From: Rufibacter tibetensis
Lineage (GTDB): Bacteria; Bacteroidota; Bacteroidia; Cytophagales; Hymenobacteraceae
Assembly (NCBI RefSeq): GCF_001310085.1
Contig: NZ_CP012643.1
Coordinates: 4,966,001 to 5,030,000 of the forward strand
DNA length: 64,000 nt
Reading direction: 5' to 3'
Part shown: piece by piece, positions 1 through 64,000 of the stretch
Numbering within the stretch: position 1 is the stretch's first letter
Layout: every line of letters starts with the position of its first letter
Position numbers and translations under genes: made by a program
The notes under the pieces: generated by a model
Told to the model about the DNA's origin: nothing
The model's database searches: none
What the model saw: the letters and a program-made list of their open reading frames with translations, nothing else

Positions 1-1
1 A

Positions 2-1870
2 CCTTTCCTTTCCTTTGTGTTTCTGGCAGCTGCACTGGTGGGAAGTTGTACCCCTACTGCCCCCAAACAGACGAGCTCCACTGAAACCAAAGCACCGGCA
101 CCCGTTATGACGACTACTCCACAGGTTACTGACCCTAACACCACCGAGGAAGAAGTAAAGGACAACAAGTTTGTCATTTACCAGATGATGACGCGGCTGT
201 TCGGGAACAAGAAAGCCACGAACAAGACCTATGGCACGGTGCAGGAAAATGGGGTAGGCAAGTTCAATGACATCACAGACAAAGCACTGCAGGAGATCAA
301 AAATCTGGGGGCCACGCACGTGTGGTACACCGGGGTCCTTGAGCACGCGCTCATGACAGACTACACTAAGTTTGGTATTCCTCTGGACGATGCTGATGTG
401 ATCAAAGGCCGGGCCGGGTCACCATACGCCATCAAAGACTACTATGACGTGAACCCAGATTTGGCCGTAGACGTGCGCAAACGCATGGCTGAGTTTGAAG
501 CCCTGGTGCAACGCACGCACAAAAACAACCTAAAGGTTTTAATAGACTTCGTGCCGAACCATGTGGCCCGCTACTACGGCTCAGATGCCAAACCGAAAGG
601 AGTAGAAGACTTTGGAAGCCAGGATGATAAGAGCGTTTCCTTCAAGCTTAGCAACAACTTCTATTACATACCCGGTCAGACGCTGCAGGTACCTAAAACC
701 TACAACCCGTTAAGCGGAACTTTTAAAGGGCCGCAGGAAGACGGCAAGTTCAACGAGACGCCGGCCAAGGCCTCGGGGAATGACGTGTTCAGCTCCACGC
801 CCAGCGTAGATGACTGGTTTGAAACGGTGAAGCTGAACTACGGCGTGGATTACCAGAACAACCGGACCGCCCACTTCTCGCCTACCCCGGACACCTGGAA
901 CAAGATGCGCGACATCCTGCTGTTCTGGGCGGGGAAAGGCGTAGACGGTTTCCGGTGCGACATGGCCGAAATGGTGCCCGTGGAGTTCTGGGCCTGGGTT
1001 ATTCCGCAGGTAAAAGCCCAGTACCCAACCATCACGTTCATAGCTGAAATCTATAACCCGAAGGCGTACCAAACCTACATCAAGACCGGCGGTTTTGATT
1101 TCTTGTATGACAAAGTGGGCTTGTATGATGGCTTGCGGAGGCTCATGGAAAACAAAGGCCAGGGCAACACGGCAGAGATCACTAAGGTATGGCGCGAGGA
1201 AAGCCGGGGCATCTCTAACCATATGCTGCGTTTCCTGGAGAACCATGACGAACAACGCGTGGCTTCCACTGAGTTTGCAGGCACTCCGTGGGCAGCCGTG
1301 CCGGCCATGACGGTGAGCGCCACGTTGGGCAGCGGTCCGGTCATGATCTACTTTGGGCAGGAAGTGGGCGAGCCCGGCAAAGGGCACGAAGGCTTTCAGG
1401 GCGAAGACGGACGTACCACCATCTTTGACTATTGGGGCGTTCCAGCGCATCAGGCCTGGATGAACGGCGGAAAGTTTGACGGCGGTAAACTCACTGAAGA
1501 CCAACAGCGGCTACGTGCTTTTTACACCAAATTACTTAACCTAAGTACCAGCCGCGAAGCCATCCTGAAAGGAAAGTTTTATGCCCTAACCGCCGAGGAA
1601 GGCACCGCCCCTGCGGGAGTGTACGCATACCTGCGGCACACGGCAAAAGAGCAGGTTTTGGTATTGGTAAACTTCAACCGGCAGTCCTCCAACTATGCGC
1701 TGAGCCTGGCTCCTACTGCCTTCACCGCCATGGGCCTGGACGCAAAAGGCAGCTTCATCCTTCAGGATTTATTGACAGATACGCCGCCTTTGTTTTTTCA
1801 ACCATCGGTGAAAACCAGCATCACTCTTGCTCCCATGAGTGCCCATGTATTCTTGTTACAGAAAAAGTAA
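2..1870 (+). CDS. Alpha-amylase family GH13 lipoprotein, 5' end cut by window edge
   Basis: Secreted or surface starch/maltodextrin hydrolase. The reading frame stays open to base 2 and runs into a hydrophobic segment ending in the lipobox VGSC (Cys encoded at 47-49), so this is a lipoprotein whose start codon lies left of the window. The GTG at 17 is only the first in-frame start-like codon and is inside the signal peptide. A Thr/Pro-rich linker follows, then a GH13 barrel. Numbering from the GTG at 17, all four conserved regions are present: DFVPNH (from about 177), GFRCD with nucleophile D315, IAEIY with acid/base E344, and ENHDEQ with D411. A C-terminal beta domain ends the protein. It is followed 189 bp later by a sugar MFS transporter and faces another amylase and the sus genes, so it fits the surface amylase role that SusG has in Bacteroides. 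The exact GH13 subfamily is not assigned. Confidence 0.9.
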   Translation, partial: PFLSFVFLAAALVGSCTPTAPKQTSSTETKAPAPVMTTTPQVTDPNTTEEEVKDNKFVIYQMMTRLFGNKKATNKTYGTVQENGVGKFNDITDKALQEIKNLGATHVWYTGVLEHALMTDYTKFGIPLDDADVIKGRAGSPYAIKDYYDVNPDLAVDVRKRMAEFEALVQRTHKNNLKVLIDFVPNHVARYYGSDAKPKGVEDFGSQDDKSVSFKLSNNFYYIPGQTLQVPKTYNPLSGTFKGPQEDGKFNETPAKASGNDVFSSTPSVDDWFETVKLNYGVDYQNNRTAHFSPTPDTWNKMRDILLFWAGKGVDGFRCDMAEMVPVEFWAWVIPQVKAQYPTITFIAEIYNPKAYQTYIKTGGFDFLYDKVGLYDGLRRLMENKGQGNTAEITKVWREESRGISNHMLRFLENHDEQRVASTEFAGTPWAAVPAMTVSATLGSGPVMIYFGQEVGEPGKGHEGFQGEDGRTTIFDYWGVPAHQAWMNGGKFDGGKLTEDQQRLRAFYTKLLNLSTSREAILKGKFYALTAEEGTAPAGVYAYLRHTAKEQVLVLVNFNRQSSNYALSLAPTAFTAMGLDAKGSFILQDLLTDTPPLFFQPSVKTSITLAPMSAHVFLLQKK

Positions 1871-2059
1871 CCTGGCACCCCAGTCTTCCTGAACAGGGAT
1901 ATTGATTTGGATGAGTTTCAGTGATTAAACCTTTAAGGGTAAACTCTTCCTCTTTAAGAGCATACCTTAGAAAAGCAGCTAGTTTTTTAGGGTTGTTTTC
2001 TACATATTCATGCTATAACAACACTTACCCCTTACTACCAAACTAACCTAATTTTGCCC

Positions 2060-3388
2060 ATGGCACAAACATTACAGGCGCAAGCCAAACCTCGGCTGAG
2101 TTTCTGGCAAATCTGGAACATGAGTTTCGGATTTCTGGGCATTCAGTTTGGATTCGCGTTACAGAACGCCAACGTAAGCCGGATTTTTGAAACATTGGGC
2201 GGTACTGAAATTGCGCTGTACTGGCTTGCCGCTCCGGTGACGGGCCTTTTAGTGCAACCCATCATTGGCTACATGAGTGACCGTACCTGGAGCCCGGTGT
2301 TCGGGAGACGCAAACCTTTCTTCATGGTGGGTGCGCTGCTCGCCTCCCTGTCGCTGCTCATTATGCCAAATGCTTCGGTACTTTGGATGGCCGTGGGCAT
2401 GCTCTGGATTCTGGATTCGTCCATCAATATTTCCATGGAGCCTTTCCGGGCGCTGGTGGGTGATTTGCTGCCGTCTGAACAGCGTACCGCGGGCTTTGCG
2501 ACCCAGACGTTCTTTATTGGGGTGGGTGCGGTTGTAGCCTCTTCCCTGCCCTGGATCTTCAATAACTGGATTGGCTTGCCTAATACAGCGCCGTCCGGCG
2601 AAATTCCGCCCTCGGTGAAATGGGCGTTTTACAGCGGTGGTGTCGTGTTCTTTTTAGCTGTTCTCTGGACGGTAGTCAAAACAAAAGAATACCCACCCGA
2701 AGACCTGGAAGAGTTTAACCGTGAAAACAACGAAACTACGTTCTGGCAAGGCGTTTCTGAAACGTTCCTAGGCATTTTCAAAATGCCTAAAACCATGCTG
2801 CAGCTGGCGTTTGTGCAGTTCTTCACCTGGTTCGCCCTTTTCTCCATGTGGATTTTCACCACTCCTGCCGTGACAAGCCACGTCTTTGGCGCTTCTGACA
2901 CCACCTCCAAACTTTACAACGAAGGTGCCGACTGGGTGGGCATCTGTTTTGCGGTGTACAACGGTATCTCAGCCGTTTTCGCGTTTGTGTTACCAGTTAT
3001 TGCCAAAAAGACGAGCCGCAAAATGACCCATTTGTTCTGCTTGGTGCTTGGGGGGGTTGGATTGATCTCTATTTACTTTATTTCTGACCCTAACATGCTG
3101 TTGGTCTCCATGGTAGGTGTGGGCATTGCCTGGTCTAGTATTCTTACCATGCCCTATGCCATCTTAGCTGGTTCTTTGCCAGCCAAACGCATGGGGTACT
3201 ACATGGGTGTTTTCAATTTCTTCATTGTAATTCCTCAGATAGTCGCGGGTACGCTGCTGGATTTCATCAACAAAAACATCTTCCATGGGGAGTCCATCTA
3301 CGTGTTAGTGGTAGGAGGTTGCTCCATGATCTTTGCTGGTTTCCTGACATTAATTGTGAAAGATGTAGACGAACAGGCAGTTCAATAA
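2060..3388 (+). CDS. MFS sugar transporter, SLC45/GPH-like maltodextrin or sucrose type
   Basis: Inner-membrane sugar importer of about 442 residues with twelve predicted hydrophobic segments. The N-terminal part resembles plant/bacterial sucrose and maltose transporters: a cytoplasmic start, FGIQFGFALQ-like first helix, then the loop GYMSDRTWSPVFGRRKP, the family form of the MFS loop 2-3 motif (D-R-x-G-R-R/K). The ATG at 2060 is preferred over the in-frame TTG at 2054. Placed between an amylase lipoprotein and the sus cluster, it is expected to carry maltose or malto-oligosaccharides released by periplasmic hydrolases into the cytoplasm. That substrate is inferred from context. The coding sequence contains a perfect 21-base palindrome at 2769-2789 that resembles the intergenic palindrome family described in the findings. 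Confidence 0.9.
   Translation: MAQTLQAQAKPRLSFWQIWNMSFGFLGIQFGFALQNANVSRIFETLGGTEIALYWLAAPVTGLLVQPIIGYMSDRTWSPVFGRRKPFFMVGALLASLSLLIMPNASVLWMAVGMLWILDSSINISMEPFRALVGDLLPSEQRTAGFATQTFFIGVGAVVASSLPWIFNNWIGLPNTAPSGEIPPSVKWAFYSGGVVFFLAVLWTVVKTKEYPPEDLEEFNRENNETTFWQGVSETFLGIFKMPKTMLQLAFVQFFTWFALFSMWIFTTPAVTSHVFGASDTTSKLYNEGADWVGICFAVYNGISAVFAFVLPVIAKKTSRKMTHLFCLVLGGVGLISIYFISDPNMLLVSMVGVGIAWSSILTMPYAILAGSLPAKRMGYYMGVFNFFIVIPQIVAGTLLDFINKNIFHGESIYVLVVGGCSMIFAGFLTLIVKDVDEQAVQ
2769..2789. repeat. Intragenic palindrome resembling the 35-base family core
   Basis: TAGGCATTTT and AAAATGCCTA are perfect 10-base arms around one C, followed by AAAC as in the intergenic family. It lies inside the MFS gene and encodes LGIFKMPK in frame, so it may be a coincidence of codon choice or a copy absorbed into coding sequence. 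Confidence 0.4.
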
Positions 3389-3407
3389 GCCATAGTTAAA
3401 TATCACA

Positions 3408-3438
3408 GAAGAGCCCGGGATAATGTCCCGGGCTCTTC
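3408..3438. terminator. Bidirectional terminator hairpin between convergent MFS and amylase genes
   Basis: Perfect 13-base arms (GAAGAGCCCGGGA and its complement) around the 5-base loop TAATG, 20 bp after the MFS stop. It could serve both the plus-strand MFS gene and the minus-strand amylase gene. Confidence 0.85.
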
Positions 3439-3440
3439 TG

Positions 3441-3475
3441 CTTTAAAGGGTGTTATCAAAAAATGCTGCCAAAAC
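3441..3475. repeat. Solitary copy of the 35-base palindrome family
   Basis: A 35-base imperfect palindrome reading CTTTAAAGGG, TGTTATC, then AAAAAATGCTGCC and AAAAC. It matches the family pattern in both ends and centre but with several mismatches. It lies immediately next to the terminator at 3408-3438, between two convergent genes. Confidence 0.45.
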
Positions 3476-3504
3476 GAATGTGGACTTCCACAACCCGCTT
3501 TGGT

Positions 3505-5076
3505 TTATTTCTTCAACACAACGCTGCTATAACCCGGAAGTGTCAAGCTGGCCCCTTTTTGCTTCGTCCCTTTGTTGTTTTTAAAGTGCACCTTACTGTA
3601 AGAGGTTAAGTTCTCAGGAAGATTAACACTTACCTCATTCTTGGTAAGGTTGTGCAGGACCAGCAAGGACTCATCTTCGTGGGTTCTCACAAATGCGCTC
3701 ACCCCAGAATTACCTAACTGGAGCGGCTCCAGGGTACCATATGTCAAGGCTTTGCTATTGCTCCTTAAGCCAATCATTGTTTTATAATGATTGAAGAGCG
3801 AGTTCTTGTCCTTGATCTGAGCAGCGGCTGGAGCTACAGAACCTTCAGGGTTGTATTTGGGCTGCATCCAGGTGGTGCGGCTTTTGTCTTTGGCTTTCAC
3901 GTCCCATATGAACGGTTCTCTGATGTTTTCATCTGGCTTCATTCCTTTCATACCTATCTCTTCGCCGTAATACAGGTAAGGAGAACCCGGTAAGGTCATG
4001 AGCAGCGCCGTGGCCATTTTCGCTTTATTCATATCTCCGTTTACGGCACTCATAATGCGGTTTTGGTCATGGTTGGTCAGGAAGGTGGCGTCTACATAGT
4101 CTGGGTTCACGTTCTGGTAGAAGTCTCTTATCTTCTTATGGTTGGCCACCAGGTCACCAGCATTTTCCTCATTCACAGCTTTGGTAATGGCAAAGCCCAT
4201 GTCAAAGTTAAAAAGGGCTGGTAAGCCTCGCAGGTAAGGTCCAACAATCTCGGCTGGTGCCCACACCTCTCCTACCAGGTATACGTCTTTGTTATCCTTT
4301 TTCATCTCGTTCCGGAAGTACACCCACCAGTTGTGGTTGTCATGGGGTCTTTCATCTGGAAAGATATGGCGGGCGGCATCTAATCGGAAACCGTCTACGC
4401 CTACCTCGGTAAACCAAAAACGGCCCATCTTGAAGATTTCTTCGCGAAGCTTAGGGCTATCAAAGTTCAGGTCGGGCATGCCGCTGTAGAAGTAGCCGTA
4501 GTAGAGGTAATCACTTCCTTCTACTTTGTGCCAATGGCGGGTATTGTCTGAGTCAGCTCCGGTGGGTCTGCCCTCTTTCTGGGTTTGTGGGTCGTTTTTG
4601 TGCGTCCAGACATAGTAGTCACGGTACGGGCTGTTCTCATTTTTCACGGCATCAAGAAACCATGGGTGTTTGTCTGAGGAATGGTTGATCACCATATCCA
4701 TCACCACTTTAATGTTGCGTTTGTGCGCCTGGTTGATGAACTCCTTGAAATCTGCCATGGTCCCGTAGTCGGGGTGAATGCCGTAGTAATCGGTCACATC
4801 GTACTTATGGTAAGAAGGTGATGGATTCATGGGCATCAGCCACACCGCTTCCACCCCGAGGTTCTTTAGGTAGTCAAGTTTAGAGGTCATTCCCTTGATA
4901 TCCCCAATGCCATCTCCGTTTGAATCAGCGAAGGACTGCACGAAGATTTCATAGGTGATTCCACGAGGCCATTCGCTTACTTTTTTATCCTGCGCTTGCG
5001 CAACCTCAATGTTTCCTAAGGTACTGCAGAAAAGCATGGACGACAGGAAAAGACGGGCTAAATTCTTCTTTTTCAT
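3505..5076 (-). CDS. Secreted GH13 alpha-amylase
   Basis: Starch or malto-oligosaccharide hydrolase of 523 residues. A Sec signal peptide with a basic N-terminus and hydrophobic core ends near AQAQD (residue 30), giving a periplasmic or secreted enzyme. The GH13 catalytic barrel shows region I MDMVINH (N131, H132), region II GFRLDAARH with nucleophile D233, region III LVGEVW with acid/base E270, and region IV LTNHDQNR with D337. The early DGIGDIKG stretch is the family calcium/domain signature seen in oligo-glucosidase and amylase subfamilies. A short C-terminal beta domain ends at LPGYSSVVLKK. It lies 186 bp downstream of the GH97 gene and the same way round as the sus genes, so it probably acts on imported oligosaccharides in the periplasm, as SusA does. 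A subfamily other than amylase (for example neopullulanase-like) is possible. Confidence 0.9.
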   Translation of the reverse strand: MKKKNLARLFLSSMLFCSTLGNIEVAQAQDKKVSEWPRGITYEIFVQSFADSNGDGIGDIKGMTSKLDYLKNLGVEAVWLMPMNPSPSYHKYDVTDYYGIHPDYGTMADFKEFINQAHKRNIKVVMDMVINHSSDKHPWFLDAVKNENSPYRDYYVWTHKNDPQTQKEGRPTGADSDNTRHWHKVEGSDYLYYGYFYSGMPDLNFDSPKLREEIFKMGRFWFTEVGVDGFRLDAARHIFPDERPHDNHNWWVYFRNEMKKDNKDVYLVGEVWAPAEIVGPYLRGLPALFNFDMGFAITKAVNEENAGDLVANHKKIRDFYQNVNPDYVDATFLTNHDQNRIMSAVNGDMNKAKMATALLMTLPGSPYLYYGEEIGMKGMKPDENIREPFIWDVKAKDKSRTTWMQPKYNPEGSVAPAAAQIKDKNSLFNHYKTMIGLRSNSKALTYGTLEPLQLGNSGVSAFVRTHEDESLLVLHNLTKNEVSVNLPENLTSYSKVHFKNNKGTKQKGASLTLPGYSSVVLKK

Positions 5077-5262
5077 GAAGGTATAAAGAATGTAAAACCT
5101 GAAATAGCCTTGAAAAGGATCAACTAAACGGGGCTATCCCGCTCTCTCTCCTTAACCAAGGGCCTACCTCAAGTTCATTGATGAAAAAAATTCTTAATTC
5201 GGCGTACCTCTATTTTCCAGCTGATTTTTGGAAAACAGAGGTAAAACTATGGCGTTGGTAGC

Positions 5263-7473
<2,211 letters not shown>

Positions 7474-7670
7474 TCAAGGGTTTATAAGGGGATTTGACAT
7501 AACTAGAAGGAAAGTAGAAAGGCATATTTGAAAGTGTAAGACCTTTCCGCTTTGCCTGGCGTACATCTGGGTCAATGCTGACCGAATGTTCAGGTTGCTG
7601 ATTTTAGAGGAAGAAGGGTTTCAAGGCTCATTCTTATGCCATGATCTTCACACCTAAGACATTTAAAATG

Positions 7671-7709
7671 AAGGAGGCTACCCCAGAGTTAAATTGGAAT
7701 AGCCTCCTT
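7671..7709 (-). terminator. Hairpin downstream of susE
   Basis: Arms AAGGAGGCTA and TAGCCTCCTT around a 19-base loop, 25 bp past the susE stop on the minus strand. It should at least partly separate the susC-susD-susE transcript from susB. Confidence 0.65.
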
Positions 7710-7734
7710 GGCATTATGTGAGCTTTACCTACTC

Positions 7735-8757
7735 CTATAATTTAGTTAAAGTGTAGGTGTTGGTAGCAAGGCTGAAGGTTATTCTGTAGTTACCAGCAGA
7801 AGGAACCGTGATGTTGTCACCATTTGAAACCAACGTGCCATTAGACCCACCGTAGTTTGTTCCCCAGTCATCATTCAGACGGAACTTGATGGCTCCTGCT
7901 TTTAGGTTTGTGGTAAGTGACCATGTTTGAGTGCCGTTGTTGTACATCATGTCAGTATCAGCACCCCAACCGCCGGCAGTGGCATCACCAATTACTCCAA
8001 AGCTATACTTAGCAGCAGTTAAGGTGTTCTCGTTCAGGTTTAGTGTTAAACGGTACATACCAGCTGTTGGCACAGACAAATCCCCGCCTGAGGTACTAAC
8101 TTTTCCTCCTCCGGCATCACCATACGCTACATCCCACTTCTTGGCAGGAGTAATCTTAAACTTAGTGTTACCTTCTGTAAAGTTGATCACACCTGTGTAG
8201 ATGTTGTTGCTGGTAGGTGAAATCAAGCTGTCTGCTGTAGATGGGTTCCAACCTTGGTAAGCTCCAGGTACATACACAAAAGAAATCAATGCATAAGGGT
8301 TTACGGTCATGCTCACCACATTTGAATATACCGGAGCTATGGCTTCAGTACCGGCTACTTGTGATTTCACCCGCGTCTCAATAATTGAGTTTCTACCTGT
8401 TGGCAAATTCAGAGACAACATTAAAGCATTGAACTCTAAAACAGTATAGCTCTTAGAAACATCACTTGCGCCTAAAACAACTTCTTTAGGGTTGGCAAAG
8501 TTTGTACCGGCTACTGCAAACTGAAGAGTATTGGTGATAGCGGCATCAAAACCAAAATCAGCTTTTGTCCAGGTGAAATTTACCGCCTGGTTTCTTTCAT
8601 TGGCTTTTTGAAGCGTCAATGTGTTGGCAGAAGCTGTGAAAGCGGCTCCTTTTCCCTGGGTATTGGCGATGATCCTTTCCTCATCCTTCTCACAAGAGGA
8701 GAAAAAGAAAAGCAACAGACCAAGCAGGCCGATATTTTTAATTAAAGATGTTTTCAT
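7735..8757 (-). CDS. susE: SusE-type outer-membrane starch-binding lipoprotein
   Basis: Non-catalytic surface glycan-binding protein of 340 residues. The lipobox FFSSC places the lipidated Cys at residue 22. Residues about 35-135 form the SusE N-terminal Ig-like domain (TLTLQKANERNQAVNFTW and following). Two tandem SusE/SusF-type binding modules follow, recognisable by YVPGAYQGWNPSTADSL near 155-175 and by the matching GVIGDATAGGWGADTDMMYN near 255-275, each followed by a strand-rich tail ending in paired KFRLN/YRITF strands. It lies 29 bp after susD in the same operon. It is expected to hold starch or malto-oligosaccharide at the cell surface for the SusCD importer. SusE and SusF are hard to tell apart by eye. 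The length (two modules rather than three) favours SusE. Confidence 0.85.
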   Translation of the reverse strand: MKTSLIKNIGLLGLLLFFFSSCEKDEERIIANTQGKGAAFTASANTLTLQKANERNQAVNFTWTKADFGFDAAITNTLQFAVAGTNFANPKEVVLGASDVSKSYTVLEFNALMLSLNLPTGRNSIIETRVKSQVAGTEAIAPVYSNVVSMTVNPYALISFVYVPGAYQGWNPSTADSLISPTSNNIYTGVINFTEGNTKFKITPAKKWDVAYGDAGGGKVSTSGGDLSVPTAGMYRLTLNLNENTLTAAKYSFGVIGDATAGGWGADTDMMYNNGTQTWSLTTNLKAGAIKFRLNDDWGTNYGGSNGTLVSNGDNITVPSAGNYRITFSLATNTYTLTKL

Positions 8758-8786
8758 TTTGTCTTCTTTTAAGTTCTGAATACAGA

Positions 8787-10370
8787 TTAATACCCTGGGT
8801 TTTGTTTCAGGTTAGGGTTAGAGATAAGATCTGTTGCCGGGATAGGGAACAATCTATAAGTATCGCTAACCGCTCTTCCTGCCTTCACACCACCTTTCCA
8901 AGGCCACAGGTATGCGCCGGAAGTAAACCTTCCGTAACGGATCAAGTCTGTACGACGGTGTCCTTCCCAATACAGCTCACGGCCTCTTTCATCAAGGATG
9001 AAGTCAGTGGAGATACTGGTGACGTTACCAGAAGCATTACCATAGGCCCGGGTACGAAGTGCATTCACATAACCAATGGCCGTATTCATGTTTCCACCAG
9101 AACCACCTCTTAAAACAGCTTCAGCATAAATCAGGTGCATTTCAGCTAATCTGAATAATGGGAAGTCAGTAGAAGTCCAGGTACCATTAGCAGAAGGTGC
9201 GGTACTTCCGGTAGATGTTACGTTTCTGTACTTGGTCACTTTTGGTCCCTCTGAGAAAGCAGATGGATCATCCATTTCCAATTTGTCTACAAAGAACATG
9301 GCGCGCTTATCTGTGTTTCCGCTATAATCCTGGAACAACAAAGGCAGATTCTTAGTAGCACGCACTCCACCCCAACCACCATTCGGAACGCCAAATGCAC
9401 CAGGGTTCATGGCAGCATTGATAGAAGCATTAATCAAATACGTAGTGCCTCCCCAGTTTTGGGTTCTTACGCCATCATAGTTGATTGGCAGAATAGTCTC
9501 TGTGTTGTTTACATTATTATCAGCCAGGAACAGGTGGCGGTAGTTGCTTTTCAGGCTATACCCAGAATTAATCACCTTGCTTGAATAAGTAATAGCTTCT
9601 GTATAACGGGGAGTGCCCGTGTACACTTCAGCGTTCAAATACAACCGGGCCAACAAAGCCTGAACAGCAGCCTGATCAGCACGTCCATACTCATTCTGAC
9701 GTGAAGCAACCATTAATGGCTCAATGGCCAGCAACTCAGATTCAATGTATTTGAATAACTCTGCCCGGGGAATTTGCGGTGGGAGGTATTTACCAATTGG
9801 ATCATTCTCTGTGATAAAAGGAGGATTACCAAACAGATCCATAGCCACCCAGTACTGGTAAGCCCTTAAAAAACGAGCCTCGGCCTGGTACTTCTTGATA
9901 TTCTCTGCATCTACTCCAGTAATACCCCTCTCGCCTATTTTGGCATCAGAAGACTCCCTGATGAACTCATTGGCCATGGTAATCTGGAAGAAGATACGGT
10001 TGTACAAACCAGTCAACATCACGTTGCTGGCTGTCCAGTTCATGTTATGAAAATCCTGCAACCCTGGGTCATTCCAAACAATGTGGGCTTCATCTGTAGT
10101 AAGCTCCTGTGAATTCCAGTATAAGCGCAGGAAGTCTGAAGTACCTGCATCAATACCACCTAAATCAGAAGCACCAGGACCACCGCTACCAGTTAAGGCA
10201 AAGGCACCATATACTTTCGCTATCACTTGCTTGTACCCTTCTGGGGTTCCATAAGCTATGGCAGATGTTGTCGCATTGGTGGGTGACAAATCCAGGTCTT
10301 CATGACAGGATGTAAGACAGCCCAGAAATATGGCTGAAATCCCTGTTGCTTTTATAAAAAACTTTCTCAT
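8787..10370 (-). CDS. susD: SusD/RagB-family starch-binding outer-membrane lipoprotein
   Basis: Surface lid of the SusCD transporter, binding malto-oligosaccharides. It has 527 residues with a lipobox LTSC (Cys22). SusD landmarks include the N-terminal DLDLSPTNATT, the helical TPR-like half with YNRIFFQITMANEFIRE and ARFLRAYQYWVAMDLFGNPPF (about 170-190), and a C-terminal segment with DERGRELYWEGHRRTDLIR followed by LFPIPATDLISNPNLKQNPGY, the standard end of the family. It starts 24 bp after susC and precedes susE by 29 bp, so all three form one operon. The starch specificity comes from the surrounding amylases and GH97, not from residues I can identify. Confidence 0.95.
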   Translation of the reverse strand: MRKFFIKATGISAIFLGCLTSCHEDLDLSPTNATTSAIAYGTPEGYKQVIAKVYGAFALTGSGGPGASDLGGIDAGTSDFLRLYWNSQELTTDEAHIVWNDPGLQDFHNMNWTASNVMLTGLYNRIFFQITMANEFIRESSDAKIGERGITGVDAENIKKYQAEARFLRAYQYWVAMDLFGNPPFITENDPIGKYLPPQIPRAELFKYIESELLAIEPLMVASRQNEYGRADQAAVQALLARLYLNAEVYTGTPRYTEAITYSSKVINSGYSLKSNYRHLFLADNNVNNTETILPINYDGVRTQNWGGTTYLINASINAAMNPGAFGVPNGGWGGVRATKNLPLLFQDYSGNTDKRAMFFVDKLEMDDPSAFSEGPKVTKYRNVTSTGSTAPSANGTWTSTDFPLFRLAEMHLIYAEAVLRGGSGGNMNTAIGYVNALRTRAYGNASGNVTSISTDFILDERGRELYWEGHRRTDLIRYGRFTSGAYLWPWKGGVKAGRAVSDTYRLFPIPATDLISNPNLKQNPGY

Positions 10371-10394
10371 TTCTTTATCAAGTTTGATGTTGGA

Positions 10395-13300
10395 TTAGAA
10401 ACCAAGATTTAGGCCTACTACAAAGGTTCTGGGTCTCATATAAAAGTTGTTGTCAATACCACTGTTGATTTCAGGATCAACGCCAGTGTATTTGGTTACA
10501 GTGAATACATTCTGGCAAGTAAGACTTAATCGCAGATTAGCTGCATTGAAAACTTTACCGGCATTGTACCCTAGCGTTAGGTTATCCATACGCAGGAAAG
10601 ACGCGTTTTCTATGTAATAATCAGATTGGTACTGGTTATTTACGAAGTTGCTGTTATAGAAGGAAGTGGTGCTATTGCCTAGGAATCCTGCAGGGTTCAA
10701 GATGTTACGAGAAACACCCAGATTTGCAGAGATGTTGTTGTACATGTAATTTCCCAAATAAGCCCGCATAATGGTGCTCAGATTCCATTTCTTATAATCA
10801 ACTTGGGTATTGAACCCTAAGGTTACTAAAGGAGACGGCGCTTTATAACGGTATTGATCACTAAAATTGATAACACCATCTTTGTTCAAATCAGCATACA
10901 CACCTTCTAATGGAGTTCCGTTTTCATCATATACTTGTTTGTATACAAAGAAAGAGTAGGTGCGGTATCCAACTGAGTTGATTTGAATGCTTTGACCTGT
11001 TGCCCCTGAAATTCCTCCTGCTGGGTTACCTACAAAGGAAGAATCTTCATTAGCAGTTAATTTTGTGATTTTGTTTTCGTTAGCAGTCAGGTTGAACCCG
11101 ATACTCCAATTTAAATCTTCTTTTTGTACCGGAACAGCATTAATACTGAATTCTAAACCTCGGTTCTCTATGTTACCTATGTTGGTAAGCAGGAGATTAC
11201 TAAAGTTAGAGCCCACCGGAACAGAAATCACACTTAAAAGGTCCTTAGTCTTCTTTTTATAGATATCAAAAGAACCATTGATACGGTTATTGAAGAAACC
11301 ATAATCAATACCTAAGTTAGAAGTAGCGGTTTGTTCCCATTTGATACCAGCATCATATTCCTCAGGGGTATACATATAATAGAAGTTGTTCCCAAGCTGG
11401 TATTGGGAAGCTTCTGCGCTTAAGTTATATATTGCTTGGTAACCATAATTTGGTCCAATATTCTCCTGTCCTGTCTCACCATAACTTGCTCTAAGTTTCA
11501 AATCATTTAAAACTTCCACAGTCTTCAGGAAAGGTTCTTCTTTGATTTTCCAGGCAACAGAAGCAGAAGGGAACAACCCCCATCTTACATCTGGAGAGAA
11601 GCGTGAAGATCCATCAGTCCGTACTGTACCCGTGAAGGTATACTTATCTTTGAAAGTATAGATTAAACGACCATAGTAGGAAATCAAAGTGTTTTCAGGA
11701 ATATCAAACTCAAACAGTGGTGTGCTTCCTTCAATCACCTCACGGTTAGCATTGTAGCTAGGGAAGAAATAGTTTTTTGTTCTGTTATTATAGTACCCGT
11801 AACCAGCAGTGGCATTCACATTACTTTGAATACCTGTCAGATCTTTGGTATAGTTCATATAGAACTCCAACACTTTGTTGTTTACCCGCTGCAAGTAGTT
11901 GTTGTTTACACCAGCAGTGGTGAAACTTTGAGCTGCCTCAGCAGGCACAAACACTGTCCCCTGCCCTTTGGCAATATCATATCCTAAGTTCAGGTTAGCA
12001 TGAAGCGCTGGCAGGAAGTGGAAGCTGTAGTCGATCTGAGCATTTCCAAAACTTCTTTGTACCTCACTTCTGTCATTTCTTTGCTCCAGTAAAGCAACCG
12101 GGTTTCTGGCCGCATTAGGGTTTAACTGAACTTTGCCATCGGCATCACGCGTTACCCACTCAAAGTAATTTCCAAACTGGTTTTCTGCTCTAACCGGTTG
12201 GGTTGGGTCAAAAGCAACAGCTGCCCCAATAGCACCTTGGTTTGCGAAGCGGGTATTGGTTACAGAACCCTTCACGTTTAAATCAACTTTCAGGTGATCA
12301 TCCAACAAGTGCGGTGTAAGGCTAATCGCAGCAGATTTACGCTGAAACTTGTCTGTGCGCAGCACACCTTCCTGGTTTAGGTAACCAGCAGAAATACGGT
12401 AAGGTAGGTTTTTCAAAGCACCGGAAAGGCTCAGGTTGTTATCAGTACCAGTGGCAGTCTGGTAGATTTCATCTTGCCAGTTTGTGTTGGCTGTTCCTAA
12501 AAGAGCTTTTTGAGCGGCGGTTCCGTTTTCGTTCACATACGCTCTAAACTCTTCAGCACCTAATACATCTACTTTCTTAGTTACATTAGAAACAATGTAT
12601 TGGGAATTGAAATTAACAGTTGGCTTACCACTCTGTCCTTTTTTAGTAGTGATCAACACTACTCCATTAGATGCTCTTGAGCCGTAAATAGCTGTAGCTG
12701 AAGCATCTTTCAAAATGGTCATAGATTCAATGTCGTTCGGGTTAATCAAACTCAGAGGGTTAGTTGATCCCGAGATACCATTTCCTGTTAACGGAACACC
12801 ATCCACTACAAATAGAGGATCATTGCTGGCAGATAAAGAGGCACCTCCCCTGATTCTTATAGTACTACCTGAACCTGGCTGACCACCGTTAGAGGTAATC
12901 GTCACCCCAGCTACCTTACCAGTGATTAACTGCTCAGGCGTGGTTACGTTTCCCTGCTGGAAATCTTCTGATCCTACTGTTGAGATGGCACCGGAGAGAT
13001 CTTCTCTTCTCTGAGTACCATATCCAATTACCACAACCTCATCTAACGCTCTGGCATCAGTTAAAAGGTTAACGTTGTAGGTAGACTGTGCTCCTACGGG
13101 AACCTCTTGGGTAACATACCCAATGTAAGAGAACACCAAAGTACCGGTATTGCCAGTAACAGGAAGAGAGAATTGTCCATTCACATCAGTGGCGGTGGCA
13201 GTGGTAGTACCTTTCAACACCACAGACACCCCAATAAGCGGAGAAGCCCCATCACCAGTAACGGTACCTGAAATTGTTCTTTGTTGGGCAAACGCCTGCC

Positions 13301-13418
13301 CGGCGCCTACTAGAAGAAAGGCTACCAACAGCAACAAAGAGGAAGCAGCCCTCTTCCATTGCCCCATGGAATGCCAGCTCTTTTTAGTGGGCTGATTGCT
13401 AGGTAATAAGTTAGTCAT
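10395..13418 (-). CDS. susC: SusC/RagA-family TonB-dependent outer-membrane transporter
   Basis: TonB-dependent barrel that imports malto-oligosaccharides together with SusD. From the ATG at 13418 it has 1007 residues. A TTG 54 bases upstream is in frame but gives an unlikely N-terminus ahead of the signal peptide. Order: signal peptide ending GQAFAQ, a carboxypeptidase-like regulatory domain (TISGTVTGDGASPLIG), a TonB-box-like stretch ALDEVVVIGYGTQRR, the plug with the signature SRASNGVVLITTKKG, then a long beta barrel ending in FVVGLNLGF, with the terminal Phe expected for outer-membrane insertion. It heads the susCDE operon. A perfect GAAATCGATTTC palindrome sits about 100 bp upstream of the ATG, the likely LacI-family operator. 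Confidence 0.95.
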   Translation of the reverse strand: MTNLLPSNQPTKKSWHSMGQWKRAASSLLLLVAFLLVGAGQAFAQQRTISGTVTGDGASPLIGVSVVLKGTTTATATDVNGQFSLPVTGNTGTLVFSYIGYVTQEVPVGAQSTYNVNLLTDARALDEVVVIGYGTQRREDLSGAISTVGSEDFQQGNVTTPEQLITGKVAGVTITSNGGQPGSGSTIRIRGGASLSASNDPLFVVDGVPLTGNGISGSTNPLSLINPNDIESMTILKDASATAIYGSRASNGVVLITTKKGQSGKPTVNFNSQYIVSNVTKKVDVLGAEEFRAYVNENGTAAQKALLGTANTNWQDEIYQTATGTDNNLSLSGALKNLPYRISAGYLNQEGVLRTDKFQRKSAAISLTPHLLDDHLKVDLNVKGSVTNTRFANQGAIGAAVAFDPTQPVRAENQFGNYFEWVTRDADGKVQLNPNAARNPVALLEQRNDRSEVQRSFGNAQIDYSFHFLPALHANLNLGYDIAKGQGTVFVPAEAAQSFTTAGVNNNYLQRVNNKVLEFYMNYTKDLTGIQSNVNATAGYGYYNNRTKNYFFPSYNANREVIEGSTPLFEFDIPENTLISYYGRLIYTFKDKYTFTGTVRTDGSSRFSPDVRWGLFPSASVAWKIKEEPFLKTVEVLNDLKLRASYGETGQENIGPNYGYQAIYNLSAEASQYQLGNNFYYMYTPEEYDAGIKWEQTATSNLGIDYGFFNNRINGSFDIYKKKTKDLLSVISVPVGSNFSNLLLTNIGNIENRGLEFSINAVPVQKEDLNWSIGFNLTANENKITKLTANEDSSFVGNPAGGISGATGQSIQINSVGYRTYSFFVYKQVYDENGTPLEGVYADLNKDGVINFSDQYRYKAPSPLVTLGFNTQVDYKKWNLSTIMRAYLGNYMYNNISANLGVSRNILNPAGFLGNSTTSFYNSNFVNNQYQSDYYIENASFLRMDNLTLGYNAGKVFNAANLRLSLTCQNVFTVTKYTGVDPEINSGIDNNFYMRPRTFVVGLNLGF

Positions 13419-13511
13419 AAATGAAGGATTTAGGTGTTTGTTTAAAAACTTTGAGAAGTAGGATTCCAGCAAAGCAGTGAAATCAATTTACATTTTCATA
13501 AAATTTGAGGA

Positions 13512-13530
13512 TTACGAAATCGATTTCCTT
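13512..13530. promoter_or_regulatory. Probable LacI-family operator upstream of susC
   Basis: The sequence TTACGAAATCGATTTCCTT contains the perfect 12-base palindrome GAAATCGATTTC (13516-13527) with the central CG typical of LacI-family sites. The same 19 bases recur exactly at 35964-35982, also upstream of a minus-strand starch gene, and a half-match lies just ahead of the lacI gene. It is centred about 103 bp before the susC ATG and 240 bp before the divergent regulator gene. Repressor or activator use cannot be told from position alone. Confidence 0.8.
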
Positions 13531-13679
13531 AGCGATTTAGGAATTTTAAACGATAAGTCAAAGAAAACGGCCGTACAAATGAAGAACATTTTTTGAAATT
13601 TCATCAAGAAAAGTTTCCATTAAACCAGCCTTTTAAAAAAAAGCACCTTTTGTACCCCTGTTTTTAAAATTTGTTTAAT

Positions 13680-13687
13680 TAGATTTG
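13680..13687 (+). promoter_or_regulatory. Candidate Bacteroidota -7 element for the lacI gene
   Basis: TAGATTTG fits the Bacteroidota -7 consensus TAnnTTTG, 75 bp before the lacI start. The nearest TTTG upstream (13649-13652) is about 27 bases away, longer than the usual 19-21 spacing, so this is weak. Confidence 0.3.
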
Positions 13688-13745
13688 TTTCAAATCCACC
13701 TTATAGCCAAGAAGGTGGTACATTTTCCCCCTAGTTCTAAATTAA

Positions 13746-13760
13746 GAAATCGATATTTTC
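13746..13760. promoter_or_regulatory. Possible autoregulatory operator at the lacI start
   Basis: GAAATCGATATTTTC ends one base before the lacI ATG. Its left half GAAATCGAT is identical to the half-site of the two perfect operators, while the right half is degenerate. This suggests binding by the regulator to its own leader. Confidence 0.5.
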
Positions 13761-13761
13761 T

Positions 13762-14811
13762 ATGGCCAGAACTACTATTCATGATATAGCCAGAGAGCTA
13801 AACACTAGTTCTTCTACAGTGTCAAAAGCCCTGAACGACCACCCTTCTATTAGTGCGGCTACGAAAGAATTAATCAAAGCAGCTGCCCAGAACCTGAACT
13901 ACCGGCAGAACCGTCTTGCTTCTTCCCTCAGGTCAGGCAGAACCAACATCATAGGCATCCTTATTCCCAGTTCAGAAATTGGCTTCTTTGGAGGGGTAGT
14001 ACACGGCATTGAGAAAATAGCCAGAAGCAACGGGTATAATATCCTTCTCTTCCAATCCAGTGACACGGGTGAATATGAGGTTGAAGGAGTAGAAACCTTA
14101 CTTCAAACCAGCGTAGATGGCATCATTGCCTCTATTGCGAAAGACACTCCTACCCTGGACCACTTCTTTGATGTAAAGAAACGCAAGGTGCCTCTGATAT
14201 TATTTGACCGGGTCAAAGATGAACTGAACTCCCCTTCTGTGGTGGTAGACGACTACAAAGGGGCCTTCATGGCTACTGAACACCTTATACAGCAGGGGTA
14301 CACTAATATTGCGCATATCTCTGGTCCGCAGCACATCAAGATCTTTAATGACCGGTTGTGTGGGTACGTAGATGCTCTTAAGATGAACAACCTGCCTGTA
14401 AACGATGACCTTATCCAATACGGCAGAAACTCCATAGAATCGGGTCGGTTTAGCGCTGAACGCCTTTTGGGCCGCAACAAAGACATGGATGCCATCTTTG
14501 CGGTAGAAGACTTTACTGCTTTAGGTGCCTTACAGTACCTGAAGCAGAACGGAATTAAAATGCCAGAGAAGATTGGAATGATTGGATTCGGAAATGAGTC
14601 TTTCAGCCCTTATGTGACACCTAGTCTTTCTACTATTGACCAGCAACCTGCCCGCATGGGAGAAGAAGCTTTTAACTTGTTCTTAGAAGCCATGGCCAAG
14701 AAAACAGCAGGAAATAATGGTTCTGCTGTTGAAGAGGTAGAAGAAGAACCCAAAAAGATAGTCTTAGAACCTGTTTTGATTGTAAGAGAATCTTCTGTCA
14801 AAAACGGGTAA
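13762..14811 (+). CDS. LacI/GalR-family transcriptional regulator of starch genes
   Basis: Sugar-responsive DNA-binding regulator of 349 residues. Residues 5-24 (TIHDIARELNTSSSTVSKAL) form the LacI helix-turn-helix, with the hinge helix NRLASSLRSGRTN near 52-64. The periplasmic-binding-protein-like ligand domain starts at IIGILIPSSEIGFF, and family landmarks include LILFDR, VVVDDYKGAF, GYTNIAHISGP, IFAVEDFTALGALQYL and IGMIGFGNE. It is divergent from susC, and palindromic CG-centred sites lie upstream of susC, upstream of the T9SS amylase/glgB pair and at its own start. That points to a local starch regulon with autoregulation. The effector is probably maltose, a malto-oligosaccharide or a phosphorylated sugar, which cannot be read from the sequence. 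The C-terminus carries an acidic EEVEEEPKK insertion. Confidence 0.9.
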   Translation: MARTTIHDIARELNTSSSTVSKALNDHPSISAATKELIKAAAQNLNYRQNRLASSLRSGRTNIIGILIPSSEIGFFGGVVHGIEKIARSNGYNILLFQSSDTGEYEVEGVETLLQTSVDGIIASIAKDTPTLDHFFDVKKRKVPLILFDRVKDELNSPSVVVDDYKGAFMATEHLIQQGYTNIAHISGPQHIKIFNDRLCGYVDALKMNNLPVNDDLIQYGRNSIESGRFSAERLLGRNKDMDAIFAVEDFTALGALQYLKQNGIKMPEKIGMIGFGNESFSPYVTPSLSTIDQQPARMGEEAFNLFLEAMAKKTAGNNGSAVEEVEEEPKKIVLEPVLIVRESSVKNG

Positions 14812-14820
14812 TTCATATCA

Positions 14821-14887
14821 AATAATAAAGAGCCCCGTTTCAGGACTGATTTTATATATCAGTCCTGAAACGGGGCTCTTTATTATT
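14821..14887. terminator. 30-bp perfect terminator hairpin, contains palindrome-family core
   Basis: Arms of 30 bases (14821-14850 and 14858-14887) pair without a mismatch around a 7-base loop. The outer half is AATAATAAAGAGCCCC and the inner half is a 35-base family copy (14837-14871, GTTTCAGGACTG and complement). It lies between the convergent lacI and GNAT genes and can act in both directions. Confidence 0.85.
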
Positions 14888-14992
14888 ACAAAGGATTAAG
14901 TACTTATTTACCTCTATTCTTTTAGTGTGGTTTTCTGAAAGCACCCTTAGAACTCTCTTAGACTTGGTTTTTAATCTCTGCTTCAGACCAGT

Positions 14993-15415
14993 TTATTTAT
15001 AGAAGTGCTTCTCCATTCTTACATAGGCAATGCCACTCCTAATGAACTTCTCGCCTTGCACCTGCATTCCTGCTTTCAAATAAAAGGCACAAGCTGAAGT
15101 TCGGGCATGGCACCAAATAGAAGAAACTTGGTGCGTGAAGGCAAAATCCAGCACATGCTGTAACAGCTTCTGGCCATAGCCTTGCCCCTGAAAGGGAACC
15201 AGCGTGCAGAACTTCCTGAATTGCGCATGGTTCACTTCTATGAAAAGCGAGATCACTGATACCAATTCTTGGTTCACGAACAACCCGAAGTGAAAACCTG
15301 CTTTATCGTCAGGCAACTGAACAAACGTTAAAGGTTTTTCGGGCCACATTACCTGTTGGCGTAAGGGCCAGGTCTGGGCAGCAGAGATCTTTCTGATCTC
15401 TATACTACCGAGCAT
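14993..15415 (-). CDS. GNAT-family N-acetyltransferase
   Basis: Small acyl-CoA-dependent acetyltransferase of 140 residues, substrate unknown. The GNAT acetyl-CoA-binding motif A is visible as KFCTLVPFQGQGYGQKLLQ (Q-x-x-G-x-G/A form), followed by the helix VLDFAFTHQVSSIWCHA and the motif B stretch AFYLKAGMQ. The ATG at 15415 is chosen because the alternative TTG at 15451 adds an uncharacteristic Gly/Ser-rich N-terminus. This ATG still overlaps the end of gldG by 11 bases, suggesting translational coupling as the last gene of a gldF-gldG-GNAT unit. The similarity resembles YitI/ElaA-type GNATs. Confidence 0.8.
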   Translation of the reverse strand: MLGSIEIRKISAAQTWPLRQQVMWPEKPLTFVQLPDDKAGFHFGLFVNQELVSVISLFIEVNHAQFRKFCTLVPFQGQGYGQKLLQHVLDFAFTHQVSSIWCHARTSACAFYLKAGMQVQGEKFIRSGIAYVRMEKHFYK

Positions 15416-17117
15416 ATTTCCGTTTCCGGAGCCAGAATTTGACCACTCCAAATCCCAATAACAATATGAGCGGAAGACCCAGGTTAATGGCTTGCCATTT
15501 GGTTCTTTCCTCTCGCAACTTGGCTTTGTCTAACGGCCGCAGTTTTATTTCTTTTCCGCGCAACTCAATAAGCCCTTTTTCATCCAGCAGGTAATCGGCT
15601 ACGTTCTTCAGCAACTCCTTATTGGCGAACCTAGAACGAGTGAAGCGGTCAAAACCAAGCTCTAAAGGGCGACCAGAGCGTGGGTCTACCTCATTCGCGG
15701 CTAAGTCACCATCTGAGAACACCACCACCTGAGAAGCTTTTCCCTCCGCCTGAAAAGGAATAGTAGAACCCTCAGGCACCGGACGGTTTTTGAAAACAGA
15801 CTGGAACTTCCCTTCCAGTAAATACCCAATAGGTATGGCGCTCTGGCTAAACAGCTTAGGGTCACGGTCCACTCGTGGATCATTCAAAGAAATGGAAACC
15901 GGCGAATCGCGTTTACGGGAATACTGTGATGTCCAGAGCAAAGGTGATTTTTTGATTCCTACTGCTTTTACCGTGTCTATAGAACTTACAAACTTGGTTT
16001 GTACTGCATCCAAATTCCGGGTCATAGGCAACTGACTGAAATTGCTGATCAGTGGATAAAAGCGCCAGGGTACCAATTGCGTTTGCGGCTGATTGCCCAT
16101 GTATCCCGTCACCATGGGGATAAAGCTGGCATTTAGGTCCTGCACCAGGTCTGGGTTTACCCGTACTCCGTACCGGAACATCATATCCTGCAGGTTCAAA
16201 TCATAAGGGAACGCCAAAAAGCCATTCTCTTTGACACTATCCAGTGAAGCCCGTACTCCGTCTAACATGAACAACAACTTACCGCCTCTGATCAGGAACT
16301 GGTCTATCTTGTACTTGTCCTGTTCATTGAAAGGCTGGGTAGGCTTCATGAGCACCACCAGGTTGAAGTTGTTCAGGTCTGGCACTTCAGAAAGGGGCAC
16401 CCGGTTTACGGTGTAATATTCTGAAAGCGTACCCAAAAAGTCAGCGGCCTGCGGAAGCCACAACTCACCATGCCCCTGCAATATTCCAATTCGCCCTGCA
16501 CTGGTGGACGCTACTTTTCTGATGGCAGAGGCTAGCTCGTACTCCAATCCTTCTATGGACTGGTTCAGGCGTTCCTCAGGCGGAGCTGCCTGGCTGCCTT
16601 TCAGCAGGATAGCGGCGGTTTCCTTTGTTCCCGCAGAAACGAGCGCTCCCGGAAAAACGATTTTCTCTACTTTCTTATCACCTTCTTGCGCAAACAAATT
16701 GGTTGGCTGCAGGCCTTTCTGGGCCAGTTGGGTGTAGAACTGATTCCGAGCCTGCTCATTGGTATTGGTATTGGGGTCAATGAACTGGTACTGCACGTTT
16801 CCGTCTGAGTACAACCGGAACTCCTCTAGCATTTCACGGGTGCTGTTCTGCAGTCTCCTGAAACCGGCCGGGAACTCCCCTTCCAGGTACACAGTCACGT
16901 TCACCGGCTCTTTCAGGTCCTCCAGCAGGTTCTTGGTTTGATCAGAAATGGTGTAGCGTTGGTCCTCAGTAAGGTCAATGCGGAAGAAGTACCGGTTGGC
17001 AACAAAATTGAGCACCAACAGCAAGCCTACGGCTACCAGGAAAAAAGTCCAGTCATACCGACGGCGGCTTTCTACCACGGGCTTATTGGTCTCTTGATTT
17101 AAGGACTGCTCTACCAT
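15405..17117 (-). CDS. gldG: Gliding-motility ABC transporter auxiliary protein GldG
   Basis: Periplasmic-domain partner of the GldA-GldF ABC transporter, 570 residues. One transmembrane helix near residues 25-45 (WTFFLVAVGLLLVLNFVANRY, written in part) is followed by a large extracytoplasmic ABC-type-uncharacterised domain starting RIDLTEDQRYTISDQT. This contains GHGELWLPQAADFLGTLSEYY and the VVFSDGDLAANEV stretch, and ends with a second helix near 545-563 and a basic tail. The gene overlaps gldF by 7 bases and the GNAT gene by 11. GldG proteins are required for gliding in Flavobacterium johnsoniae but are also common in non-gliding Bacteroidota, so motility should not be assumed. Confidence 0.9.
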   Translation of the reverse strand: MVEQSLNQETNKPVVESRRRYDWTFFLVAVGLLLVLNFVANRYFFRIDLTEDQRYTISDQTKNLLEDLKEPVNVTVYLEGEFPAGFRRLQNSTREMLEEFRLYSDGNVQYQFIDPNTNTNEQARNQFYTQLAQKGLQPTNLFAQEGDKKVEKIVFPGALVSAGTKETAAILLKGSQAAPPEERLNQSIEGLEYELASAIRKVASTSAGRIGILQGHGELWLPQAADFLGTLSEYYTVNRVPLSEVPDLNNFNLVVLMKPTQPFNEQDKYKIDQFLIRGGKLLFMLDGVRASLDSVKENGFLAFPYDLNLQDMMFRYGVRVNPDLVQDLNASFIPMVTGYMGNQPQTQLVPWRFYPLISNFSQLPMTRNLDAVQTKFVSSIDTVKAVGIKKSPLLWTSQYSRKRDSPVSISLNDPRVDRDPKLFSQSAIPIGYLLEGKFQSVFKNRPVPEGSTIPFQAEGKASQVVVFSDGDLAANEVDPRSGRPLELGFDRFTRSRFANKELLKNVADYLLDEKGLIELRGKEIKLRPLDKAKLREERTKWQAINLGLPLILLLGFGVVKFWLRKRKYAR

Positions 17118-17839
17118 TTTCTGCTCTCCAATACAAGTTTAGTCCCTAACAGCATAATGGTAATCACACTCAGGAAATACAGCACATCACGGGAATCAAT
17201 CAACCCTTTGCTGATGGAGCTGTAGTGATAAGAAATACCCAACTGCGCGATGTAATAAGAAGCGGTTCCCCAAGCGTCAATAGAAGCCAGCAGGTCAAAC
17301 CCAGTGTACACCAGGTAACACAAAAACACTGCTAAAATAAAGGCGACAATCTGGTTCTCTGTTAAGGACGAGGCGAAGATTCCCATGGCCACAAACACCG
17401 CGGCCAGAAACACCAACCCTAAATACGAACCAGCCACCGCCGCCGAATCAATGTTACCCACCGGATCACCTAATTGGTAAACGCTCACATAGTACAGCAA
17501 AGAAGGAAGCAGCGCGAACAGCACCAACAATAGGCAGGCAAAGTACTTACCCAACAGCAGTTGGGTATCTGACAAAGGCCTGGTGAGTAACAACTCCATG
17601 GTTCCCCCCTTCCGCTCTTCGGCGAAAGTGCGCATGGTAATAGCTGGTATAAGAAAAAGGAAAAGCCAGGGAGCTAACAGGAAAACGGATTGCAGATCGG
17701 CGTAGCCGTAGTCCAGCACGCTACTATCTGGGAACACCCACATAAACAAGCCCGTGGCTACCAGAAAAACCCCGATGACGATATAGCCAATCAGGGAATT
17801 GAGGTAAGAATTAAACTCTTTTGATAGTATGGCAAACAT
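17111..17839 (-). CDS. gldF: Gliding-motility ABC transporter permease GldF
   Basis: Membrane subunit of the GldAFG exporter-like ABC transporter, 242 residues from the ATG at 17839 (the upstream in-frame TTG at 17854 is less likely). The typical ABC-2 permease start MFAILSKEFNSYLNSLIGY is present, then six hydrophobic segments, and the conserved cytoplasmic TMRTFAEERKGGTMELLLT that couples to the ATPase. Overlap with gldG supports cotranscription. The ATPase gene gldA lies 221 bp upstream in the same direction with two palindromes between. Confidence 0.9.
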   Translation of the reverse strand: MFAILSKEFNSYLNSLIGYIVIGVFLVATGLFMWVFPDSSVLDYGYADLQSVFLLAPWLFLFLIPAITMRTFAEERKGGTMELLLTRPLSDTQLLLGKYFACLLLVLFALLPSLLYYVSVYQLGDPVGNIDSAAVAGSYLGLVFLAAVFVAMGIFASSLTENQIVAFILAVFLCYLVYTGFDLLASIDAWGTASYYIAQLGISYHYSSISKGLIDSRDVLYFLSVITIMLLGTKLVLESRKW

Positions 17840-17926
17840 ATGATTGGGATACAAGTATCAAGACACAAGTATCAGGACTTTTATTCTGGTTGTAGTTGAT
17901 GTTTAGATATTAACTGTTACACTCTC

Positions 17927-17961
17927 GTTTTAAGGATGTTTTCAAAGAACAAGGACCAAAG
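17927..17961. repeat. Solitary copy of the 35-base palindrome family
   Basis: GTTTTAAGGATGTTTTC forms a near-consensus left arm, and the right arm (AAAGAACAAGGACCAAAG) is degenerate. It lies between gldA and gldF. Confidence 0.45.
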
Positions 17962-18017
17962 CAACTAGTTTAAATGAGGTTATTGAAGCAAGTTTTTCTA
18001 TCTGTGCTAACTCCTTC

Positions 18018-18052
18018 TTTTTAGCCTCATTTTTCAAAAATAAGCCTGAAAC
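18018..18052. repeat. Copy of the 35-base palindrome family just after gldA
   Basis: On the minus strand it reads GTTTCAGGCTTATTTTT then GAAAAATGAGGCTAAAAA. The centre pairs well and the outer parts partly. It starts 8 bases past the gldA stop and may weaken read-through into gldF. Confidence 0.5.
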
Positions 18053-18060
18053 AGAAATGC

Positions 18061-18981
18061 TTACTTGGCAGCTTTAGTAAGGTCCTGGAAAAGTTTTTCC
18101 AACGAATTCTCCTCCTGCTGCAGTCCCACCAAAGGCCAGCCTCTTTCACCGGCCATCCGGAAAATAGCTGACCTAAGGTCTGTGGAAGCGGCGGCAATAA
18201 TGCGGTACTTCAAAAGTCCGGCGGGTTCTATTCTCTCCACCCCCGCTAAGGTCAATAGCGGCTCTGGGTTTACTTCGGCTTCAAACTCCGCCAGGATTCT
18301 GGTTTCCTTGCGGCCCATGTTCCTTAGTTCAGCTACAGGGCTATCGGCTACTAATTTTCCTTGGTTGATGATGAGCACCCGGTCACAAAGGGCACTTACT
18401 TCCTGCATGATGTGGGTTGAAAACAAAACCGTCTTCTGCTGGCCCACTTCTTTGATGAGTTGCCTGATCTCTACAATTTGGTTTGGGTCAAGGCCTGTGG
18501 TGGGTTCGTCTAAAATAAGGACCTGTGGATCATGAATGAGGGCCTGCGCCAATCCCACGCGTTGCCGGTATCCTTTAGACAAGGCTCCTATCTTTTTGTG
18601 GCGTTCGCGGGTGAGGCCGCACAAGTTGATCATCTCCTCGGTGCGGGCTTTCACCTGGCTGTTGCCTAACCCGTGCAGTTTCCCCACAAAGTGAAGGTAC
18701 TCGCGCACGTACATATCCAGGTACAGGGGATTGTGCTCCGGCAGATAGCCTACCTGCCGGCGTACTTCTTTGGGCTCCTCCAGCACATCGTGTCCATTCA
18801 CCAGTACCGTACCGCTGCTGGGCGGCAGATAGCAGGTGGCTATTTTCATGGTGGTGGATTTACCTGCACCGTTTGGTCCTAAAAATCCAACAATCTCACC
18901 GGTACCCACGGTAAACGACACGTGGTCTACGGCTGCCTGTGGCCCATATAATTTGGTCAGGTCTTTTATTTCAATTCCCAT
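18061..18981 (-). CDS. gldA: Gliding-motility ABC transporter ATP-binding subunit GldA
   Basis: ATPase of the GldAFG transporter, 306 residues. Walker A GPNGAGKST (35-43), Q-loop near GYLPEHNPLY, signature LSKGYRQR (134-141), Walker B VLILDEPTTGLD (154-165) and the H-loop in FSTHIMQEV are all intact, so it should hydrolyse ATP. A C-terminal extension of about 90 residues is typical of GldA and of ABC-2 ATPases. It is the same way round as gldF and gldG but separated from gldF by 221 bp. It starts 9 bases after the upstream short-chain dehydrogenase stop in the opposite order of transcription (this gene is upstream), so gldA and that dehydrogenase probably share a transcript. Confidence 0.9.
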   Translation of the reverse strand: MGIEIKDLTKLYGPQAAVDHVSFTVGTGEIVGFLGPNGAGKSTTMKIATCYLPPSSGTVLVNGHDVLEEPKEVRRQVGYLPEHNPLYLDMYVREYLHFVGKLHGLGNSQVKARTEEMINLCGLTRERHKKIGALSKGYRQRVGLAQALIHDPQVLILDEPTTGLDPNQIVEIRQLIKEVGQQKTVLFSTHIMQEVSALCDRVLIINQGKLVADSPVAELRNMGRKETRILAEFEAEVNPEPLLTLAGVERIEPAGLLKYRIIAAASTDLRSAIFRMAGERGWPLVGLQQEENSLEKLFQDLTKAAK

Positions 18982-18990
18982 GCGTGCGGG

Positions 18991-19707
18991 TTAGGCTTTC
19001 TTTTTCTCTGGACGGCCCTTGGGCATGAGCGGACGAACCTCAATGTCCACGTGGTGGTAATTAGGCGGCGATTGAAGCACGTGCAGAATGGTAGAGGCAA
19101 TGTCCTCGGGTTGCATCATGTTTTCTGGTGCCGTGCCGGTTCCTTCAAAACCGTCAAAGAAGCTGGTTGCGGTAGAACCAGGATAGATACAGGTTACTTT
19201 GATGCCGTGCGGCCGAACTTCTTTAAACAAGGAGTGCGAGATTCCGCGTACCGCAAATTTGGTAGCGCAATAGCCGCTCATGTTTTCTATGCCATTTAAA
19301 CCAGCAATGGAAGAGATGTTGATGATATGGCCTTCCAGTTGTTTTTTCATCTGAGGCAACACCAAACGGGTGCAGTAAAAGATACCGTTCACGTTGGTGT
19401 CCATCATCTTGTGCCAGTCTCTGGGGCTCATGGTGTCAATAGCTCCCTGAATTCCCAGACCAGCGTTATTGATCAACACAGAAATATTCTGGCGCAGGCG
19501 CTCAACCGTTTGCTCATATGCCGTTAGAACGGAATGCTCATGGCGCACATCGCACTCAAAAAAATAGAAATCTTTGTGTGATATTTTTGGACGGGAACGG
19601 CTCCAACTTACTACAGTGGCTCCCTGTTCTAACAACTGCTTGGCGGCAGCCAGTCCAATTCCGCTGCTGGCACCGGTGATCACAACTACTTTTCCTTCGA
19701 GTTCCAT
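18991..19707 (-). CDS. Short-chain dehydrogenase/reductase (first of two)
   Basis: NAD(P)-dependent oxidoreductase of 238 residues, classical SDR. The Rossmann motif TGASSGIG is at 11-18, NNAG at 80-83, catalytic Ser at about 132-133 (NISSIAG), and the Y-x-x-x-K pair is Y146/K150. An SR pair after strand 2 (SWSRSRP) hints at NADP preference. It is transcribed ahead of gldA with only 9 bases between the stop and the gldA start. The substrate is unknown. The C-terminus PLMPKGRPEKKKA is basic. A similar gene of the same family lies 235 bp upstream, so the two may be an old duplication that has diverged. Confidence 0.88.
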   Translation of the reverse strand: MELEGKVVVITGASSGIGLAAAKQLLEQGATVVSWSRSRPKISHKDFYFFECDVRHEHSVLTAYEQTVERLRQNISVLINNAGLGIQGAIDTMSPRDWHKMMDTNVNGIFYCTRLVLPQMKKQLEGHIINISSIAGLNGIENMSGYCATKFAVRGISHSLFKEVRPHGIKVTCIYPGSTATSFFDGFEGTGTAPENMMQPEDIASTILHVLQSPPNYHHVDIEVRPLMPKGRPEKKKA

Positions 19708-19863
19708 ATCTTAGAATTTGCTCAAATTTAAACAAATTAGTCTTTCAATTCACCCCTTTATCACTACTTGCATTTCATAAAAGTACAAGTAGTAATTTTC
19801 AGCTCCTTTCGGCTTTCCTCCTCAACCCTAAATTGTATTTAATATGCAAATACCACGTAGTTA

Positions 19864-19898
19864 GATTAGGGCCTTTTTCTGGAAAGGAAGACTTAAAC
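19864..19898. repeat. Copy of the 35-base palindrome family after the second SDR
   Basis: GATTAGGGCC, then TTTTTCTGGAAAGG and AAGACTTAAAC. It shares the TTTCTGGAAAG centre and the TTAGGG/TAAAC ends with the copy at 45375-45410. It lies 45 bp past the SDR stop on the minus strand. Confidence 0.45.
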
Positions 19899-19942
19899 CA
19901 GTCCTACTACTTTCAAGAGTTTTAAACGAAAAACCAGGTACT

Positions 19943-20650
19943 TTATATATCTCCCAACTGCGGCCGAAGCAGCAGTTCTTCAATTACTGTTTGCTTTGAA
20001 ATGCAATGGGCGTTCCAGATGGCACTGGCTACATCTTCAGGGGTCATAAACCGGTCTTTCGGTAAGTCTACCCCTTCCCAACTCGCTGTGTAAGTGGCTC
20101 CGGGCAAAACAGCTGTTACCCGTATGTTGTATTCTTTCAATTCTTCGCGCAGCACACGGGTCATGCCATACAAAGCATGTTTGGCTATGCAGTAAGAACC
20201 GCCGTTGGTATAGGCGGTAATGCTGGCCGTAGAACAGATAGTATAGATATGGCCATCGCGGCGCCTGATCATGTCATTTACCAAGCCTTTGGTCAGGTCA
20301 TACGCGCTGTAGAGATTGGTATTGATCATTTCCCGCAGTACCGTTTCGCTTTCCTCATGAATTTTACCTGGTATAAAGAAACCGGCGTTGTTCACCAGTA
20401 CATCAACCTTCACTTTTAAGGAGTGGATGTAGTCCAGAAAGCGGCGTACCTCCCCTGGTTGGCTTACATCAGCGGCCAGGAAGAAGACCTTAGAAAAGGT
20501 GTATTTCTCTTCTATATCCAGCTTCAATTTGTTTAAGTCCTGCTGGTGGCGTGAGCAGGTGATGATGTGAAATCCTTCAGCCGCAAACCGGTCCACAATA
20601 GCCCGGCCAATGCCTTTGGTCCCACCCGTCACCACTATATATTTTTGCAT
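19943..20650 (-). CDS. Short-chain dehydrogenase/reductase (second of two)
   Basis: Classical SDR of 235 residues. TGGTKGIG at 8-15 binds the nucleotide, NNAG is at 87-90, the catalytic serine is near 140 (TICSTAS) and the active-site pair is Y153/K157. CSRHQQDL after strand 2 suggests NADP(H). The protein resembles 3-oxoacyl reductase-like or YohF/YciK-type enzymes, and no substrate can be assigned. It lies upstream of the other SDR with a 235-bp spacer, and is divergent from mlaE across a 109-bp gap that must contain both promoters. Confidence 0.87.
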   Translation of the reverse strand: MQKYIVVTGGTKGIGRAIVDRFAAEGFHIITCSRHQQDLNKLKLDIEEKYTFSKVFFLAADVSQPGEVRRFLDYIHSLKVKVDVLVNNAGFFIPGKIHEESETVLREMINTNLYSAYDLTKGLVNDMIRRRDGHIYTICSTASITAYTNGGSYCIAKHALYGMTRVLREELKEYNIRVTAVLPGATYTASWEGVDLPKDRFMTPEDVASAIWNAHCISKQTVIEELLLRPQLGDI

Positions 20651-20759
20651 GAGAATGATGTTTTTTCTTTTTTCAACGTAATATAGGCATTTGAAACCAA
20701 GATTGGCTTAAACTACGCCCTTTGCGGCTACTACGCAGTGACACCTTTCTACCTATTGC

Positions 20760-21488
20760 ATGAAAACCTTTGGTGCATTTTTACTCTTTTTGTCTAGCCT
20801 TGTTAAAAGAGGTGAGTCTCCCAGGATCTTGTTCAACAGAACCATAGATGAAGCTATTTTAATAGGCATAGACTCTGTTTTCATTGTGGCGGTAGTCTCC
20901 ACCTTTATTGGAGCGGTTACCTGCGTGCAGATTTCCTACAACCTGACCAACGCCTTAATCCCGAGGTCCACCATTGGGTTCATGGTGCGGGAGATGACCA
21001 TTCTGGAACTGGCTCCTACTATCACGTCTATTGTGTTGGCCGGAAAAGTGGGCTCCAGCATTGCAGGGGGGCTTGGCACCATGCGCATCACAGAACAGGT
21101 AGACGCCCTGGAGGTGATGGGGATTAACTCCGCTTCTTATCTAGTTTTGCCTAAGATCATGGCTGCCTTCCTGGTGTTTCCTATGTTGGTAATCACCGCT
21201 ATGTTTCTATCCATTTTAGGAGGTTTTTTCGCCGGAAGCTTATCAGGAGCCTTGTCTGGTCAGGAGTACATCACGGGTTTACGCTCTGATTTCATCCCCT
21301 GGAACATCACCTTCGCCTTAATAAAATCTTTGGTGTTTGCCTTTCTGGTATCCGCCATCTCTTCTTACCAAGGTTTTTTCACTGAGGGTGGTGCCCTGGA
21401 AGTAGGAAGAGCCAGTACTAAAGCTGTAACGAATAGCGTAATAGCTATTTTGATTGCAGACTTTGTCTGCGCACAGTTATTGCTTTAA
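20760..21488 (+). CDS. mlaE: MlaE-family ABC transporter permease (phospholipid trafficking)
   Basis: Inner-membrane permease of the MCE/Mla lipid transport system, 242 residues, close to the family norm. It has five to six hydrophobic segments and the conserved MlaE stretches SVFIVAVVSTFIGAVTCVQ, REMTILELAPTITSIVLAGKVGSSIAGGLGTMRITEQ (in shortened form), the glutamate-rich coupling region typical of the family, and EVMGINSASYLVLPK. It is followed 42 bp later by its ATPase. The MCE substrate-binding partner (MlaD) is not in the window. In Bacteroidota it is often encoded elsewhere. Confidence 0.9.
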   Translation: MKTFGAFLLFLSSLVKRGESPRILFNRTIDEAILIGIDSVFIVAVVSTFIGAVTCVQISYNLTNALIPRSTIGFMVREMTILELAPTITSIVLAGKVGSSIAGGLGTMRITEQVDALEVMGINSASYLVLPKIMAAFLVFPMLVITAMFLSILGGFFAGSLSGALSGQEYITGLRSDFIPWNITFALIKSLVFAFLVSAISSYQGFFTEGGALEVGRASTKAVTNSVIAILIADFVCAQLLL

Positions 21489-21530
21489 CGCAACATAGAT
21501 TAAATGGCAGCCAAATTTGGTTGAATTCCC

Positions 21531-22340
21531 ATGATAGAAATTCATAACATACATAAAACCTTCAACGGCGTTAAAGTACTGGACGGCATCAGCGGAAACT
21601 TTGAGTCCGGCAAGGTGAACATGCTGCTGGGAGCCAGCGGTACCGGGAAAAGTGTGCTTTTAAAATGCATTGTAGGGCTGGTGAAACCAGATGTGGGCAG
21701 CATCACCTATGACGGACGTATCTTCGCCAACAACAAACTGGACATCAAACAGGAAATCAGGCGCAAAATTGGGATGCTCTTCCAGGGAAGTGCCTTGTTT
21801 GACTCCATGACCGTGAATGAAAACGTGGAATTTCCGCTACGAATGCTTTCCCCTGATATGAGCAAAAACGAACGTAGAGAAAGGGTGGAATTTTGCTTAA
21901 AACGGGTTGGATTGGAAAAAGCCGGGGAGAAAATGCCTTCAGAACTAAGCGGCGGGATGAAGAAGCGCGTGGGTATTGCCCGGGCCATTGCCCCTAACTG
22001 CACCTACCTTTTCTGTGATGAACCAAACTCCGGCCTTGATCCCCTCACGGCCATTACCATTGATGAGCTCATCAAGGAAATTACGGAAGAATACAACATC
22101 ACCACCATTGTAGTAACCCATGACATGAACTCCGTGCTGGAGTACGGTGACAATGTTATGTTCCTTTTCAAAGGCAAAAAGCTTTGGGAAGGCCACAGCA
22201 GTACCATCATGGACACGCAGGTGAAAGAACTGAACGACTTTATCTTCTCTAACCGCCTCATGCGTGATGCCAAAAAAGTGGAGCAGATTGAGGAAGAAGA
22301 AAAGCAGGAAGAGGAACAGAACCGGAACGAGAAGTCATAA
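21531..22340 (+). CDS. mlaF: MlaF-family ABC transporter ATP-binding protein
   Basis: ATPase partner of MlaE, 269 residues. Walker A is GASGTGKSV, signature LSGGMKKRVGIARAI, Walker B YLFCDEPNSGLDP and the switch histidine is in VVTHDMNS. The SGG-M-KKR signature and PNSGLDP are characteristic of MlaF. A strongly acidic and glutamine-rich tail (EQIEEEEKQEEEQNRNEKS) extends past the usual end. The two genes probably form a short operon that ends in the palindromes at 22343-22403 and the long hairpin at 22434-22509. Confidence 0.92.
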   Translation: MIEIHNIHKTFNGVKVLDGISGNFESGKVNMLLGASGTGKSVLLKCIVGLVKPDVGSITYDGRIFANNKLDIKQEIRRKIGMLFQGSALFDSMTVNENVEFPLRMLSPDMSKNERRERVEFCLKRVGLEKAGEKMPSELSGGMKKRVGIARAIAPNCTYLFCDEPNSGLDPLTAITIDELIKEITEEYNITTIVVTHDMNSVLEYGDNVMFLFKGKKLWEGHSSTIMDTQVKELNDFIFSNRLMRDAKKVEQIEEEEKQEEEQNRNEKS

Positions 22341-22342
22341 CA

Positions 22343-22377
22343 GTTTTAGTCTTCTTTTAAGAAAACTAGCTTAAAAC
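22343..22377. repeat. Copy of the 35-base palindrome family directly after mlaF
   Basis: GTTTTAGTCTTCTTTT, AA, then GAAAACTAGCTTAAAAC. It begins 2 bases after the mlaF stop codon. The outer six and central five bases pair and the middle is mismatched. Confidence 0.6.
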
Positions 22378-22380
22378 CTG

Positions 22381-22403
22381 AGCATACCTAAATTAGGTAT
22401 GCT
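22381..22403. repeat. Perfect 23-base palindrome
   Basis: AGCATACCTAA and TTAGGTATGCT surround one A, giving 11-base perfect arms. It could fold as a hairpin in RNA or be a protein site. It sits between the mlaF-proximal palindrome and the long terminator. Confidence 0.7.
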
Positions 22404-22433
22404 GGTAAGGTAAGAGCAAAAGAGAACCAGCCC

Positions 22434-22509
22434 ATCATAAACAAACTGCCCCTTTTTTTAGCCCTTCTTTGAAGAAACAGGCTAAAAAAAGGGGCAGTTT
22501 GTTTATGAT
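22434..22509. terminator. 30-bp perfect bidirectional terminator between mlaF and nupC
   Basis: Arms 22434-22463 and 22480-22509 are exact complements of 30 bases. They carry ACTGCCCC-TTTTTTT on one side and A7-GGGGCAGT on the other, so U-tracts lie inside the stem. The inner 34 bases (22455-22488, TTTTTAGCC to GGCTAAAAA) resemble the palindrome family. The two flanking genes converge. Confidence 0.85.
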
Positions 22510-22518
22510 TGAAATAGC

Positions 22519-23820
22519 TTACAATTCGAATAGAATCCCGGCAATGGTGGCTGTCATCATACATGCGATGGAGGCACCCAGCAACGCTCTCAACCCTAAT
22601 TTAGAAAGGTTCCCCTGCTGGGAAGGAGCCATACCTCCAATGCCGCCAATCTGGATGGCAATAGAACTGAAGTTTGAAAAGCCACAAAGCGCATAGGTAG
22701 CCAGAATGATGGACTTTGGTGTTAAGGAATTCGCTTCCTTCATTTTGGCAAGGTCCAGGTAAGCAACGAATTCATTGACCGCTGTCTTCTGGCCTAACAA
22801 ACTTCCCACCTGCAGGGTATCCTGCCACGGGCTACCCATCAAGAAAGCGAACACTCTGAAGATCTGGCCTAAGATATACTGGAAGTTCAATCCTTCAAAA
22901 CGGCCATCGGTGGAGTCCACAATCATTTGATTTAAGCCAGTGGCTCCCCCAAGGCTCAACAACAGGTAGTTTAAAAGGGCAATTACCGCAATAAAGGCCA
23001 ACAGCATACCACCCACGTTCAACGCCAACTTCAATCCATCGGCGGCGCCGGTAGACATGGCGTCAATAATGTTCACTCCCAAAGATTCCTTGTTTACCTG
23101 CAGCTTGGTGTTGATTTTGTCTTCCTCCGTTTCAGGTACCAGTATCTTCGCCATCACAATACCCGCCGGGGCATTCATGATGGAGGCAGTGAGTAAGTGG
23201 GCAGCAAAGATAGCCTGCTGGGCTGGGTCATTTCCTCCCAAAAAAGCCACGTAAGCCGCTAGTACTCCACCAGCCAACGTCGCCATTCCCCCGGTCATCA
23301 AGCACATTAACTCAGAACGGGTCATATTTTGGATGAAGGGACGCACCAGCAACGGAGCTTCCGTCTGGCCCAGGAAGATGTTTCCGGCCGCCGATAAACT
23401 TTCAGCCCCTGACAAGCGCATTCCTTTTGACATAATCCAGGCAATACCGTACACGATCTTCTGGAGCACGCCCAGATAGTACAATCCTGCGGTTACAGTA
23501 GAGAAGAAGATAATGGTGGGCAACACGTTGAAAGCGAAGATGTAACCGGTACCTGCTGGTGAACCTGGCTTGGCCAATTCTCCGAAGAGAAACTCAGCGC
23601 CTGCACTGGAAAACCCTAGCAGGGTCACAAATCCCTGGCTTACAATTTCAAAGCCTGCCTTTACAAAAGGAACTTCGGTGACCAGAACCCCGAAGATGAT
23701 CTGAATCAGAACCCCCACTCCCACCAATTTCCAATTGATGGCTTTGCGGTTGGTAGAAAAAAGAATGGCAATTCCGATGAGGATAAAATAGCCGACAAGG
23801 CCTTGAAGCGCAGAGAACAT
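22519..23820 (-). CDS. nupC: Concentrative nucleoside transporter, CNT/NupC family
   Basis: Sodium- or proton-coupled nucleoside importer in the inner membrane, 433 residues. Family landmarks are the N-terminal ALQGLVGYFILIGIAILFS, the gate region FFSTVTAGLYYLGVLQKIV, the nucleoside/ion site GAESLSAAGNIFLGQTEAP, and later FVAYLDLAKM and ALCGFSNFSSIAIQIGGIG near the C-terminus. The length is slightly above bacterial NupC and nearer to the longer CNT subfamily. It is a single gene: the upstream neighbour is 95 bp away with a hairpin between. Confidence 0.92.
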   Translation of the reverse strand: MFSALQGLVGYFILIGIAILFSTNRKAINWKLVGVGVLIQIIFGVLVTEVPFVKAGFEIVSQGFVTLLGFSSAGAEFLFGELAKPGSPAGTGYIFAFNVLPTIIFFSTVTAGLYYLGVLQKIVYGIAWIMSKGMRLSGAESLSAAGNIFLGQTEAPLLVRPFIQNMTRSELMCLMTGGMATLAGGVLAAYVAFLGGNDPAQQAIFAAHLLTASIMNAPAGIVMAKILVPETEEDKINTKLQVNKESLGVNIIDAMSTGAADGLKLALNVGGMLLAFIAVIALLNYLLLSLGGATGLNQMIVDSTDGRFEGLNFQYILGQIFRVFAFLMGSPWQDTLQVGSLLGQKTAVNEFVAYLDLAKMKEANSLTPKSIILATYALCGFSNFSSIAIQIGGIGGMAPSQQGNLSKLGLRALLGASIACMMTATIAGILFEL

Positions 23821-23859
23821 AGAGGTGAAATATGAGCAAAATTAATCCAAAATCCGATT

Positions 23860-23902
23860 AAAAAGAAAAAGTCTCAGGCAAGGCCCAAGACTTTCTCTTT
23901 TT
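23860..23902 (-). terminator. Hairpin after the etf/bifunctional-nuclease operon
   Basis: AAAAAGAAAAAGTCT pairs with AGACTTTCTCTTTTT (one mismatch) around 13 bases, 14 bp past the stop at 23916. The T-rich end lies on the side expected for plus-strand reading but the A/T arms make it symmetrical. Confidence 0.7.
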
Positions 23903-23915
23903 ATATTGAAAATGC

Positions 23916-24527
23916 TTAATTCCGTTTGTTCAACTCGTCCCGGATCTTAGCGGCGCGTTCATAATCTTCTTTCTCCAAGGCATCGTTCAGCATGGTATTC
24001 AACTCCTCTACTGAAACTTCCTTCAGGTTGCCTTTACCGGCTCCAGAAGAAGAAGTACTCACGGAAGAAGAGGTTGGGATCTCATCTGTTTCTTCCTCGT
24101 CTTCGTCTTCCTCCATATCACTTAAGATAATACCGGCTTCAGACAAGACAGACTCAACCGTGTAAATAGGCACCCCAAAACGCAGGCCTATGGCAATGGC
24201 ATCTGACGGACGGGCGTCCAGCTCAAATTCTTTTTCGCCGTCGGTGCACACAATCTTGGAGAAGAACACACCTTCTTTCAAATCCGAAATCATAATTTCC
24301 TGTACGCTCACCTCCATTTGCTGGGCAAAAGACTTAAACAAGTCATGGGTCAAGGGGCGCGTAGGATTAATCTTCTCAATCTGGATGGCTATGGACTGCG
24401 CCTCAAACATGCCTATGATGATAGGCAAACGGCGGCTTCCTTCCTTCTCGCCCAGAACTAAGGCGAAGGATCCAGATTGCGACTGGCTTGAGGACAAACC
24501 CAGAATCTCTAACTCTATTTTCTTCAC
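23916..24527 (-). CDS. Bifunctional nuclease family (DUF151) protein with UVR motif
   Basis: Protein of 203 residues starting with GTG. Residues about 1-140 form the bifunctional nuclease/DUF151 domain (ELEILGLSSSQSQSGSFAL, RRLPIIIGMFEAQSIA, ARPSDAIAIGLRFGVPIY). An acidic Glu/Asp and Ser-rich linker (EEDEDEEETDE, then SSSVSTSSS) follows, and the last 35 residues are a UvrB/UvrC (UVR) motif, LNDALEKEDYERAAKIRDEL. This two-domain layout is widespread in Bacteroidota. The domain name comes from a plant enzyme with DNase/RNase activity. Activity in bacteria is not well established. It follows etfA by 10 bases, so it is cotranscribed with the electron transfer flavoprotein genes. Confidence 0.9.
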   Translation of the reverse strand: MKKIELEILGLSSSQSQSGSFALVLGEKEGSRRLPIIIGMFEAQSIAIQIEKINPTRPLTHDLFKSFAQQMEVSVQEIMISDLKEGVFFSKIVCTDGEKEFELDARPSDAIAIGLRFGVPIYTVESVLSEAGIILSDMEEDEDEEETDEIPTSSSVSTSSSGAGKGNLKEVSVEELNTMLNDALEKEDYERAAKIRDELNKRN

Positions 24528-24537
24528 AGTTTCTCTT

Positions 24538-25512
24538 CTATTTGTCTAAAGCTTTGGCGGCTTCTATCAATTTTGGTACAACCTCGGTGGCATCTCCCAC
24601 AATGCCGTAATCTGCGGCTTTGAAGAAAGGGGCCTCCGGATCTTTATTGATAACGACAATTACTTTAGAAGAGTTAACCCCAGCCAGGTGTTGGATGGCT
24701 CCGGAGATGCCCACCCCAATATATAAGTTAGGGCTAACGGTGATCCCGGTTTGACCTACGTGCTCATGATGGGGTCTCCAACCTACGTCAGCAACTGGTT
24801 TAGAGCAGGCAGTGGCTGCACCCAATGCTTTGGCAAGATTCTCAATCAAATGCCAGTTTTCTGGCCCTTTCAGGCCTCTACCGCCCGAAACCACTACTTC
24901 AGCCTCAGTCAACAGGATGTCACCAGACTGCTTGATAGTTTCTTTAGGAGCTGTGGCGAAGTCTGCGTCAGACAAGTCTGCAGAGAAATTCTCAACCGTG
25001 GCAGTACCGCCAGCAGTTGTTTCAATCTCTACTGCATTCTTTTTAACGGCAATTATTTTTTTATCTGATGTTAATTCTACATCTGAAAATGCCTTGCCGG
25101 AGAAAACCCCACGGCGCACCGTGAACGAAGAACCGTTAATTTGTGGTAAAGAAACTACGTTAGTGGCTAAAGAACCACCCAACTTCACCGCTAAGCGAGA
25201 TCCAATGGCGGCTCCAATATTGGAGTTAGAAAGGATGATGACGCTGGAGTTTTCCTGTTCTGCGGCTTTGGCTATCACTTTGACATAGGCACTTGGTACA
25301 AAATTGTGCAACCGGCTGTCATTGTCTAATAAAACTCTGGAAATTCCCTGCTCACCTAAGCTGGTGAGGGCATCTGCCTGCACATCGCCAATGGCAACGG
25401 CCGTGGCCGAGGTACCCGTGGCAGCGGCAACTTTGCTCCCGTACGAAGCTGCTTCCAGGGAAGACTTCTTCACTTCGCCGTTCGCGCATTCTATCACTAC
25501 TAATACTGACAT
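24538..25512 (-). CDS. etfA: Electron transfer flavoprotein alpha subunit
   Basis: FAD-binding subunit of the ETF heterodimer that accepts electrons from acyl-CoA dehydrogenases, 324 residues. The N-terminal domain (VLVVIECANGEVKKSSLEA) is followed by the FAD domain with SGGRGLKGPENWHL, then KPVADVGWRPHHEHVGQTG, and the signature YIGVGISGAIQHLAG, INKDPEAPFFKAADYGIVGD. It begins 2 bases after etfB, an arrangement that couples the two chains at translation. The short length and the AMP/FAD motifs fit canonical (non-bifurcating) ETF. Confidence 0.96.
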   Translation of the reverse strand: MSVLVVIECANGEVKKSSLEAASYGSKVAAATGTSATAVAIGDVQADALTSLGEQGISRVLLDNDSRLHNFVPSAYVKVIAKAAEQENSSVIILSNSNIGAAIGSRLAVKLGGSLATNVVSLPQINGSSFTVRRGVFSGKAFSDVELTSDKKIIAVKKNAVEIETTAGGTATVENFSADLSDADFATAPKETIKQSGDILLTEAEVVVSGGRGLKGPENWHLIENLAKALGAATACSKPVADVGWRPHHEHVGQTGITVSPNLYIGVGISGAIQHLAGVNSSKVIVVINKDPEAPFFKAADYGIVGDATEVVPKLIEAAKALDK

Positions 25513-25514
25513 GC

Positions 25515-26252
25515 TTATAGAACTTTAGCTTCGTTACGTAATAATTTAATTAAGTCACCAGCGCTTTCAGCAGGAATAAGTTTTACGCCAGATTTGGCAG
25601 GCGGTAACTCATAGTTTTGTACACTGGTCTTAGCATCCTGCCCTACTGGATCCACTACTTTCAAAGGTTTGGTACGGGCAGTCATGATTCCACGCATGTT
25701 AGGGATACGAGGCTCAGCCATTGGCTGCTGGGCACTTACCACCAACGGCAGCGGCGCCTCAATAATCTCTTTTCCGCCTTCAATCTCGCGCTCCAACGTA
25801 GCAGTAGAACCGTTTACGTCTAATTTAATGGCAGGCGCAACGGTTGGTATACCTAATAACTCACCTACCATGCCGTGTACCTGGTAACCGTTATAGTCAA
25901 TAGACTCGCGGCCCATTAAGATAAGGTCAAAGCCGCCTTCTTTGGCGTAGTAAGCAATCTGCTGAGATACCAGATAAGCATCGGTGGGTTTCAAATTAAC
26001 TCTGATGGCGTCATCAGCCCCAATGGCTAAAGCTTTCCGGATGTTTGGCTCCGTATCAGCCTCACCTACGTTCAACACCGTTACCGATCCGCCATGGGCT
26101 TCTTTCAGCTCAATGGCACGGGTAAGGGCATATTCATCGTATGGGTTAATGACAAACTGTACACCAGCCGTGTTAAATGTCTTTCCGTCAGGTGAAAAGG
26201 TTATTTTGGTGGTAGTATCAGGAACGTTGCTAATGCAAACTAAGATCTTCAT
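25515..26252 (-). CDS. etfB: Electron transfer flavoprotein beta subunit
   Basis: AMP-binding subunit of ETF, 245 residues. It starts MKILVCISNVPDTTTKI and carries QFVINPYDEYALTRAIELKE, the conserved DLILMGRESIDYNGYQVHGMVGELL and the family end PPAKSGVKLIPAESA. First gene of the etfB-etfA-DUF151 operon. It is divergent from a TPR gene with 62 bp between, so the two promoters must overlap or be very compact. Confidence 0.96.
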   Translation of the reverse strand: MKILVCISNVPDTTTKITFSPDGKTFNTAGVQFVINPYDEYALTRAIELKEAHGGSVTVLNVGEADTEPNIRKALAIGADDAIRVNLKPTDAYLVSQQIAYYAKEGGFDLILMGRESIDYNGYQVHGMVGELLGIPTVAPAIKLDVNGSTATLEREIEGGKEIIEAPLPLVVSAQQPMAEPRIPNMRGIMTARTKPLKVVDPVGQDAKTSVQNYELPPAKSGVKLIPAESAGDLIKLLRNEAKVL

Positions 26253-26278
26253 TTAACTTAGGGTTAGCTTTATTAAGT

Positions 26279-26286
26279 TAATTTTG
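26279..26286 (+). promoter_or_regulatory. Candidate -7 element for the TPR gene
   Basis: TAATTTTG matches the Bacteroidota -7 consensus TAnnTTTG, 29 bases before the ATG at 26315, which would give a leader of about 22 bases. No clear -33 TTTG is present. Confidence 0.35.
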
Positions 26287-26314
26287 TGGGCAATTTAAAA
26301 GAATAATTCATCAA

Positions 26315-26653
26315 ATGGAAACGACCAACAGCAGATTGACGCAACTCCTGAGCTTCTATGAGGAAGACCCGAACGATCCGTTCACGCTTTACGCCCTAGC
26401 AATGGAATACCGTCCCACAGATACCGGTAAAGCACGCTTCTTCTATGAAAAACTGATGGCCGAACATCCGGAATATGTAGGTACCTACTACCATGCGGCT
26501 AGTCTCTATCTGCAGCTAGAGGAGCCTGAACTGGCACAACAGGCCTATCAGAAAGGCATGCAGGTTAGCCGGCAGTCTGGCCAACTCCACGCCTTCTCAG
26601 AATTGCAGCAGGCTTACAACAAGATGATGGGTTTAGATTACGAAGATGATTAA
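26315..26653 (+). CDS. Small tetratricopeptide-repeat protein
   Basis: Soluble protein of 112 residues made of about two and a half TPR-like helical hairpins: FYEEDPNDPFTLYALAMEY, KARFFYEKLMAEHPEYVGTY and YHAASLYLQLEEPELAQQAY. Each shows the small-large residue pattern of TPRs. No signal peptide and no catalytic residues are visible, so it is most likely a protein-binding adaptor. It is divergent from etfB. No function is assigned. Confidence 0.85.
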   Translation: METTNSRLTQLLSFYEEDPNDPFTLYALAMEYRPTDTGKARFFYEKLMAEHPEYVGTYYHAASLYLQLEEPELAQQAYQKGMQVSRQSGQLHAFSELQQAYNKMMGLDYEDD

Positions 26654-26830
26654 ACAATAGTTTGCATGCATACCATCCTTGTGTTTTTCTGCTGTTTTCA
26701 CAAAACTATTTGTATTCAGTTTAAAACTAACATTTGTAAGTTAGTAGAGCAATTAAATTGACAGGATTTTTAATTTAGATGTAGCTGCTCAAATATAAAA
26801 CTTTTTGAAAAAGGGTAACTCTACTCGAAT

Positions 26831-26867
26831 TTACAGGCAACTACCTTTTAAGAAGAGTTGCCTGTAA
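26831..26867. terminator. Hairpin between the TPR gene and a decayed gene
   Basis: TTACAGGCAACT and AGTTGCCTGTAA pair perfectly over 12 bases around a 13-base loop. It lies 177 bp after the TPR stop, directly ahead of the decayed outer-membrane protein gene. The ends and centre loosely resemble the palindrome family. Confidence 0.55.
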
Positions 26868-26873
26868 AAAAGA

Positions 26874-27303
26874 TTGCTACACAATTCTGGTCCTATTAAA
26901 ATCTTTACTTTGCTCTGCTTTGCACTGCTTCCCTCCTACTGCTTTGCTCAGGTATTGACCGATAGCACGAAGGCTCATGCGCCTCTTGAGACAGACCGTG
27001 CAGACCATACAGAGGCCTCAAGAGTGATACCAGTAGGTACCTTACAAGTGGAGAGCGGATTTTTGAAGCAAGTGCATCAGCACCTATGCCAGAAAACCAC
27101 TGATTTTTTTTATCCTATTACATTGTTCAGGTTTGGCCAGCTTCAAAGGCTTGGATTAAGGTTGATCACCGAATACCACGAGTCCTCCTTCTCTGATGAA
27201 AGCGGTTCTGTTACTATGCGGGGCTTTAATGCCCCTCGGTCTTTCTGAAGATGCACCTGATTACTGCCTAAGTGCTGGTTTCAGTTTCAGGATACCCAGG
27301 TAA
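26874..27303 (+). pseudogene. Remnant of a transporter-like outer-membrane protein gene (PF13557 type)
   Basis: The first 125 codons (26874-27248) encode a signal peptide ending CFAQ, then LETDRADHTEASRVIPVGT and LQVESGFLKQ, the usual N-terminus of the Bacteroidota 'transporter' (phenol_MetA_deg-like) beta-barrel family, which is normally about 250-300 residues. The frame then stops. In a different frame, 27238-27303 encodes the family's C-terminal ending GLSEDAPDYCLSAGFSFRIPR and stops at TAA. Roughly the middle half of the protein is therefore missing and the two ends are out of frame. The expected start ATG also appears altered: ATT-AAA-ATC at 26895 sits where MKIF would be, leaving only a TTG at 26874. 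This is a decayed gene with an internal deletion. Confidence 0.75.
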
Positions 27304-27307
27304 GAGC

Positions 27308-27358
27308 GAGGGCGCGTTTAGCAATCTTTTTTAGAAAACACTGTCTAAACGGGCCCTC
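27308..27358. terminator. Hairpin with palindrome-family core between convergent genes
   Basis: Outer arms GAGGGCGC and GGGCCCTC (one mismatch) enclose a 35-base family copy at 27316-27350 (GTTTAG to CTAAAC with a T-rich/A-rich centre). It separates the pseudogene from the convergent outer-membrane protein gene. Confidence 0.7.
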
Positions 27359-27380
27359 TGCTCACTCAACCTATCATAAA

Positions 27381-28235
27381 TCAGGATTTCTGACGGTGTT
27401 TATGGCTTGGTTCGTAGATGAGCCGCATAAAAGTGCTTAACCGCTCATTCTTTTTAGATATAGGCACCCCGGTGACCAACCCCAAGAGCAGGTTGTCCAT
27501 GATGCTAAGCCGCATTTGGGGCCGCAGCACCGCTTCAAAAGAATTGCGCTCAGACACCATATTCGTTTCAAGCCCCACAAAATTGCGAGAATGCGGAAGC
27601 ATATAATGCAGGTTCAGGTTGGTATGATACTGAAAGTTCCAATGGTTCTCTTTGAACTGCTGGTGCATCACGGGTCCCGTGTAAACCAATGCGTGCCATT
27701 TAGAGCTAAGTTGCTTCGCCCCTACCAGAAAGGGATTGTAGGAATTGCCTTGAAATACTCTGGAGGTGGAAATCTCATCAAAATCATGCAGTTCCAAAGC
27801 ATTGATATACCCCACTGCCAGTGAGATCCGGCGCTTTCCAGACACTAGAAAGGTGTACTGGGCTGCCGTTTTAAGAGACTCCACCCGGTGGGCTGGCCGG
27901 TTGTCGGTAGATTCAAGGCGATTGGGCGAGTAGATGGAAACAGGAACTTCAACTTCCAGCCCCAACCTGTGCATTGGTGCCCATTCGTATTCCACCAGAA
28001 ACTCGTACTCATCATACTTTAGCTTGTCTCGCAGCCCAAAGCCGATGTTCCACTCTTGTTCCCCTTTGTGGGCTCCTAAATCCCGGATTAAGTCAATATA
28101 CAGGGGCTCAGCGTGGTGTAGCTTTAATGGCAGGCTATCATTTACCTGTTTTGTACTTTGAGCCCAGACGTAATTTTGAGCGAGGATCAGGTAAAAGGCA
28201 AATAGAAAACAAATATTTTTAAATACTTTCATCAT
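27381..28235 (-). CDS. Conserved beta-rich exported protein, probable outer-membrane protein
   Basis: 284 residues from the ATG at 28235 (a second ATG follows immediately). The signal peptide ends in YVWAQ. The mature protein starts with the striking stretch HAEPLYIDLIRDLGAHKGE, followed by many alternating amphipathic strands with aromatic ends (EWNIGFGLRD, FLVEYEWAPMHRLGLEVEVP, RISLAVGYINALE) and a Phe-containing last strand. I recognise the HAEPLYIDLIRDLGA pattern as one that recurs in Bacteroidota, but not a function. A barrel of the MetA-pathway/transporter type is likely, which would make it distantly related to the neighbouring pseudogene. The upstream gene (28370) is the same way round with a 134-bp gap. 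Confidence 0.75.
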   Translation of the reverse strand: MMKVFKNICFLFAFYLILAQNYVWAQSTKQVNDSLPLKLHHAEPLYIDLIRDLGAHKGEQEWNIGFGLRDKLKYDEYEFLVEYEWAPMHRLGLEVEVPVSIYSPNRLESTDNRPAHRVESLKTAAQYTFLVSGKRRISLAVGYINALELHDFDEISTSRVFQGNSYNPFLVGAKQLSSKWHALVYTGPVMHQQFKENHWNFQYHTNLNLHYMLPHSRNFVGLETNMVSERNSFEAVLRPQMRLSIMDNLLLGLVTGVPISKKNERLSTFMRLIYEPSHKHRQKS

Positions 28236-28369
28236 AATAGGTATTGGTAAAGAATGACCAGTCCACCTCCAACATGCGGATGCATGCAGAGCCGGACGGC
28301 ACTGAAATAAAGACATACCTTTCCCTGCTTCTATCTGAAACCAGGAAAACTGCTCTTTAACAGAGGCTA

Positions 28370-28747
28370 TTATGAAAGTTGTTTTGGAGGAGGCGTGTGG
28401 ACTTCCTGAGTCCGGCTGTAAGCGGAGCAACAATAAGCAGTGCAAGGCACGTCTGCGGCAGGCGCAAATACCTGGAAGGTTAACTTAGGAGGAAGAGAGT
28501 AATCTTTGGCAACTAAGGTATGCTTCAAACCCTGTGAAGTGTCCTCCAAGTCATCATCCAGAAACCCTGAACCAGCATCCAGGTATCCCTCAGCCACTAG
28601 CTCCAGCAAGGAATCAATTTCGTCTGCTGCTGTATCTGTCACTATGGTCATCAAGCTGTCCTCTCCTGGCATAGGAGCCCGATCCACAAAGCAGACGGTG
28701 TTCATGAAAGTGAACAGCAGGAAATACGTGATGAATTGCTTTAACAT
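28370..28747 (-). CDS. Small hypothetical exported or membrane-anchored protein
   Basis: 125 residues. Residues 1-20 form a hydrophobic N-terminus (KQFITYFLLFTFMNTVCF), a signal peptide or anchor. The rest is acidic and low in structure (DSLLELVAEGYLDAGSGFLDDDLED), then VFAPAADVPCTAYCCSAYSRTQE with three Cys and a Pro-rich end. No family recognised. It lies upstream of the HAEPLYIDLIRDLGA gene and probably in the same transcript. I can offer no function. Confidence 0.6.
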   Translation of the reverse strand: MLKQFITYFLLFTFMNTVCFVDRAPMPGEDSLMTIVTDTAADEIDSLLELVAEGYLDAGSGFLDDDLEDTSQGLKHTLVAKDYSLPPKLTFQVFAPAADVPCTAYCCSAYSRTQEVHTPPPKQLS

Positions 28748-29125
28748 AGTGGCTTTAAATCCGACTCACGGCAAAGATACAGCAAACAAATGGAAGCTTA
28801 GGTACCTACAGCATCTTTCTACCTTTCTTCAACCAAGGTATTTAGACATATGATTAGGGCAAATTAAGAAAATGATAGCCTTCAGTACAGGGTTTAGTTT
28901 TAAATTGGAATATATTACAAACCACTGCATTACAATTTTTCCGGTGGAAGGCCAAGAAGTGAACCATGGCTTTGTGGTGCACCTGGTAAACCAAAAAAGG
29001 CTTCTTTGCAAAGAGCTGGAATAAGCTATAATTAAAAAAGAGGGGTCTGGTTTTTTGGTAGTTTTCTTGAAAAAACACCTAAACCAGGCCCCTCTTTTAA
29101 GAAAAATGCTGCCTGAGAGTAAAAT
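28748..29125. other. 378-bp spacer without a supported gene
   Basis: Only short unsupported reading frames without homology or a good start are visible. It must hold the promoter of the gene starting at 28747, and it contains the long hairpin at 29036-29098 that ends the gene upstream on the minus strand. Confidence 0.6.
29036..29098. terminator. Terminator hairpin with palindrome-family core
   Basis: AAAAGAGGGGTCTGGTTT pairs with AAACCAGGCCCCTCTTTT (one G-T pair). The inner 35 bases (29050-29084) are a family copy with the typical GTTTTC centre. It lies 27 bp past the stop of the outer-membrane protein gene on the minus strand. Confidence 0.8.
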
Positions 29126-29725
29126 CTATTTACCAATTAGTTTATAGCCTAAACTCAGGATTACTTGTTTGTTTCTGAAATCAACACTTCCATTGCTATC
29201 AGTGTAGGCGCGGGTTAACCGCTCATAGCGTACATCGGCGGTAAGCCTAGAAATGTCAAATCCAGCCCCAATCTGGTATCCCCAGTCAGCTGAATTGAAG
29301 GCTTCTCTGTAATCTTCCAAATCTGAGTCAGTTTTAATCATCACAGAGGCTACTGGTCCGGCATATGCCCTCAAAAAAGCCAATTTATATCCTACCATAA
29401 TAGGAAGATCCAGGTTGGTAAAACCAATCTCCTGTACAGAGGTTCCTCCGTTACTATCGGGCATACTAAACTTACCCCCGGAAGAAGAAAGAACAGCCTC
29501 GGGCTGTAGCAGAAAACCCAGAACGTTTAACCTGGCAAATGCGCCGGCATGAAACCCGGTGATACTTTCCTTTTCTTTGAATTGCTCAAAACTGGAACTC
29601 GGATTTTTAAAGTCCACGTTAGAAGAGCTAACTCCCGCCTTTAATCCTAGGGTAAAAACATCCTGTGCCTGAGCTGCTAAGCCACCAAAAAAAAGAAAGG
29701 CAGCTAAAAGAAATGCTTTTTTCAT
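29126..29725 (-). CDS. Outer-membrane beta-barrel protein (porin-family, PF13568-like)
   Basis: 199 residues with a signal peptide ending LAAQAQ. The mature protein begins VFTLGLKAGVSSSNVDF, a common start of the Bacteroidota OMP_b-brl_2 family, and alternates strands and loops such as ITGFHAGAFARLNV, FLLQPEAVLSSSGGKF, NLDLPIMVGYKLAFLRAYAGPVAS, AGFDISRLTADVRYERL, to a final KQVILSLGYKLIGK. An eight-stranded barrel is expected, in the outer membrane, with no assigned function. Confidence 0.85.
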   Translation of the reverse strand: MKKAFLLAAFLFFGGLAAQAQDVFTLGLKAGVSSSNVDFKNPSSSFEQFKEKESITGFHAGAFARLNVLGFLLQPEAVLSSSGGKFSMPDSNGGTSVQEIGFTNLDLPIMVGYKLAFLRAYAGPVASVMIKTDSDLEDYREAFNSADWGYQIGAGFDISRLTADVRYERLTRAYTDSNGSVDFRNKQVILSLGYKLIGK

Positions 29726-30399
29726 AATTGAAGTTAAAAAAGTCGCTAAAAATTAAAAATATTACCTATTGTAAAGTCAAGACACTCTTCTCTTTCATAG
29801 CTTATCATCACTTTTCTGCTATGGCGCTTTCCCTGTGATTACCCCTATGCCAATTTTTTATTTATGTATTTCTAAATCTTATTAACTGATTGTTCATCAT
29901 TATATTCTGCTAAGTTCAAAATGCATCAATGGGGTGAAACTTACTTAAGTAAATGCTTTTAAGTTTTCTTTATAAGTTCTATGACATGAATATGCCCCTC
30001 TACCCCTAACAGTACAGCATTGAAGTCCATAAACTATTAAAGAAACTTTAGTCTAATTCCATTAATTAACATCTACCTACTTCATATAAAACTTTTCAAC
30101 CCTCTAAAAAATAATTTATTTAACATATTTTAGTAGGGAATAGTACCATATTAGATCTTTATTTCTTATATTACATAACTTTTCAATCATTAATTTAAAT
30201 AAAGCATAAAGCTTATTAAGAATAATACAAAAAGTATATTCAAGCAGTTAACCCCTTCCTGCTTGTAGCTTCCCTTTTGTTTGTAGCTAATCCTTTATAA
30301 AAAACGATTTTAAGCGCTTTATATAAATATAGGATCAAACCTTTACAAAAAATATAACAAACTCCATACCAGATCTTACCACCCTTTATTGCTATTGCC
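29726..30399. other. 674-bp AT-rich spacer, no supported gene
   Basis: Very AT-rich with many TTTA/TAAA runs, unlike the coding regions around it. The one longer reading frame (30240-30440, minus) is low in complexity (Ile/Tyr/Lys-rich) and overlaps the start of the next gene, so I do not call it. The spacer must contain the divergent promoters of the outer-membrane protein gene and the N-acetyltransferase gene. No RNA gene was recognised. Confidence 0.6.
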
Positions 30400-31263
30400 A
30401 TGAATCTTCGCACACCTTCTAAAACTTTATTCAAAATCAAGAAAGATGGAATACAGTTGGACCGCTACCTGGCCAGAATAGGCTACTCAGGAGATCTTTC
30501 TCCTACCCTGCAAACGCTCCAGAACCTGGTTTATCAGCATGTTATCTCCATCCCATTTGAAAATTTCAACCCCCTTCTAAAACAACCTGTTCTGCTGGAC
30601 ATTGACTCTTTGCAACGAAAAATGGTGGAAGATACCCGAGGCGGATATTGCTTTGAACAGAATACCTTGTTTAGCCAGGCGCTTCAGGAGTTGGGTTTTA
30701 AGGTAAAGGAAATAGCAGCACGAGTTTTATGGAATGTACCACTAGGCGTAACCACTGCCCGCGTGCACATGCTCCTTTTGGTTACCATTGAAGACGAAGA
30801 CTATATTGTTGATGTAGGATTTGGGGGTTTAACTTTGACTGCTCCGCTCCGCCTGCAGGAAAGAGCCGGCCAGAAAACCTCTCACGAAACCTTCAGAAAT
30901 TTACCGGTAGAAAGTGAATTTGTGCTACAGGCCCACATCCAAAATGATTGGAAACCCCTGTACCGCTTCAGTTTACAGGAGCAGTTCTCAGCTGACTTTG
31001 AGGTATATAACTGGTTTACTTCTACTCATCCAAGATCACCCTTTGTGACGGGATTGATGCTGGCCAAAACCACTCCTACTGCCAGGTTCGGACTACGGAA
31101 CAATGAATTAAGCAAGCACCTGCCTTCTGGCACCACAGAAAAGCAATTCCTTACCAGTCCAGAGCAAATTAAAACAGTGATTGCCGAGGTCTTCCAGTTG
31201 CAGATTCCTACTGCTCCCGAATTTGACCAAGCCCTTCACCTGATGTTGCAACCACTGGACTAG
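30400..31263 (+). CDS. nat: Arylamine N-acetyltransferase
   Basis: Acetyl-CoA-dependent acetylation of aromatic amines or hydrazines, 287 residues, the usual NAT length. The catalytic triad is complete: Cys84 in TRGGYCFEQN, His123 in ARVHMLLL and Asp138 in YIVDVGFGG. The N-terminus has the typical LDRYLARIGYSG and IPFENFNPLL. The start at 30400 is the first ATG in frame. It stands alone, preceded by an AT-rich spacer and followed by a hexamer repeat. The physiological substrate is unknown. Confidence 0.95.
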   Translation: MNLRTPSKTLFKIKKDGIQLDRYLARIGYSGDLSPTLQTLQNLVYQHVISIPFENFNPLLKQPVLLDIDSLQRKMVEDTRGGYCFEQNTLFSQALQELGFKVKEIAARVLWNVPLGVTTARVHMLLLVTIEDEDYIVDVGFGGLTLTAPLRLQERAGQKTSHETFRNLPVESEFVLQAHIQNDWKPLYRFSLQEQFSADFEVYNWFTSTHPRSPFVTGLMLAKTTPTARFGLRNNELSKHLPSGTTEKQFLTSPEQIKTVIAEVFQLQIPTAPEFDQALHLMLQPLD

Positions 31264-31270
31264 CCATACT

Positions 31271-31320
31271 CTTATACTTATACTTATACTTATACTTATA
31301 CTTATACTTATACTTATACT
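31271..31320. repeat. CTTATA hexamer tandem repeat, 8 copies
   Basis: Eight perfect copies of CTTATA (31271-31318) plus CT, 7 bases after the nat stop codon. A microsatellite of this purity can change copy number by slippage. It is outside coding sequence, so it would affect only the 3' region of nat or spacing to the next gene. Confidence 0.95.
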
Positions 31321-31435
31321 GACACTGACCGACCAGCAAAACTGAACTAAAAGAAAGTAGTGGCTTTTAGCTTTAATATGCTGAATGGATTCAGTTCAAT
31401 ACCAAAAGTTTTATCCCTGTTTTTGCAAAACAGCC

Positions 31436-31499
31436 AGAAAATGCCTAGACTTCTCTTTCAAACTGATTCAGTTTTGAAAGAGAAGTCTAGGCATTTTCT
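31436..31499. terminator. 27-bp perfect hairpin upstream of the ThuA gene
   Basis: 31436-31462 and 31473-31499 are exact complements over 27 bases, around a 10-base loop. Since the next gene starts at 31524 on the same strand, the hairpin probably terminates nat transcription just ahead of the ThuA promoter or leader. Confidence 0.75.
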
Positions 31500-31523
31500 A
31501 TTACTAAGCTCCCGTACACCTGT

Positions 31524-32264
31524 ATGAAAGGAAATCTGTTGCTGCTCCTGTTACCGCTAATGGTTCTTATGAATTGTTCTACCCGAAAGGAAATGGGGGG
31601 AGCGCCTGATCTTCCATCTCTTCTGGTGTTTTACAAAACTGCTGGCTATTACCACACCTCCATTCCCAGTGGATTGGCAGCTTTGCAAAAGCTAGGGGCA
31701 GAAAACGGGTTTAAGGTAGATACCACTAACAACGCTGCTAAGTTTGTGCAAGATACCTTACAGAAGTATGATGCAGTAGTGTTCCTGAGCACCACTCAAG
31801 ATGTTTTAAACGATACTCAGCAACAGGCTTTTGAGCAATTCATTAGAGGAGGCGGAGGGTTCGTAGGCATCCATGCGGCCACAGACACTGAATACAACTG
31901 GCCCTGGTACAATCAATTGGTGGGGGCTTACTTTGACAGCCATCCTGAAATTCAGACTGCCACTATTCAGGTGGTAGACAAATCCCATCTCTCTACCTCT
32001 TTTCTGCCTGATAAATGGGAGCGGAAAGATGAATGGTACAACTTCAAAAACATCAACCCAGATGTCAAAGTACTGGCGAACCTGGACGAGACTTCCTACA
32101 AAGGAGGCAAGAACGGCCAAAATCACCCAATTGCCTGGTACCACACCTTTGAAGGAGCCCGGGTCTTTTATACGGGCGGAGGGCACACCAATGAAAGCTT
32201 TCAGGAGCCATTATTCCTGCGGCATTTGTTGGGCGGCATCCAGTATGTACTTCAGAAAGAATAG
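31524..32264 (+). CDS. ThuA-domain lipoprotein
   Basis: 246 residues with a lipobox LMNC (Cys18). The mature part is a ThuA-like glutamine-amidotransferase-fold domain: LLVFYKTAGYYHTSIPSGL, YDAVVFLSTTQDVLN, the signature FIRGGGGFVGIHAATDTEY, NHPIAWYHTFEGARVFYTGGGHTNES. ThuA-type domains are linked to trehalose and other sugar metabolism in some bacteria. Bacteroidota encode many exported members, whose substrates are unknown. The protein is likely lipid-anchored, facing the periplasm or the surface. It stands alone between two hairpins. Confidence 0.9.
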   Translation: MKGNLLLLLLPLMVLMNCSTRKEMGGAPDLPSLLVFYKTAGYYHTSIPSGLAALQKLGAENGFKVDTTNNAAKFVQDTLQKYDAVVFLSTTQDVLNDTQQQAFEQFIRGGGGFVGIHAATDTEYNWPWYNQLVGAYFDSHPEIQTATIQVVDKSHLSTSFLPDKWERKDEWYNFKNINPDVKVLANLDETSYKGGKNGQNHPIAWYHTFEGARVFYTGGGHTNESFQEPLFLRHLLGGIQYVLQKE

Positions 32265-32278
32265 CAACTTTTCATATT

Positions 32279-32340
32279 AGCTTCAAACAGAAAGACCCGT
32301 TATGCTCACTTTTGCTTAACGGACCTTTCTGTTTGAAGCT
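32279..32340. terminator. Bidirectional terminator between ThuA and DUF892 genes
   Basis: AGCTTCAAACAGAAAG and its complement pair, extended by CCGTTA/TAACGG after two mismatches (32279-32302 with 32317-32340). The two flanking genes converge. Confidence 0.8.
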
Positions 32341-32350
32341 ATGTTTGTTC

Positions 32351-32860
32351 TTAAAGAATACCGCTGCCTGGCATGGCTTTTTGGTTGATGTTGCTTTTTG
32401 CAAGGTTGTTTAAAAGAGTGTCGGTTTTCTGTTCTTCTTCCAGGGTCATTCTTAAAAGTTGCGCTACTTCTGTTAAGCCAAGTTCCTCTGCTAAGTAGGC
32501 AGCAGTTCCGTAGCCAGAGATTTCATAGTGTTCTATTTTTTGGGCACCACAGATCAGGGAGGCGTCCATCACTTCCGAGGTTGCATCTTTGTGCATCACC
32601 TTTTCGCCTTCCGCAATTAAGCCTTTCATGCTGGGGTTTCCGTCGCCCTCAGGACTGATGGACAATTGGGCCGCTATCTTCTCTAGTCGCTCTACCTGCA
32701 CTGTTGTTTCGTCTAAGTGGGTAGTGAATGCAGCTTTCAATTGGGGGCTCTGAGCTTTTTCAATCATGCGGGGCAGGCCCATCAAAATGATTCGTTCAGC
32801 ACTGTATAACGTCTGCACCTCGTGGCTCAGAAGGTCATGTAAGGTTTTCAATTCTGCCAT
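32351..32860 (-). CDS. YciF/DUF892-family ferritin-like protein
   Basis: Four-helix-bundle protein of 169 residues from the ATG at 32860 (an upstream in-frame start would add 23 atypical residues). DUF892 landmarks: LKTLHDLLSHEVQTLYSAE at the start, LKAAFTTHLDETTVQVERLE, DASLICGAQKIEHYEISGYGTA, and LLRMTLEEEQKTDTLLNNLA. The E/H pattern (E13, E-x-x-H pairs) matches ferritin-like metal-binding helices. Family members are linked to general stress, and a role is not proven here. The last residues NINQKAMPGSGIL are usual for the family. Confidence 0.9.
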   Translation of the reverse strand: MAELKTLHDLLSHEVQTLYSAERIILMGLPRMIEKAQSPQLKAAFTTHLDETTVQVERLEKIAAQLSISPEGDGNPSMKGLIAEGEKVMHKDATSEVMDASLICGAQKIEHYEISGYGTAAYLAEELGLTEVAQLLRMTLEEEQKTDTLLNNLAKSNINQKAMPGSGIL

Positions 32861-33011
32861 CTTTCTGTCGTTTAGGGATGAAACACACTCCTGGTTTTTA
32901 CGAACGCATGTAAGTGTAGTTGATGCCAATACTGGTTATTTCACCTTTTCCTTTCCTCTACCTACTTTTTTAATTGCGATTAAGTGAGTTATGCCTCCGT
33001 TGAAAGCAGAT

Positions 33012-33064
33012 CAGCCGTCTTTTAGGTGCCGTTTTCATAAAACAACACCTAAAGGACGGCTGAA
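33012..33064. terminator. Terminator hairpin with palindrome-family core
   Basis: TCAGCCGTCTTTTAGGTG and CACCTAAAGGACGGCTGA pair with one G-T. The inner part is a 34-base family copy (33021-33054). It lies 28 bp past the stop of the T9SS amylase on the minus strand. Confidence 0.8.
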
Positions 33065-33091
33065 AAGATAATCTTCAGATAAGGAGTCAGG

Positions 33092-35914
33092 TTACCGCAC
33101 TACAACTTGAACAGTTTTCGCGGTAGTGCCTGTCACTAGTTTAACGTGGTAGATACCTGGTGCCAATCGCTTTTTACCACCAGTGGTTAGGGTTTGCGTG
33201 ATGGTTTGGTTTCCGGCTGACTGCTTTCCTAAGGCTTTGTTGATGAGCAACCTACCCACTTGGTCATACACCTGGAAAGACACTTCAGAAGCTGCGGCTA
33301 ACTGGTACTGCAATGAGATAGCTCCATTACCAGTAGGGTTTGGATAAGCCACCACGTTTTTAGCCAAAGCGTCACGTTCTTCTTTTGAACCCAACAAGAT
33401 GCTGGAGGAGGTCAGGCGTTTGGTGGTGTATAATCTGTATTCTCCCGGTTGCAGGGTGATGGCTTGATTTACATTGGTCACCGTCAAAGATTCACCGGTA
33501 ACAAAATCATACCATGTGCCTGTGTTCTGGAATTTAGGATCAACAGTGCCCGGGGTTACCCCGAAGTTCCCTAGCACGGCTACATTTATGTCAGGGTCTT
33601 GAATATGGATGGTTTTGATGTTGTTTCCAAGGTTCAACGTGTAGTTTCCAGACTCAAAAGCAGGCTGGTTGATTTTCATTTTGATTAGGGCGGCGTACAC
33701 GTTGTACAGTTTTCTTCGCTCAGGATCCTGGTAGTAGTTCCAGAGAATGGGCTTGTTTCCGGTGCGGCCGTTCTGGTTGATAGGAATGTCATACCCTACT
33801 TCACCAAACTGCCATACCATTTTAGGTCCTGGAATGGTAAAGAAGAACGCAGCCGCCAACTGCATCCGCTGCAAGGCTGTGGTCACGTTTCTGACATTGT
33901 AAGCCCCAGACATGTTTCCATAAAGGGTAGCTTCCACCATCTGGCGCTCTTCGTCATGGCTTTCCATATATCCTACTACGTGCGGGTTTGTCCAGCCGCG
34001 CTGCTTATAGGATATCCAGTTGAAGTTAGAATTATCTGTATAGCCTAGAATGGCTTGCTTGTAGTTGCCATGCAAGTTCCCCCACAGCATCATGCCGTAA
34101 TTGGAGAGAACCGTTTCTTCTGCGTTATCGGCAAAATGCTCCAGAATCACATAAGCACTGTTATCTACCGACCAAATGTGGTCTGCCATGCGCTTAAGTA
34201 AGTTCACTCTGGACTGGTCATACTGTCCCCAGGCGTTTAAACTCCCTAACGTCTGCTTTTGGGTGAATCCTTTGGAAAGGTCGAACCGATAGCCGTCTAC
34301 TTTGTATTCCTGCAGCCAAAACTCGTTCACCCGGTCCACATAATACTTGGTAGCGGCACTTTCATGATTGAAGTCATGGCCCACGTTAAATTCATGCGTT
34401 GGGTCTGGGTTAAACCAAGGGTTTTCTGGGGTCGTTTTGCCGGTGGCCGAATTGAAGTACAGTTGCACCATAGGTGATTGACCGAAGGCATGGTTTAAGA
34501 CTATGTCCAGAATAACCGCCATACCGCGGGCGTGTGCCTCATCAATAAACCGCTTTAGCAACTCCTTTGAACCATAGTATTTGTCTGGCGCGAAATGATA
34601 AGCTGTGTTATATCCCCAACTAAGGTTACCCTCAAACTCGTTGACGGGCATCAGCTCTATCGCGTTTACGCCTAAACGGCTCAGGTAATTGAGGGTATCT
34701 GTAAGGGTTTTGTAATCGTGTTTTTCAATGAAATCACGGACCAGAAGTTCATAAATTACCAGATCCGTTTTCTTAGGACGGGTGAAATTAGTCACTCTCC
34801 AGTTGTAGGCAGCTTGGTTTGTCTGGAAAACAGACACCATGCCAGTGGCTTTTCCGGTGGGATACTGCTTTAAATTTGGATACGTTTCTGCGGAGATGAA
34901 GCGGTCCTCGTTGGGATCTAAGGTCTTTTGCGTGTACGGGTCCCCTATTCTGATGGTCTCATCAACCAAAAACTGGTAGGCATATTCCTGGCCAGCCACC
35001 AGGCTGTTCAGTTGCACCCAGTACCGGGTACCGTCTGGCGTGCGGTTCATAGGTGTAGCCCCCACTACCCAGTTATTGAAGTCTCCTACCAGGTACACGT
35101 TCTGCTTGCCAGGCGCATACAGGTTTACCAAAACACTGGTCGCGCTTAAATAGGTGGCTCCGTCCTTGGCATTAGCTGGTAGAGCCTGGGTTGGTGCAGC
35201 AGCCCGTACTACAAACAGAAAAGAATCTACAGCCGTGACATTGCCACTTTCAACCGTCACCTTGACTTTGTTTGGACCCGATACTGTTGCCGTAAGCTGT
35301 GTTTCCAGAACAGTGGCTGCGGCTTCTTCTTTCACCTTCACCCCATTCAAGAACAGCGACAACTTTCCACTGGCAGAGGCATTGGCTCTTACAGGTATGT
35401 TTTGGCCCTGGTTTACGAATAACCCATTCAAACCAACTACCGGCTGCGCAAAAGAAACGTTAACGGCTCCAGAAGCATAAATGGCTACTTTAATGTCTTT
35501 GTTGCCAGTATCCTTTCCTTCCTTGCTGCCGTTTCCGTTCCGGAACACAAACATCAGCGCCTTGATCTCTTCGTTGTCGGGTACGTTGTAGTACGTGCGC
35601 GGATTGATGGTGATCTGGTACAGGTTATTTCCCAGAGACGTCATTAAAGCCGCCGGAGTATTACTGGGCCAGGGAGCTTTCACGTACTTCCAGTCAGAGT
35701 CTGAAGTACTCAGGTTGGTCAGTACACCCGTATGCGCGTAAATGGGTTCATTCACATTGGCAAGGCCTCCGGAACCTTTGGTGGCATCAAAGGTGATAGT
35801 GACTGGTTCATTGTGCACAGGAAACGCGGGTGACCAGGTCACCACCTGCGCCTGCACTGCCTGTACCAGTAGCAACACCAGTAACAAGCCAAGCAAACGG
35901 AACGTAGTTTTCAT
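33092..35914 (-). CDS. Multidomain GH13 amylase/pullulanase-like enzyme exported by type IX secretion
   Basis: Large extracellular starch-active enzyme, 940 residues. After the signal peptide (ending AVQAQ) come an N-terminal beta-sandwich (about 25-135, VTWSPAFPVHNEPVTITFDA), an Ig-like stretch (about 150-245), a CBM48-type module (about 250-345, LVNLYAPGKQNVYLVGDFNNW) and the GH13 barrel. Catalytic regions are LDIVLNHAF (about 475), GYRFDLSKG with the Asp nucleophile (about 543), VILEHFADN with the Glu (about 591) and MESHDEERQ (about 653). The last 80 residues, VVAYPNPTGNGAISL to LVTGTTAKTVQVVVR, form a T9SS type A sorting domain, so the protein crosses the outer membrane by T9SS. The same 19-base operator found before susC lies about 60 bp upstream of its start, and it is divergent from glgB. 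Confidence 0.92.
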   Translation of the reverse strand: MKTTFRLLGLLLVLLLVQAVQAQVVTWSPAFPVHNEPVTITFDATKGSGGLANVNEPIYAHTGVLTNLSTSDSDWKYVKAPWPSNTPAALMTSLGNNLYQITINPRTYYNVPDNEEIKALMFVFRNGNGSKEGKDTGNKDIKVAIYASGAVNVSFAQPVVGLNGLFVNQGQNIPVRANASASGKLSLFLNGVKVKEEAAATVLETQLTATVSGPNKVKVTVESGNVTAVDSFLFVVRAAAPTQALPANAKDGATYLSATSVLVNLYAPGKQNVYLVGDFNNWVVGATPMNRTPDGTRYWVQLNSLVAGQEYAYQFLVDETIRIGDPYTQKTLDPNEDRFISAETYPNLKQYPTGKATGMVSVFQTNQAAYNWRVTNFTRPKKTDLVIYELLVRDFIEKHDYKTLTDTLNYLSRLGVNAIELMPVNEFEGNLSWGYNTAYHFAPDKYYGSKELLKRFIDEAHARGMAVILDIVLNHAFGQSPMVQLYFNSATGKTTPENPWFNPDPTHEFNVGHDFNHESAATKYYVDRVNEFWLQEYKVDGYRFDLSKGFTQKQTLGSLNAWGQYDQSRVNLLKRMADHIWSVDNSAYVILEHFADNAEETVLSNYGMMLWGNLHGNYKQAILGYTDNSNFNWISYKQRGWTNPHVVGYMESHDEERQMVEATLYGNMSGAYNVRNVTTALQRMQLAAAFFFTIPGPKMVWQFGEVGYDIPINQNGRTGNKPILWNYYQDPERRKLYNVYAALIKMKINQPAFESGNYTLNLGNNIKTIHIQDPDINVAVLGNFGVTPGTVDPKFQNTGTWYDFVTGESLTVTNVNQAITLQPGEYRLYTTKRLTSSSILLGSKEERDALAKNVVAYPNPTGNGAISLQYQLAAASEVSFQVYDQVGRLLINKALGKQSAGNQTITQTLTTGGKKRLAPGIYHVKLVTGTTAKTVQVVVR

Positions 35915-35963
35915 GCGATAGGCTTAAATTATTTAAGGGATGATACAAAGGCAAACCGAAATG

Positions 35964-35982
35964 TTACGAAATCGATTTCCTT
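35964..35982. promoter_or_regulatory. Probable LacI-family operator between T9SS amylase and glgB
   Basis: TTACGAAATCGATTTCCTT is identical over 19 bases to the site before susC, with the palindrome GAAATCGATTTC at 35968-35979, and followed by GCGA in both. It is about 60 bp upstream of the amylase start and about 140 bp upstream of the divergent glgB start. It ties both genes to the LacI-family regulator at 13762. Confidence 0.8.
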
Positions 35983-36113
35983 GCGAATTTATCAAATTAA
36001 ACCAGTAATGACACTTAAATTTTAACAACTTTTCAGAGTATTCTTCTGTGCTCATTTGCAGTTGCACCTTATCCGTAGGAAGTGTAACTTAACCCGATTC
36101 CAAACTTGCAAAC

Positions 36114-38135
36114 ATGCCAAAGGTAACCCCAACACTTCCGTTAGTTCAGTCAGACAGCTGGCTCATTCCTTATGCCCCGCAACTTATGCAGCGCATGGAC
36201 CGGTATGAAAAAACGAGGGAAGCCATAAACCAGGAGTTCGGCTCATTGGACACCTATGCCGCCTGGAACCAACAGATGGGACTTCATTTTGAAGCGGAGA
36301 ACAATGGCTGGCGCTACCGCGAATGGGCTCCTGCCGCGCAGGCCCTTTCCATTATAGGTGATTTTAATTTCTGGGACCGGGCAGCCCACCCCTTGCAGAA
36401 AAAAGCCAATGGCATTTGGGAAGTCTTTCTTCCCGCCGACCAGGTACAGGTGCAGCACGGCCACAAGTACAAAGTACATGTGGTGGGTGCCACCGGCGAA
36501 GGAAAAGACCGTATCTCTCCTTTTGCTTTTCGCTCTGTTCAGGATCAGGAAACCTATGACTTTTCAGGACAATACTGGGCGCCGGAAGAAACCTTCACCT
36601 GGACCGACCAGGGTTTTTCTGCTACCCAGTTAACCCAACCATTAATATATGAATGCCATGTGGGCATGGCCCAGGAGAAGCACGGCGTGGGTACCTACCG
36701 TGAATTTGCGGACCTGATCTTACCTCGTATTGCCGAGACCGGCTACAACTGCCTGCAACTGATGGCCTTGATGGAGCACCCGTACTATGGCTCATTTGGG
36801 TACCATGTTTCCAACTTCTTTGCCCCTACTTCCCGTTTCGGCACGCCTGAAGATTTGAAGTACCTCATCAATGAAGCCCATCGGTTAGGCATAGCCGTCA
36901 TTATGGACCTGATACATGCCCATGCTGTGAAAAATGTGGCCGAAGGGTTGGCAGATTTTGACGGCTCCGGCGGTCAGTTCTTCCACCAAGGACCTCGCGG
37001 GCATCACCCTGGCTGGGATTCTAAACTGTTTAATTACGGAATACCTGAGGTACGCCGCTTTTTATTATCAAACGTGCGGTACTGGCTGGAAGAGTTTCAC
37101 CTGGATGGCTTCCGGTACGATGGGATTACCTCTATGCTGTACCACCACCACGGCGAGGGCGTAGCTTTTGGTCACTATGACAACTACTTTGACAAAAGCG
37201 TAGACGAAGACGCGATCCTGTACCTGCAACTGGCTTCGGAACTTACCCATACCTTCACTCCTGGCGCCTTATTAATTGCCGAGGATATGAGCGGTATGCC
37301 TGGCCTTTGCCGCCCTTTGTCTGACGGAGGCATTGGGTTTGATTACCGACTAGGCATGGGCATACCAGATTACTGGATCAAAACCCTGAAGCACAAACGC
37401 GACGAAGACTGGAACCTGGATGAAATCTGGCATGAGCTTACCAACAGGCGGGAAGGCGAAAAAACTGTGGCCTATGCTGAATCACATGACCAATCTTTAG
37501 TTGGAGACAAGACCATTGCCTTCTGGCTCATGGACAAGGAGATGTACTTCAACATGCGCACCATTGACAAACATCCTGTCATTGACCGGGGGGTTGCCTT
37601 GCACAAAATGATCAGGTTGCTCACCATGTCTTTGGGCGGGGAAGCGTTTCTCACCTTTATGGGTAACGAGTTCGGGCATCCGGAATGGGTAGACTTTCCT
37701 AGGTTAGGTAACAACTGGAGTTACCAATACGCCCGGCGGCAATGGTCGTTGGTAGACAATCCTGACCTGAGATACCGACATATGTGGCAGTTTGAAAAGG
37801 ACATGCTCTCCATCGCCGAGCAGTATTCTATTCTGGAAGGTGGTCCCGCGCTCAAACTGCACCAGGACAATACTAACAACGTGCTCATTTTCCAGAGGGC
37901 CGGTTTGATCTTCCTTTTCAATTTTCACCCTAAAAACTCCGTTCCGGATTATATATTCCCAGTTCAGGAAGCAGGTAGTTATTCCTTGATCCTTTCCTCA
38001 GATACACCAGAAACAGGAGGTCATGACCGCGTAGATACTACTATCCGATACTTCACTCTCCCTACCAAGTATGGCCCAAGACTGAGCATCTACCTGCCTA
38101 ACCGTACGGCTTTGGTAATGAGGAGAGAAGATTGA
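36114..38135 (+). CDS. glgB: 1,4-alpha-glucan branching enzyme, GH13_8 (eukaryote-like) type
   Basis: Forms alpha-1,6 branches in glycogen, cytoplasmic, 673 residues. An N-terminal CBM48 domain (YREWAPAAQALSIIGDFNFWDR) is followed by a GH13 barrel: DLIHAHAVKN (region I), GFRYDGITSM with nucleophile D336, LIAEDMSG with acid/base E390 and AESHDQS with D459. YECHVGMAQEKHGVGTY and the FMGNEFGHPEWVDFPR loop are typical of the plant/animal-like subfamily rather than E. coli GlgB. It is divergent from the T9SS amylase across 199 bp that includes the operator. A terminator hairpin follows the stop. Confidence 0.95.
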   Translation: MPKVTPTLPLVQSDSWLIPYAPQLMQRMDRYEKTREAINQEFGSLDTYAAWNQQMGLHFEAENNGWRYREWAPAAQALSIIGDFNFWDRAAHPLQKKANGIWEVFLPADQVQVQHGHKYKVHVVGATGEGKDRISPFAFRSVQDQETYDFSGQYWAPEETFTWTDQGFSATQLTQPLIYECHVGMAQEKHGVGTYREFADLILPRIAETGYNCLQLMALMEHPYYGSFGYHVSNFFAPTSRFGTPEDLKYLINEAHRLGIAVIMDLIHAHAVKNVAEGLADFDGSGGQFFHQGPRGHHPGWDSKLFNYGIPEVRRFLLSNVRYWLEEFHLDGFRYDGITSMLYHHHGEGVAFGHYDNYFDKSVDEDAILYLQLASELTHTFTPGALLIAEDMSGMPGLCRPLSDGGIGFDYRLGMGIPDYWIKTLKHKRDEDWNLDEIWHELTNRREGEKTVAYAESHDQSLVGDKTIAFWLMDKEMYFNMRTIDKHPVIDRGVALHKMIRLLTMSLGGEAFLTFMGNEFGHPEWVDFPRLGNNWSYQYARRQWSLVDNPDLRYRHMWQFEKDMLSIAEQYSILEGGPALKLHQDNTNNVLIFQRAGLIFLFNFHPKNSVPDYIFPVQEAGSYSLILSSDTPETGGHDRVDTTIRYFTLPTKYGPRLSIYLPNRTALVMRRED

Positions 38136-38157
38136 AAAACTAGAATCAGGTAAAGAT

Positions 38158-38209
38158 AAAGGAGTCGTTTAAGGGTTGTTTTTAAAAACAGCCCTTAAAC
38201 GACTCCTTT
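38158..38209. terminator. Terminator hairpin after glgB with palindrome-family core
   Basis: AAAGGAGTC / GACTCCTTT flank a 34-base family copy at 38167-38200 (GTTTAAGGGTTG, TTTTTAAAAA, CAGCCCTTAAAC, one G-T pair). Followed by TTTT, so it looks like a normal intrinsic terminator whose loop is replaced by the palindrome. Confidence 0.85.
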
Positions 38210-38265
38210 TATATTATGTAACATTACAATGCTACTCACAACAAGCCAATCACTCAGCCCTTGAA

Positions 38266-38437
38266 AGCAGATTCTCCCCTTGAGGGGAGATAAAGAGGGG
38301 TGTTTACAAAGGAGAGCACGCATTCAAGAAAACACTAATCAGGGCATCAACTCGGAAGGAAAGCAAAGGAGAATCATCAATGCGTGGATTGGCAGGTGCA
38401 ACACCCCTATTCGCTCCCCTCAAGGGGAGAATCTGCT
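38266..38437. repeat. 172-bp element with 37-38 bp terminal inverted repeats (MITE- or REP-like)
   Basis: 38266-38303 starts AGCAGATTCTCCCCTTGAGG and continues to AGGGGTGT. 38401-38437 is its inverted copy, exact over the outer 24 bases and with a few differences inside. Within each repeat, TCCCCTTGAGGGGA is itself a palindrome. The central 97 bases encode nothing convincing. It looks like a small non-autonomous mobile or REP-type element placed between glgB and the GlgA-like gene. Confidence 0.75.
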
Positions 38438-38568
38438 AAGAGCCGCTGCTGGTTTAGAACTTTGAAGAATGGTATGTACCCGAAACTCTTTGTAATCACG
38501 GATCTACTTTTCCAAAATGGTTTGTTGGACAATAAACCTTCGTCTCACACTTATCCCTACTCAAAATA

Positions 38569-38603
38569 AGAAGGTCTGTAGTGGAAACCACAGCAGACCT
38601 TCT
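38569..38603. terminator. Hairpin between convergent glycogen genes
   Basis: AGAAGGTCTG pairs with CAGACCTTCT and an inner GTGG/CCAC stem closes a 3-base loop. It lies 94 bp after the GlgA-like stop on the minus strand. Confidence 0.65.
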
Positions 38604-38650
38604 GTTTATCTATCTAATCTTAAAGACAGTTACTTATGTCATCATCTACG

Positions 38651-38684
38651 CTTTAGGCCAGTTTTCCAGAAACTAACCCCAAAC
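38651..38684. repeat. Degenerate copy of the palindrome family after the GlgA-like gene
   Basis: CTTTAGGCCAGTTTTC then CAGAAACTAACCCCAAAC, 34 bases, 13 bases past the stop codon at 38697. Confidence 0.4.
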
Positions 38685-38696
38685 GAATTATTCTGC

Positions 38697-40052
38697 TTAG
38701 TCCTGCAGAAGCAAAACGGTGTGCAGGCTTTCCATTACCTTGTCAGCGGTACTGCCCCAGGTAAGTTGCCTTACGGCTTTTTGGTTAGCTTCTACCTGTC
38801 TTCTCCGCAATTCTTCGTTTTCCAGCAACTGCAGAATATGTTCTGCCAAACCTTCGGTGTCGTTGCAATCAGCTACACTTGCCTCAGGCAACACTTCAGC
38901 AGCTCCCGTTTGGTGCGTGATCACTACCGGCAAGCCGGCCTGGGTTGCTTCCAGGGCAGCCAAGCCGAAAGGCTCAGACAGTGCTGGCAAACAGAACACA
39001 GAAGAATTTTTCAGAAGCGCTTCAGCTTTTGCTGGCGGCAAAAAACCAGTGAACGTAACTGATTCTTCAATGCCTAACCTTTTGACCATCAGCTTCGCCT
39101 CATCCAGTTGCGGTCCATGACCAGCAACTACAAAGTGAACGTCAGGGTCTTGGTTTAGTACTACTTTTGCAACTTTCAAGAATTGAAGCGGTCCTTTCTG
39201 TGCGACCAAACGTCCAAGGAAAGTTACCTGCTTTCTTTTGGCTGAAACTACCGGAGAAGCGGGTGCTTTATCCGCTCCGTTGTAGACCACTTGAATCTTT
39301 TTTGCCGAAATACCGTAGCGCTTCGTGATCATGCGGGCGGTTCTTTCACTTACCGTTAAGATAAGGTCAGCTTCATGCATCGCCTTAGTTTCCAACTCAA
39401 ACACCCAACCTAACGGCTCCCCTACCTGGCGGTCAAATGACAGGCTGTGCACGTGCACAATTAACGGAACCTTGCGTTGAATCTTTATCTCCATACCCGC
39501 CAGGAAAGTCATCCAGTCATGGGCATATACGGCATCAAATTCTTTATGTGAAGCAAGCCTCGCTGCATAACGGGCAAACTGGATCACCTCAAAATTGAGG
39601 GTACCTTTAGCACCTTTGGCAAATGTGATTTGTGGTTGCCCCTGAGCAGCAGCAGATTGGGGCTGAGAAGCTGTTTCCTGCGCATATGGGCCTTTTTGCT
39701 CCTGGTTTACTACTTCAACTTTGTCCTGAAGTTCAGAAGAATGTTGAGTATAGCCTTGTCCTACCTCAGGTTCTTCATAAGGAAACAACGCGGCGGGTAC
39801 TCTGAGTGTAGTAGCAAAACGCTCAAATGTTTGCTCTACAGGAGCTTGTTTAATCTCGGCCAGATTGAGGGCATCTAACCCTACAACCTCCGCATGTTGA
39901 TCAATGGCCAGGTGATCTGCCTGCGGCACAATCATGGTAAGTTCAATCTGTTTGGCTAAGGCCTCAGCTAAATGAAAACAAGCTTTGCCTACTCCTCCAT
40001 TCAAAATAGGTTGGTCTTCCCAACCCAGCATTAATACTCTGAGTTTTTTCAT
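38697..40052 (-). CDS. GlgA-like glycosyltransferase (GT4/GT5 starch synthase-like)
   Basis: Cytoplasmic glucosyltransferase of 451 residues. The N-terminal starch-synthase-type domain begins RVLMLGWEDQPILNGGVGKACFHLAEAL, with the GGVG loop that binds the donor, and FDAVYAHDWMTFLAG. The C-terminal GT1 domain has VTFLGRLVAQKGPLQFL and the family ENPYEPFG-like stretch SEPFGLAALEATQAGLPVV with its conserved Glu. A Gln/Ser-rich segment (about 100-155: QHSSELQDK, AQETASQPQSAAAQGQ) is inserted in the first domain and looks disordered. Compared with E. coli GlgA (477 residues) it is similar in length, but the motifs are nearer to GT4. It could make alpha-1,4 glucan or be a maltosyl/other glucosyltransferase. 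It lies between glgB and the GH31 gene. Confidence 0.8.
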   Translation of the reverse strand: MKKLRVLMLGWEDQPILNGGVGKACFHLAEALAKQIELTMIVPQADHLAIDQHAEVVGLDALNLAEIKQAPVEQTFERFATTLRVPAALFPYEEPEVGQGYTQHSSELQDKVEVVNQEQKGPYAQETASQPQSAAAQGQPQITFAKGAKGTLNFEVIQFARYAARLASHKEFDAVYAHDWMTFLAGMEIKIQRKVPLIVHVHSLSFDRQVGEPLGWVFELETKAMHEADLILTVSERTARMITKRYGISAKKIQVVYNGADKAPASPVVSAKRKQVTFLGRLVAQKGPLQFLKVAKVVLNQDPDVHFVVAGHGPQLDEAKLMVKRLGIEESVTFTGFLPPAKAEALLKNSSVFCLPALSEPFGLAALEATQAGLPVVITHQTGAAEVLPEASVADCNDTEGLAEHILQLLENEELRRRQVEANQKAVRQLTWGSTADKVMESLHTVLLLQD

Positions 40053-40292
40053 TATATCTTTAATTCATCTACGACGCAGGGGAGAGGTGTCTTGTAAAGA
40101 TAAGTAACCAACCCGCTAGTTCAAGGGTAATTCACACTTTTTTTTGCCAGTTTGTTCACCAAAATAGAAAATTTAAAAACATTCCGTAATTATGCGATTT
40201 AATTTCTGAATAAATACGCAAAAAACAGCCCTTCTTTTCTTCTTTGCTTCTAATACTTTTTCATGGATAGTACAATTTAAGATACCAATTAC

Positions 40293-42607
40293 ATGATCAA
40301 TGACCTGGGGGTCAAACACGAGGAGTTCTTCGCGGGTACTGTTCTCCAGGTCCATTCAACTGACAATTGCACTCTATTTACCTGTGATAACCGGGTGGGC
40401 TTGAAAGTGGAAGCTGTCACGCAGCACATTCTACGGTTTAAGTTTAGCACGGACGGAACCTTCTCCCGGGAGTTTTCCTATGCCCTCTCCCCTTCCCGCC
40501 CCCAGGAAAAGGTGAAGCTGAAAATAAAAGAACTGGCAGACCATTACCGGCTTACTACCAAGGAGCTAATTTGCACTGTTTCCAAAAACGGCCTGATCAC
40601 ACGTATTCTAGACAAGTCTGGCAATATCCTGAACGAAGACGAGAAAGGTTTTCATTGGGAAGAGCACAAAGACTATGGCGGCGATATTGTGAAGATGAGC
40701 AAAGCCGTGCAGCCGCAGGAGTTCTTTTATGGCTTGGGCGACAAAGCCGACAACATGAACCTGCGGGGCAAGCGCTTTGAGAATTGGGGTTCAGATACCT
40801 ATGGCTACAAAATAGGCACCGATCCGCTGTACAAGAACATCAACTTTTATATGGGGTTGCACCGCCGCAACGCCTACGGCATCTTCTTTGACAACACTTT
40901 CAGGGCTTTCTTTGATTTCGCGAGTGAGCGCAAGGAAGTAACCAGCTTCTGGGCGCAGGGCGGCACCATGGAGTATTACTTTATCTATGGCCCTTCCCTC
41001 ACGCAGGTGGTGCAACAATATACCACAAAGACCTGGCCAAAGGCTTCAGAGACCGTTCTATCCCCTGTGATGCCCTGTACCTGGACATAGACTACATGGA
41101 AGGTTTCCGGTGCTTTACCTGGAGCAAAAGCCATTTCCCTGAACCCCATCGCATGGTGCAGGAACTGAAGGAAGACGGTTTCAAAACGGTGGTCATCATT
41201 GACCCGGGCATCAAAATTGACCATGACTATTGGGTGTACCAGGAAGGCATCAAAAATGATTATTTCTGCCGCCGCGCCGATGGTCCTTTGTACAAGGGAA
41301 CTGTGTGGCCGGGACTGTGCCACTTCCCGGACTATACCCGTGAAGAGGTGCGCACCTGGTGGGCTGGTCTGTTTAAGGGCCTTATTCAGGAAACCGGCGT
41401 TAAAGGCGTCTGGAATGACATGAACGAACCGGCGGTGTTTGAGATTGGCACTTTCCCCAATGACGTGCGCCACCATTATGACGGCGACCCTGGCAGTCAC
41501 CGCAAGGCTCATAACATCTACGGCATGCAGATGGCCCGCGCCACTTATGAAGGTGTAAAGAACTTCTCTTATCCAGACCGCCCCTTTACCATAACCCGCT
41601 CAGGCTACGCCGGGGTGCAGCGTTTTGCTTCTGGCTGGACCGGTGATAACATTGCCTCCTGGGATCACCTTTGGCTGGCCAACATTCAGTGTCAGCGCCT
41701 TAGTATTTCAGGAATGTCTTTTATTGGCTCTGACATAGGCGGGTTTATAAAATCACCAGACGGCGAGCTGTACATCCGGTGGCTACAGTTAGGGATCTTC
41801 CATCCGTTCTGCCGCACCCACTCCTCGGGTGACCACGGAGACCAGGAGCCCTGGTCTTTTGGGGAGCCGTACACAGCATTGGCCCGCAAATTCATTGAGC
41901 TACGCTATCAGCTTCTGCCTTACATGTACTCTACCTTCTGGCAGTACACTACCCAAGGAACTCCCATGCTGCGGCCCTTGGCTTTTGTGGACCAGACAGA
42001 TCCTGATTGCTACCACCGTATGGCAGAATTTTGCTTAGGCGATAATCTTTTGGTGTGCCCCATTACGCAACCGGGGGTAGACGGCAGAATCTTATACCTG
42101 CCGCAAGGAAACTGGTACAACTTCTGGACTGGTCTTATGGAAGCCGGTAAACGAGAAGTATGGGCAGATGCCCCACTAGACAAGGTACCTATGTTCATCA
42201 AAGCCGGAGCCGTGGTTCCCTTCTACCCTGTGCAGCAGTACGTGGGGGAACTGGCAGCACCCCAGGTGGCGCTGCATGTGTACTACAACCAGGGCACCTG
42301 CGTGAGCGAACTATATGAAGACGGTGGCGAAGGCTACGGGTACACAGAGGGCAATTTTCTGCACAAAGTTTTCCGGACGGAAGGCAGCTTAACCCTGTTC
42401 ACCCTTACCCAGGAAAGAAAAGGCGACGGTCAGGATGGTTACCGGTACTACGCTATTTTCATTCACGGCTTACAAACACATACAGCCAAAATCATAGTAG
42501 ATGAACAGGAAGTTACCTGGGAAAATGTAGCCGCTACCAACCTTATCTTTGTTTCCGTACCCAATGATTTTACGCTACTTCAGGTAATTCCTTCACCTAT
42601 CGTATAA
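40293..42607 (+). pseudogene. GH31 alpha-glucosidase split by a frameshifting deletion
   Basis: Two adjoining frames together encode an almost complete GH31 enzyme. 40293-41090 gives the N-terminal beta-sandwich to IYGPSLTQVVQQYTTK. The continuation is in another frame, from about 41030 (DLAKGFRDRSIPCDALYLDIDYMEGF) to 42607, with the catalytic Asp in GVWNDMNEPAVF, GDNIASWDHL, and the acid/base region of HSSGDHGD. About 30 residues normally found between them (the TG-PELPPLWALG and RWSYYP stretch lining the active site) are absent, and the deletion is not a multiple of three. The nucleotides on each side read smoothly, so the break is either a real mutation or an assembly error. Uninterrupted, the enzyme would be about 800 residues and would hydrolyse alpha-glucosides, alongside the glycogen genes. 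Confidence 0.85.
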
Positions 42608-42613
42608 TCAACA

Positions 42614-42669
42614 TTAAGCGGCCCGTTTAGGAGGTGATTAGTAAAACACCTCCTAAACGGGCCGCTTAA
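42614..42669. terminator. 23-bp perfect terminator hairpin with palindrome-family core
   Basis: TTAAGCGGCCC and complement enclose a 34-base family copy (42625-42658, GTTTAGGAGGTG to CACCTCCTAAAC). It is followed by AATTATTTTTTT, a good T-run for plus-strand termination, and it also serves the convergent GT3 gene. Confidence 0.9.
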
Positions 42670-42713
42670 AATTATTTTTTTGAGGATTTATACATAAACC
42701 CGCATACAGTTTG

Positions 42714-44510
42714 CTATTCCTGGTGTGTGCTTAATGCCAGTTGGTAAGCACGCTCGTAATGCACCAGCAGCTTTTTCCAGTCAAACATTTCTGACAAGCC
42801 TTCTACTTTATTCCGTTGGGCAATCCGCTCCCGGCGGCTCATTTCCACATAGTCATACAAGTGTTCTGTGAGTTGCTCGGCAGAATCATTGAAGTTGCGC
42901 TCATGGCGGTCTATTACGTAGATACCTTTGTCAGTATACTTCTTGATGTTCTTCTTCACGTAATCACCAAAACCAGACAAATCACTGGTCACGGCTGGAA
43001 TACCACTGGCTACGCACTCCAGCGGAGTATAACCCCACGGCTCGTAATAGCTAGGGAAGATACCTAAGTGACAGCCCCGCACAAACTGCCCGTACTCCAT
43101 CCCGAAAAGAGGGTTGGTAGGTGAGATAAAATCTGGGTGGTACACAATCTTCACGCGGTCATCAGCATTGTTTACCAGGTTAGAGCTCCGCAGGAAATGC
43201 AGGATCTCATCTGATTGATCATTAATGAGATTGTGCGTCACTACCGGAGGCAGCATATGCGTTTTCCATGACTGTATAGTCCTCCTATACCGTAGTTTCC
43301 AATAATCATCTACGTACTCGTTCAGCTCCGGTAATTTATGATCTGAACTAGCCGCCGCATCATAGAACAGCCTCTCCCCAATCTGGTCTTTAATGGCCTC
43401 ACAGGTTTCCTGTATCTCTTCCATTAAAGCCTTTGAATGCAGCACGTGCGGGTTAATGGTAGTGAATGGCTGTTTGGTGATAAAGAACATCACCACCGTC
43501 ATATCACTTTTAGACACCTTCATGCGGTGATTCAGGCGGGCCAAAGCCTCCAGAGTAAGGTCAAAGCCTTTGTTACGGTATTCAAAACGCCCCGAAGTGA
43601 ACAGGTAAATGGTCTTGTCCAGGTCAAAAGGGAAACTCTGGAAAAAGTGCCCCATGACAAACCGGTGAATCCGCTTCTTGTACGTTAAGTGCAAGTTCTG
43701 GAACTCGTGCATGGCGGTGAACCGCCGGATGTTGAGCCCGTTCGGCAACACTGTATCCGGGATCCGGTCTAGCAGGTAGATACACTCCCGCACGGTGACT
43801 TCGCTGACCGTGGTAAACACGTGCGCCCCATGCGCGGCGGCCCTTTCAATAGAAACGGCGGGCTCAATGTTGAAATGCTGCGCCTCTCTCTGCCAATCAA
43901 CCGAGGTTAACTGGTCATAGAAGTTGGGGTCATTCATGGCAAGGTAACGTCCCAGCAAGGTCGCGTGCGTGGTGAAAACGATCTTCACCGGCACCTGGTC
44001 TTTTCTCAGGTCTGGAATGGCAGAACCCACCATCCACTCATGGAAGTGCGCTACCACCTGGGTTTTAGCAGATAATATGGTGATAAACCGCTTCACCAAA
44101 CTTCCGAAGGCCAGCACCTGGTTCAGGAGGTCTTCATTGGAAGTAGGTATGCGGTGGTTTTCCCAAAGGAAATACTTGATCTCCCCTAGCTGCCCAAAGG
44201 AACTGCGCGGGTTGATCAACACAATTTTAGGCCGACCAGTCACCAGCCAGGTTCCATAGTAACACTCTACGCCCTGGGCCTGTAGTTCCAGCACCGCCTG
44301 CCCGTACACATCAGAATAGTCATCTGTGGGTTCAAATTCATGGGCGGCTTGTTGCGGGAAATAAGGACCTATAAGACAATACTGGTCGCCCCAGTACTCA
44401 ATCATGGCAGGTACTTTAGAGCGGATTACCGTGTAGATACCACCTACTTGGTTACACGCTTCCCAGGCTATTTCAAGAAGATGCGGAGACGCAGAAGATA
44501 ATTGTTGCAT
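42714..44510 (-). CDS. Glycogen synthase, GT3 (eukaryote-type)
   Basis: Cytoplasmic UDP-glucose-dependent glycogen synthase of 598 residues. GT3 landmarks: LEIAWEACNQVGGIYTVIRSK at the start (GGIYTVI is the donor loop), HFHEWMVG, VFTTHATLLGRYLA, TVSEVT with LPNGLN, LFTSGRFEYRNKGFDL, the long insertion typical of GT3 around 330-420, and at the end FPSYYEPWGYTPLECVASGIPAV. The catalytic acidic residue region PSYYEPWGYTPLE is intact. It lies with glgB, the GlgA-like gene and a GH31 gene. Having a GT3 and a GlgA-like transferase side by side suggests two different glucan-building steps. Confidence 0.93.
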   Translation of the reverse strand: MQQLSSASPHLLEIAWEACNQVGGIYTVIRSKVPAMIEYWGDQYCLIGPYFPQQAAHEFEPTDDYSDVYGQAVLELQAQGVECYYGTWLVTGRPKIVLINPRSSFGQLGEIKYFLWENHRIPTSNEDLLNQVLAFGSLVKRFITILSAKTQVVAHFHEWMVGSAIPDLRKDQVPVKIVFTTHATLLGRYLAMNDPNFYDQLTSVDWQREAQHFNIEPAVSIERAAAHGAHVFTTVSEVTVRECIYLLDRIPDTVLPNGLNIRRFTAMHEFQNLHLTYKKRIHRFVMGHFFQSFPFDLDKTIYLFTSGRFEYRNKGFDLTLEALARLNHRMKVSKSDMTVVMFFITKQPFTTINPHVLHSKALMEEIQETCEAIKDQIGERLFYDAAASSDHKLPELNEYVDDYWKLRYRRTIQSWKTHMLPPVVTHNLINDQSDEILHFLRSSNLVNNADDRVKIVYHPDFISPTNPLFGMEYGQFVRGCHLGIFPSYYEPWGYTPLECVASGIPAVTSDLSGFGDYVKKNIKKYTDKGIYVIDRHERNFNDSAEQLTEHLYDYVEMSRRERIAQRNKVEGLSEMFDWKKLLVHYERAYQLALSTHQE

Positions 44511-44935
44511 GGAGGGTCAGTTTAAGGGTATTTTACTCAAATTAGAGTAAAAGGGATATAGCAGAAAGTAATTTGTTTTACACTTTTTCAATTAAGGGCA
44601 CTCGTGAATTTTGCCTCCAATTGATAATCCTCTCACCCTCAGACCCCAAGCAAAATTCCCGTTTTTCAAATCTAAAACTTTTTTGCAGAATTCATACCCC
44701 CAGCTTAAATCAGCCACCAGATAAATGAATTTATAAGCGTTTTCACACCTGTTTTGCAAGGGTTTTACTAAAACCTGTAAAGGAACATATTCTGGTTTAT
44801 TGGCAAAACTCCCTAGGTTCTTCAGAATTTTTCAACTCCTGGCACAACCAAAATTTAAATTTGGTCTATACTTCAGGCAAACGCCGTAACCGGCTTTATC
44901 CCTGATTTCTTTAAAACACACCTAAAACAAACACT
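44511..44935. other. 425-bp spacer between divergent GT3 and thioesterase genes
   Basis: AT-rich, without a supported gene. It starts with an inverted repeat TTTTACTC/GAGTAAAA near 44530-44551 next to the GT3 start and holds a palindrome-family-like stretch at 44894-44928 just before the thioesterase gene. Both promoters must be here but I could not define them. Confidence 0.6.
44894..44928. repeat. Half-conserved palindrome-family copy upstream of the thioesterase
   Basis: On the minus strand GTTTTAGGTGTGTTTT is a full left arm. The right arm (AAAGAAATCAGGGATAAAG) is degenerate. It ends 7 bases before the ATG, so it would lie in the mRNA leader. Confidence 0.4.
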
Positions 44936-45367
44936 ATGAGCATTGTATATGAAGGGCACGTGATCTGGGCACAAGTAGACGCCAACATGCACCTTCGCCA
45001 CTCGGCCTACGCCGATTTTGCCGCCCAGGCGCGTATCTCCATGTTAGATACGTTGGGCCTTGATTTTAAAACTTTTCAGCACCTGAAAATAGGACCTATT
45101 CTGTTCCGGGAAGAATTGCAATACCTGCGCGAAGTAGGCATCAATGACACCGTCAAAGTTGAATCTGTACTGACCAAAGCCCGCCCGGATGGTTCGCGTT
45201 GGTCCATCCGTCATGAGCTGTACCGCAGCGATGGTGTGAAAGCGGCCATCATCAACGTAGATGGTGCCTGGATTGACCTCCTGAAGCGTAAGCTGGCCGG
45301 TCTGCCTGAAGATCTTGCCCAGAAGTTCATGAGCCTGCCTCAAGCCGAGGATTTTGTCCTAGAATAA
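44936..45367 (+). CDS. Acyl-CoA thioesterase, 4HBT hotdog family
   Basis: Small hotdog-fold thioesterase of 143 residues. Family landmarks are IWAQVDANMHLRHSAYADFAAQARI (the D-x-N-x-H active-site segment of 4HBT/YbgC-like enzymes), LKIGPILFREELQYLREV and the strand-rich GSRWSIRHELYRSDGVKAA. It hydrolyses an acyl-CoA or acyl-ACP of unknown chain type. It stands alone, and a hairpin begins 2 bases after the stop. Confidence 0.88.
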   Translation: MSIVYEGHVIWAQVDANMHLRHSAYADFAAQARISMLDTLGLDFKTFQHLKIGPILFREELQYLREVGINDTVKVESVLTKARPDGSRWSIRHELYRSDGVKAAIINVDGAWIDLLKRKLAGLPEDLAQKFMSLPQAEDFVLE

Positions 45368-45369
45368 CC

Positions 45370-45415
45370 TTTCTGTTTAGGGACTACTTTCTGGAAAGTA
45401 GCCCCTAAACAGAAA
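45370..45415. terminator. Terminator hairpin after the thioesterase with palindrome-family core
   Basis: TTTCT/AGAAA outer arms and a 36-base family copy (45375-45410, GTTTAGGGACTACTTT, CTGG, AAAGTAGCCCCTAAAC with one mismatch). The copy makes up nearly the whole hairpin. Confidence 0.85.
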
Positions 45416-45475
45416 TCACTTTACTTATTTACTGTCACCTGTTTTTGTTCTTATCAGCTTCCTTAAATTAGGGGC

Positions 45476-47065
45476 ATGATACGTCTCCTCACCCCTCCCC
45501 GCTTGCAGTGCAAAAGAAGTACGCGCAAGCTCTTCCTACTCTCGTTGCTCTTCTCTGCCCAAGTGGGTTTGGCCAAGACCAAAGACCCGGTGTTAGACAG
45601 CATTGTAAAAGAAGCGACCCAAAATTCTCAGCTGGAAACGCTGGCGCATGAACTGATGGATGTGATTGGTCCACGCCTGGTGGGTACGCCCCAAATGCAG
45701 CAAGCCAATGACTGGGCCGTGGCTAAATACAAAGGCTGGGGCATTGCTGCCAGAAATGAGAAATGGGGAGAATGGCGCGGCTGGCAAAGAGGCATCTCGC
45801 ACATTGATATGGTGCACCCCCGGGTAAGAACCCTGGAGGGCATGCAACTGGCCTGGAGCCCCAGCACCAAAGGCAAAGGCGTCACCGCTGAAACCATCAC
45901 CCTCCCTGAAACTGTCACAGATTCCATGGCCTTCCAGAAGTGGTTGCCCAACGTGAAAGGCAAATTTGTGCTGATCTCCATGCCGCAGCCCACCGGAAGA
46001 CCCGATTACAACTGGCAGGAGTTCGCCACGAAAGAGTCTTTTGAGAAAATGAAAGCGGAGCGCACCGCCCTAACCGAAGCCTGGCGCACCAAGATGGCAA
46101 AGATGGGATACACTACCCGCACCTTGCCCGTGGCCCTGGAAAAAGCCGGAGCTGCCGGAGTGGTCATGTCTAATTGGTCAAACGGGTTTGGAGTGAACAA
46201 GATCTTCAGTGCCTACACGAAGAAGATTCCTACGGTAGACCTTTCTTTGGAGGATTACGGAATGGTGTACCGCCTCACCGCTTCTGGTCAGAAACCCAAA
46301 ATCAACGTGCAGGCCGAATCTAAAGAGCGCGGCATGGTACCTACTTTCAACACCATCGCGGAGATAAAAGGAACCCAGAAACCAGATGAGTACGTGATCC
46401 TGTCGGCGCACTTTGACTCCTGGGATGGCGCTACTGGTGCCACTGATAACGGAACCGGCACCCTGGTCATGATGGAAGCCATGCGAATACTGAAGAAGAT
46501 CTACCCTAACCCTAAAAGAACCATCATGGTAGGGCATTGGGGTAGCGAAGAGCAAGGACTGAACGGTTCCCGCTCATTTGTGGAAGACCACCCGGAAATT
46601 GTAAGCAAAATACAGGCAGTGTTTAACCAGGACAATGGTACCGGCCGCGTGGTCAACTTAGGTGGCTCTGGCTTCCTGCACTCTTATGAATTCCTGAACC
46701 GCTGGTTGGCTCCGGTACCGACAGAGATCCGCTCCCACATACAAACCAACTTCCCGGGTGCCCCGGGCGGCGGCGGATCAGACCACGCCTCGTTTGTAGC
46801 AGCGGGTGCTCCGGCGTTTTCGCTTAGTTCCCTGAGCTGGTCTTACGGCACCTACACCTGGCACACCAACCGCGACACCTATGACAAGATCGTGTTTGAT
46901 GATGTGCGTAGCAACGCCATTCTTACTGCTATTTTAGCTTACATGGCCAGTGAAGACCCCACTACCACCTCCCGTGAAAGAAGTGTGTTACCAGCCAACC
47001 AAAGAACTGGTCAGCCTGGTACCTGGCCTGCTCAAACCAAGCCTACTCGCAAAGGTGGGGGTTGA
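45476..47065 (+). CDS. M28-family zinc aminopeptidase/carboxypeptidase, exported
   Basis: Zinc metallopeptidase of 529 residues with a signal peptide (core LFLLSLLFSAQVGLA). Residues about 140-275 form a PA-type insert, followed by the M28 catalytic domain. Zinc ligands and catalytic residues visible: H312 (LSAHFDSWD), D324 (GATDNGTG), E358-E359 (GSEEQGLNGS), D386 (NQDNGTG) and H463 (TWHTNRDTYD). The C-terminus is a short, basic, Gly/Pro/Thr-rich tail (TWPAQTKPTRKGGG). It acts in the periplasm or outside on peptide ends. Exact cleavage preference is not known. Confidence 0.93.
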   Translation: MIRLLTPPRLQCKRSTRKLFLLSLLFSAQVGLAKTKDPVLDSIVKEATQNSQLETLAHELMDVIGPRLVGTPQMQQANDWAVAKYKGWGIAARNEKWGEWRGWQRGISHIDMVHPRVRTLEGMQLAWSPSTKGKGVTAETITLPETVTDSMAFQKWLPNVKGKFVLISMPQPTGRPDYNWQEFATKESFEKMKAERTALTEAWRTKMAKMGYTTRTLPVALEKAGAAGVVMSNWSNGFGVNKIFSAYTKKIPTVDLSLEDYGMVYRLTASGQKPKINVQAESKERGMVPTFNTIAEIKGTQKPDEYVILSAHFDSWDGATGATDNGTGTLVMMEAMRILKKIYPNPKRTIMVGHWGSEEQGLNGSRSFVEDHPEIVSKIQAVFNQDNGTGRVVNLGGSGFLHSYEFLNRWLAPVPTEIRSHIQTNFPGAPGGGGSDHASFVAAGAPAFSLSSLSWSYGTYTWHTNRDTYDKIVFDDVRSNAILTAILAYMASEDPTTTSRERSVLPANQRTGQPGTWPAQTKPTRKGGG

Positions 47066-47118
47066 GTAGAACTTAGCAAAGTAAAAGCTCTGATCTAACA
47101 TATCACGAGTTCTGTAAG

Positions 47119-47166
47119 AAAGCAGAAAGCCCCCGGAAGACTGAACTTCCGGGGGCTTTCTGCTTT
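47119..47166. terminator. 21-bp perfect bidirectional terminator
   Basis: AAAGCAGAAAGCCCCCGGAAG and its complement surround a 6-base loop (ACTGAA), between the convergent M28 and alpha/beta hydrolase genes. It lacks the palindrome-family core. Confidence 0.9.
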
Positions 47167-47195
47167 TATCCACCTTAAGGCTTTTTAAATAAGGG

Positions 47196-48122
47196 CTATG
47201 ATGTTCTGCTGCGCGCCAACAAAAATCCTCCAGCTACTACAGCTAGCCCCACGCCCACAATGGCTGCCCAGTTTCTGGTAGCAGTCGTTACAGGGGTTTG
47301 CATCTCCGCGGAAAGCAGCGGTTCATAATTAATGCCGCTGGTAACGGTTAGCACCAATTGTACGGCTTCTTCCGGAGAATCCCATTGCGGGAAGTGACCG
47401 CAACTAGAAAACCAATGTATGCAGGCATCAGGAAAAAGGCGCAAAGCCCTGGAAGCTTGCTGCGGAAAACAAACCCTGTCCTGCTTACCCCACCCAATAA
47501 TCAAAGGTGCTTGCAGGGTACCGCGCGGAACTCCTTTTTGGGGTTCGCCATACGTTAAGTTGTACAACAAGTCATCAAAGGAGGCAGACGTAGCAAAGGT
47601 TCGCATTTCTTCCTGCACCAGTTCTGCGTGTAGATCCCAGGGACGGGCAGAAAACTGGGGCAACAGCAAGGTGCGACCAACCGGGTTCCCTGCGATAGCA
47701 GGCATCACGGGTTGCAACCATTGCACCAGCCTTCTGGAAGCCGCCACTGAAAAGTAGAAGAATGGTTTCTCCCAGCCTTTCCAGAATCCGCCCGGGTCTA
47801 AAGACACAACTGCCCCTACTATCCCCCCACGTCTTACTAACTCCAGCACCAGGCGCGCACCCATGGAACTGCCCACGGCATCAATCCCCAAAAGATTCTG
47901 GCTTTCCAGAAAAGAGGTGACCGCATCGGCTAAGGTGCTAATGGAAACTTCCCCTTGTAACGGGGGGGTAGCACCATGCCCCGGTAAATCAATCGCAATT
48001 ACCTCACGGCCTGCATCTGCCAGCCCGTCTATCATTAAGTCCCAGGAGCGGGAGCTTCCGCCAATGCCATGTACCAGTAACAGAGGTTTCCCTTCGCCTC
48101 GCCGGATGAAATGCATGTCCAT
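47196..48122 (-). CDS. Alpha/beta hydrolase with C-terminal membrane anchor
   Basis: Serine hydrolase of 308 residues. The oxyanion strand LLLVHGIGGSS, nucleophile elbow GSSMG (S86), acid near WGKQDRV and His in SSCGHFPQWDSPEE form a complete catalytic set. There is no N-terminal signal peptide, but the last 35 residues include a hydrophobic helix (WAAIVGVGLAVVAGGFLLA) followed by RSRTS. That predicts a tail-anchored membrane protein with its catalytic domain in the cytoplasm. The substrate is unknown and could be an ester or a lactone. It stands between two hairpins. Confidence 0.85.
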   Translation of the reverse strand: MDMHFIRRGEGKPLLLVHGIGGSSRSWDLMIDGLADAGREVIAIDLPGHGATPPLQGEVSISTLADAVTSFLESQNLLGIDAVGSSMGARLVLELVRRGGIVGAVVSLDPGGFWKGWEKPFFYFSVAASRRLVQWLQPVMPAIAGNPVGRTLLLPQFSARPWDLHAELVQEEMRTFATSASFDDLLYNLTYGEPQKGVPRGTLQAPLIIGWGKQDRVCFPQQASRALRLFPDACIHWFSSCGHFPQWDSPEEAVQLVLTVTSGINYEPLLSAEMQTPVTTATRNWAAIVGVGLAVVAGGFLLARSRTS

Positions 48123-48243
48123 TTGAAATCAGGTTAAGTGCTCAAAGCGTTTTGAGACTGCTTAGAGATACGGGGTAAAAGCACCCTTGTTCTACCTTCT
48201 GCTACCCTAAAACTTTCCTTTTGTAGGTAAAGCCAAAAAATGA

Positions 48244-48293
48244 AGGCCCTGTTTTAAGGCAGATTTAATAAAAATTGCTTCAAAACAGGGCCT
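48244..48293. terminator. Hairpin with palindrome-family core after the M1 peptidase
   Basis: AGGCCCT/AGGGCCT arms enclose a 36-base family copy (48251-48286). It lies about 55 bp past the stop of the minus-strand M1 peptidase gene. Confidence 0.75.
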
Positions 48294-48348
48294 CCTTAAA
48301 GTTCATCAATCAGCAAGAGTAAGTGGCCATGGACCTAAACCTATGATC

Positions 48349-50004
48349 TTACTGCACCCGTTTCTGAGTCACATAGAAGTTTGGATCTACTTTAATCCCG
48401 GTGGCACCAGCAGCAAGGGTAGCTTTTTTCCAGGTGGTGGAGACCGGTTGTAACCACGTTTCTTTTCCAGCTACCAAAACTTTTACCGGCAGGTTAAAGC
48501 CCTTGACGACATTGTTCCAGCGGTACGAGAGGGTTTTTCCTTCCACCTTATACTCCAGTTCAGGAATACGAACATCGCGGAGGTACTGGTCAAAGAAAGC
48601 TTTCAGGTCCTTTCCGGTTTGTTGACTGATGTAGTTTTCAATCTGGGCGGTTGTCACCGTCTGGTGGTAAAACTCTTTGTTCAGGCCACGCAGTAGTTTC
48701 CGCCATTTCTCGTCATCATTCACCACTTGCCGAAGGGTGTGCAGCATGTTGCCGCCTTTGGGGTACATGTCACCGGAGCCGCTGAAGTTTACATTATATA
48801 TCCCGATGATGGGCCGGTCATTTCTGATTCCGCGACGGGTACCGATCACGTACTCACTTGCGGCTTTTTTGCCATGGTAATATTCCACAAACAAGCTCTC
48901 TGAGTAGTTGGTAAAACTCTCATGAATCCACATGTCAGCGTTGTCTTTGTAAGTGATGTTGTTGGCAAACCATTCATGCCCACTTTCGTGGATGATGATG
49001 AAGTCGAACTTCAGGCCCCAACCCGTGCCGCTGAGGTCCCGACCCAGGTAGCCGTTCTGGTATTTGTTTCCGTAGGTCACTGAGCTCTGGTGTTCCATGC
49101 CCAGATACGGCACCTCCACCAATTTATAGCTGTCTTCATAGAAAGGGTACGGCCCAAACCAGTGCTCAAAGGCTTTCAGCATCTGGGGTACTTGCTTGAA
49201 CTGCTCTTTGGCTTTGGCCAGGTTCTCGCGCAGCACATAATAATTGCAATCCAGCTTGCCTTTTTCGCCGGCGTAGGTTTCTGAGAAGTTCACGTAATCG
49301 GCAATATTCACATTCACGCCGTAGTTGTTGATGGGATTTGTAACCGCCCAATGGAAGGTGTGGGTGCCGTCTGCGTGCTGCTCTAGTTTGCGCAAGCGCC
49401 CATTAGAGACATCAACCAGGTCTTTCGGCACCGTTACCCTAATCATCATGCTGTCGGGCTCATCGTACATGTGGTCTTTGCAGGGCCAAAACAAGCTTGC
49501 GCCGTCGCCTTGCACCGAGGTGGCAATGAAAGGTTTACCGTTGCTGTCTTTCTTCCAGGTAACGCCCCCGCTCCACGGCGGATTGGTGCTTACCTGGGGT
49601 TTGCCGCCGTAGGTTACTTCCACGGTCTGCAGGGTACCAGGCACTTGTTTGGCAGCTAGCTGAATAAACCAGGCATTCCCATCCTGCTTCACCCTCAGGT
49701 TCTGCCCGTTCTGCCGAACCTGCTCAATGCGCATGGGCGGCTGCAAATCAATCTGCATCACCTGGTGGGGCTTCAGCACTTTGTAGCGCACCAGGTTCAC
49801 GCCCTGCATTGTACTGTCTTGCGGGTTCACTTTCATGCTCAGGTCATAATGCACCAAATCCCACCAGGCCCGCTCCGGCGTGATAGAGCCCCTCAGTGTG
49901 TCTTGCCGGGTAAAGGTAGGAATAGATTGGGCCTGGGCATCTATTCCCACCACCAGTAAAAGGAAGGAAAGCAGACCCAACAGAGAAGAAAACCGATGTA
50001 GCAT
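48349..50004 (-). CDS. M1-family zinc metallopeptidase, exported
   Basis: Aminopeptidase-type enzyme of 551 residues with a signal peptide ending GIDAQAQ. Zinc site: H339-E-S-G-H343 with E362 in IHESFTNYSE. The exopeptidase-type motif GMEHQ is at 302-306 (in place of GAMEN). It is shorter than typical PepN and lacks the C-terminal helical domain, ending with KVLVAGKETWLQPVST after a beta domain. This resembles the compact M1 family found in many Bacteroidota. Probably periplasmic or surface-located. Substrate not defined. Confidence 0.93.
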   Translation of the reverse strand: MLHRFSSLLGLLSFLLLVVGIDAQAQSIPTFTRQDTLRGSITPERAWWDLVHYDLSMKVNPQDSTMQGVNLVRYKVLKPHQVMQIDLQPPMRIEQVRQNGQNLRVKQDGNAWFIQLAAKQVPGTLQTVEVTYGGKPQVSTNPPWSGGVTWKKDSNGKPFIATSVQGDGASLFWPCKDHMYDEPDSMMIRVTVPKDLVDVSNGRLRKLEQHADGTHTFHWAVTNPINNYGVNVNIADYVNFSETYAGEKGKLDCNYYVLRENLAKAKEQFKQVPQMLKAFEHWFGPYPFYEDSYKLVEVPYLGMEHQSSVTYGNKYQNGYLGRDLSGTGWGLKFDFIIIHESGHEWFANNITYKDNADMWIHESFTNYSESLFVEYYHGKKAASEYVIGTRRGIRNDRPIIGIYNVNFSGSGDMYPKGGNMLHTLRQVVNDDEKWRKLLRGLNKEFYHQTVTTAQIENYISQQTGKDLKAFFDQYLRDVRIPELEYKVEGKTLSYRWNNVVKGFNLPVKVLVAGKETWLQPVSTTWKKATLAAGATGIKVDPNFYVTQKRVQ

Positions 50005-50038
50005 TTTTAACCTGTTTTTGAAAATGTAACCTAAAAAA
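50004..50038. repeat. Palindrome-family copy overlapping the M1 peptidase start
   Basis: On the minus strand it reads TTTTTTAGGTTACATTTTC then AAAAACAGGTTAAAAA, directly abutting the ATG at 50004, so it would be the last part of the mRNA leader. The arms pair in the centre and at the ends. Confidence 0.5.
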
Positions 50039-50048
50039 GCCTAAGGAT

Positions 50049-50110
50049 AATAACTCTTATTAAGCTTCCAGCTGCTTAACTAGAAAAATGGAGCTTAAAT
50101 AAGAGTTATT
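50049..50110. terminator. Long hairpin between GH5-like and M1 genes
   Basis: AATAACTCTTATT and complement with a shared AAGCT/AGCTT stem (one-base bulge) form a stem of about 18 pairs around a 25-base loop. Confidence 0.65.
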
Positions 50111-50184
50111 AACACCTTCATGCTGGTAGATATAAGCATCTCTACTACTTACTTTAGGTAAATGGAAACTACTAATAAAAAACC

Positions 50185-50219
50185 TTTTCAAGCTGCTTTT
50201 CTAAAAACATACCTGAAAC
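50185..50219. repeat. Palindrome-family copy after the GH5-like gene
   Basis: On the minus strand GTTTCAGGTATGTTTTTAG then AAAAGCAGCTTGAAAA, 35 bases, 25 bases past the stop. Centre and ends pair well. Confidence 0.6.
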
Positions 50220-50243
50220 GGTTTCAAAGGAATAGGTACCCTT

Positions 50244-52829
50244 CTAGTTTTTTTCTAGCCATACGGCTTCCACTTCGAAGGTGTAGGATTGTGCCCCTGC
50301 AGTAGTCTTTTTATCCTGAAGGATAGAAATTTCAAGCTTCTCTGCTTGCTTTAAATTAAAAGCCACAGCCTTAGCAGCCGAAAACCTGAACGGGTGGAAG
50401 CCCGGATAAGGCCTGGGCAACAGCATGAAAGAATCTGGTTTCAATGTGTTTAAGGGTATCTCAATGTCTTGAAAGTTCTGGCTGACATTCACCCTAGCGG
50501 TATAGCCAGCGGCATCAGAGGTGATTAATCCTACCTTCACCGGCAATGGGGTTGCATTAGATGTTCTGATTCTGATCACCAGTTTGTCAAAGGTTCCAAG
50601 TTCACTTTCACGACCCTTCAGTTTGTCTCCTATGAAGTGCTGGAAGCCCATGGTTTGTTCTGCCGTTAGTTCTTTGGCAGTTAGTTTCAGCACCAGTTGC
50701 TCAGGTTTTTCTGCGGTGATCAAGGCCCGCTCATCTCCCCTCCAGAGGTTCGGGAAGACATAAATGGACCGGTCTGTAGTGGCGTTAAACAGAGACAAAG
50801 CTCCCTTGTCAGAGGCGACAAACGTTTGCCAGGTGTCATTCTGGTAATAGTCCCAAGCCCAGGGATCCCCCTCGTATCCTCCGGGGAATGTCACCTGCTG
50901 CGTTCCATCCTGCACCATGATCCGGTAGTTGATTAAGCCCGGCGAGGTGAGATCAAAAGGAATTTCGGCTTTGTATTTACTACCTCCCAGGCTCTCCATC
51001 GCTACGGTTTTGTAAACCCCAGCCTGGTTGTTTAGCTGCAAAGAAATCTTAGCCTCCCGGGATACACCCACTACTTTGGCGTACAGCACAAATGGCTTTC
51101 CGGCGGATACTTCTTTCAAGGGCTGGTGCGCTACAAAGATCTTCGTTTCTGTGGGCTGAGGAGCTGCGAATTCTTTGATCTCCATGTTTCCAAAAAAGGT
51201 CTTTCCTTTCAGCGGTCCTTTTCCTTTTCTGGCCAGTAAATAGACTCCGGGTTTTATTTGAAAACCACCCTCCTTTGCAGAGGCTTTGTAGGCATTTCCC
51301 TCATTCACACTGGTTATGGTAAACTCCTCCCCCAGCTCAGCCAGCCTGATCTGCATGGAGTGGTTCAGCCACTGAATGCGGGTTACTTCTTTGTTAGGTG
51401 ATGCTTTTGCGAAGGGGTCTCTGATGTGCACTGCATCAGGCATTACCTCCAGCCGCCAAACTCCTTTCTCCAGCTTGTCCAGGAAATAAGATCCAGAACC
51501 GCTGTAGGTTACCACTGGCGAACTTCCTACCCCAGCCACCTGGGTTAACTTACCAACATTCACTGGTTTGGTGTGGGTGGTATTGGTATACAGGAATGCC
51601 CTCTGCGTGTTCATCTCGCTCAGTGATTCTTTATAACTCACCCTAAACGCACCAAAAACACTGTCTGCCGGGTAGGTGCCGTAGCTCTTGCGTAAGGGAA
51701 GTTGATGGAAGGCCTCGGCCGCAATCATGAGGCTGATAGCTTTAGAGGGAGTGTACGCCAAGTTCAGGTAGTGGGTCTGGTATTCAGTATTTGCGTAAGC
51801 GGTAGCCATTGGGTCATAGGCAAACTGCGTGGCCCATTGAAAGCCCGCCTCCCGAAAACTCTTGGCCATGGCCGGGTACATGTAAGAACCTAGTACGTCT
51901 CCGGCATCAAATTCATACACCATCAAAGCTTTGTTTCTGAACTCCGGAATGGTGTCAAATGGGATGTTGTAGCGGTCAACATGAGGCAGGTAATTGCCCT
52001 GTAAAGTGTGGTTGGCCACCAGTCCTGTGGGGTACCACTGAAAACTGAACCCGTCTACATTGGCCTTGGCTACGGCATCAGCGTACCGCGGAGATTCACT
52101 GATGTTGTAAAAGATGGGCTTGGTCCAGCCAGTTGCCCGAATGGCAGCCACCATTCTGTTCACGTACTCGGTGGTCCTGGCTTTGGGGCCGGAGTGCTGT
52201 GGTTCATTGTTTACCTCTGCGGCAATAATGTTGGGGTCAGCCCCGTACCTGAGTTTGGTATAGGGATTGATGTGGTTCAGAAACTGTTTAAGGTAATTCT
52301 CCTGCGCTTTAAAGGCATACTCATTTACCAAAGCTTTCTGTTTGCCGTACAGGCGCGAAAAGCCGGGGGTGTTCTCATCTTTTTCAGGGTAGCCGTTTCC
52401 CCAGAAAGCAATGGGAGTCAGCATGACCCTTATGTTGCGCTGCTTTAATTTGTAGACCAGGTAATCAAAAAGGCGCAGGTGCTCATTCTCCAGCAGGTTG
52501 CCTAAAGTATCAGAGATCTCCGTATCCCACACGTGCACTCTGAAGGCGTCTAATCCTAAACGAGCCATGTGGTAGACATCCTGGTCAATGGCTTTCTCAG
52601 GATCTACGTTGCGAGCTTTAACAGAACGGTAGCCGTAGGCAAACGGAACGGTGTAGTTTACCCCGAAGAAAGCTGCCTCCTGGTTGTTTTTGTTCCAACG
52701 CATGATGCCCTTTTGGTCAACATACACCAACTCCTGGTTTTTGGAGGCTTTGTTTTGGGCAACAAGAGAGGAGAAGAAAAAAGACCCATACAGGAAGAAC
52801 AGGAGAAAGAGGGAGGTTTTATATTTCAT
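50244..52829 (-). CDS. GH5-like secreted glycoside hydrolase with C-terminal beta domains
   Basis: Secreted protein of 861 residues with a signal peptide ending LVAQN. The TIM-barrel domain (about 45-380) carries FFGVNYTVPFAYGY, RLGLDAFRVHVWD, the acid/base motif AAEVNNEPQ (E209) and the nucleophile motif MVYEFDAGD (E306), the pattern of GH5 clan-A hydrolases. Beta-rich modules of about 450 residues follow, with Ig-like and carbohydrate-binding character (AFLYTNTTHTKPVNV, then a final VAFNLKQAEKLEISIL and SYTFEVEAVWLEKN). It is annotated in relatives as a membrane or secreted cellulase-like protein. The substrate (cellulose, mannan or other beta-glucan) cannot be read from the sequence. Confidence 0.8.
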   Translation of the reverse strand: MKYKTSLFLLFFLYGSFFFSSLVAQNKASKNQELVYVDQKGIMRWNKNNQEAAFFGVNYTVPFAYGYRSVKARNVDPEKAIDQDVYHMARLGLDAFRVHVWDTEISDTLGNLLENEHLRLFDYLVYKLKQRNIRVMLTPIAFWGNGYPEKDENTPGFSRLYGKQKALVNEYAFKAQENYLKQFLNHINPYTKLRYGADPNIIAAEVNNEPQHSGPKARTTEYVNRMVAAIRATGWTKPIFYNISESPRYADAVAKANVDGFSFQWYPTGLVANHTLQGNYLPHVDRYNIPFDTIPEFRNKALMVYEFDAGDVLGSYMYPAMAKSFREAGFQWATQFAYDPMATAYANTEYQTHYLNLAYTPSKAISLMIAAEAFHQLPLRKSYGTYPADSVFGAFRVSYKESLSEMNTQRAFLYTNTTHTKPVNVGKLTQVAGVGSSPVVTYSGSGSYFLDKLEKGVWRLEVMPDAVHIRDPFAKASPNKEVTRIQWLNHSMQIRLAELGEEFTITSVNEGNAYKASAKEGGFQIKPGVYLLARKGKGPLKGKTFFGNMEIKEFAAPQPTETKIFVAHQPLKEVSAGKPFVLYAKVVGVSREAKISLQLNNQAGVYKTVAMESLGGSKYKAEIPFDLTSPGLINYRIMVQDGTQQVTFPGGYEGDPWAWDYYQNDTWQTFVASDKGALSLFNATTDRSIYVFPNLWRGDERALITAEKPEQLVLKLTAKELTAEQTMGFQHFIGDKLKGRESELGTFDKLVIRIRTSNATPLPVKVGLITSDAAGYTARVNVSQNFQDIEIPLNTLKPDSFMLLPRPYPGFHPFRFSAAKAVAFNLKQAEKLEISILQDKKTTAGAQSYTFEVEAVWLEKN

Positions 52830-53005
52830 AGTTTGTCTTATACTGCTTTAGCCTAAACAGGATTAGCCTCGACAAACTTACACAAGGAAGCGTTTTCCCT
52901 TATCTTCCTCCTTCCTATTTATCTATACTTACTCTATAGATGGTGTACCAAAAGACTTTTTAAAGTAGTGCTTGATAAGAAAACGCACAGATAGTTACTT
53001 ACTGG

Positions 53006-53665
53006 CTATATGCCCGAAGCAGTCCTTTCAAAGAGGTGGCGATTTGCTCTAAAGGGGGAACTTCCTGGAGTTACCTGGTTATTCCGTAGCATGTTCTGCA
53101 CCTCATTGTCAAAGGAAGTTGAAAGTTGCCGCGCCTGGTGAAGCACCCTTTCTCTTTCTTCTAAGACAAGTTTCATTTTTCTTAACTCAAAATGCACATT
53201 CACTAACTTGGCCAATGCTTTGAGTGACTGAATCTTTTGCTCCGTTAATTCCCGGGGCCGGGTATCAATGACGCACAGGGTTCCCAAAGCATGACCATCA
53301 GCACTTTTCACGGGTACTCCCGCATAGAAAACGATTTTAGGGTCTTTGGCTACTAAGGGGTTATCATGAAAACGCTCGTCATACCGTGCATCTTCCACTA
53401 TAAAGGGTTCGTCTGGATTGATGATGGCATGGGCGCAAAAGGAAATCTCCCGTGGAGTTTCATCTACGTCAAACCCCTGCTTGGATTTAAACCATTGGCG
53501 GTCTTTATCTACCATGGTGAGCAGAGCAGTTGGGGTGCCACAAATTTCTGAGGCAATTTTAGTTACCTCATCATACACCTCTTCTGGCAGGGTATCCAGG
53601 ATATTATGTTGACGCAGTGCATTTAAACGTTCCGACTCATTTGAGGGAATTGGGGCAGACATCAT
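53006..53665 (-). CDS. GAF-domain protein at the end of the exopolysaccharide operon
   Basis: Cytoplasmic signalling-type protein of 219 residues. A single GAF domain (about 20-160) has [71 protein letters not shown], the pattern of GAF domains that precede histidine kinases. It is followed by a helical segment and no output domain. It starts 18 bases after the wcaJ-type gene, so it is probably cotranscribed and could sense a small ligand or redox state to affect polysaccharide synthesis. This role is inferred from position only. Confidence 0.85.
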
Positions 53666-53683
53666 AAAATTGAAAATTAAAAA

Positions 53684-55072
53684 TCAATATGCATTTTCCT
53701 CGCCTTTCACAGCATTGTACACTGTCAAAAACATTATACGGATGTCAAGCCATAAGCTCCAGTTCTCCAGGTACCATAGGTCAAATTCAACTCTTTTTTT
53801 GATGTGGTACAGTTCTGTTATTTCGCCTCGGTATCCGTTTACCTGGGCCCAGCCGGTTATTCCAGGCTTTAAAAATTGCCTGATCATGTAATCATCAGCC
53901 TGGCTGGAGAAGTCTTCGGTGTGTTTCAGCATGTGCGGTCTGGGACCCACAATGCTCATTTCTCCCTTCAGCACATTGATGAATTGAGGGAACTCATCAA
54001 GGCTGGTCTTTCTCAGTATGCGTCCAATTTTGGTTACCCGTTTGTCGTTCTTGGTGGCTTGCTTGGCGGGGTCATTGTTTTCGCCCATGCTCCTGAACTT
54101 ATAGCAGTTAAACGGTCGATTGTTCTTTCCGCTTCTGAGCTGGCTAAAAATGATAGGTCCTTTAGATTCTAGTTTGATCAGTAATCCAATGAGCGGGTAT
54201 AGCCAGGAAAGAATAAAAACAATGACCAGGGCGCTCACAACAATATCAAAAGCCCTTTTGGTAAACCGGTTTACTTCTTCTTCTAAGGGCTCCTTTCTTA
54301 CGGTAAGAATGGGCAGGTCATTCAGGTAATCTATGTAAATGGGCCGGTTGATGAAATAAGAGAAGTCTGGTACAATCCTGAACCTGACCAGATCTTTATC
54401 TGCCTGCTGCATCAGGTTATATACCTGGTGGTTGTTTTCAGGCATGATGGTAGAATAGATTTCATTCACCCTTAATTCCTTAGAGATATGTAAGGCATCC
54501 TGGATACCTTTAAAAACAGGGTAGCCCGGCGAAACAGCCGTCCCTCCTTTATCATCCACAAACCCAATGATATTTACCCCTGCCCCCTGTTTTTCAAGGT
54601 AATTCGTAAGCTTCTTAGCCACTTGGTTGTTACCCAGAATTAAAATTTTCCTTTTTAAGTGCACCGTTTTTTTTACCCATTCCCTTATAGAGAAATAAAT
54701 AAAGCGGTTAATGATTAGACCAAAAAGGAATACAATGACAGTGGTAAAAACAAGTGGCTTTGATAGTTGAATTACCCTGGGTAAGTAAAGGTAGAGGATG
54801 TTGATTCCGGCCCAGACAAAGTACACCCGGAAGGTTGCCCTTAGAAACCTCTCAAAATAGCTAATGCTATCTGTTGCATATACTTTCCCAAACCAAGCTA
54901 AAAGAAGCCAAATCCCGTTCATGATCAGCCAATACTGAGAATACCTCATGTAGAAATGAGACTCGGGATCTTCTTCAAATATCTTCTGCGCTATCAGATA
55001 AACGACATTTAGAACGACAATATCTAATACAAGAAATAAAAGTTGTAAAAACCTTTTAAATGAATTGTTCAT
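53684..55072 (-). CDS. Undecaprenyl-phosphate glucose phosphotransferase, WcaJ type
   Basis: Initiating transferase that puts the first sugar phosphate onto undecaprenyl phosphate, 462 residues. Four N-terminal helices and a CoA-binding-like middle domain (KILILGNNQVAKKLTNYLEKQ) precede a fifth helix and the C-terminal catalytic domain. This has FKRAFDIVVSALVIVF-like start, KLESKGPIIFSQLRSGKNNRPFNCYKFRSM, GRILRKTSLDEFPQFINVLKGEMS and VGPRPHMLKHTEDFS, all standard for PssY/WcaJ. The sugar is probably glucose or galactose and is not certain. It belongs to the minus-strand polysaccharide operon, 72 bp after the GH26 gene. Confidence 0.92.
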   Translation of the reverse strand: MNNSFKRFLQLLFLVLDIVVLNVVYLIAQKIFEEDPESHFYMRYSQYWLIMNGIWLLLAWFGKVYATDSISYFERFLRATFRVYFVWAGINILYLYLPRVIQLSKPLVFTTVIVFLFGLIINRFIYFSIREWVKKTVHLKRKILILGNNQVAKKLTNYLEKQGAGVNIIGFVDDKGGTAVSPGYPVFKGIQDALHISKELRVNEIYSTIMPENNHQVYNLMQQADKDLVRFRIVPDFSYFINRPIYIDYLNDLPILTVRKEPLEEEVNRFTKRAFDIVVSALVIVFILSWLYPLIGLLIKLESKGPIIFSQLRSGKNNRPFNCYKFRSMGENNDPAKQATKNDKRVTKIGRILRKTSLDEFPQFINVLKGEMSIVGPRPHMLKHTEDFSSQADDYMIRQFLKPGITGWAQVNGYRGEITELYHIKKRVEFDLWYLENWSLWLDIRIMFLTVYNAVKGEENAY

Positions 55073-55144
55073 TCTATTTCAATTAAACCCAGAGAAATTA
55101 AGGTTGCGAGGGAAGGCAGATAACCGGGTTAAAAATATAAGGTT

Positions 55145-56380
55145 TTACCTTATCTCTTGTACTTCATCCGCAAAAACAATGTACGGGTTTCCTTTAAAAT
55201 TAAGAAAATCGGTCTCAGCCGGATGCCCCTGGTAAGGAGTCCAATACATATCTGTAGTGTTTGACCATAGCATAAAATAGGCAATTTCTACGGGTTGGTT
55301 TCTGAGAGCAGGCAATAACATATTTGTAAACCAATCTGCTTGAGGAATTTTATCCAGGCCCGTCTCTGTAAAAGCCGCTACTTTGTTATTTCTAATGGCA
55401 TAATCAGAGATGATTTTCAATTTCCTACTGACTACGTTAGGGTCATTGTTAGGTGATAGATCGTAATAATTGTCCATACCCACAATGTCTACATAGGCGT
55501 CTCCGGGGTAATACTCCAGGTATTGTGCCTCCGTGGTGAAGGCTCTGTCTGGGGACCAGGCGTATAGAAAGTTATGCACTCCTAAATTATCACGCAGGTA
55601 TTTTACCGTAAATTGGTACAATTGTTTGTACTCCTGCACAGTGCAATGCCCTTTTCCCCACCAAAACCAAACTCCGTTCATTTCATGAAAGGGTCTGAAA
55701 ATAATGGGGATCAATTTACCATCAGCTCCAACCAAAGACTTGGCATAATCAGCAAGTTCTCTCAAAGAGTTCTTATATACTTCATGGTGACTGCCCCTTG
55801 GTAAGATATGTTTCACCGCCTCTACCTGAGCGTCACGCCACCAGATGCCTTCTTTGGCGACAGGGTTATGATAATGCCAGCTATAGGTATTGATGCCTCC
55901 TCTGTTGTAGGCTTCAATGGTTAAATCTCTGGTGATTTTTGTTTCCCAGGCTTTTCTGTCACCAGTATAGAAATCAACTATTCTCATGAAGTCCCAGCCA
56001 TACACCACCGGATGCGCACCGGTTACTTTCTTGACATCTGAATCTATGATGTAGGGAGCATTAGGATTTGCAGGATCAAATTCATTAGCCCACATATACC
56101 CCGTTTTGGTATCGTCTTGGTGACCTAGTAAAGAATTGGTTTTGCTTATGCTTTTCAGATTGTTGTACAGGGCTACCGTTTCTAGAGTAGCTGATCTGTC
56201 AACCGGGGCAAAAGTAGACTGACCTGATGACGGTCTGGCATTCTTGAAATTTGTAGAATAAAAGCTGGTGTCTTCTTTTGACTTTACGGGAAGATTATCT
56301 TCGCAGGAAAAAAAACTAGTACCTGCGAGAAGGAGGGTGCTTAAAATAAATTTAGGCGAAAGGGTGTAGAAGTGTACCAT
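55145..56380 (-). CDS. GH26 endo-beta-mannanase-like lipoprotein
   Basis: Lipoprotein of 411 residues, lipobox SFFSC (Cys26). GH26 catalytic motifs: acid/base E233 in IFRPFHEMNGVWFWWG and nucleophile E339 in AFTETGLDK, with the typical N-terminal YNNLKSISKTNSLLGHQDD and YSWHYHNPVAK. GH26 enzymes cut beta-1,4-mannan (some beta-1,3-xylan). It lies within the polysaccharide operon, so it may trim or release the organism's own mannose-containing polymer, or act in export. Sitting on the surface or in the periplasm as a lipoprotein agrees with that. Confidence 0.92.
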   Translation of the reverse strand: MVHFYTLSPKFILSTLLLAGTSFFSCEDNLPVKSKEDTSFYSTNFKNARPSSGQSTFAPVDRSATLETVALYNNLKSISKTNSLLGHQDDTKTGYMWANEFDPANPNAPYIIDSDVKKVTGAHPVVYGWDFMRIVDFYTGDRKAWETKITRDLTIEAYNRGGINTYSWHYHNPVAKEGIWWRDAQVEAVKHILPRGSHHEVYKNSLRELADYAKSLVGADGKLIPIIFRPFHEMNGVWFWWGKGHCTVQEYKQLYQFTVKYLRDNLGVHNFLYAWSPDRAFTTEAQYLEYYPGDAYVDIVGMDNYYDLSPNNDPNVVSRKLKIISDYAIRNNKVAAFTETGLDKIPQADWFTNMLLPALRNQPVEIAYFMLWSNTTDMYWTPYQGHPAETDFLNFKGNPYIVFADEVQEIR

Positions 56381-56502
56381 GGTATGCTTATTTTAAGGGT
56401 GAGCAAAAATCTAATCTATAATAATTAAAATATTAATTATAATAAAATAAATATTAGTTAACATTAAATATTTTATCGATGCTCAACCCTTTGTTGCTTG
56501 GG

Positions 56503-57264
56503 TCACTTTACTTCTCTCTTGGTTTCTTTTAATTGATTGTAAATTATGGGAATAAAAGGGGTGCTTTCTACAAAATAGCGTCTAAACAATCGCTTAGGCT
56601 CATTGGCAAAACGCCAGAACCATTCCATGCCTACTTGCCTGAAAACTTTTGGGGCTCTTTTGATAGAACCCGCCTCAAAATCAAATGAAGCGCCAATGCC
56701 CAAAGCAACATTTATATCCAATTGCGCGATGTTGTTGTACATCCACTTTTCCTGTTTAGGCGCTCCTACCCCCACAAAAAGAATATGAGGCTTCACCGCA
56801 TTGATCATTTCTACAATCTTACGGTTCTCCTGCTGGTTTTTGTCAAACCCAAATGGCGGACTATAAACGCCCACCACATTTAGACCCGGAAATTTCTTTT
56901 TCAATTCATCGGCTGCTTTCTGCGCCACTCCTTCCAGCCCACCTAAAAAGAATAACCGAAATCCCCGGTTTGCAGCATGACGGCATAGGGATGGGAATAG
57001 GTCAGAACCGGTTACCAAAGCCTTGAGGGGAGTACCTAAAACTTTAGACGCCCACACCAGCGGGTTACCGTCTGCAAGCACCAGGCCCGCCTGGTCATAA
57101 CAGCGCACAAAGTCTGGGTCTTGTTCCAGTTTTACAATGTGGTCCAGGTTGGGAGTGACCACGTAGGTTTTCTGGTTATTGACAATCATGGAATCAATGG
57201 CCATGATGGCTTCCTGCTGGGTTACGTTGTCAACATACGCCTTGCCTATTCTTACCTTTTCCAA
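56503..57264 (-). CDS. WecG/TagA/CpsF-family glycosyltransferase (GT26)
   Basis: Transferase that adds a second sugar, such as N-acetylmannosamine or its uronate, to lipid-linked GlcNAc-like acceptors, 253 residues. Family marks: KTYVVTPNLDHIVKLEQDPDF, GLVLADGNPLVWASKVLG, VTGSDLFPSLC, and VGVGAPKQEKWMYNN. The start codon is TTG at 57264 (no ATG fits well). It is 31 bases after the acetyltransferase stop and 122 bp ahead of the GH26 gene, with an AT-rich gap between. Part of the polysaccharide operon. Confidence 0.9.
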   Translation of the reverse strand: MEKVRIGKAYVDNVTQQEAIMAIDSMIVNNQKTYVVTPNLDHIVKLEQDPDFVRCYDQAGLVLADGNPLVWASKVLGTPLKALVTGSDLFPSLCRHAANRGFRLFFLGGLEGVAQKAADELKKKFPGLNVVGVYSPPFGFDKNQQENRKIVEMINAVKPHILFVGVGAPKQEKWMYNNIAQLDINVALGIGASFDFEAGSIKRAPKVFRQVGMEWFWRFANEPKRLFRRYFVESTPFIPIIYNQLKETKREVK

Positions 57265-57272
57265 TGCTCCTC

Positions 57273-57307
57273 GTTTTAGGGTTATCTTTAGAAAACTAGC
57301 TAAAAAC
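57273..57307. repeat. Palindrome-family copy overlapping a stop codon inside the operon
   Basis: GTTTTAGGGTTATCTTT, then AGAAAACTAGCTAAAAAC. It covers the last codons and stop (57296-57298) of the acetyltransferase and the space to the WecG-type start. The same AGAAAACTAGC half recurs in the copy at 22343-22377. Confidence 0.6.
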
Positions 57308-57817
57308 TTCTTCCTCTATTAAAGCCTCTACGATTCTCAAAACCTTTGCCGGATTACCCACCACTACTGAGTTGGAGGGCAATGATTTTACTACGATAGA
57401 TCCGGCTCCTATCACCACATTATCTCCAATGTTGATGTTTCCAATGATGCAGACATTAGAACCAATCTCCACATTATTTCCAATGACCGGCGATGCACCT
57501 TCGGCTTTGCTGTTGCCAATAGTGGTTGAATGCCGTATAGTGCAGTTTCTTCCTATGACAGTTGCTTTATTTATAACTGTTGACTGACCATGGTAAACTC
57601 TTAACCCTGGCCCTACTCTTGTGGTCCAGGGTAGCTCAAATCCCATCATCCATTCCACAAAAACGCGGTATAAGATCAGGTAAGGGAAAAACAGGAGTTT
57701 TGTTTTTTTCCTTTGTGAAACGTACCCTGCTACTCTGAAAAGAAGTGTAAGAACTTTGCCTTTGGTGTTGTCTTTATTAGCTGTAAAATCCTGGGTTATG
57801 TACTGTCTAAAGCTCAT
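57296..57817 (-). CDS. Serine acetyltransferase-like left-handed beta-helix acetyltransferase
   Basis: Hexapeptide-repeat acyltransferase of 173 residues. It resembles serine O-acetyltransferase CysE-like proteins found in capsule loci: MMGFELPWTTRVGPGLRVYHGQ, then hexad repeats TVIGRNCTIRHSTTIGNS, GASPVIGNNVEIGSNVCIIGNINIGDNVVIGAGSIVVKS and the ending VVVGNPAKVLR. Its gene starts on the base after the upstream GT4 stop (TAA then ATG). In this setting it probably acetylates a sugar of the exopolysaccharide rather than making cysteine. Confidence 0.88.
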   Translation of the reverse strand: MSFRQYITQDFTANKDNTKGKVLTLLFRVAGYVSQRKKTKLLFFPYLILYRVFVEWMMGFELPWTTRVGPGLRVYHGQSTVINKATVIGRNCTIRHSTTIGNSKAEGASPVIGNNVEIGSNVCIIGNINIGDNVVIGAGSIVVKSLPSNSVVVGNPAKVLRIVEALIEEEVFS

Positions 57818-58882
57818 TTAAGTAATCTTATTTGATATTAAATTTTTGTATAGATTCAAATATCCTTCTATGCAATGCGCAACAGAGTATTCCTGCTCGG
57901 TCACGGGTACGGTGGCGTTCATCAACTGCTCTATTTTGCCTGTTTCGTAGTCTGATAACAACTGAATTAGCTTTTTGGCGCAATCCTGAATGTCTCCGTT
58001 TCTAAATAAGAAACCCCTTGAGGTACGTGATATGATTTCTGCGGGACCTTCAATGTCTGAGGCCAGCACCGGCAACCCGGCGGCAAAGCCTTCCAGAATA
58101 GTTAACCCGAATCCCTCGTACCGAGAAGGCTGTACTAATAGATGGTAATTGGCTAAATGGAGGTAAAGCCAATCCCTGTCTCGTTCGCCGGAAAAGACCA
58201 CCTCTTCCGTTAAGCCTAACTTGGAGGTTAGTTCCTCAAGGTAGTCCAAAGAAGGTCCTATTCCCACCAGATCTAGAGTAAAATTAGAAAAGCCGTACTG
58301 GTCTTTGATAATTTCTAAGGCCTGCAGCAGCACATCCTGCCCTTTCTTTTCGTGCATCAACCTGCTGAGCTGCACCAACTTTATTTTCTCACCCTCAAGT
58401 TTGTACCCAGACCTTTTTCTGAAAGCAGAGGCATCAATGCCGTTGTACACGGTTATGATGGGCCTGTTTATACGGTGAGCCACATCTTTGTGCACCGCGT
58501 CTGAAATGGCCACCAAAGCATCATAATGGTGGTAATCTGTCGTGGGGATGCCTACATCATGAATGGTATAGATCTTTTTACCCACTCCTGCTTTGATGAT
58601 CTTTCCAATGTTAGGTTCATGAAGATGAATGACATCGGGGCTTATTTGCCTAAGCAATAGGTTGAACTTCACCAATGGCCAGGGATTCCGGCTACCTTCC
58701 TTTCTGTTTATTAGATGTACTACTACCCTTTTATTTAACTTTCGTAGCAGGGCGCTGCTGTGAATGTTGTTCACCACCACCAAATGCATTTCATGCGCCC
58801 CGCACATCCCATTGATTAGATCAACGGCCAGCACCTGGGCACCTCCCATTTCAAAAGTATAAAAGCAATGTACAATCTTCAT
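57818..58882 (-). CDS. Glycosyltransferase family 4 (operon copy 1)
   Basis: GT-B glycosyltransferase of 354 residues. N-terminal MKIVHCFYTFEMGGAQVLAVDLINGM, the acceptor region with ALVAISDAVHK, donor side IITVYNGIDAS, LVQLSRLMHEKKGQDVLL and the E-x7-E motif in SRYEGFGLTILEGFAAGLPVL. Retaining enzyme that adds one sugar of the repeating unit on the cytoplasmic side. It follows the GT2 gene by 11 bases and its stop directly abuts the acetyltransferase ATG, so the genes are translationally tight. Confidence 0.9.
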   Translation of the reverse strand: MKIVHCFYTFEMGGAQVLAVDLINGMCGAHEMHLVVVNNIHSSALLRKLNKRVVVHLINRKEGSRNPWPLVKFNLLLRQISPDVIHLHEPNIGKIIKAGVGKKIYTIHDVGIPTTDYHHYDALVAISDAVHKDVAHRINRPIITVYNGIDASAFRKRSGYKLEGEKIKLVQLSRLMHEKKGQDVLLQALEIIKDQYGFSNFTLDLVGIGPSLDYLEELTSKLGLTEEVVFSGERDRDWLYLHLANYHLLVQPSRYEGFGLTILEGFAAGLPVLASDIEGPAEIISRTSRGFLFRNGDIQDCAKKLIQLLSDYETGKIEQLMNATVPVTEQEYSVAHCIEGYLNLYKNLISNKIT

Positions 58883-58893
58883 AAACCTCCTTT

Positions 58894-59772
58894 TTATTTC
58901 TTGGATGTGATTGCTTTGTTCAGGATCACAGAAGGGGTTACAGAAACAAAGGTTTTGTAAAGCCCTTTGTTTGGTACCGGCGAGGCATCTATCATAGCCT
59001 GCGTTTCCTTTTTCTTGTAGGCGGCAATACCCAACAGCACCGCGTGCTGAAACTTTTTCATATACCCTTCTGGATCAAATTGGTACAAGTCTTTTCCGTA
59101 CAGGTTAAAGTAGAAACTGAGGTACGTAAACTTGCCGGCAATAGCCTCTGTTGATTTTAACCGAAGAGTTTTGGTGAGGTTATCCGTTCTTTCAAGGTCT
59201 ATCCAGGTAATAGTTTCGGGCACTACCATCTGCGGTTCTGTATGTTTGATGATCCTCAGCCAATTCAGGTTCTCATAGGCCCTGAACTGCTCAAAAAAAG
59301 GAAACTGCAATAACACTTCCCGCTTGATAACGTGCGTAAAATCACCATATACATGCTCCGTAAGCCACTCTTTGTAACTGGTAGTATAAGGCGCAGAAGC
59401 TACCTTGGTTTGGTTAGAAGAGACGTAAAACAGGAAGTGTTGAATATGCGGATTTTCATTAACGTAAGTCACCACCTTGTCAAACCCCTGCGGAAAGAGT
59501 TTATCATCACTATCCAGAAACAGAATGTAGTCACCGGTTGCTCTTTCTATGCCGCGGTTACGGGTATAATTCACGCCTCTGTTCCCCGGGTTCTTCAACA
59601 CCTGCAGGTTCTTGATCTGCATGGTTTGCAGCAACTCATAAGACCCATCAGTAGAGCCATCGTCTACGGCAATTACCTCATAGTTTTCATATGCCGTATC
59701 AATGCTTTCTAGGCAGCGAGGCAAATCAGCTTTGCGGTTATACACCGGAATAACGATGGATATCTTCTTCAT
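58894..59772 (-). CDS. Glycosyltransferase family 2
   Basis: GT-A inverting glycosyltransferase of 292 residues. It starts KISIVIPVYNRKADLPRCLES, with the nucleotide-sugar pocket VIAVDDGSTDGSYELL and RNRGIERATGDYILFLDSDD (DxD). The ATG lies 35 bases before the end of the wzy-like gene, so the two genes overlap in different frames. It adds a sugar to the polysaccharide repeat. Donor and linkage are unknown. Confidence 0.9.
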   Translation of the reverse strand: MKKISIVIPVYNRKADLPRCLESIDTAYENYEVIAVDDGSTDGSYELLQTMQIKNLQVLKNPGNRGVNYTRNRGIERATGDYILFLDSDDKLFPQGFDKVVTYVNENPHIQHFLFYVSSNQTKVASAPYTTSYKEWLTEHVYGDFTHVIKREVLLQFPFFEQFRAYENLNWLRIIKHTEPQMVVPETITWIDLERTDNLTKTLRLKSTEAIAGKFTYLSFYFNLYGKDLYQFDPEGYMKKFQHAVLLGIAAYKKKETQAMIDASPVPNKGLYKTFVSVTPSVILNKAITSKK

Positions 59773-60982
59773 AGAGCGGCTCTTCTTCAGTCTGATATGA
59801 ATACGCGTGAAAGCCTACTATAGAGGCTAGTGTGATGATAGAAATGGCCGTGGTATTAGTGGCCATAGAGTTGTTCCCGGAAGCAATCAAGAAGATCACA
59901 AACAGGAGTATGAGCTTAACCGGAGTATCCAGGTGGTGGAACAGGCTTAAGAGGAAAAAGAACAAGGCTACCCCTAAGCAACCGGTGAGAACATAGCCAT
60001 ATTTGAAAACCCAGATAATCCAGAAGTTCTCAATGATATCTACCTTCTCCAGGTACATGGCGGCTAGAATCTTATCTTCCCCAATGCCCCACATGAGGTC
60101 ACTGGGTGTGAAATGCCGGAACATGTCAAATACGCGGGTTCGTACATCGGCACTGTCATCATCAAACTTTGAACTGGCGAAAATACGCTCGCCAAAAGGA
60201 GTGCTCACCAATACGAACACACAAAGGGCAATCATCACAAGAAAGAGCACCAGGTAGTTGAAGAACTTACCAGCTGCTTCTTCACTGCCGTAGTTTTTCA
60301 AATCAAAATACAGCAGGAACGGAAAAGCCATCAGCACCCCGGCCAGGGCGGTTCGTCCCCCAAACGCAAAAATGGCCATGATCCCCAGCCCCAGGAAGAA
60401 GAACTTTTTAAGGGTAGTTTCTGAAATAATGACGAAAAACAGCGTCAGGAAACCCACTACCAGTGAATTGTTGAGCGGGTGCCCCAGGAGTGCGTACGAC
60501 CGGAATGATTCAAAAACCGCTTCTACGGAGGGTCTTAAAATAATGGTACTTAAGCCCCTTTCCACAATGGCCAGCGAGCAGTTTATGATAAAGAATACTT
60601 TCAGCCAGTAAAGTAACTTCTCCTTGAACTCATCAGGCTTATCCTGTAGGTAATGGATCAAGAGAACCGGAGCGAAAAGCGTATCCAGAATAAAGAAGTT
60701 GGCTTTTGATTTGCCTAAAGTGATGGAGTAAATAAATACCAACAACACCACAATTCCGAAGGCACGCTCAGTGAAGCTGTCAATGTTATAGATGGAGTTC
60801 TTCTTGATGAATTCCACTCCCCAAAGCCCAAAAAGTAAATACGTAGCAGGGTGCAACCGGAAGATAGGACCACTGGTAGGATCAGACTGCGGGTAGTGCA
60901 AAACATCCAGCACATTCTGGCCCAAAAACAGGAACAGAACCAGCAGGAATGGCAGTAGCGCTATGGTGTTTGATCTTTCCAA
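59738..60982 (-). CDS. O-antigen/exopolysaccharide polymerase, Wzy-like
   Basis: Integral membrane protein of 414 residues with about eleven hydrophobic segments and a large loop (ISETTLKKF and following) typical of Wzy polymerases. Little sequence identity is conserved in this family, so the call rests on topology, length and position between the flippase and glycosyltransferases. A stop codon lies directly upstream of the TTG used here, so TTG or a later codon is the start. The acidic, soluble C-terminus (TEEEPLYEEDIHRYSGV) extends over the GT2 start. Polymerises lipid-linked repeats in the periplasm. Confidence 0.75.
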   Translation of the reverse strand: MERSNTIALLPFLLVLFLFLGQNVLDVLHYPQSDPTSGPIFRLHPATYLLFGLWGVEFIKKNSIYNIDSFTERAFGIVVLLVFIYSITLGKSKANFFILDTLFAPVLLIHYLQDKPDEFKEKLLYWLKVFFIINCSLAIVERGLSTIILRPSVEAVFESFRSYALLGHPLNNSLVVGFLTLFFVIISETTLKKFFFLGLGIMAIFAFGGRTALAGVLMAFPFLLYFDLKNYGSEEAAGKFFNYLVLFLVMIALCVFVLVSTPFGERIFASSKFDDDSADVRTRVFDMFRHFTPSDLMWGIGEDKILAAMYLEKVDIIENFWIIWVFKYGYVLTGCLGVALFFFLLSLFHHLDTPVKLILLFVIFLIASGNNSMATNTTAISIITLASIVGFHAYSYQTEEEPLYEEDIHRYSGV

Positions 60983-61012
60983 TCAGTCTTTTTTATAAAG
61001 TTTCGCCGCAGG

Positions 61013-62353
61013 TTATTTCTTTGATCGCTTTTCCTTAAAGTTCAGAATTAAGGGCTGTACATACCCGTACACCGATGAAAAGTAAAAATACCGTATCCCT
61101 AACACCTGGGTTTTGCTTCGGTACAGGTACACCCACATTAGCAAAGCAATGGAGGTTTCAGTCAGCAACCAAGCCCAGGCCGCTCCTATGTAGCTGTAGC
61201 TTTGGGCCAGCCAAAAGTTTAACCCTAACCCAATTACCCCACCCGCCGCTATGATGAGGGTGTAGGGTTTGTCCATTTTGAGGTTCACCATGGCCTGCAC
61301 ACCCATCAAGTTACTAAGCCCCATCACCATTGGTATAAAGCACAGAATCCGCAGCACGGTAATAGATGGCCTAAATTCCTCTCCATAGAAAATGGTCACA
61401 ATATAAGGGGCCAGAAGCCATACGCCTGCTCCCATCAACGCCGTGAGGTACACAATAAAAGGAGCCGTCATTTTAATGCGCTCGATGCCTTTCTCTCGGC
61501 TAATGCCAAAGCTTTCTCCAATATAGGGGAAGAGGGACATGCCCAATGGAATGGTCACAATGGTGTGCATAATGATCACCAGCCGCCAACTGGCCGAAAA
61601 GAAGGCTACAGCCTCACTGCTTTGTACTAACCCCAAGACCAGGGTGCTGGCGTAGGTGTACACATTGATGGAAACAAAGGAGAAGAAGATGACCTTTTCG
61701 TTCCATAAATGGCGCAGCACTTTCTTAAGGGGCACGGCATACAACTTGATTTTATACCGCTTTACCGCCCACCAAAAAGCCCCTATGCCTACTAAAATAT
61801 GCGCTACTCCAATGAAGAAAGGTTGCCAAACATAGTCTTCCCTTTCGCGCACCACAAAGAGCACCAGAATGGTAAATAGCAGCTTGGTGACAAAGTTGAA
61901 GATAGCAATGTTGTGCAGTTCCTGCATGCCCTGGTACAGCCAGTTGGGCGTGAGCACAAAGGAAAAAACTATGATGAATGAGTAAATGGCTACCTTCTTC
62001 TCACTGGCTAGCTGAGGCATAAAACTGAGCAGCGCCCAAAATAAAGCGGTAGAAACGAGGAACAACAGGATTTTAGCAAACAGAACATTATTGAAAATCA
62101 CGCTTCGGGCTTCCAGGTTGTCCTTGTCCAGGGCTACTGCTCTGGTAGCCGTTAAATCAAACCCGTAGTTGGTCAGCAGCACAAAATAAGAAACTACAAC
62201 CGAGGCAAAATTGATAACCCCAAACTTGTCTGGACCAATGATGCGCACAATGATAGGAATGGAAATAATAGGCAACACGTTGTTGGCTACCTGCAGCAAG
62301 CTCAAAGAAAAGAAGTTCTTAAATAATTTACTTTGGTTTTTAACTGCGTCCAT
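61013..62353 (-). CDS. Polysaccharide flippase, Wzx-like
   Basis: Membrane protein of 446 residues with about 12-14 hydrophobic segments. The N-terminus KNFFSLSLLQVANNVLPIISIPIIVRIIGPDKFGVINFA is typical of the oligosaccharide flippase (PST) family. It moves the undecaprenyl-linked repeat unit from the cytoplasmic to the periplasmic face. It is directly ahead of the polymerase, with a gap of 30 bases, and follows the GT4 gene by 108 bp. Confidence 0.9.
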   Translation of the reverse strand: MDAVKNQSKLFKNFFSLSLLQVANNVLPIISIPIIVRIIGPDKFGVINFASVVVSYFVLLTNYGFDLTATRAVALDKDNLEARSVIFNNVLFAKILLFLVSTALFWALLSFMPQLASEKKVAIYSFIIVFSFVLTPNWLYQGMQELHNIAIFNFVTKLLFTILVLFVVREREDYVWQPFFIGVAHILVGIGAFWWAVKRYKIKLYAVPLKKVLRHLWNEKVIFFSFVSINVYTYASTLVLGLVQSSEAVAFFSASWRLVIIMHTIVTIPLGMSLFPYIGESFGISREKGIERIKMTAPFIVYLTALMGAGVWLLAPYIVTIFYGEEFRPSITVLRILCFIPMVMGLSNLMGVQAMVNLKMDKPYTLIIAAGGVIGLGLNFWLAQSYSYIGAAWAWLLTETSIALLMWVYLYRSKTQVLGIRYFYFSSVYGYVQPLILNFKEKRSKK

Positions 62354-62461
62354 TCACCAGATTAATGTGTATGCAAAGTATAAATATGGTCTTCAATTAG
62401 TAATTGAGTGAAGGCATAAAGGTTTTAAGAAACTTCTCCCAGCCCATAGAAGCAGTTTACC

Positions 62462-63520
62462 TCAAGACCGCACCAGCCTGCGATATAAAGAAAACAGCTG
62501 CTCGTTTAACCTGGCCAGATTGTATTCTGCATCAATTTTACGTTGGTTATTTTCGGCCATCCTAATCATCTCCTGGGGGTTGGACTTTACAAAAGCAATG
62601 TGCTGGCAGAGACTCTCCACATCGCCGGGCGTTATCAGAAAACCATTCACACCTTCGGTAACCAGATCAGGAATACCTCCTACCCGTCCGCTGATGATGA
62701 TCTTACCAGCAGCCATGGCCTCCAGAATAGACATAGGCAACCCTTCGTTGTATGAGGGAAGGATCATGGTATCGGCTCTTTTAAGCCATTCCATTTTTTC
62801 TTTCTCCCCTATCCAACCCAGTACCTGTACATTGTTTTGCAAGCCTTTTTCCTGCACAATTCTGTGCACCTGCTCTATTTCCCCATCACCGGCAAGGTAA
62901 AAAACGAGGTCATGGTGGTGGTGCCTGTTGACCAGGATGTCTGCTGCTTCCAGTAGGTCATAAACACCTTTTCGTTGACCTAGCCGCCCTAGAAACAAGA
63001 ACTTAGAAAGGTTTGCGGGCATGGTATAGCAGGAAGCAAAAAACTGGGTATACACGCCATTATGTAAAACCTCTACATTCTTGTTTGAGATGTTCTTTTC
63101 AAAGAAATGCCTCCAAAACCCAGACAGCACCAGAATGCTGCTACAAAAAGAGAAGATCATCCGGATATACCACTGGGCAATAGACGAAGAGGAGTTGTAA
63201 AAGGAATCAAAATCTGCCCCGTGCACGTGCATGACCACTGGTTTGCCACGTAATTTACTGAGCAGCACAAAGAGGCTTTTCCGGTAGAAACTGGCGCCAG
63301 ATGCCACGTGAATGTGCACCAGATCCATCTTACTGGTTTTCAGAAATTCAAGGATCGCATCAAGATTTCGGGAGATCTTTTCAGAAGCGCTTCCTTCCAC
63401 ATGTGATACAATATGGGTAAACCGAACCTCAGGATTTCGGTTTTGCAACATGTCGTTGATCACCGTAGCCATTCCGCCTTTTGTCCGGGTGATACTAGGA
63501 CCTACAATGACAACCTCCAT
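62462..63520 (-). CDS. Glycosyltransferase family 4 (operon copy 2)
   Basis: GT-B retaining glycosyltransferase of 352 residues from the ATG at 63520 (in-frame TTG three codons earlier is less likely). Features: VVIVGPSITRTKGGMATVIND with the GGM donor loop, KPVVMHVHGADFDSF, VEVLHNGVYTQFF, SKFLFLGRLGQRKGVYDLLEAADIL, and the E-x7-E stretch SYNEGLPMSILEAMAAGK. First complete gene of the minus-strand operon within the window, followed by the flippase. It builds the repeat unit with the other GTs. Donor unknown. Confidence 0.9.
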   Translation of the reverse strand: MEVVIVGPSITRTKGGMATVINDMLQNRNPEVRFTHIVSHVEGSASEKISRNLDAILEFLKTSKMDLVHIHVASGASFYRKSLFVLLSKLRGKPVVMHVHGADFDSFYNSSSSIAQWYIRMIFSFCSSILVLSGFWRHFFEKNISNKNVEVLHNGVYTQFFASCYTMPANLSKFLFLGRLGQRKGVYDLLEAADILVNRHHHHDLVFYLAGDGEIEQVHRIVQEKGLQNNVQVLGWIGEKEKMEWLKRADTMILPSYNEGLPMSILEAMAAGKIIISGRVGGIPDLVTEGVNGFLITPGDVESLCQHIAFVKSNPQEMIRMAENNQRKIDAEYNLARLNEQLFSLYRRLVRS

Positions 63521-63650
63521 AGACTTCAACAGAAAAGAAATTTAATAAAATTTTAATATTCTGTGCTTCTTAATGGCAATACCTACTTTTCTGACCTTGT
63601 GTTGCAGCTAATACCTTAAGCAGAGTTCCTCAACAGCAGTCCTGTAACAC

Positions 63651-63686
63651 GTTTTTAGCCTGTTCTCAATAAAAAAGGCTGAAATC
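63651..63686. repeat. Palindrome-family copy downstream of the Wzc-type gene
   Basis: GTTTTTAGCCTGTTCTC then AATAAAAAAGGCTGAAATC, 36 bases, 38 bases past the Wzc stop on the minus strand. AGCC/GGCT and the ends pair. It lies between the kinase and the first GT4. Confidence 0.5.
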
Positions 63687-63723
63687 AGAATCAAATCTGC
63701 CTTCTGAAACAAGCCTTTCGTTA

Positions 63724-64000
63724 TTAGCTTCTTACAAAAGCTTTCTTCTTTGCAGGAATATTCTCATACCCGTACCCATACCCGTATCCATAATACCTAC
63801 TCAGGAATCCACGTGGTTTCACATCATTGAAGACGATAGATAAATTAGGAAGCGCCTCCAGGGCAGGATCTCTTTCCAGTTTTTGCAGTTGCGTCTCAGG
63901 AGTTTTTCCTTGCCGTATGACTAATAAGGAGATATCACAGTATTTAGAAATAAGGTAAGCATCTGTGGTTTGCTCTGTGGGGGAGGTGTCTAATATAATA
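63724..64000 (-). CDS. Wzc-type tyrosine autokinase, C-terminal part only
   Basis: The window edge cuts this gene, so no start is present, and 92 codons remain up to the stop at 63724-63726. The visible part begins IILDTSPTEQTTDAYLIS, the end of the Walker B/A'-like BY-kinase domain, then VIRQGKTPETQLQKL and VFNDVKPRGF. It ends with the tyrosine cluster YYGYGYGYGYE followed by NIPAKKKAFVRS. BY-kinases of the Wzc/PtkA type carry such a tyrosine cluster, and its phosphorylation state sets exopolysaccharide chain export. It is upstream of the polysaccharide operon and probably its regulator and co-polymerase. Confidence 0.88.
   Translation of the reverse strand, partial: IILDTSPTEQTTDAYLISKYCDISLLVIRQGKTPETQLQKLERDPALEALPNLSIVFNDVKPRGFLSRYYGYGYGYGYENIPAKKKAFVRS

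What the first reader, a model, noticed from the sequence alone, without database searches (positions are those of the whole stretch)
3441..63686. Interspersed 34-36-base palindrome family, about twenty copies in 64 kb
Seen directly: stretches of nearly constant length share GTTTnAGG (or GTTTTTAGCC) at one end, TGTTTT-like T-rich and AAAACA-like A-rich halves in the middle, and the complement CCTnAAAC at the other end. Copies lie at 3441, 14837, 17927, 18018, 19864, 22343, 22455, 27316, 29050, 33021, 38167, 38651, 42625, 44894, 45375, 48251, 50004, 50185, 57273 and 63651. Nearly all are at gene ends and none is in a tandem array. Length is held while bases drift, which suggests selection on a structure or a spreading element. 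I know no named family that fits. Possible roles: a REP-like mobile palindrome, an RNA processing or decay signal, or a nucleoid-protein site.
Basis: seen in the sequence. Interest (0 to 1): 0.8.

Follow-up and report, generated by a model that had tools for sequence, protein, structure and literature searches.

The report
Species-dialect DNA tags across Rufibacter chromosomes
Chromosomes of one genus of environmental bacteria carry very many copies of a 40-base two-part DNA motif that keeps its places between species, even inside genes, while its spelling follows the dialect of each genome, which suggests an unknown protein that reads it.

Summary
The family is real. In 464 kb of the window's genome (Rufibacter-like) 148 copies score >=10; shuffles give 0-1, and 1.40 Mb from other genera gives 2. 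All 16 same-genus genomes carry it; a fixed pattern finds none in 43 other relatives. The 'hairpin selected for structure' reading fails for most copies: without an outer stem the arms covary in at most one of seven genomes. A REP/RAYT-like mobile element fits poorly. Positions are old: a copy lies ~5-11 bp past the gldA stop in 16 of 16 genomes (15 by scan, one by eye). Three sites inside sbcC and comEC hold their codon position in 15-16 of 16 genomes, with no 12-residue insertion. Y1-flanking spacers are not enriched. Spelling differs between genomes ('dialects'), and these in-gene sites follow it. The second contig is depleted. Best reading: a bipartite double-stranded DNA recognition site read by an unidentified, co-evolving factor, probably marking or organising the own chromosome. 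It evolves like DNA uptake sequences, but no pilus ATPase is detected. Seven literature searches found no description.

The parts
3441..3475 (.). weak or decayed E copy directly beside an ordinary hairpin 3406-3440
   Evidence: score 7.4; hairpin
5212..5247 (.).
   Evidence: score 15.6
14837..14871 (.). E copy at the apex of a longer terminator-like stem, convergent spacer
   Evidence: score 43.0; arms 15/16, outer 8/8; 67-bp hairpin
14919..14953 (.).
   Evidence: score 12.8
17927..17961 (.). E copy between the gldA and gldF homologues (second in that spacer)
   Evidence: score 11.0
18018..18052 (.). E copy 8 bp past the gldA stop codon; the same position holds a copy in 16 of 16 Rufibacter genomes (15 by scan, G015 by eye)
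   Evidence: score 31.4; orthologous copies
19864..19898 (.). E copy; the orthologous spacer (with any gene inside it) holds a hit in 14 of 16 genomes
   Evidence: score 12.7
22343..22377 (.). E copy in the nupC / 21531 convergent spacer (hit in 16 of 16 genomes)
   Evidence: score 28.0
22455..22489 (.). E copy, same convergent spacer, inside a 76-bp hairpin
   Evidence: score 16.3
27316..27350 (.). E copy, weak
   Evidence: covariance model 20.2 bits, E 0.018; below 6 in the profile scan
29050..29085 (.). E copy
   Evidence: score 12.3
31408..31442 (.).
   Evidence: score 27.2
33020..33054 (.). E copy in a 53-bp terminator-like hairpin
   Evidence: score 22.7; outer 8/8
38167..38200 (.). E copy in a 52-bp terminator-like hairpin
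   Evidence: score 54.2; outer 8/8
38650..38684 (.). E copy
   Evidence: score 15.6
42625..42658 (.). E copy in a 56-bp terminator-like hairpin
   Evidence: score 26.8; outer 8/8
44893..44928 (.). E copy
   Evidence: score 27.9
45375..45410 (.). E copy, 7 bp past a stop codon, in a 46-bp hairpin
   Evidence: score 39.2
48251..48286 (.). E copy in a 50-bp hairpin
   Evidence: score 16.7
50003..50038 (.). E copy, weak
   Evidence: score 10.1
50185..50219 (.). E copy
   Evidence: score 28.0
56646..56681 (.). E-like site inside ORF 56503-57264
   Evidence: score 15.3
57273..57307 (.). E copy
   Evidence: score 19.1
63651..63686 (.). E copy
   Evidence: score 17.3

Best explanation
The element ('E', about 40 bp, YC-GTTTnnGGnCTGTTTT-nnnn-AAAACAGnCCnnAAAC-GR) is a double-stranded DNA recognition site made of two inverted half-sites. 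SHOWN: it is a dense chromosomal motif of the genus; the positions followed are old; spelling differs between genomes (G007 and G013 share one); three in-gene sites sit in place without a 12-residue insertion and together match their own genome's dialect; arms do not covary in most copies; the 120 kb examined of the second contig is nearly free of it. INFERRED: a dimeric, sequence-specific protein encoded in each genome reads both half-sites, and its specificity has changed between species, carrying about 1,500-2,500 sites with it (extrapolated from the seven deeply sampled genomes). The sites are probably kept by a drive or by selection for self-recognition of the species' own chromosome (recombination or uptake bias, as with DNA uptake sequences). 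They accumulate where they do least harm: past stop codons, and inside variable stretches of genes. Some copies have been co-opted as the tip of intrinsic terminators. Rough split of belief: DNA-level recognition site 0.75; of that, self-recognition/drive 0.45 and chromosome organisation 0.30.
For: Dense and clean: with dialect profiles 174 sites >=14 in 420 kb of G013 (163 of 175 sites >=8 score >=30) and 142 in 420 kb of G006 (121 of 147 score >=30); one shuffle of each gives 0; 1.40 Mb of other genera gives 0 (G013 profile) and 0 at >=14 (G006 profile; 2 at >=8). All 16 Rufibacter genomes carry 25-57 per 100 kb (10-464 kb sampled each); none of 43 other genomes matches the fixed pattern. 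Old positions: past the gldA stop in 16 of 16 (15 by scan); two convergent spacers 16 of 16 and 11 of 11 scorable, the 110-bp divergent spacer 0 of 16. In-gene sites: sbcC 15 of 16 at scan score >=4 (12 at >=10; none in G011), comEC aa ~75 15 of 16 (none in G012) and comEC aa ~590 16 of 16, without a 12-residue gap against 5 and 6 other-genus homologues. At comEC-590 the amino acids are less conserved (0.56) than the protein mean (0.77). Dialect tracking: 2 of 5040 label permutations reach the observed match for the three in-gene sites together, 2 of 5040 with self rows removed and 1 of 720 without G013; other windows of the same genes are calibrated, 60 of 991 and 115 of 1792 passing at 5%. 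Arms: copies with at most 4 of 8 outer pairs have z 0.2, 2.1, -0.7, -0.4, -1.0, 0.0, 0.5 in seven genomes. Second contig C2: 2 hits in 120 kb; C2+C3 4 vs 40.7 expected. In-gene sites lie far from intergenic ones in G013 (median 2380 vs 1179 bp, p 0.0018).
Against: No binding protein was found; the factor is pure inference. Taken over all intergenic copies, arms do show some covariation in G000 (z 2.2), G004 (2.7) and G006 (2.5-2.8), in G000 and G006 carried by the outer-stem copies, in G004 not only; one search shows excess pairing at positions 5-7 in several genomes. Single half-sites show a small excess at high score (>=18: 4 vs 0.3 and 1 vs 0.3). Even spacing is seen in G006 (4 of 500 null draws) but not in G013 (322 of 500), and the in-gene distance effect is not significant in G006 (p 0.12) or in the pooled earlier sample (p 0.17). 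comEC-75 tracks dialect only moderately (39-44 of 5040; own profile best in 2 of 7) and G012 lacks it. A further in-gene hit, in a ~260-aa gene, is in 3 of 6 full-length homologues and may be chance. 282 near-identical copies in G005 could also come from copying. Only three in-gene sites were followed. No type II/IV pilus ATPase over cut-off (0 of 16), so a classical uptake-sequence machine is unlikely. Relatedness of genomes is not fully removed from the permutation test.
Confidence: 0.45

Rival explanations
1. Chromosome-organising site: E is bound by a nucleoid or chromosome-architecture protein (loop anchor, segregation or supercoiling site) at about 2.4-3-kb intervals. The dialects reflect slow co-evolution of that protein with its sites.
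For: Dense sites, a depleted second contig, little arm covariation outside outer-stem copies, four T/A tracts per site, even spacing in G006, and in-gene sites in stretches poor in other sites in G013.
Against: Spacing is not even in G013. It would be unusual for a host-useful protein to change the spelling of well over a thousand sites within one genus without a drive (inference). No protein identified.
Confidence: 0.3
2. REP/REPIN-like mobile palindrome copied by a Y1 (RAYT) or other transposase, homogenised within each genome by copying or conversion.
For: High copy number, intergenic bias, genome-specific subtypes, 282 copies within one mismatch of one palindrome in G005; Y1 genes in 15 of 16 genomes.
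Against: G007 has no Y1 match but 45 E per 100 kb; Y1-flanking spacers 29 of 55 with E vs 403 of 791 overall; gldA position shared by 16 of 16; no 12-residue insertion at three in-gene sites; flanks of 24 near-identical G005 copies share no sequence beyond a few bases; the second contig is depleted. Gain or loss at intergenic sites could not be tested.
Confidence: 0.13
3. RNA hairpin: a genus-specific transcription terminator or mRNA 3'-end stabiliser.
For: Bias to convergent and tandem spacers, often soon after stop codons; about 10% of intergenic copies have an outer stem of at least 6 of 8 pairs (15 of 134, 11 of 117); weak covariation in G004 without an outer stem (z 2.1).
Against: No covariation without an outer stem in six of seven genomes; in-gene copies conserved in place; hairpins without E also exist at gene ends, e.g. 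window 47119-47166; no strong U-tract after E in 247 tandem copies.
Confidence: 0.07

Closest known systems
DNA uptake sequences / uptake signal sequences (DUS of Neisseriaceae, USS of Pasteurellaceae)
   Same: Very many copies; species 'dialects' (PMC3630211, found passages incl. abstract); [quoted passage not shown] abstract).
   Different: E is ~40 bp and a two-half-site inverted unit with little excess of single half-sites. No pilus ATPase over cut-off in the genus. Uptake was not tested.
REP / REPIN elements with RAYT (TnpA-REP) transposases
   Same: High-copy, mostly extragenic inverted repeats with lineage-specific spelling (PMC3116915, found passages).
   Different: No enrichment beside Y1 genes, one genome without a Y1 match, positions shared genus-wide, in-gene sites without a 12-residue insertion.
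USS- or DUS-cored intrinsic terminators
   Same: Some E copies form the tip of a terminator-like stem. H. influenzae terminators are often built of two inverted USS (PMC5217627, found passages).
   Different: This holds for about 10% of intergenic copies by the outer-stem measure.
Chromosome-organising palindromes (matS, parS, Noc and SlmA sites; recalled, no call)
   Same: Chromosomal, palindromic, protein-read (recalled).
   Different: E is far denser than these (recalled) and differs in spelling between species of one genus.

Membership tests
REP/REPIN-RAYT | The repeat flanks the RAYT gene | tested here: not met
   29 of 55 Y1-flanking spacers hold E vs 403 of 791 spacers overall; 30 of 45 Y1 matches had loci
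REP/REPIN-RAYT | A RAYT is present in genomes that hold the repeat | tested here: inconclusive
   Y1 match in 15 of 16 genomes; none in G007, which has 45 E per 100 kb; recent loss possible
REP/REPIN-RAYT | Copies arise by insertion (gain/loss of a unit) | tested here: inconclusive
   No 12-residue insertion at three in-gene sites; intergenic copies could not be tested, the genomes being too diverged
REP/REPIN-RAYT | Conserved tetranucleotide tag at one end (GTAG/CGTC type; PMC3733652, title and start of abstract in listings only) | tested here: not met
   Outside GTTT...AAAC only a short symmetric YC/GR flank is conserved, up to ~5 bases in G012
Intrinsic terminator | Compensatory pairing of the stem | tested here: not met
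   Copies without an outer stem: z 0.2, 2.1, -0.7, -0.4, -1.0, 0.0, 0.5 in G000, G004, G005, G007, G012, G006, G013 and -2.7 / +1.1 in the 420-kb sets of G013 / G006; a terminator-like subset with outer stem exists
Intrinsic terminator | U-tract directly after the stem | tested here: not met
   T only 0.27-0.39 at +4 to +14 in 247 tandem copies; the subset with outer stems was not scored apart
DUS/USS | Motif hugely over-represented with species dialects | tested here: met
DUS/USS | Enriched in the inherited chromosome, depleted in acquired DNA | tested here: inconclusive
   Contig C2 2 hits in 120 kb; C2+C3 4 vs 40.7 expected (127.5 of 242.9 kb examined); largest G006 gap is a GC 0.41 stretch with glycosyltransferases and a Wzy-type ligase, but the largest G013 gap is not clearly foreign
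DUS/USS | A single half-site suffices and is common | tested here: not met
   Singles outside E >=14: 6 vs 3.6 and 3 vs 3.6 expected; >=18: 4 vs 0.3 and 1 vs 0.3, against 174 and 142 full sites
DUS/USS | Type IV pilus uptake machine | tested here: not met
   PF00437 over cut-off in 0 of 16 genomes (8 of 16 have weak matches below it), 13 of 14 controls over it; comEC present in 16 of 16
DUS/USS | Tagged DNA is taken up better | not testable with these tools
   needs a transformation assay
Nucleoid/architecture protein site | A protein binds it in vivo | not testable with these tools
   no candidate protein identified

The most novel reading that the evidence does not exclude
A self-recognition code for whole bacterial chromosomes in a phylum where my searches found none described: a rapidly evolving DNA-binding factor reads ~40-bp bipartite tags spaced every ~2.4-3 kb and drives their spread and re-spelling by point changes, even through protein-coding sequence. 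It would separate species genetically and mark plasmids and islands as foreign, without type IV pili.
Probability: 0.3. Interest if true: 0.93.

Novelty: new variant of a known kind. Interest (0 to 1): 0.75.

Why it matters
If a trans-acting factor re-spells well over a thousand chromosomal sites within one genus, including sites inside sbcC and comEC, then DNA-level constraint is shaping proteins, and there is a dense possible self/non-self marker on the chromosome. The dialects give a direct handle: genomes with different spellings should carry one protein whose DNA-reading residues co-vary with them. That makes the old question of drive versus function for dispersed bacterial repeats testable in another phylum. 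It also warns that intergenic palindromes called REPs or terminators may be protein-binding tags.

Tried and rejected
Rfam scan of the window: 0 families at gathering score. RNA-hairpin reading: rejected for most copies. Against that, (copies selected only by conserved columns, seven genomes) shows little excess pairing at positions 9-11 but excess at positions 5-7 in several genomes, e.g. G004 position 6 (15 of 36 varied copies paired, 7.2 expected) and G005 position 7 (8 of 18, 1.9 expected). RAYT/Y1: see membership test. 'Burst of identical copies' in G005: the two central bases vary and flanks of the 24 loci seen share only a few bases beside E, so a strict dialect explains it as well as copying; not settled. 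The in-gene hit in the ~260-aa gene: treated as possible chance. Spacing tests gave mixed results. Palindromes at the gldA 3' end of other genera are other sequences. Literature: seven searches of the open-access library gave no description of this family in Rufibacter or its relatives; subscription papers are not held. Papers: PMC3630211, PMC2397512, PMC5217627 and PMC3116915 seen as found passages only; PMC3733652 seen only in search listings (title and start of abstract).

Limits: genes were called by a longest-ORF rule, not a trained caller. Profiles were trained on hits of the same genomes; the rows of the followed in-gene sites were removed (8 rows, i.e. 4 sites on both strands). Consensus spellings rest on 2-8 strong copies for the nine shallowly sampled genomes. 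In one search the gldG|lacI spacer is scorable in 11 of 16 (gene match missing in 5), and six genomes lacked a nupC match, for which the 900 bp (or less, at a contig end) before the next gene were used. Three of the four 'empty' spacers are too short or overlap (10 bp, overlap, mostly ~40 bp), so only the divergent ~110-bp spacer is a telling negative. The windows tested as control did not include the E sites themselves. The scan assumes a 4-base spacer, so copies with another spacer are left out or scored out of register.
Full report
What was checked. The window is bases 4,966,001-5,030,000 of a 5.17-Mb contig. Its GldA is 93% identical to Rufibacter latericius and 92% to R. immobilis, with Pontibacter next at 65-70%. 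All 20 listed places hold a copy. With a profile-plus-pairing scan, 148 copies score >=10 in the window plus 20 evenly spaced 20-kb stretches (464 kb); three dinucleotide shuffles give 0, 0 and 1, the reversed sequence 1. In 78 loci from other genera (1,403,814 bases) the same scan gives 2.

Distribution among genomes. A fixed pattern with <=2 mismatches matched 16 of 16 same-genus genomes (4 to 560 places) and 0 of 43 others, 21 of the family and 22 of the order. The number found depends on spelling: with the tolerant scan all 16 genomes carry 25-57 copies per 100 kb (10 to 464 kb examined each). Among the seven deeply sampled genomes the consensus differs: GTTTAGGGGCTG in G005, GTTTTGGGCCTG in G006, GTTTTTGGCCTG in both G007 and G013, GTTTTCGGGCTCAT in G012, and a looser form in G000 and G004. 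Shared are GTTT, GG, CT and TTT on each half, with pyrimidine-C before and G-purine after.

Positions are old. Downstream of gldA a copy starts about 5-11 bp past the stop codon in 16 of 16 genomes; 15 are scan hits, in G015 it is visible in the sequence but below the threshold. These genomes are only about 70-86% identical over gldA-gldG. Of eight neighbouring spacers, four hold a hit in nearly every scorable genome (nupC|21531 16/16, 19943-18991 14/16, gldA-gldF 16/16, gldG|lacI 11/11) and four almost never (1/16, 0/16, 0/16, 0/16). Of these four, three are too short or overlap in most genomes; the divergent one, about 110 bp, is the telling negative. In 19943-18991 some genomes carry a gene in the spacer and three of the hits are inside it. 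Within these loci, copies of one genome resemble each other more than chance (0 of 300 permutations), and copies at one locus slightly (1 of 300).

In-gene copies. Over all sampled genomes 46 hits lie deep inside ORFs of >=150 aa against 531 elsewhere. Three were followed across the genus. In sbcC the site is a scan hit (>=4) in the aligned codon block in 15 of 16 genomes, >=10 in 12; G011 has none. In comEC one site is at residue ~75 (15 of 16 hits, 9 to 49; none in G012) and one at residue ~590 (16 of 16, 15 to 46). Homologues from other genera (5 for sbcC, 6 for comEC) show no E hit (sbcC: in the aligned block; comEC: in the gene, >=8) and no 12-residue gap, only differences of 1-5 residues. 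At comEC-590 the 14 residues are less conserved than the protein mean (0.56 vs 0.77); at comEC-75 about the same (0.73). At comEC-590 the DNA motif is thus better kept than the peptide. A fourth in-gene hit, in a ~260-aa gene, is in 3 of 6 full-length homologues, also without an indel, and may be chance.

Dialect tracking inside genes. For the seven genomes with enough data, each in-gene site was scored with all seven genome profiles. Label permutations reaching the observed match: sbcC 1 of 5040, comEC-75 39, comEC-590 4, all three 2. After removing the sites themselves from the profiles: 1, 44, 4 and 2 of 5040, and 1 of 720 without G013; the own profile is best in 5, 2 and 5 of 7, 12 of 21 in all. 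Control: the same test on 991 and 1792 other windows of the two genes passes at the 5% level in 6.1% and 6.4%, and 3 of 2783 reach <=5 of 5040, so the test is roughly calibrated.

Not a hairpin, in the main. In the 420-kb sets of G013 and G006, pairing between arms was compared with shuffled partners: intergenic z -1.4 and +2.8; in-gene 0.0 and -2.4; copies with at most 4 of 8 outer pairs -2.7 and +1.1; copies with at least 6 of 8 (15 of 134, 11 of 117) +1.4 and +3.3. In the samples of all seven genomes all intergenic copies give z 2.2 (G000), 2.7 (G004), 1.0 (G005), -0.3 (G007), -0.6 (G012), 2.5 (G006), 0.7 (G013); those with at most 4 outer pairs 0.2, 2.1, -0.7, -0.4, -1.0, 0.0, 0.5. So a minority works as the tip of terminator-like stems, and most of the rest are two independent half-matches; G004 keeps a weak signal, and one search shows excess pairing at positions 5-7 in several genomes. 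Single half-sites outside E are near expectation at 12-14 bits and slightly in excess at 18 (4 vs 0.3; 1 vs 0.3).

Density, spacing and replicons. G013: 174 sites >=14 in 420 kb, 163 of 175 at >=30; G006: 142 in 420 kb, 121 of 147 at >=30. Intergenic spacing is evener than random spacers in G006 (4 of 500) but not in G013 (322 of 500). In-gene sites lie farther from intergenic ones than random coding positions in G013 (2380 vs 1179 bp, p 0.0018, n 19), not significantly in G006 (2082 vs 1386, p 0.12, n 15) nor in the pooled earlier set, measured to the nearest copy (1718 vs 1178, p 0.17, n 41). The second and third contigs of the window's genome give 4 hits in 127.5 kb (of 242.9 kb) where 40.7 are expected; two of the four are on the 7.5-kb C3, two in 120 kb of C2. 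That C2 is a plasmid is presumed, not shown. The largest gap in G006 is a GC 0.41 stretch with glycosyltransferases and a Wzy-type ligase; the largest in G013 (5 of 13 proteins looked at) is not obviously foreign.

Mobility and machinery. Y1 transposases occur in 15 of 16 genomes, none in G007, and their flanking spacers hold E no more often than others (29 of 55 vs 403 of 791). No genome has a type II/IV secretion-pilus ATPase over the Pfam cut-off, while 13 of 14 control genomes do; comEC is in 16 of 16. One viral contig of the collection carries an exact E pattern.

Interpretation. The pattern - dense, chromosomal, mostly in harmless places, fixed in position, re-spelled per genome, also by codon choice - is what DNA uptake sequences show (PMC3630211, PMC2397512, found passages). 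But the unit is a 40-bp bipartite inverted site, and the classical uptake machine was not detected. I therefore file it as a recognition site that evolves like DUS, not as a DUS. The reader protein is inferred. Chromosome organisation is the main rival.

Noticed in passing
L018-L048, ~100 bp past the gldA stop: Some Pontibacter, Hymenobacter and Spirosoma homologues carry other palindromes at the same place (AT-rich TAATGATTAATGA type; GTCATTCCGAGCGCAGCCGAGG type; a ~70-bp near-perfect palindrome in L048), so gene-end palindromes of genus-specific sequence may be more general.
   Followed up: partly
G001, G012, G014 loci, 3' side of gldA: A second dispersed-looking sequence, TCATCCTGAAAGGA, follows E in three genomes; it was not studied.
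   Followed up: no
window E copies versus relatives: Copies in the window's own genome G000 (and G004) are looser and vary in spacer length, unlike those of G005, G006, G007 and G013; the reading factor may be lost or weakened there.
   Followed up: partly
window 40293-42607: Two adjacent ORFs; the second (41096-42607) starts at profile position 215 of an alpha-glucosidase MalA model, so the gene may be split or frameshifted. The first ORF was not searched.
   Followed up: no
G007: No Y1 transposase match in this one-contig 4.1-Mb genome, while the other 15 of the 16 have one to six.
   Followed up: partly
L314:1275-1310: One viral contig (IMGVR_UViG_2839759663_000002) of the collection carries an exact E pattern, perhaps in host flank of a prophage.
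   Followed up: no
window 47119-47166 and 32278-32341: Strong hairpins without E, showing that ordinary terminator-like stems coexist with the family.
   Followed up: no
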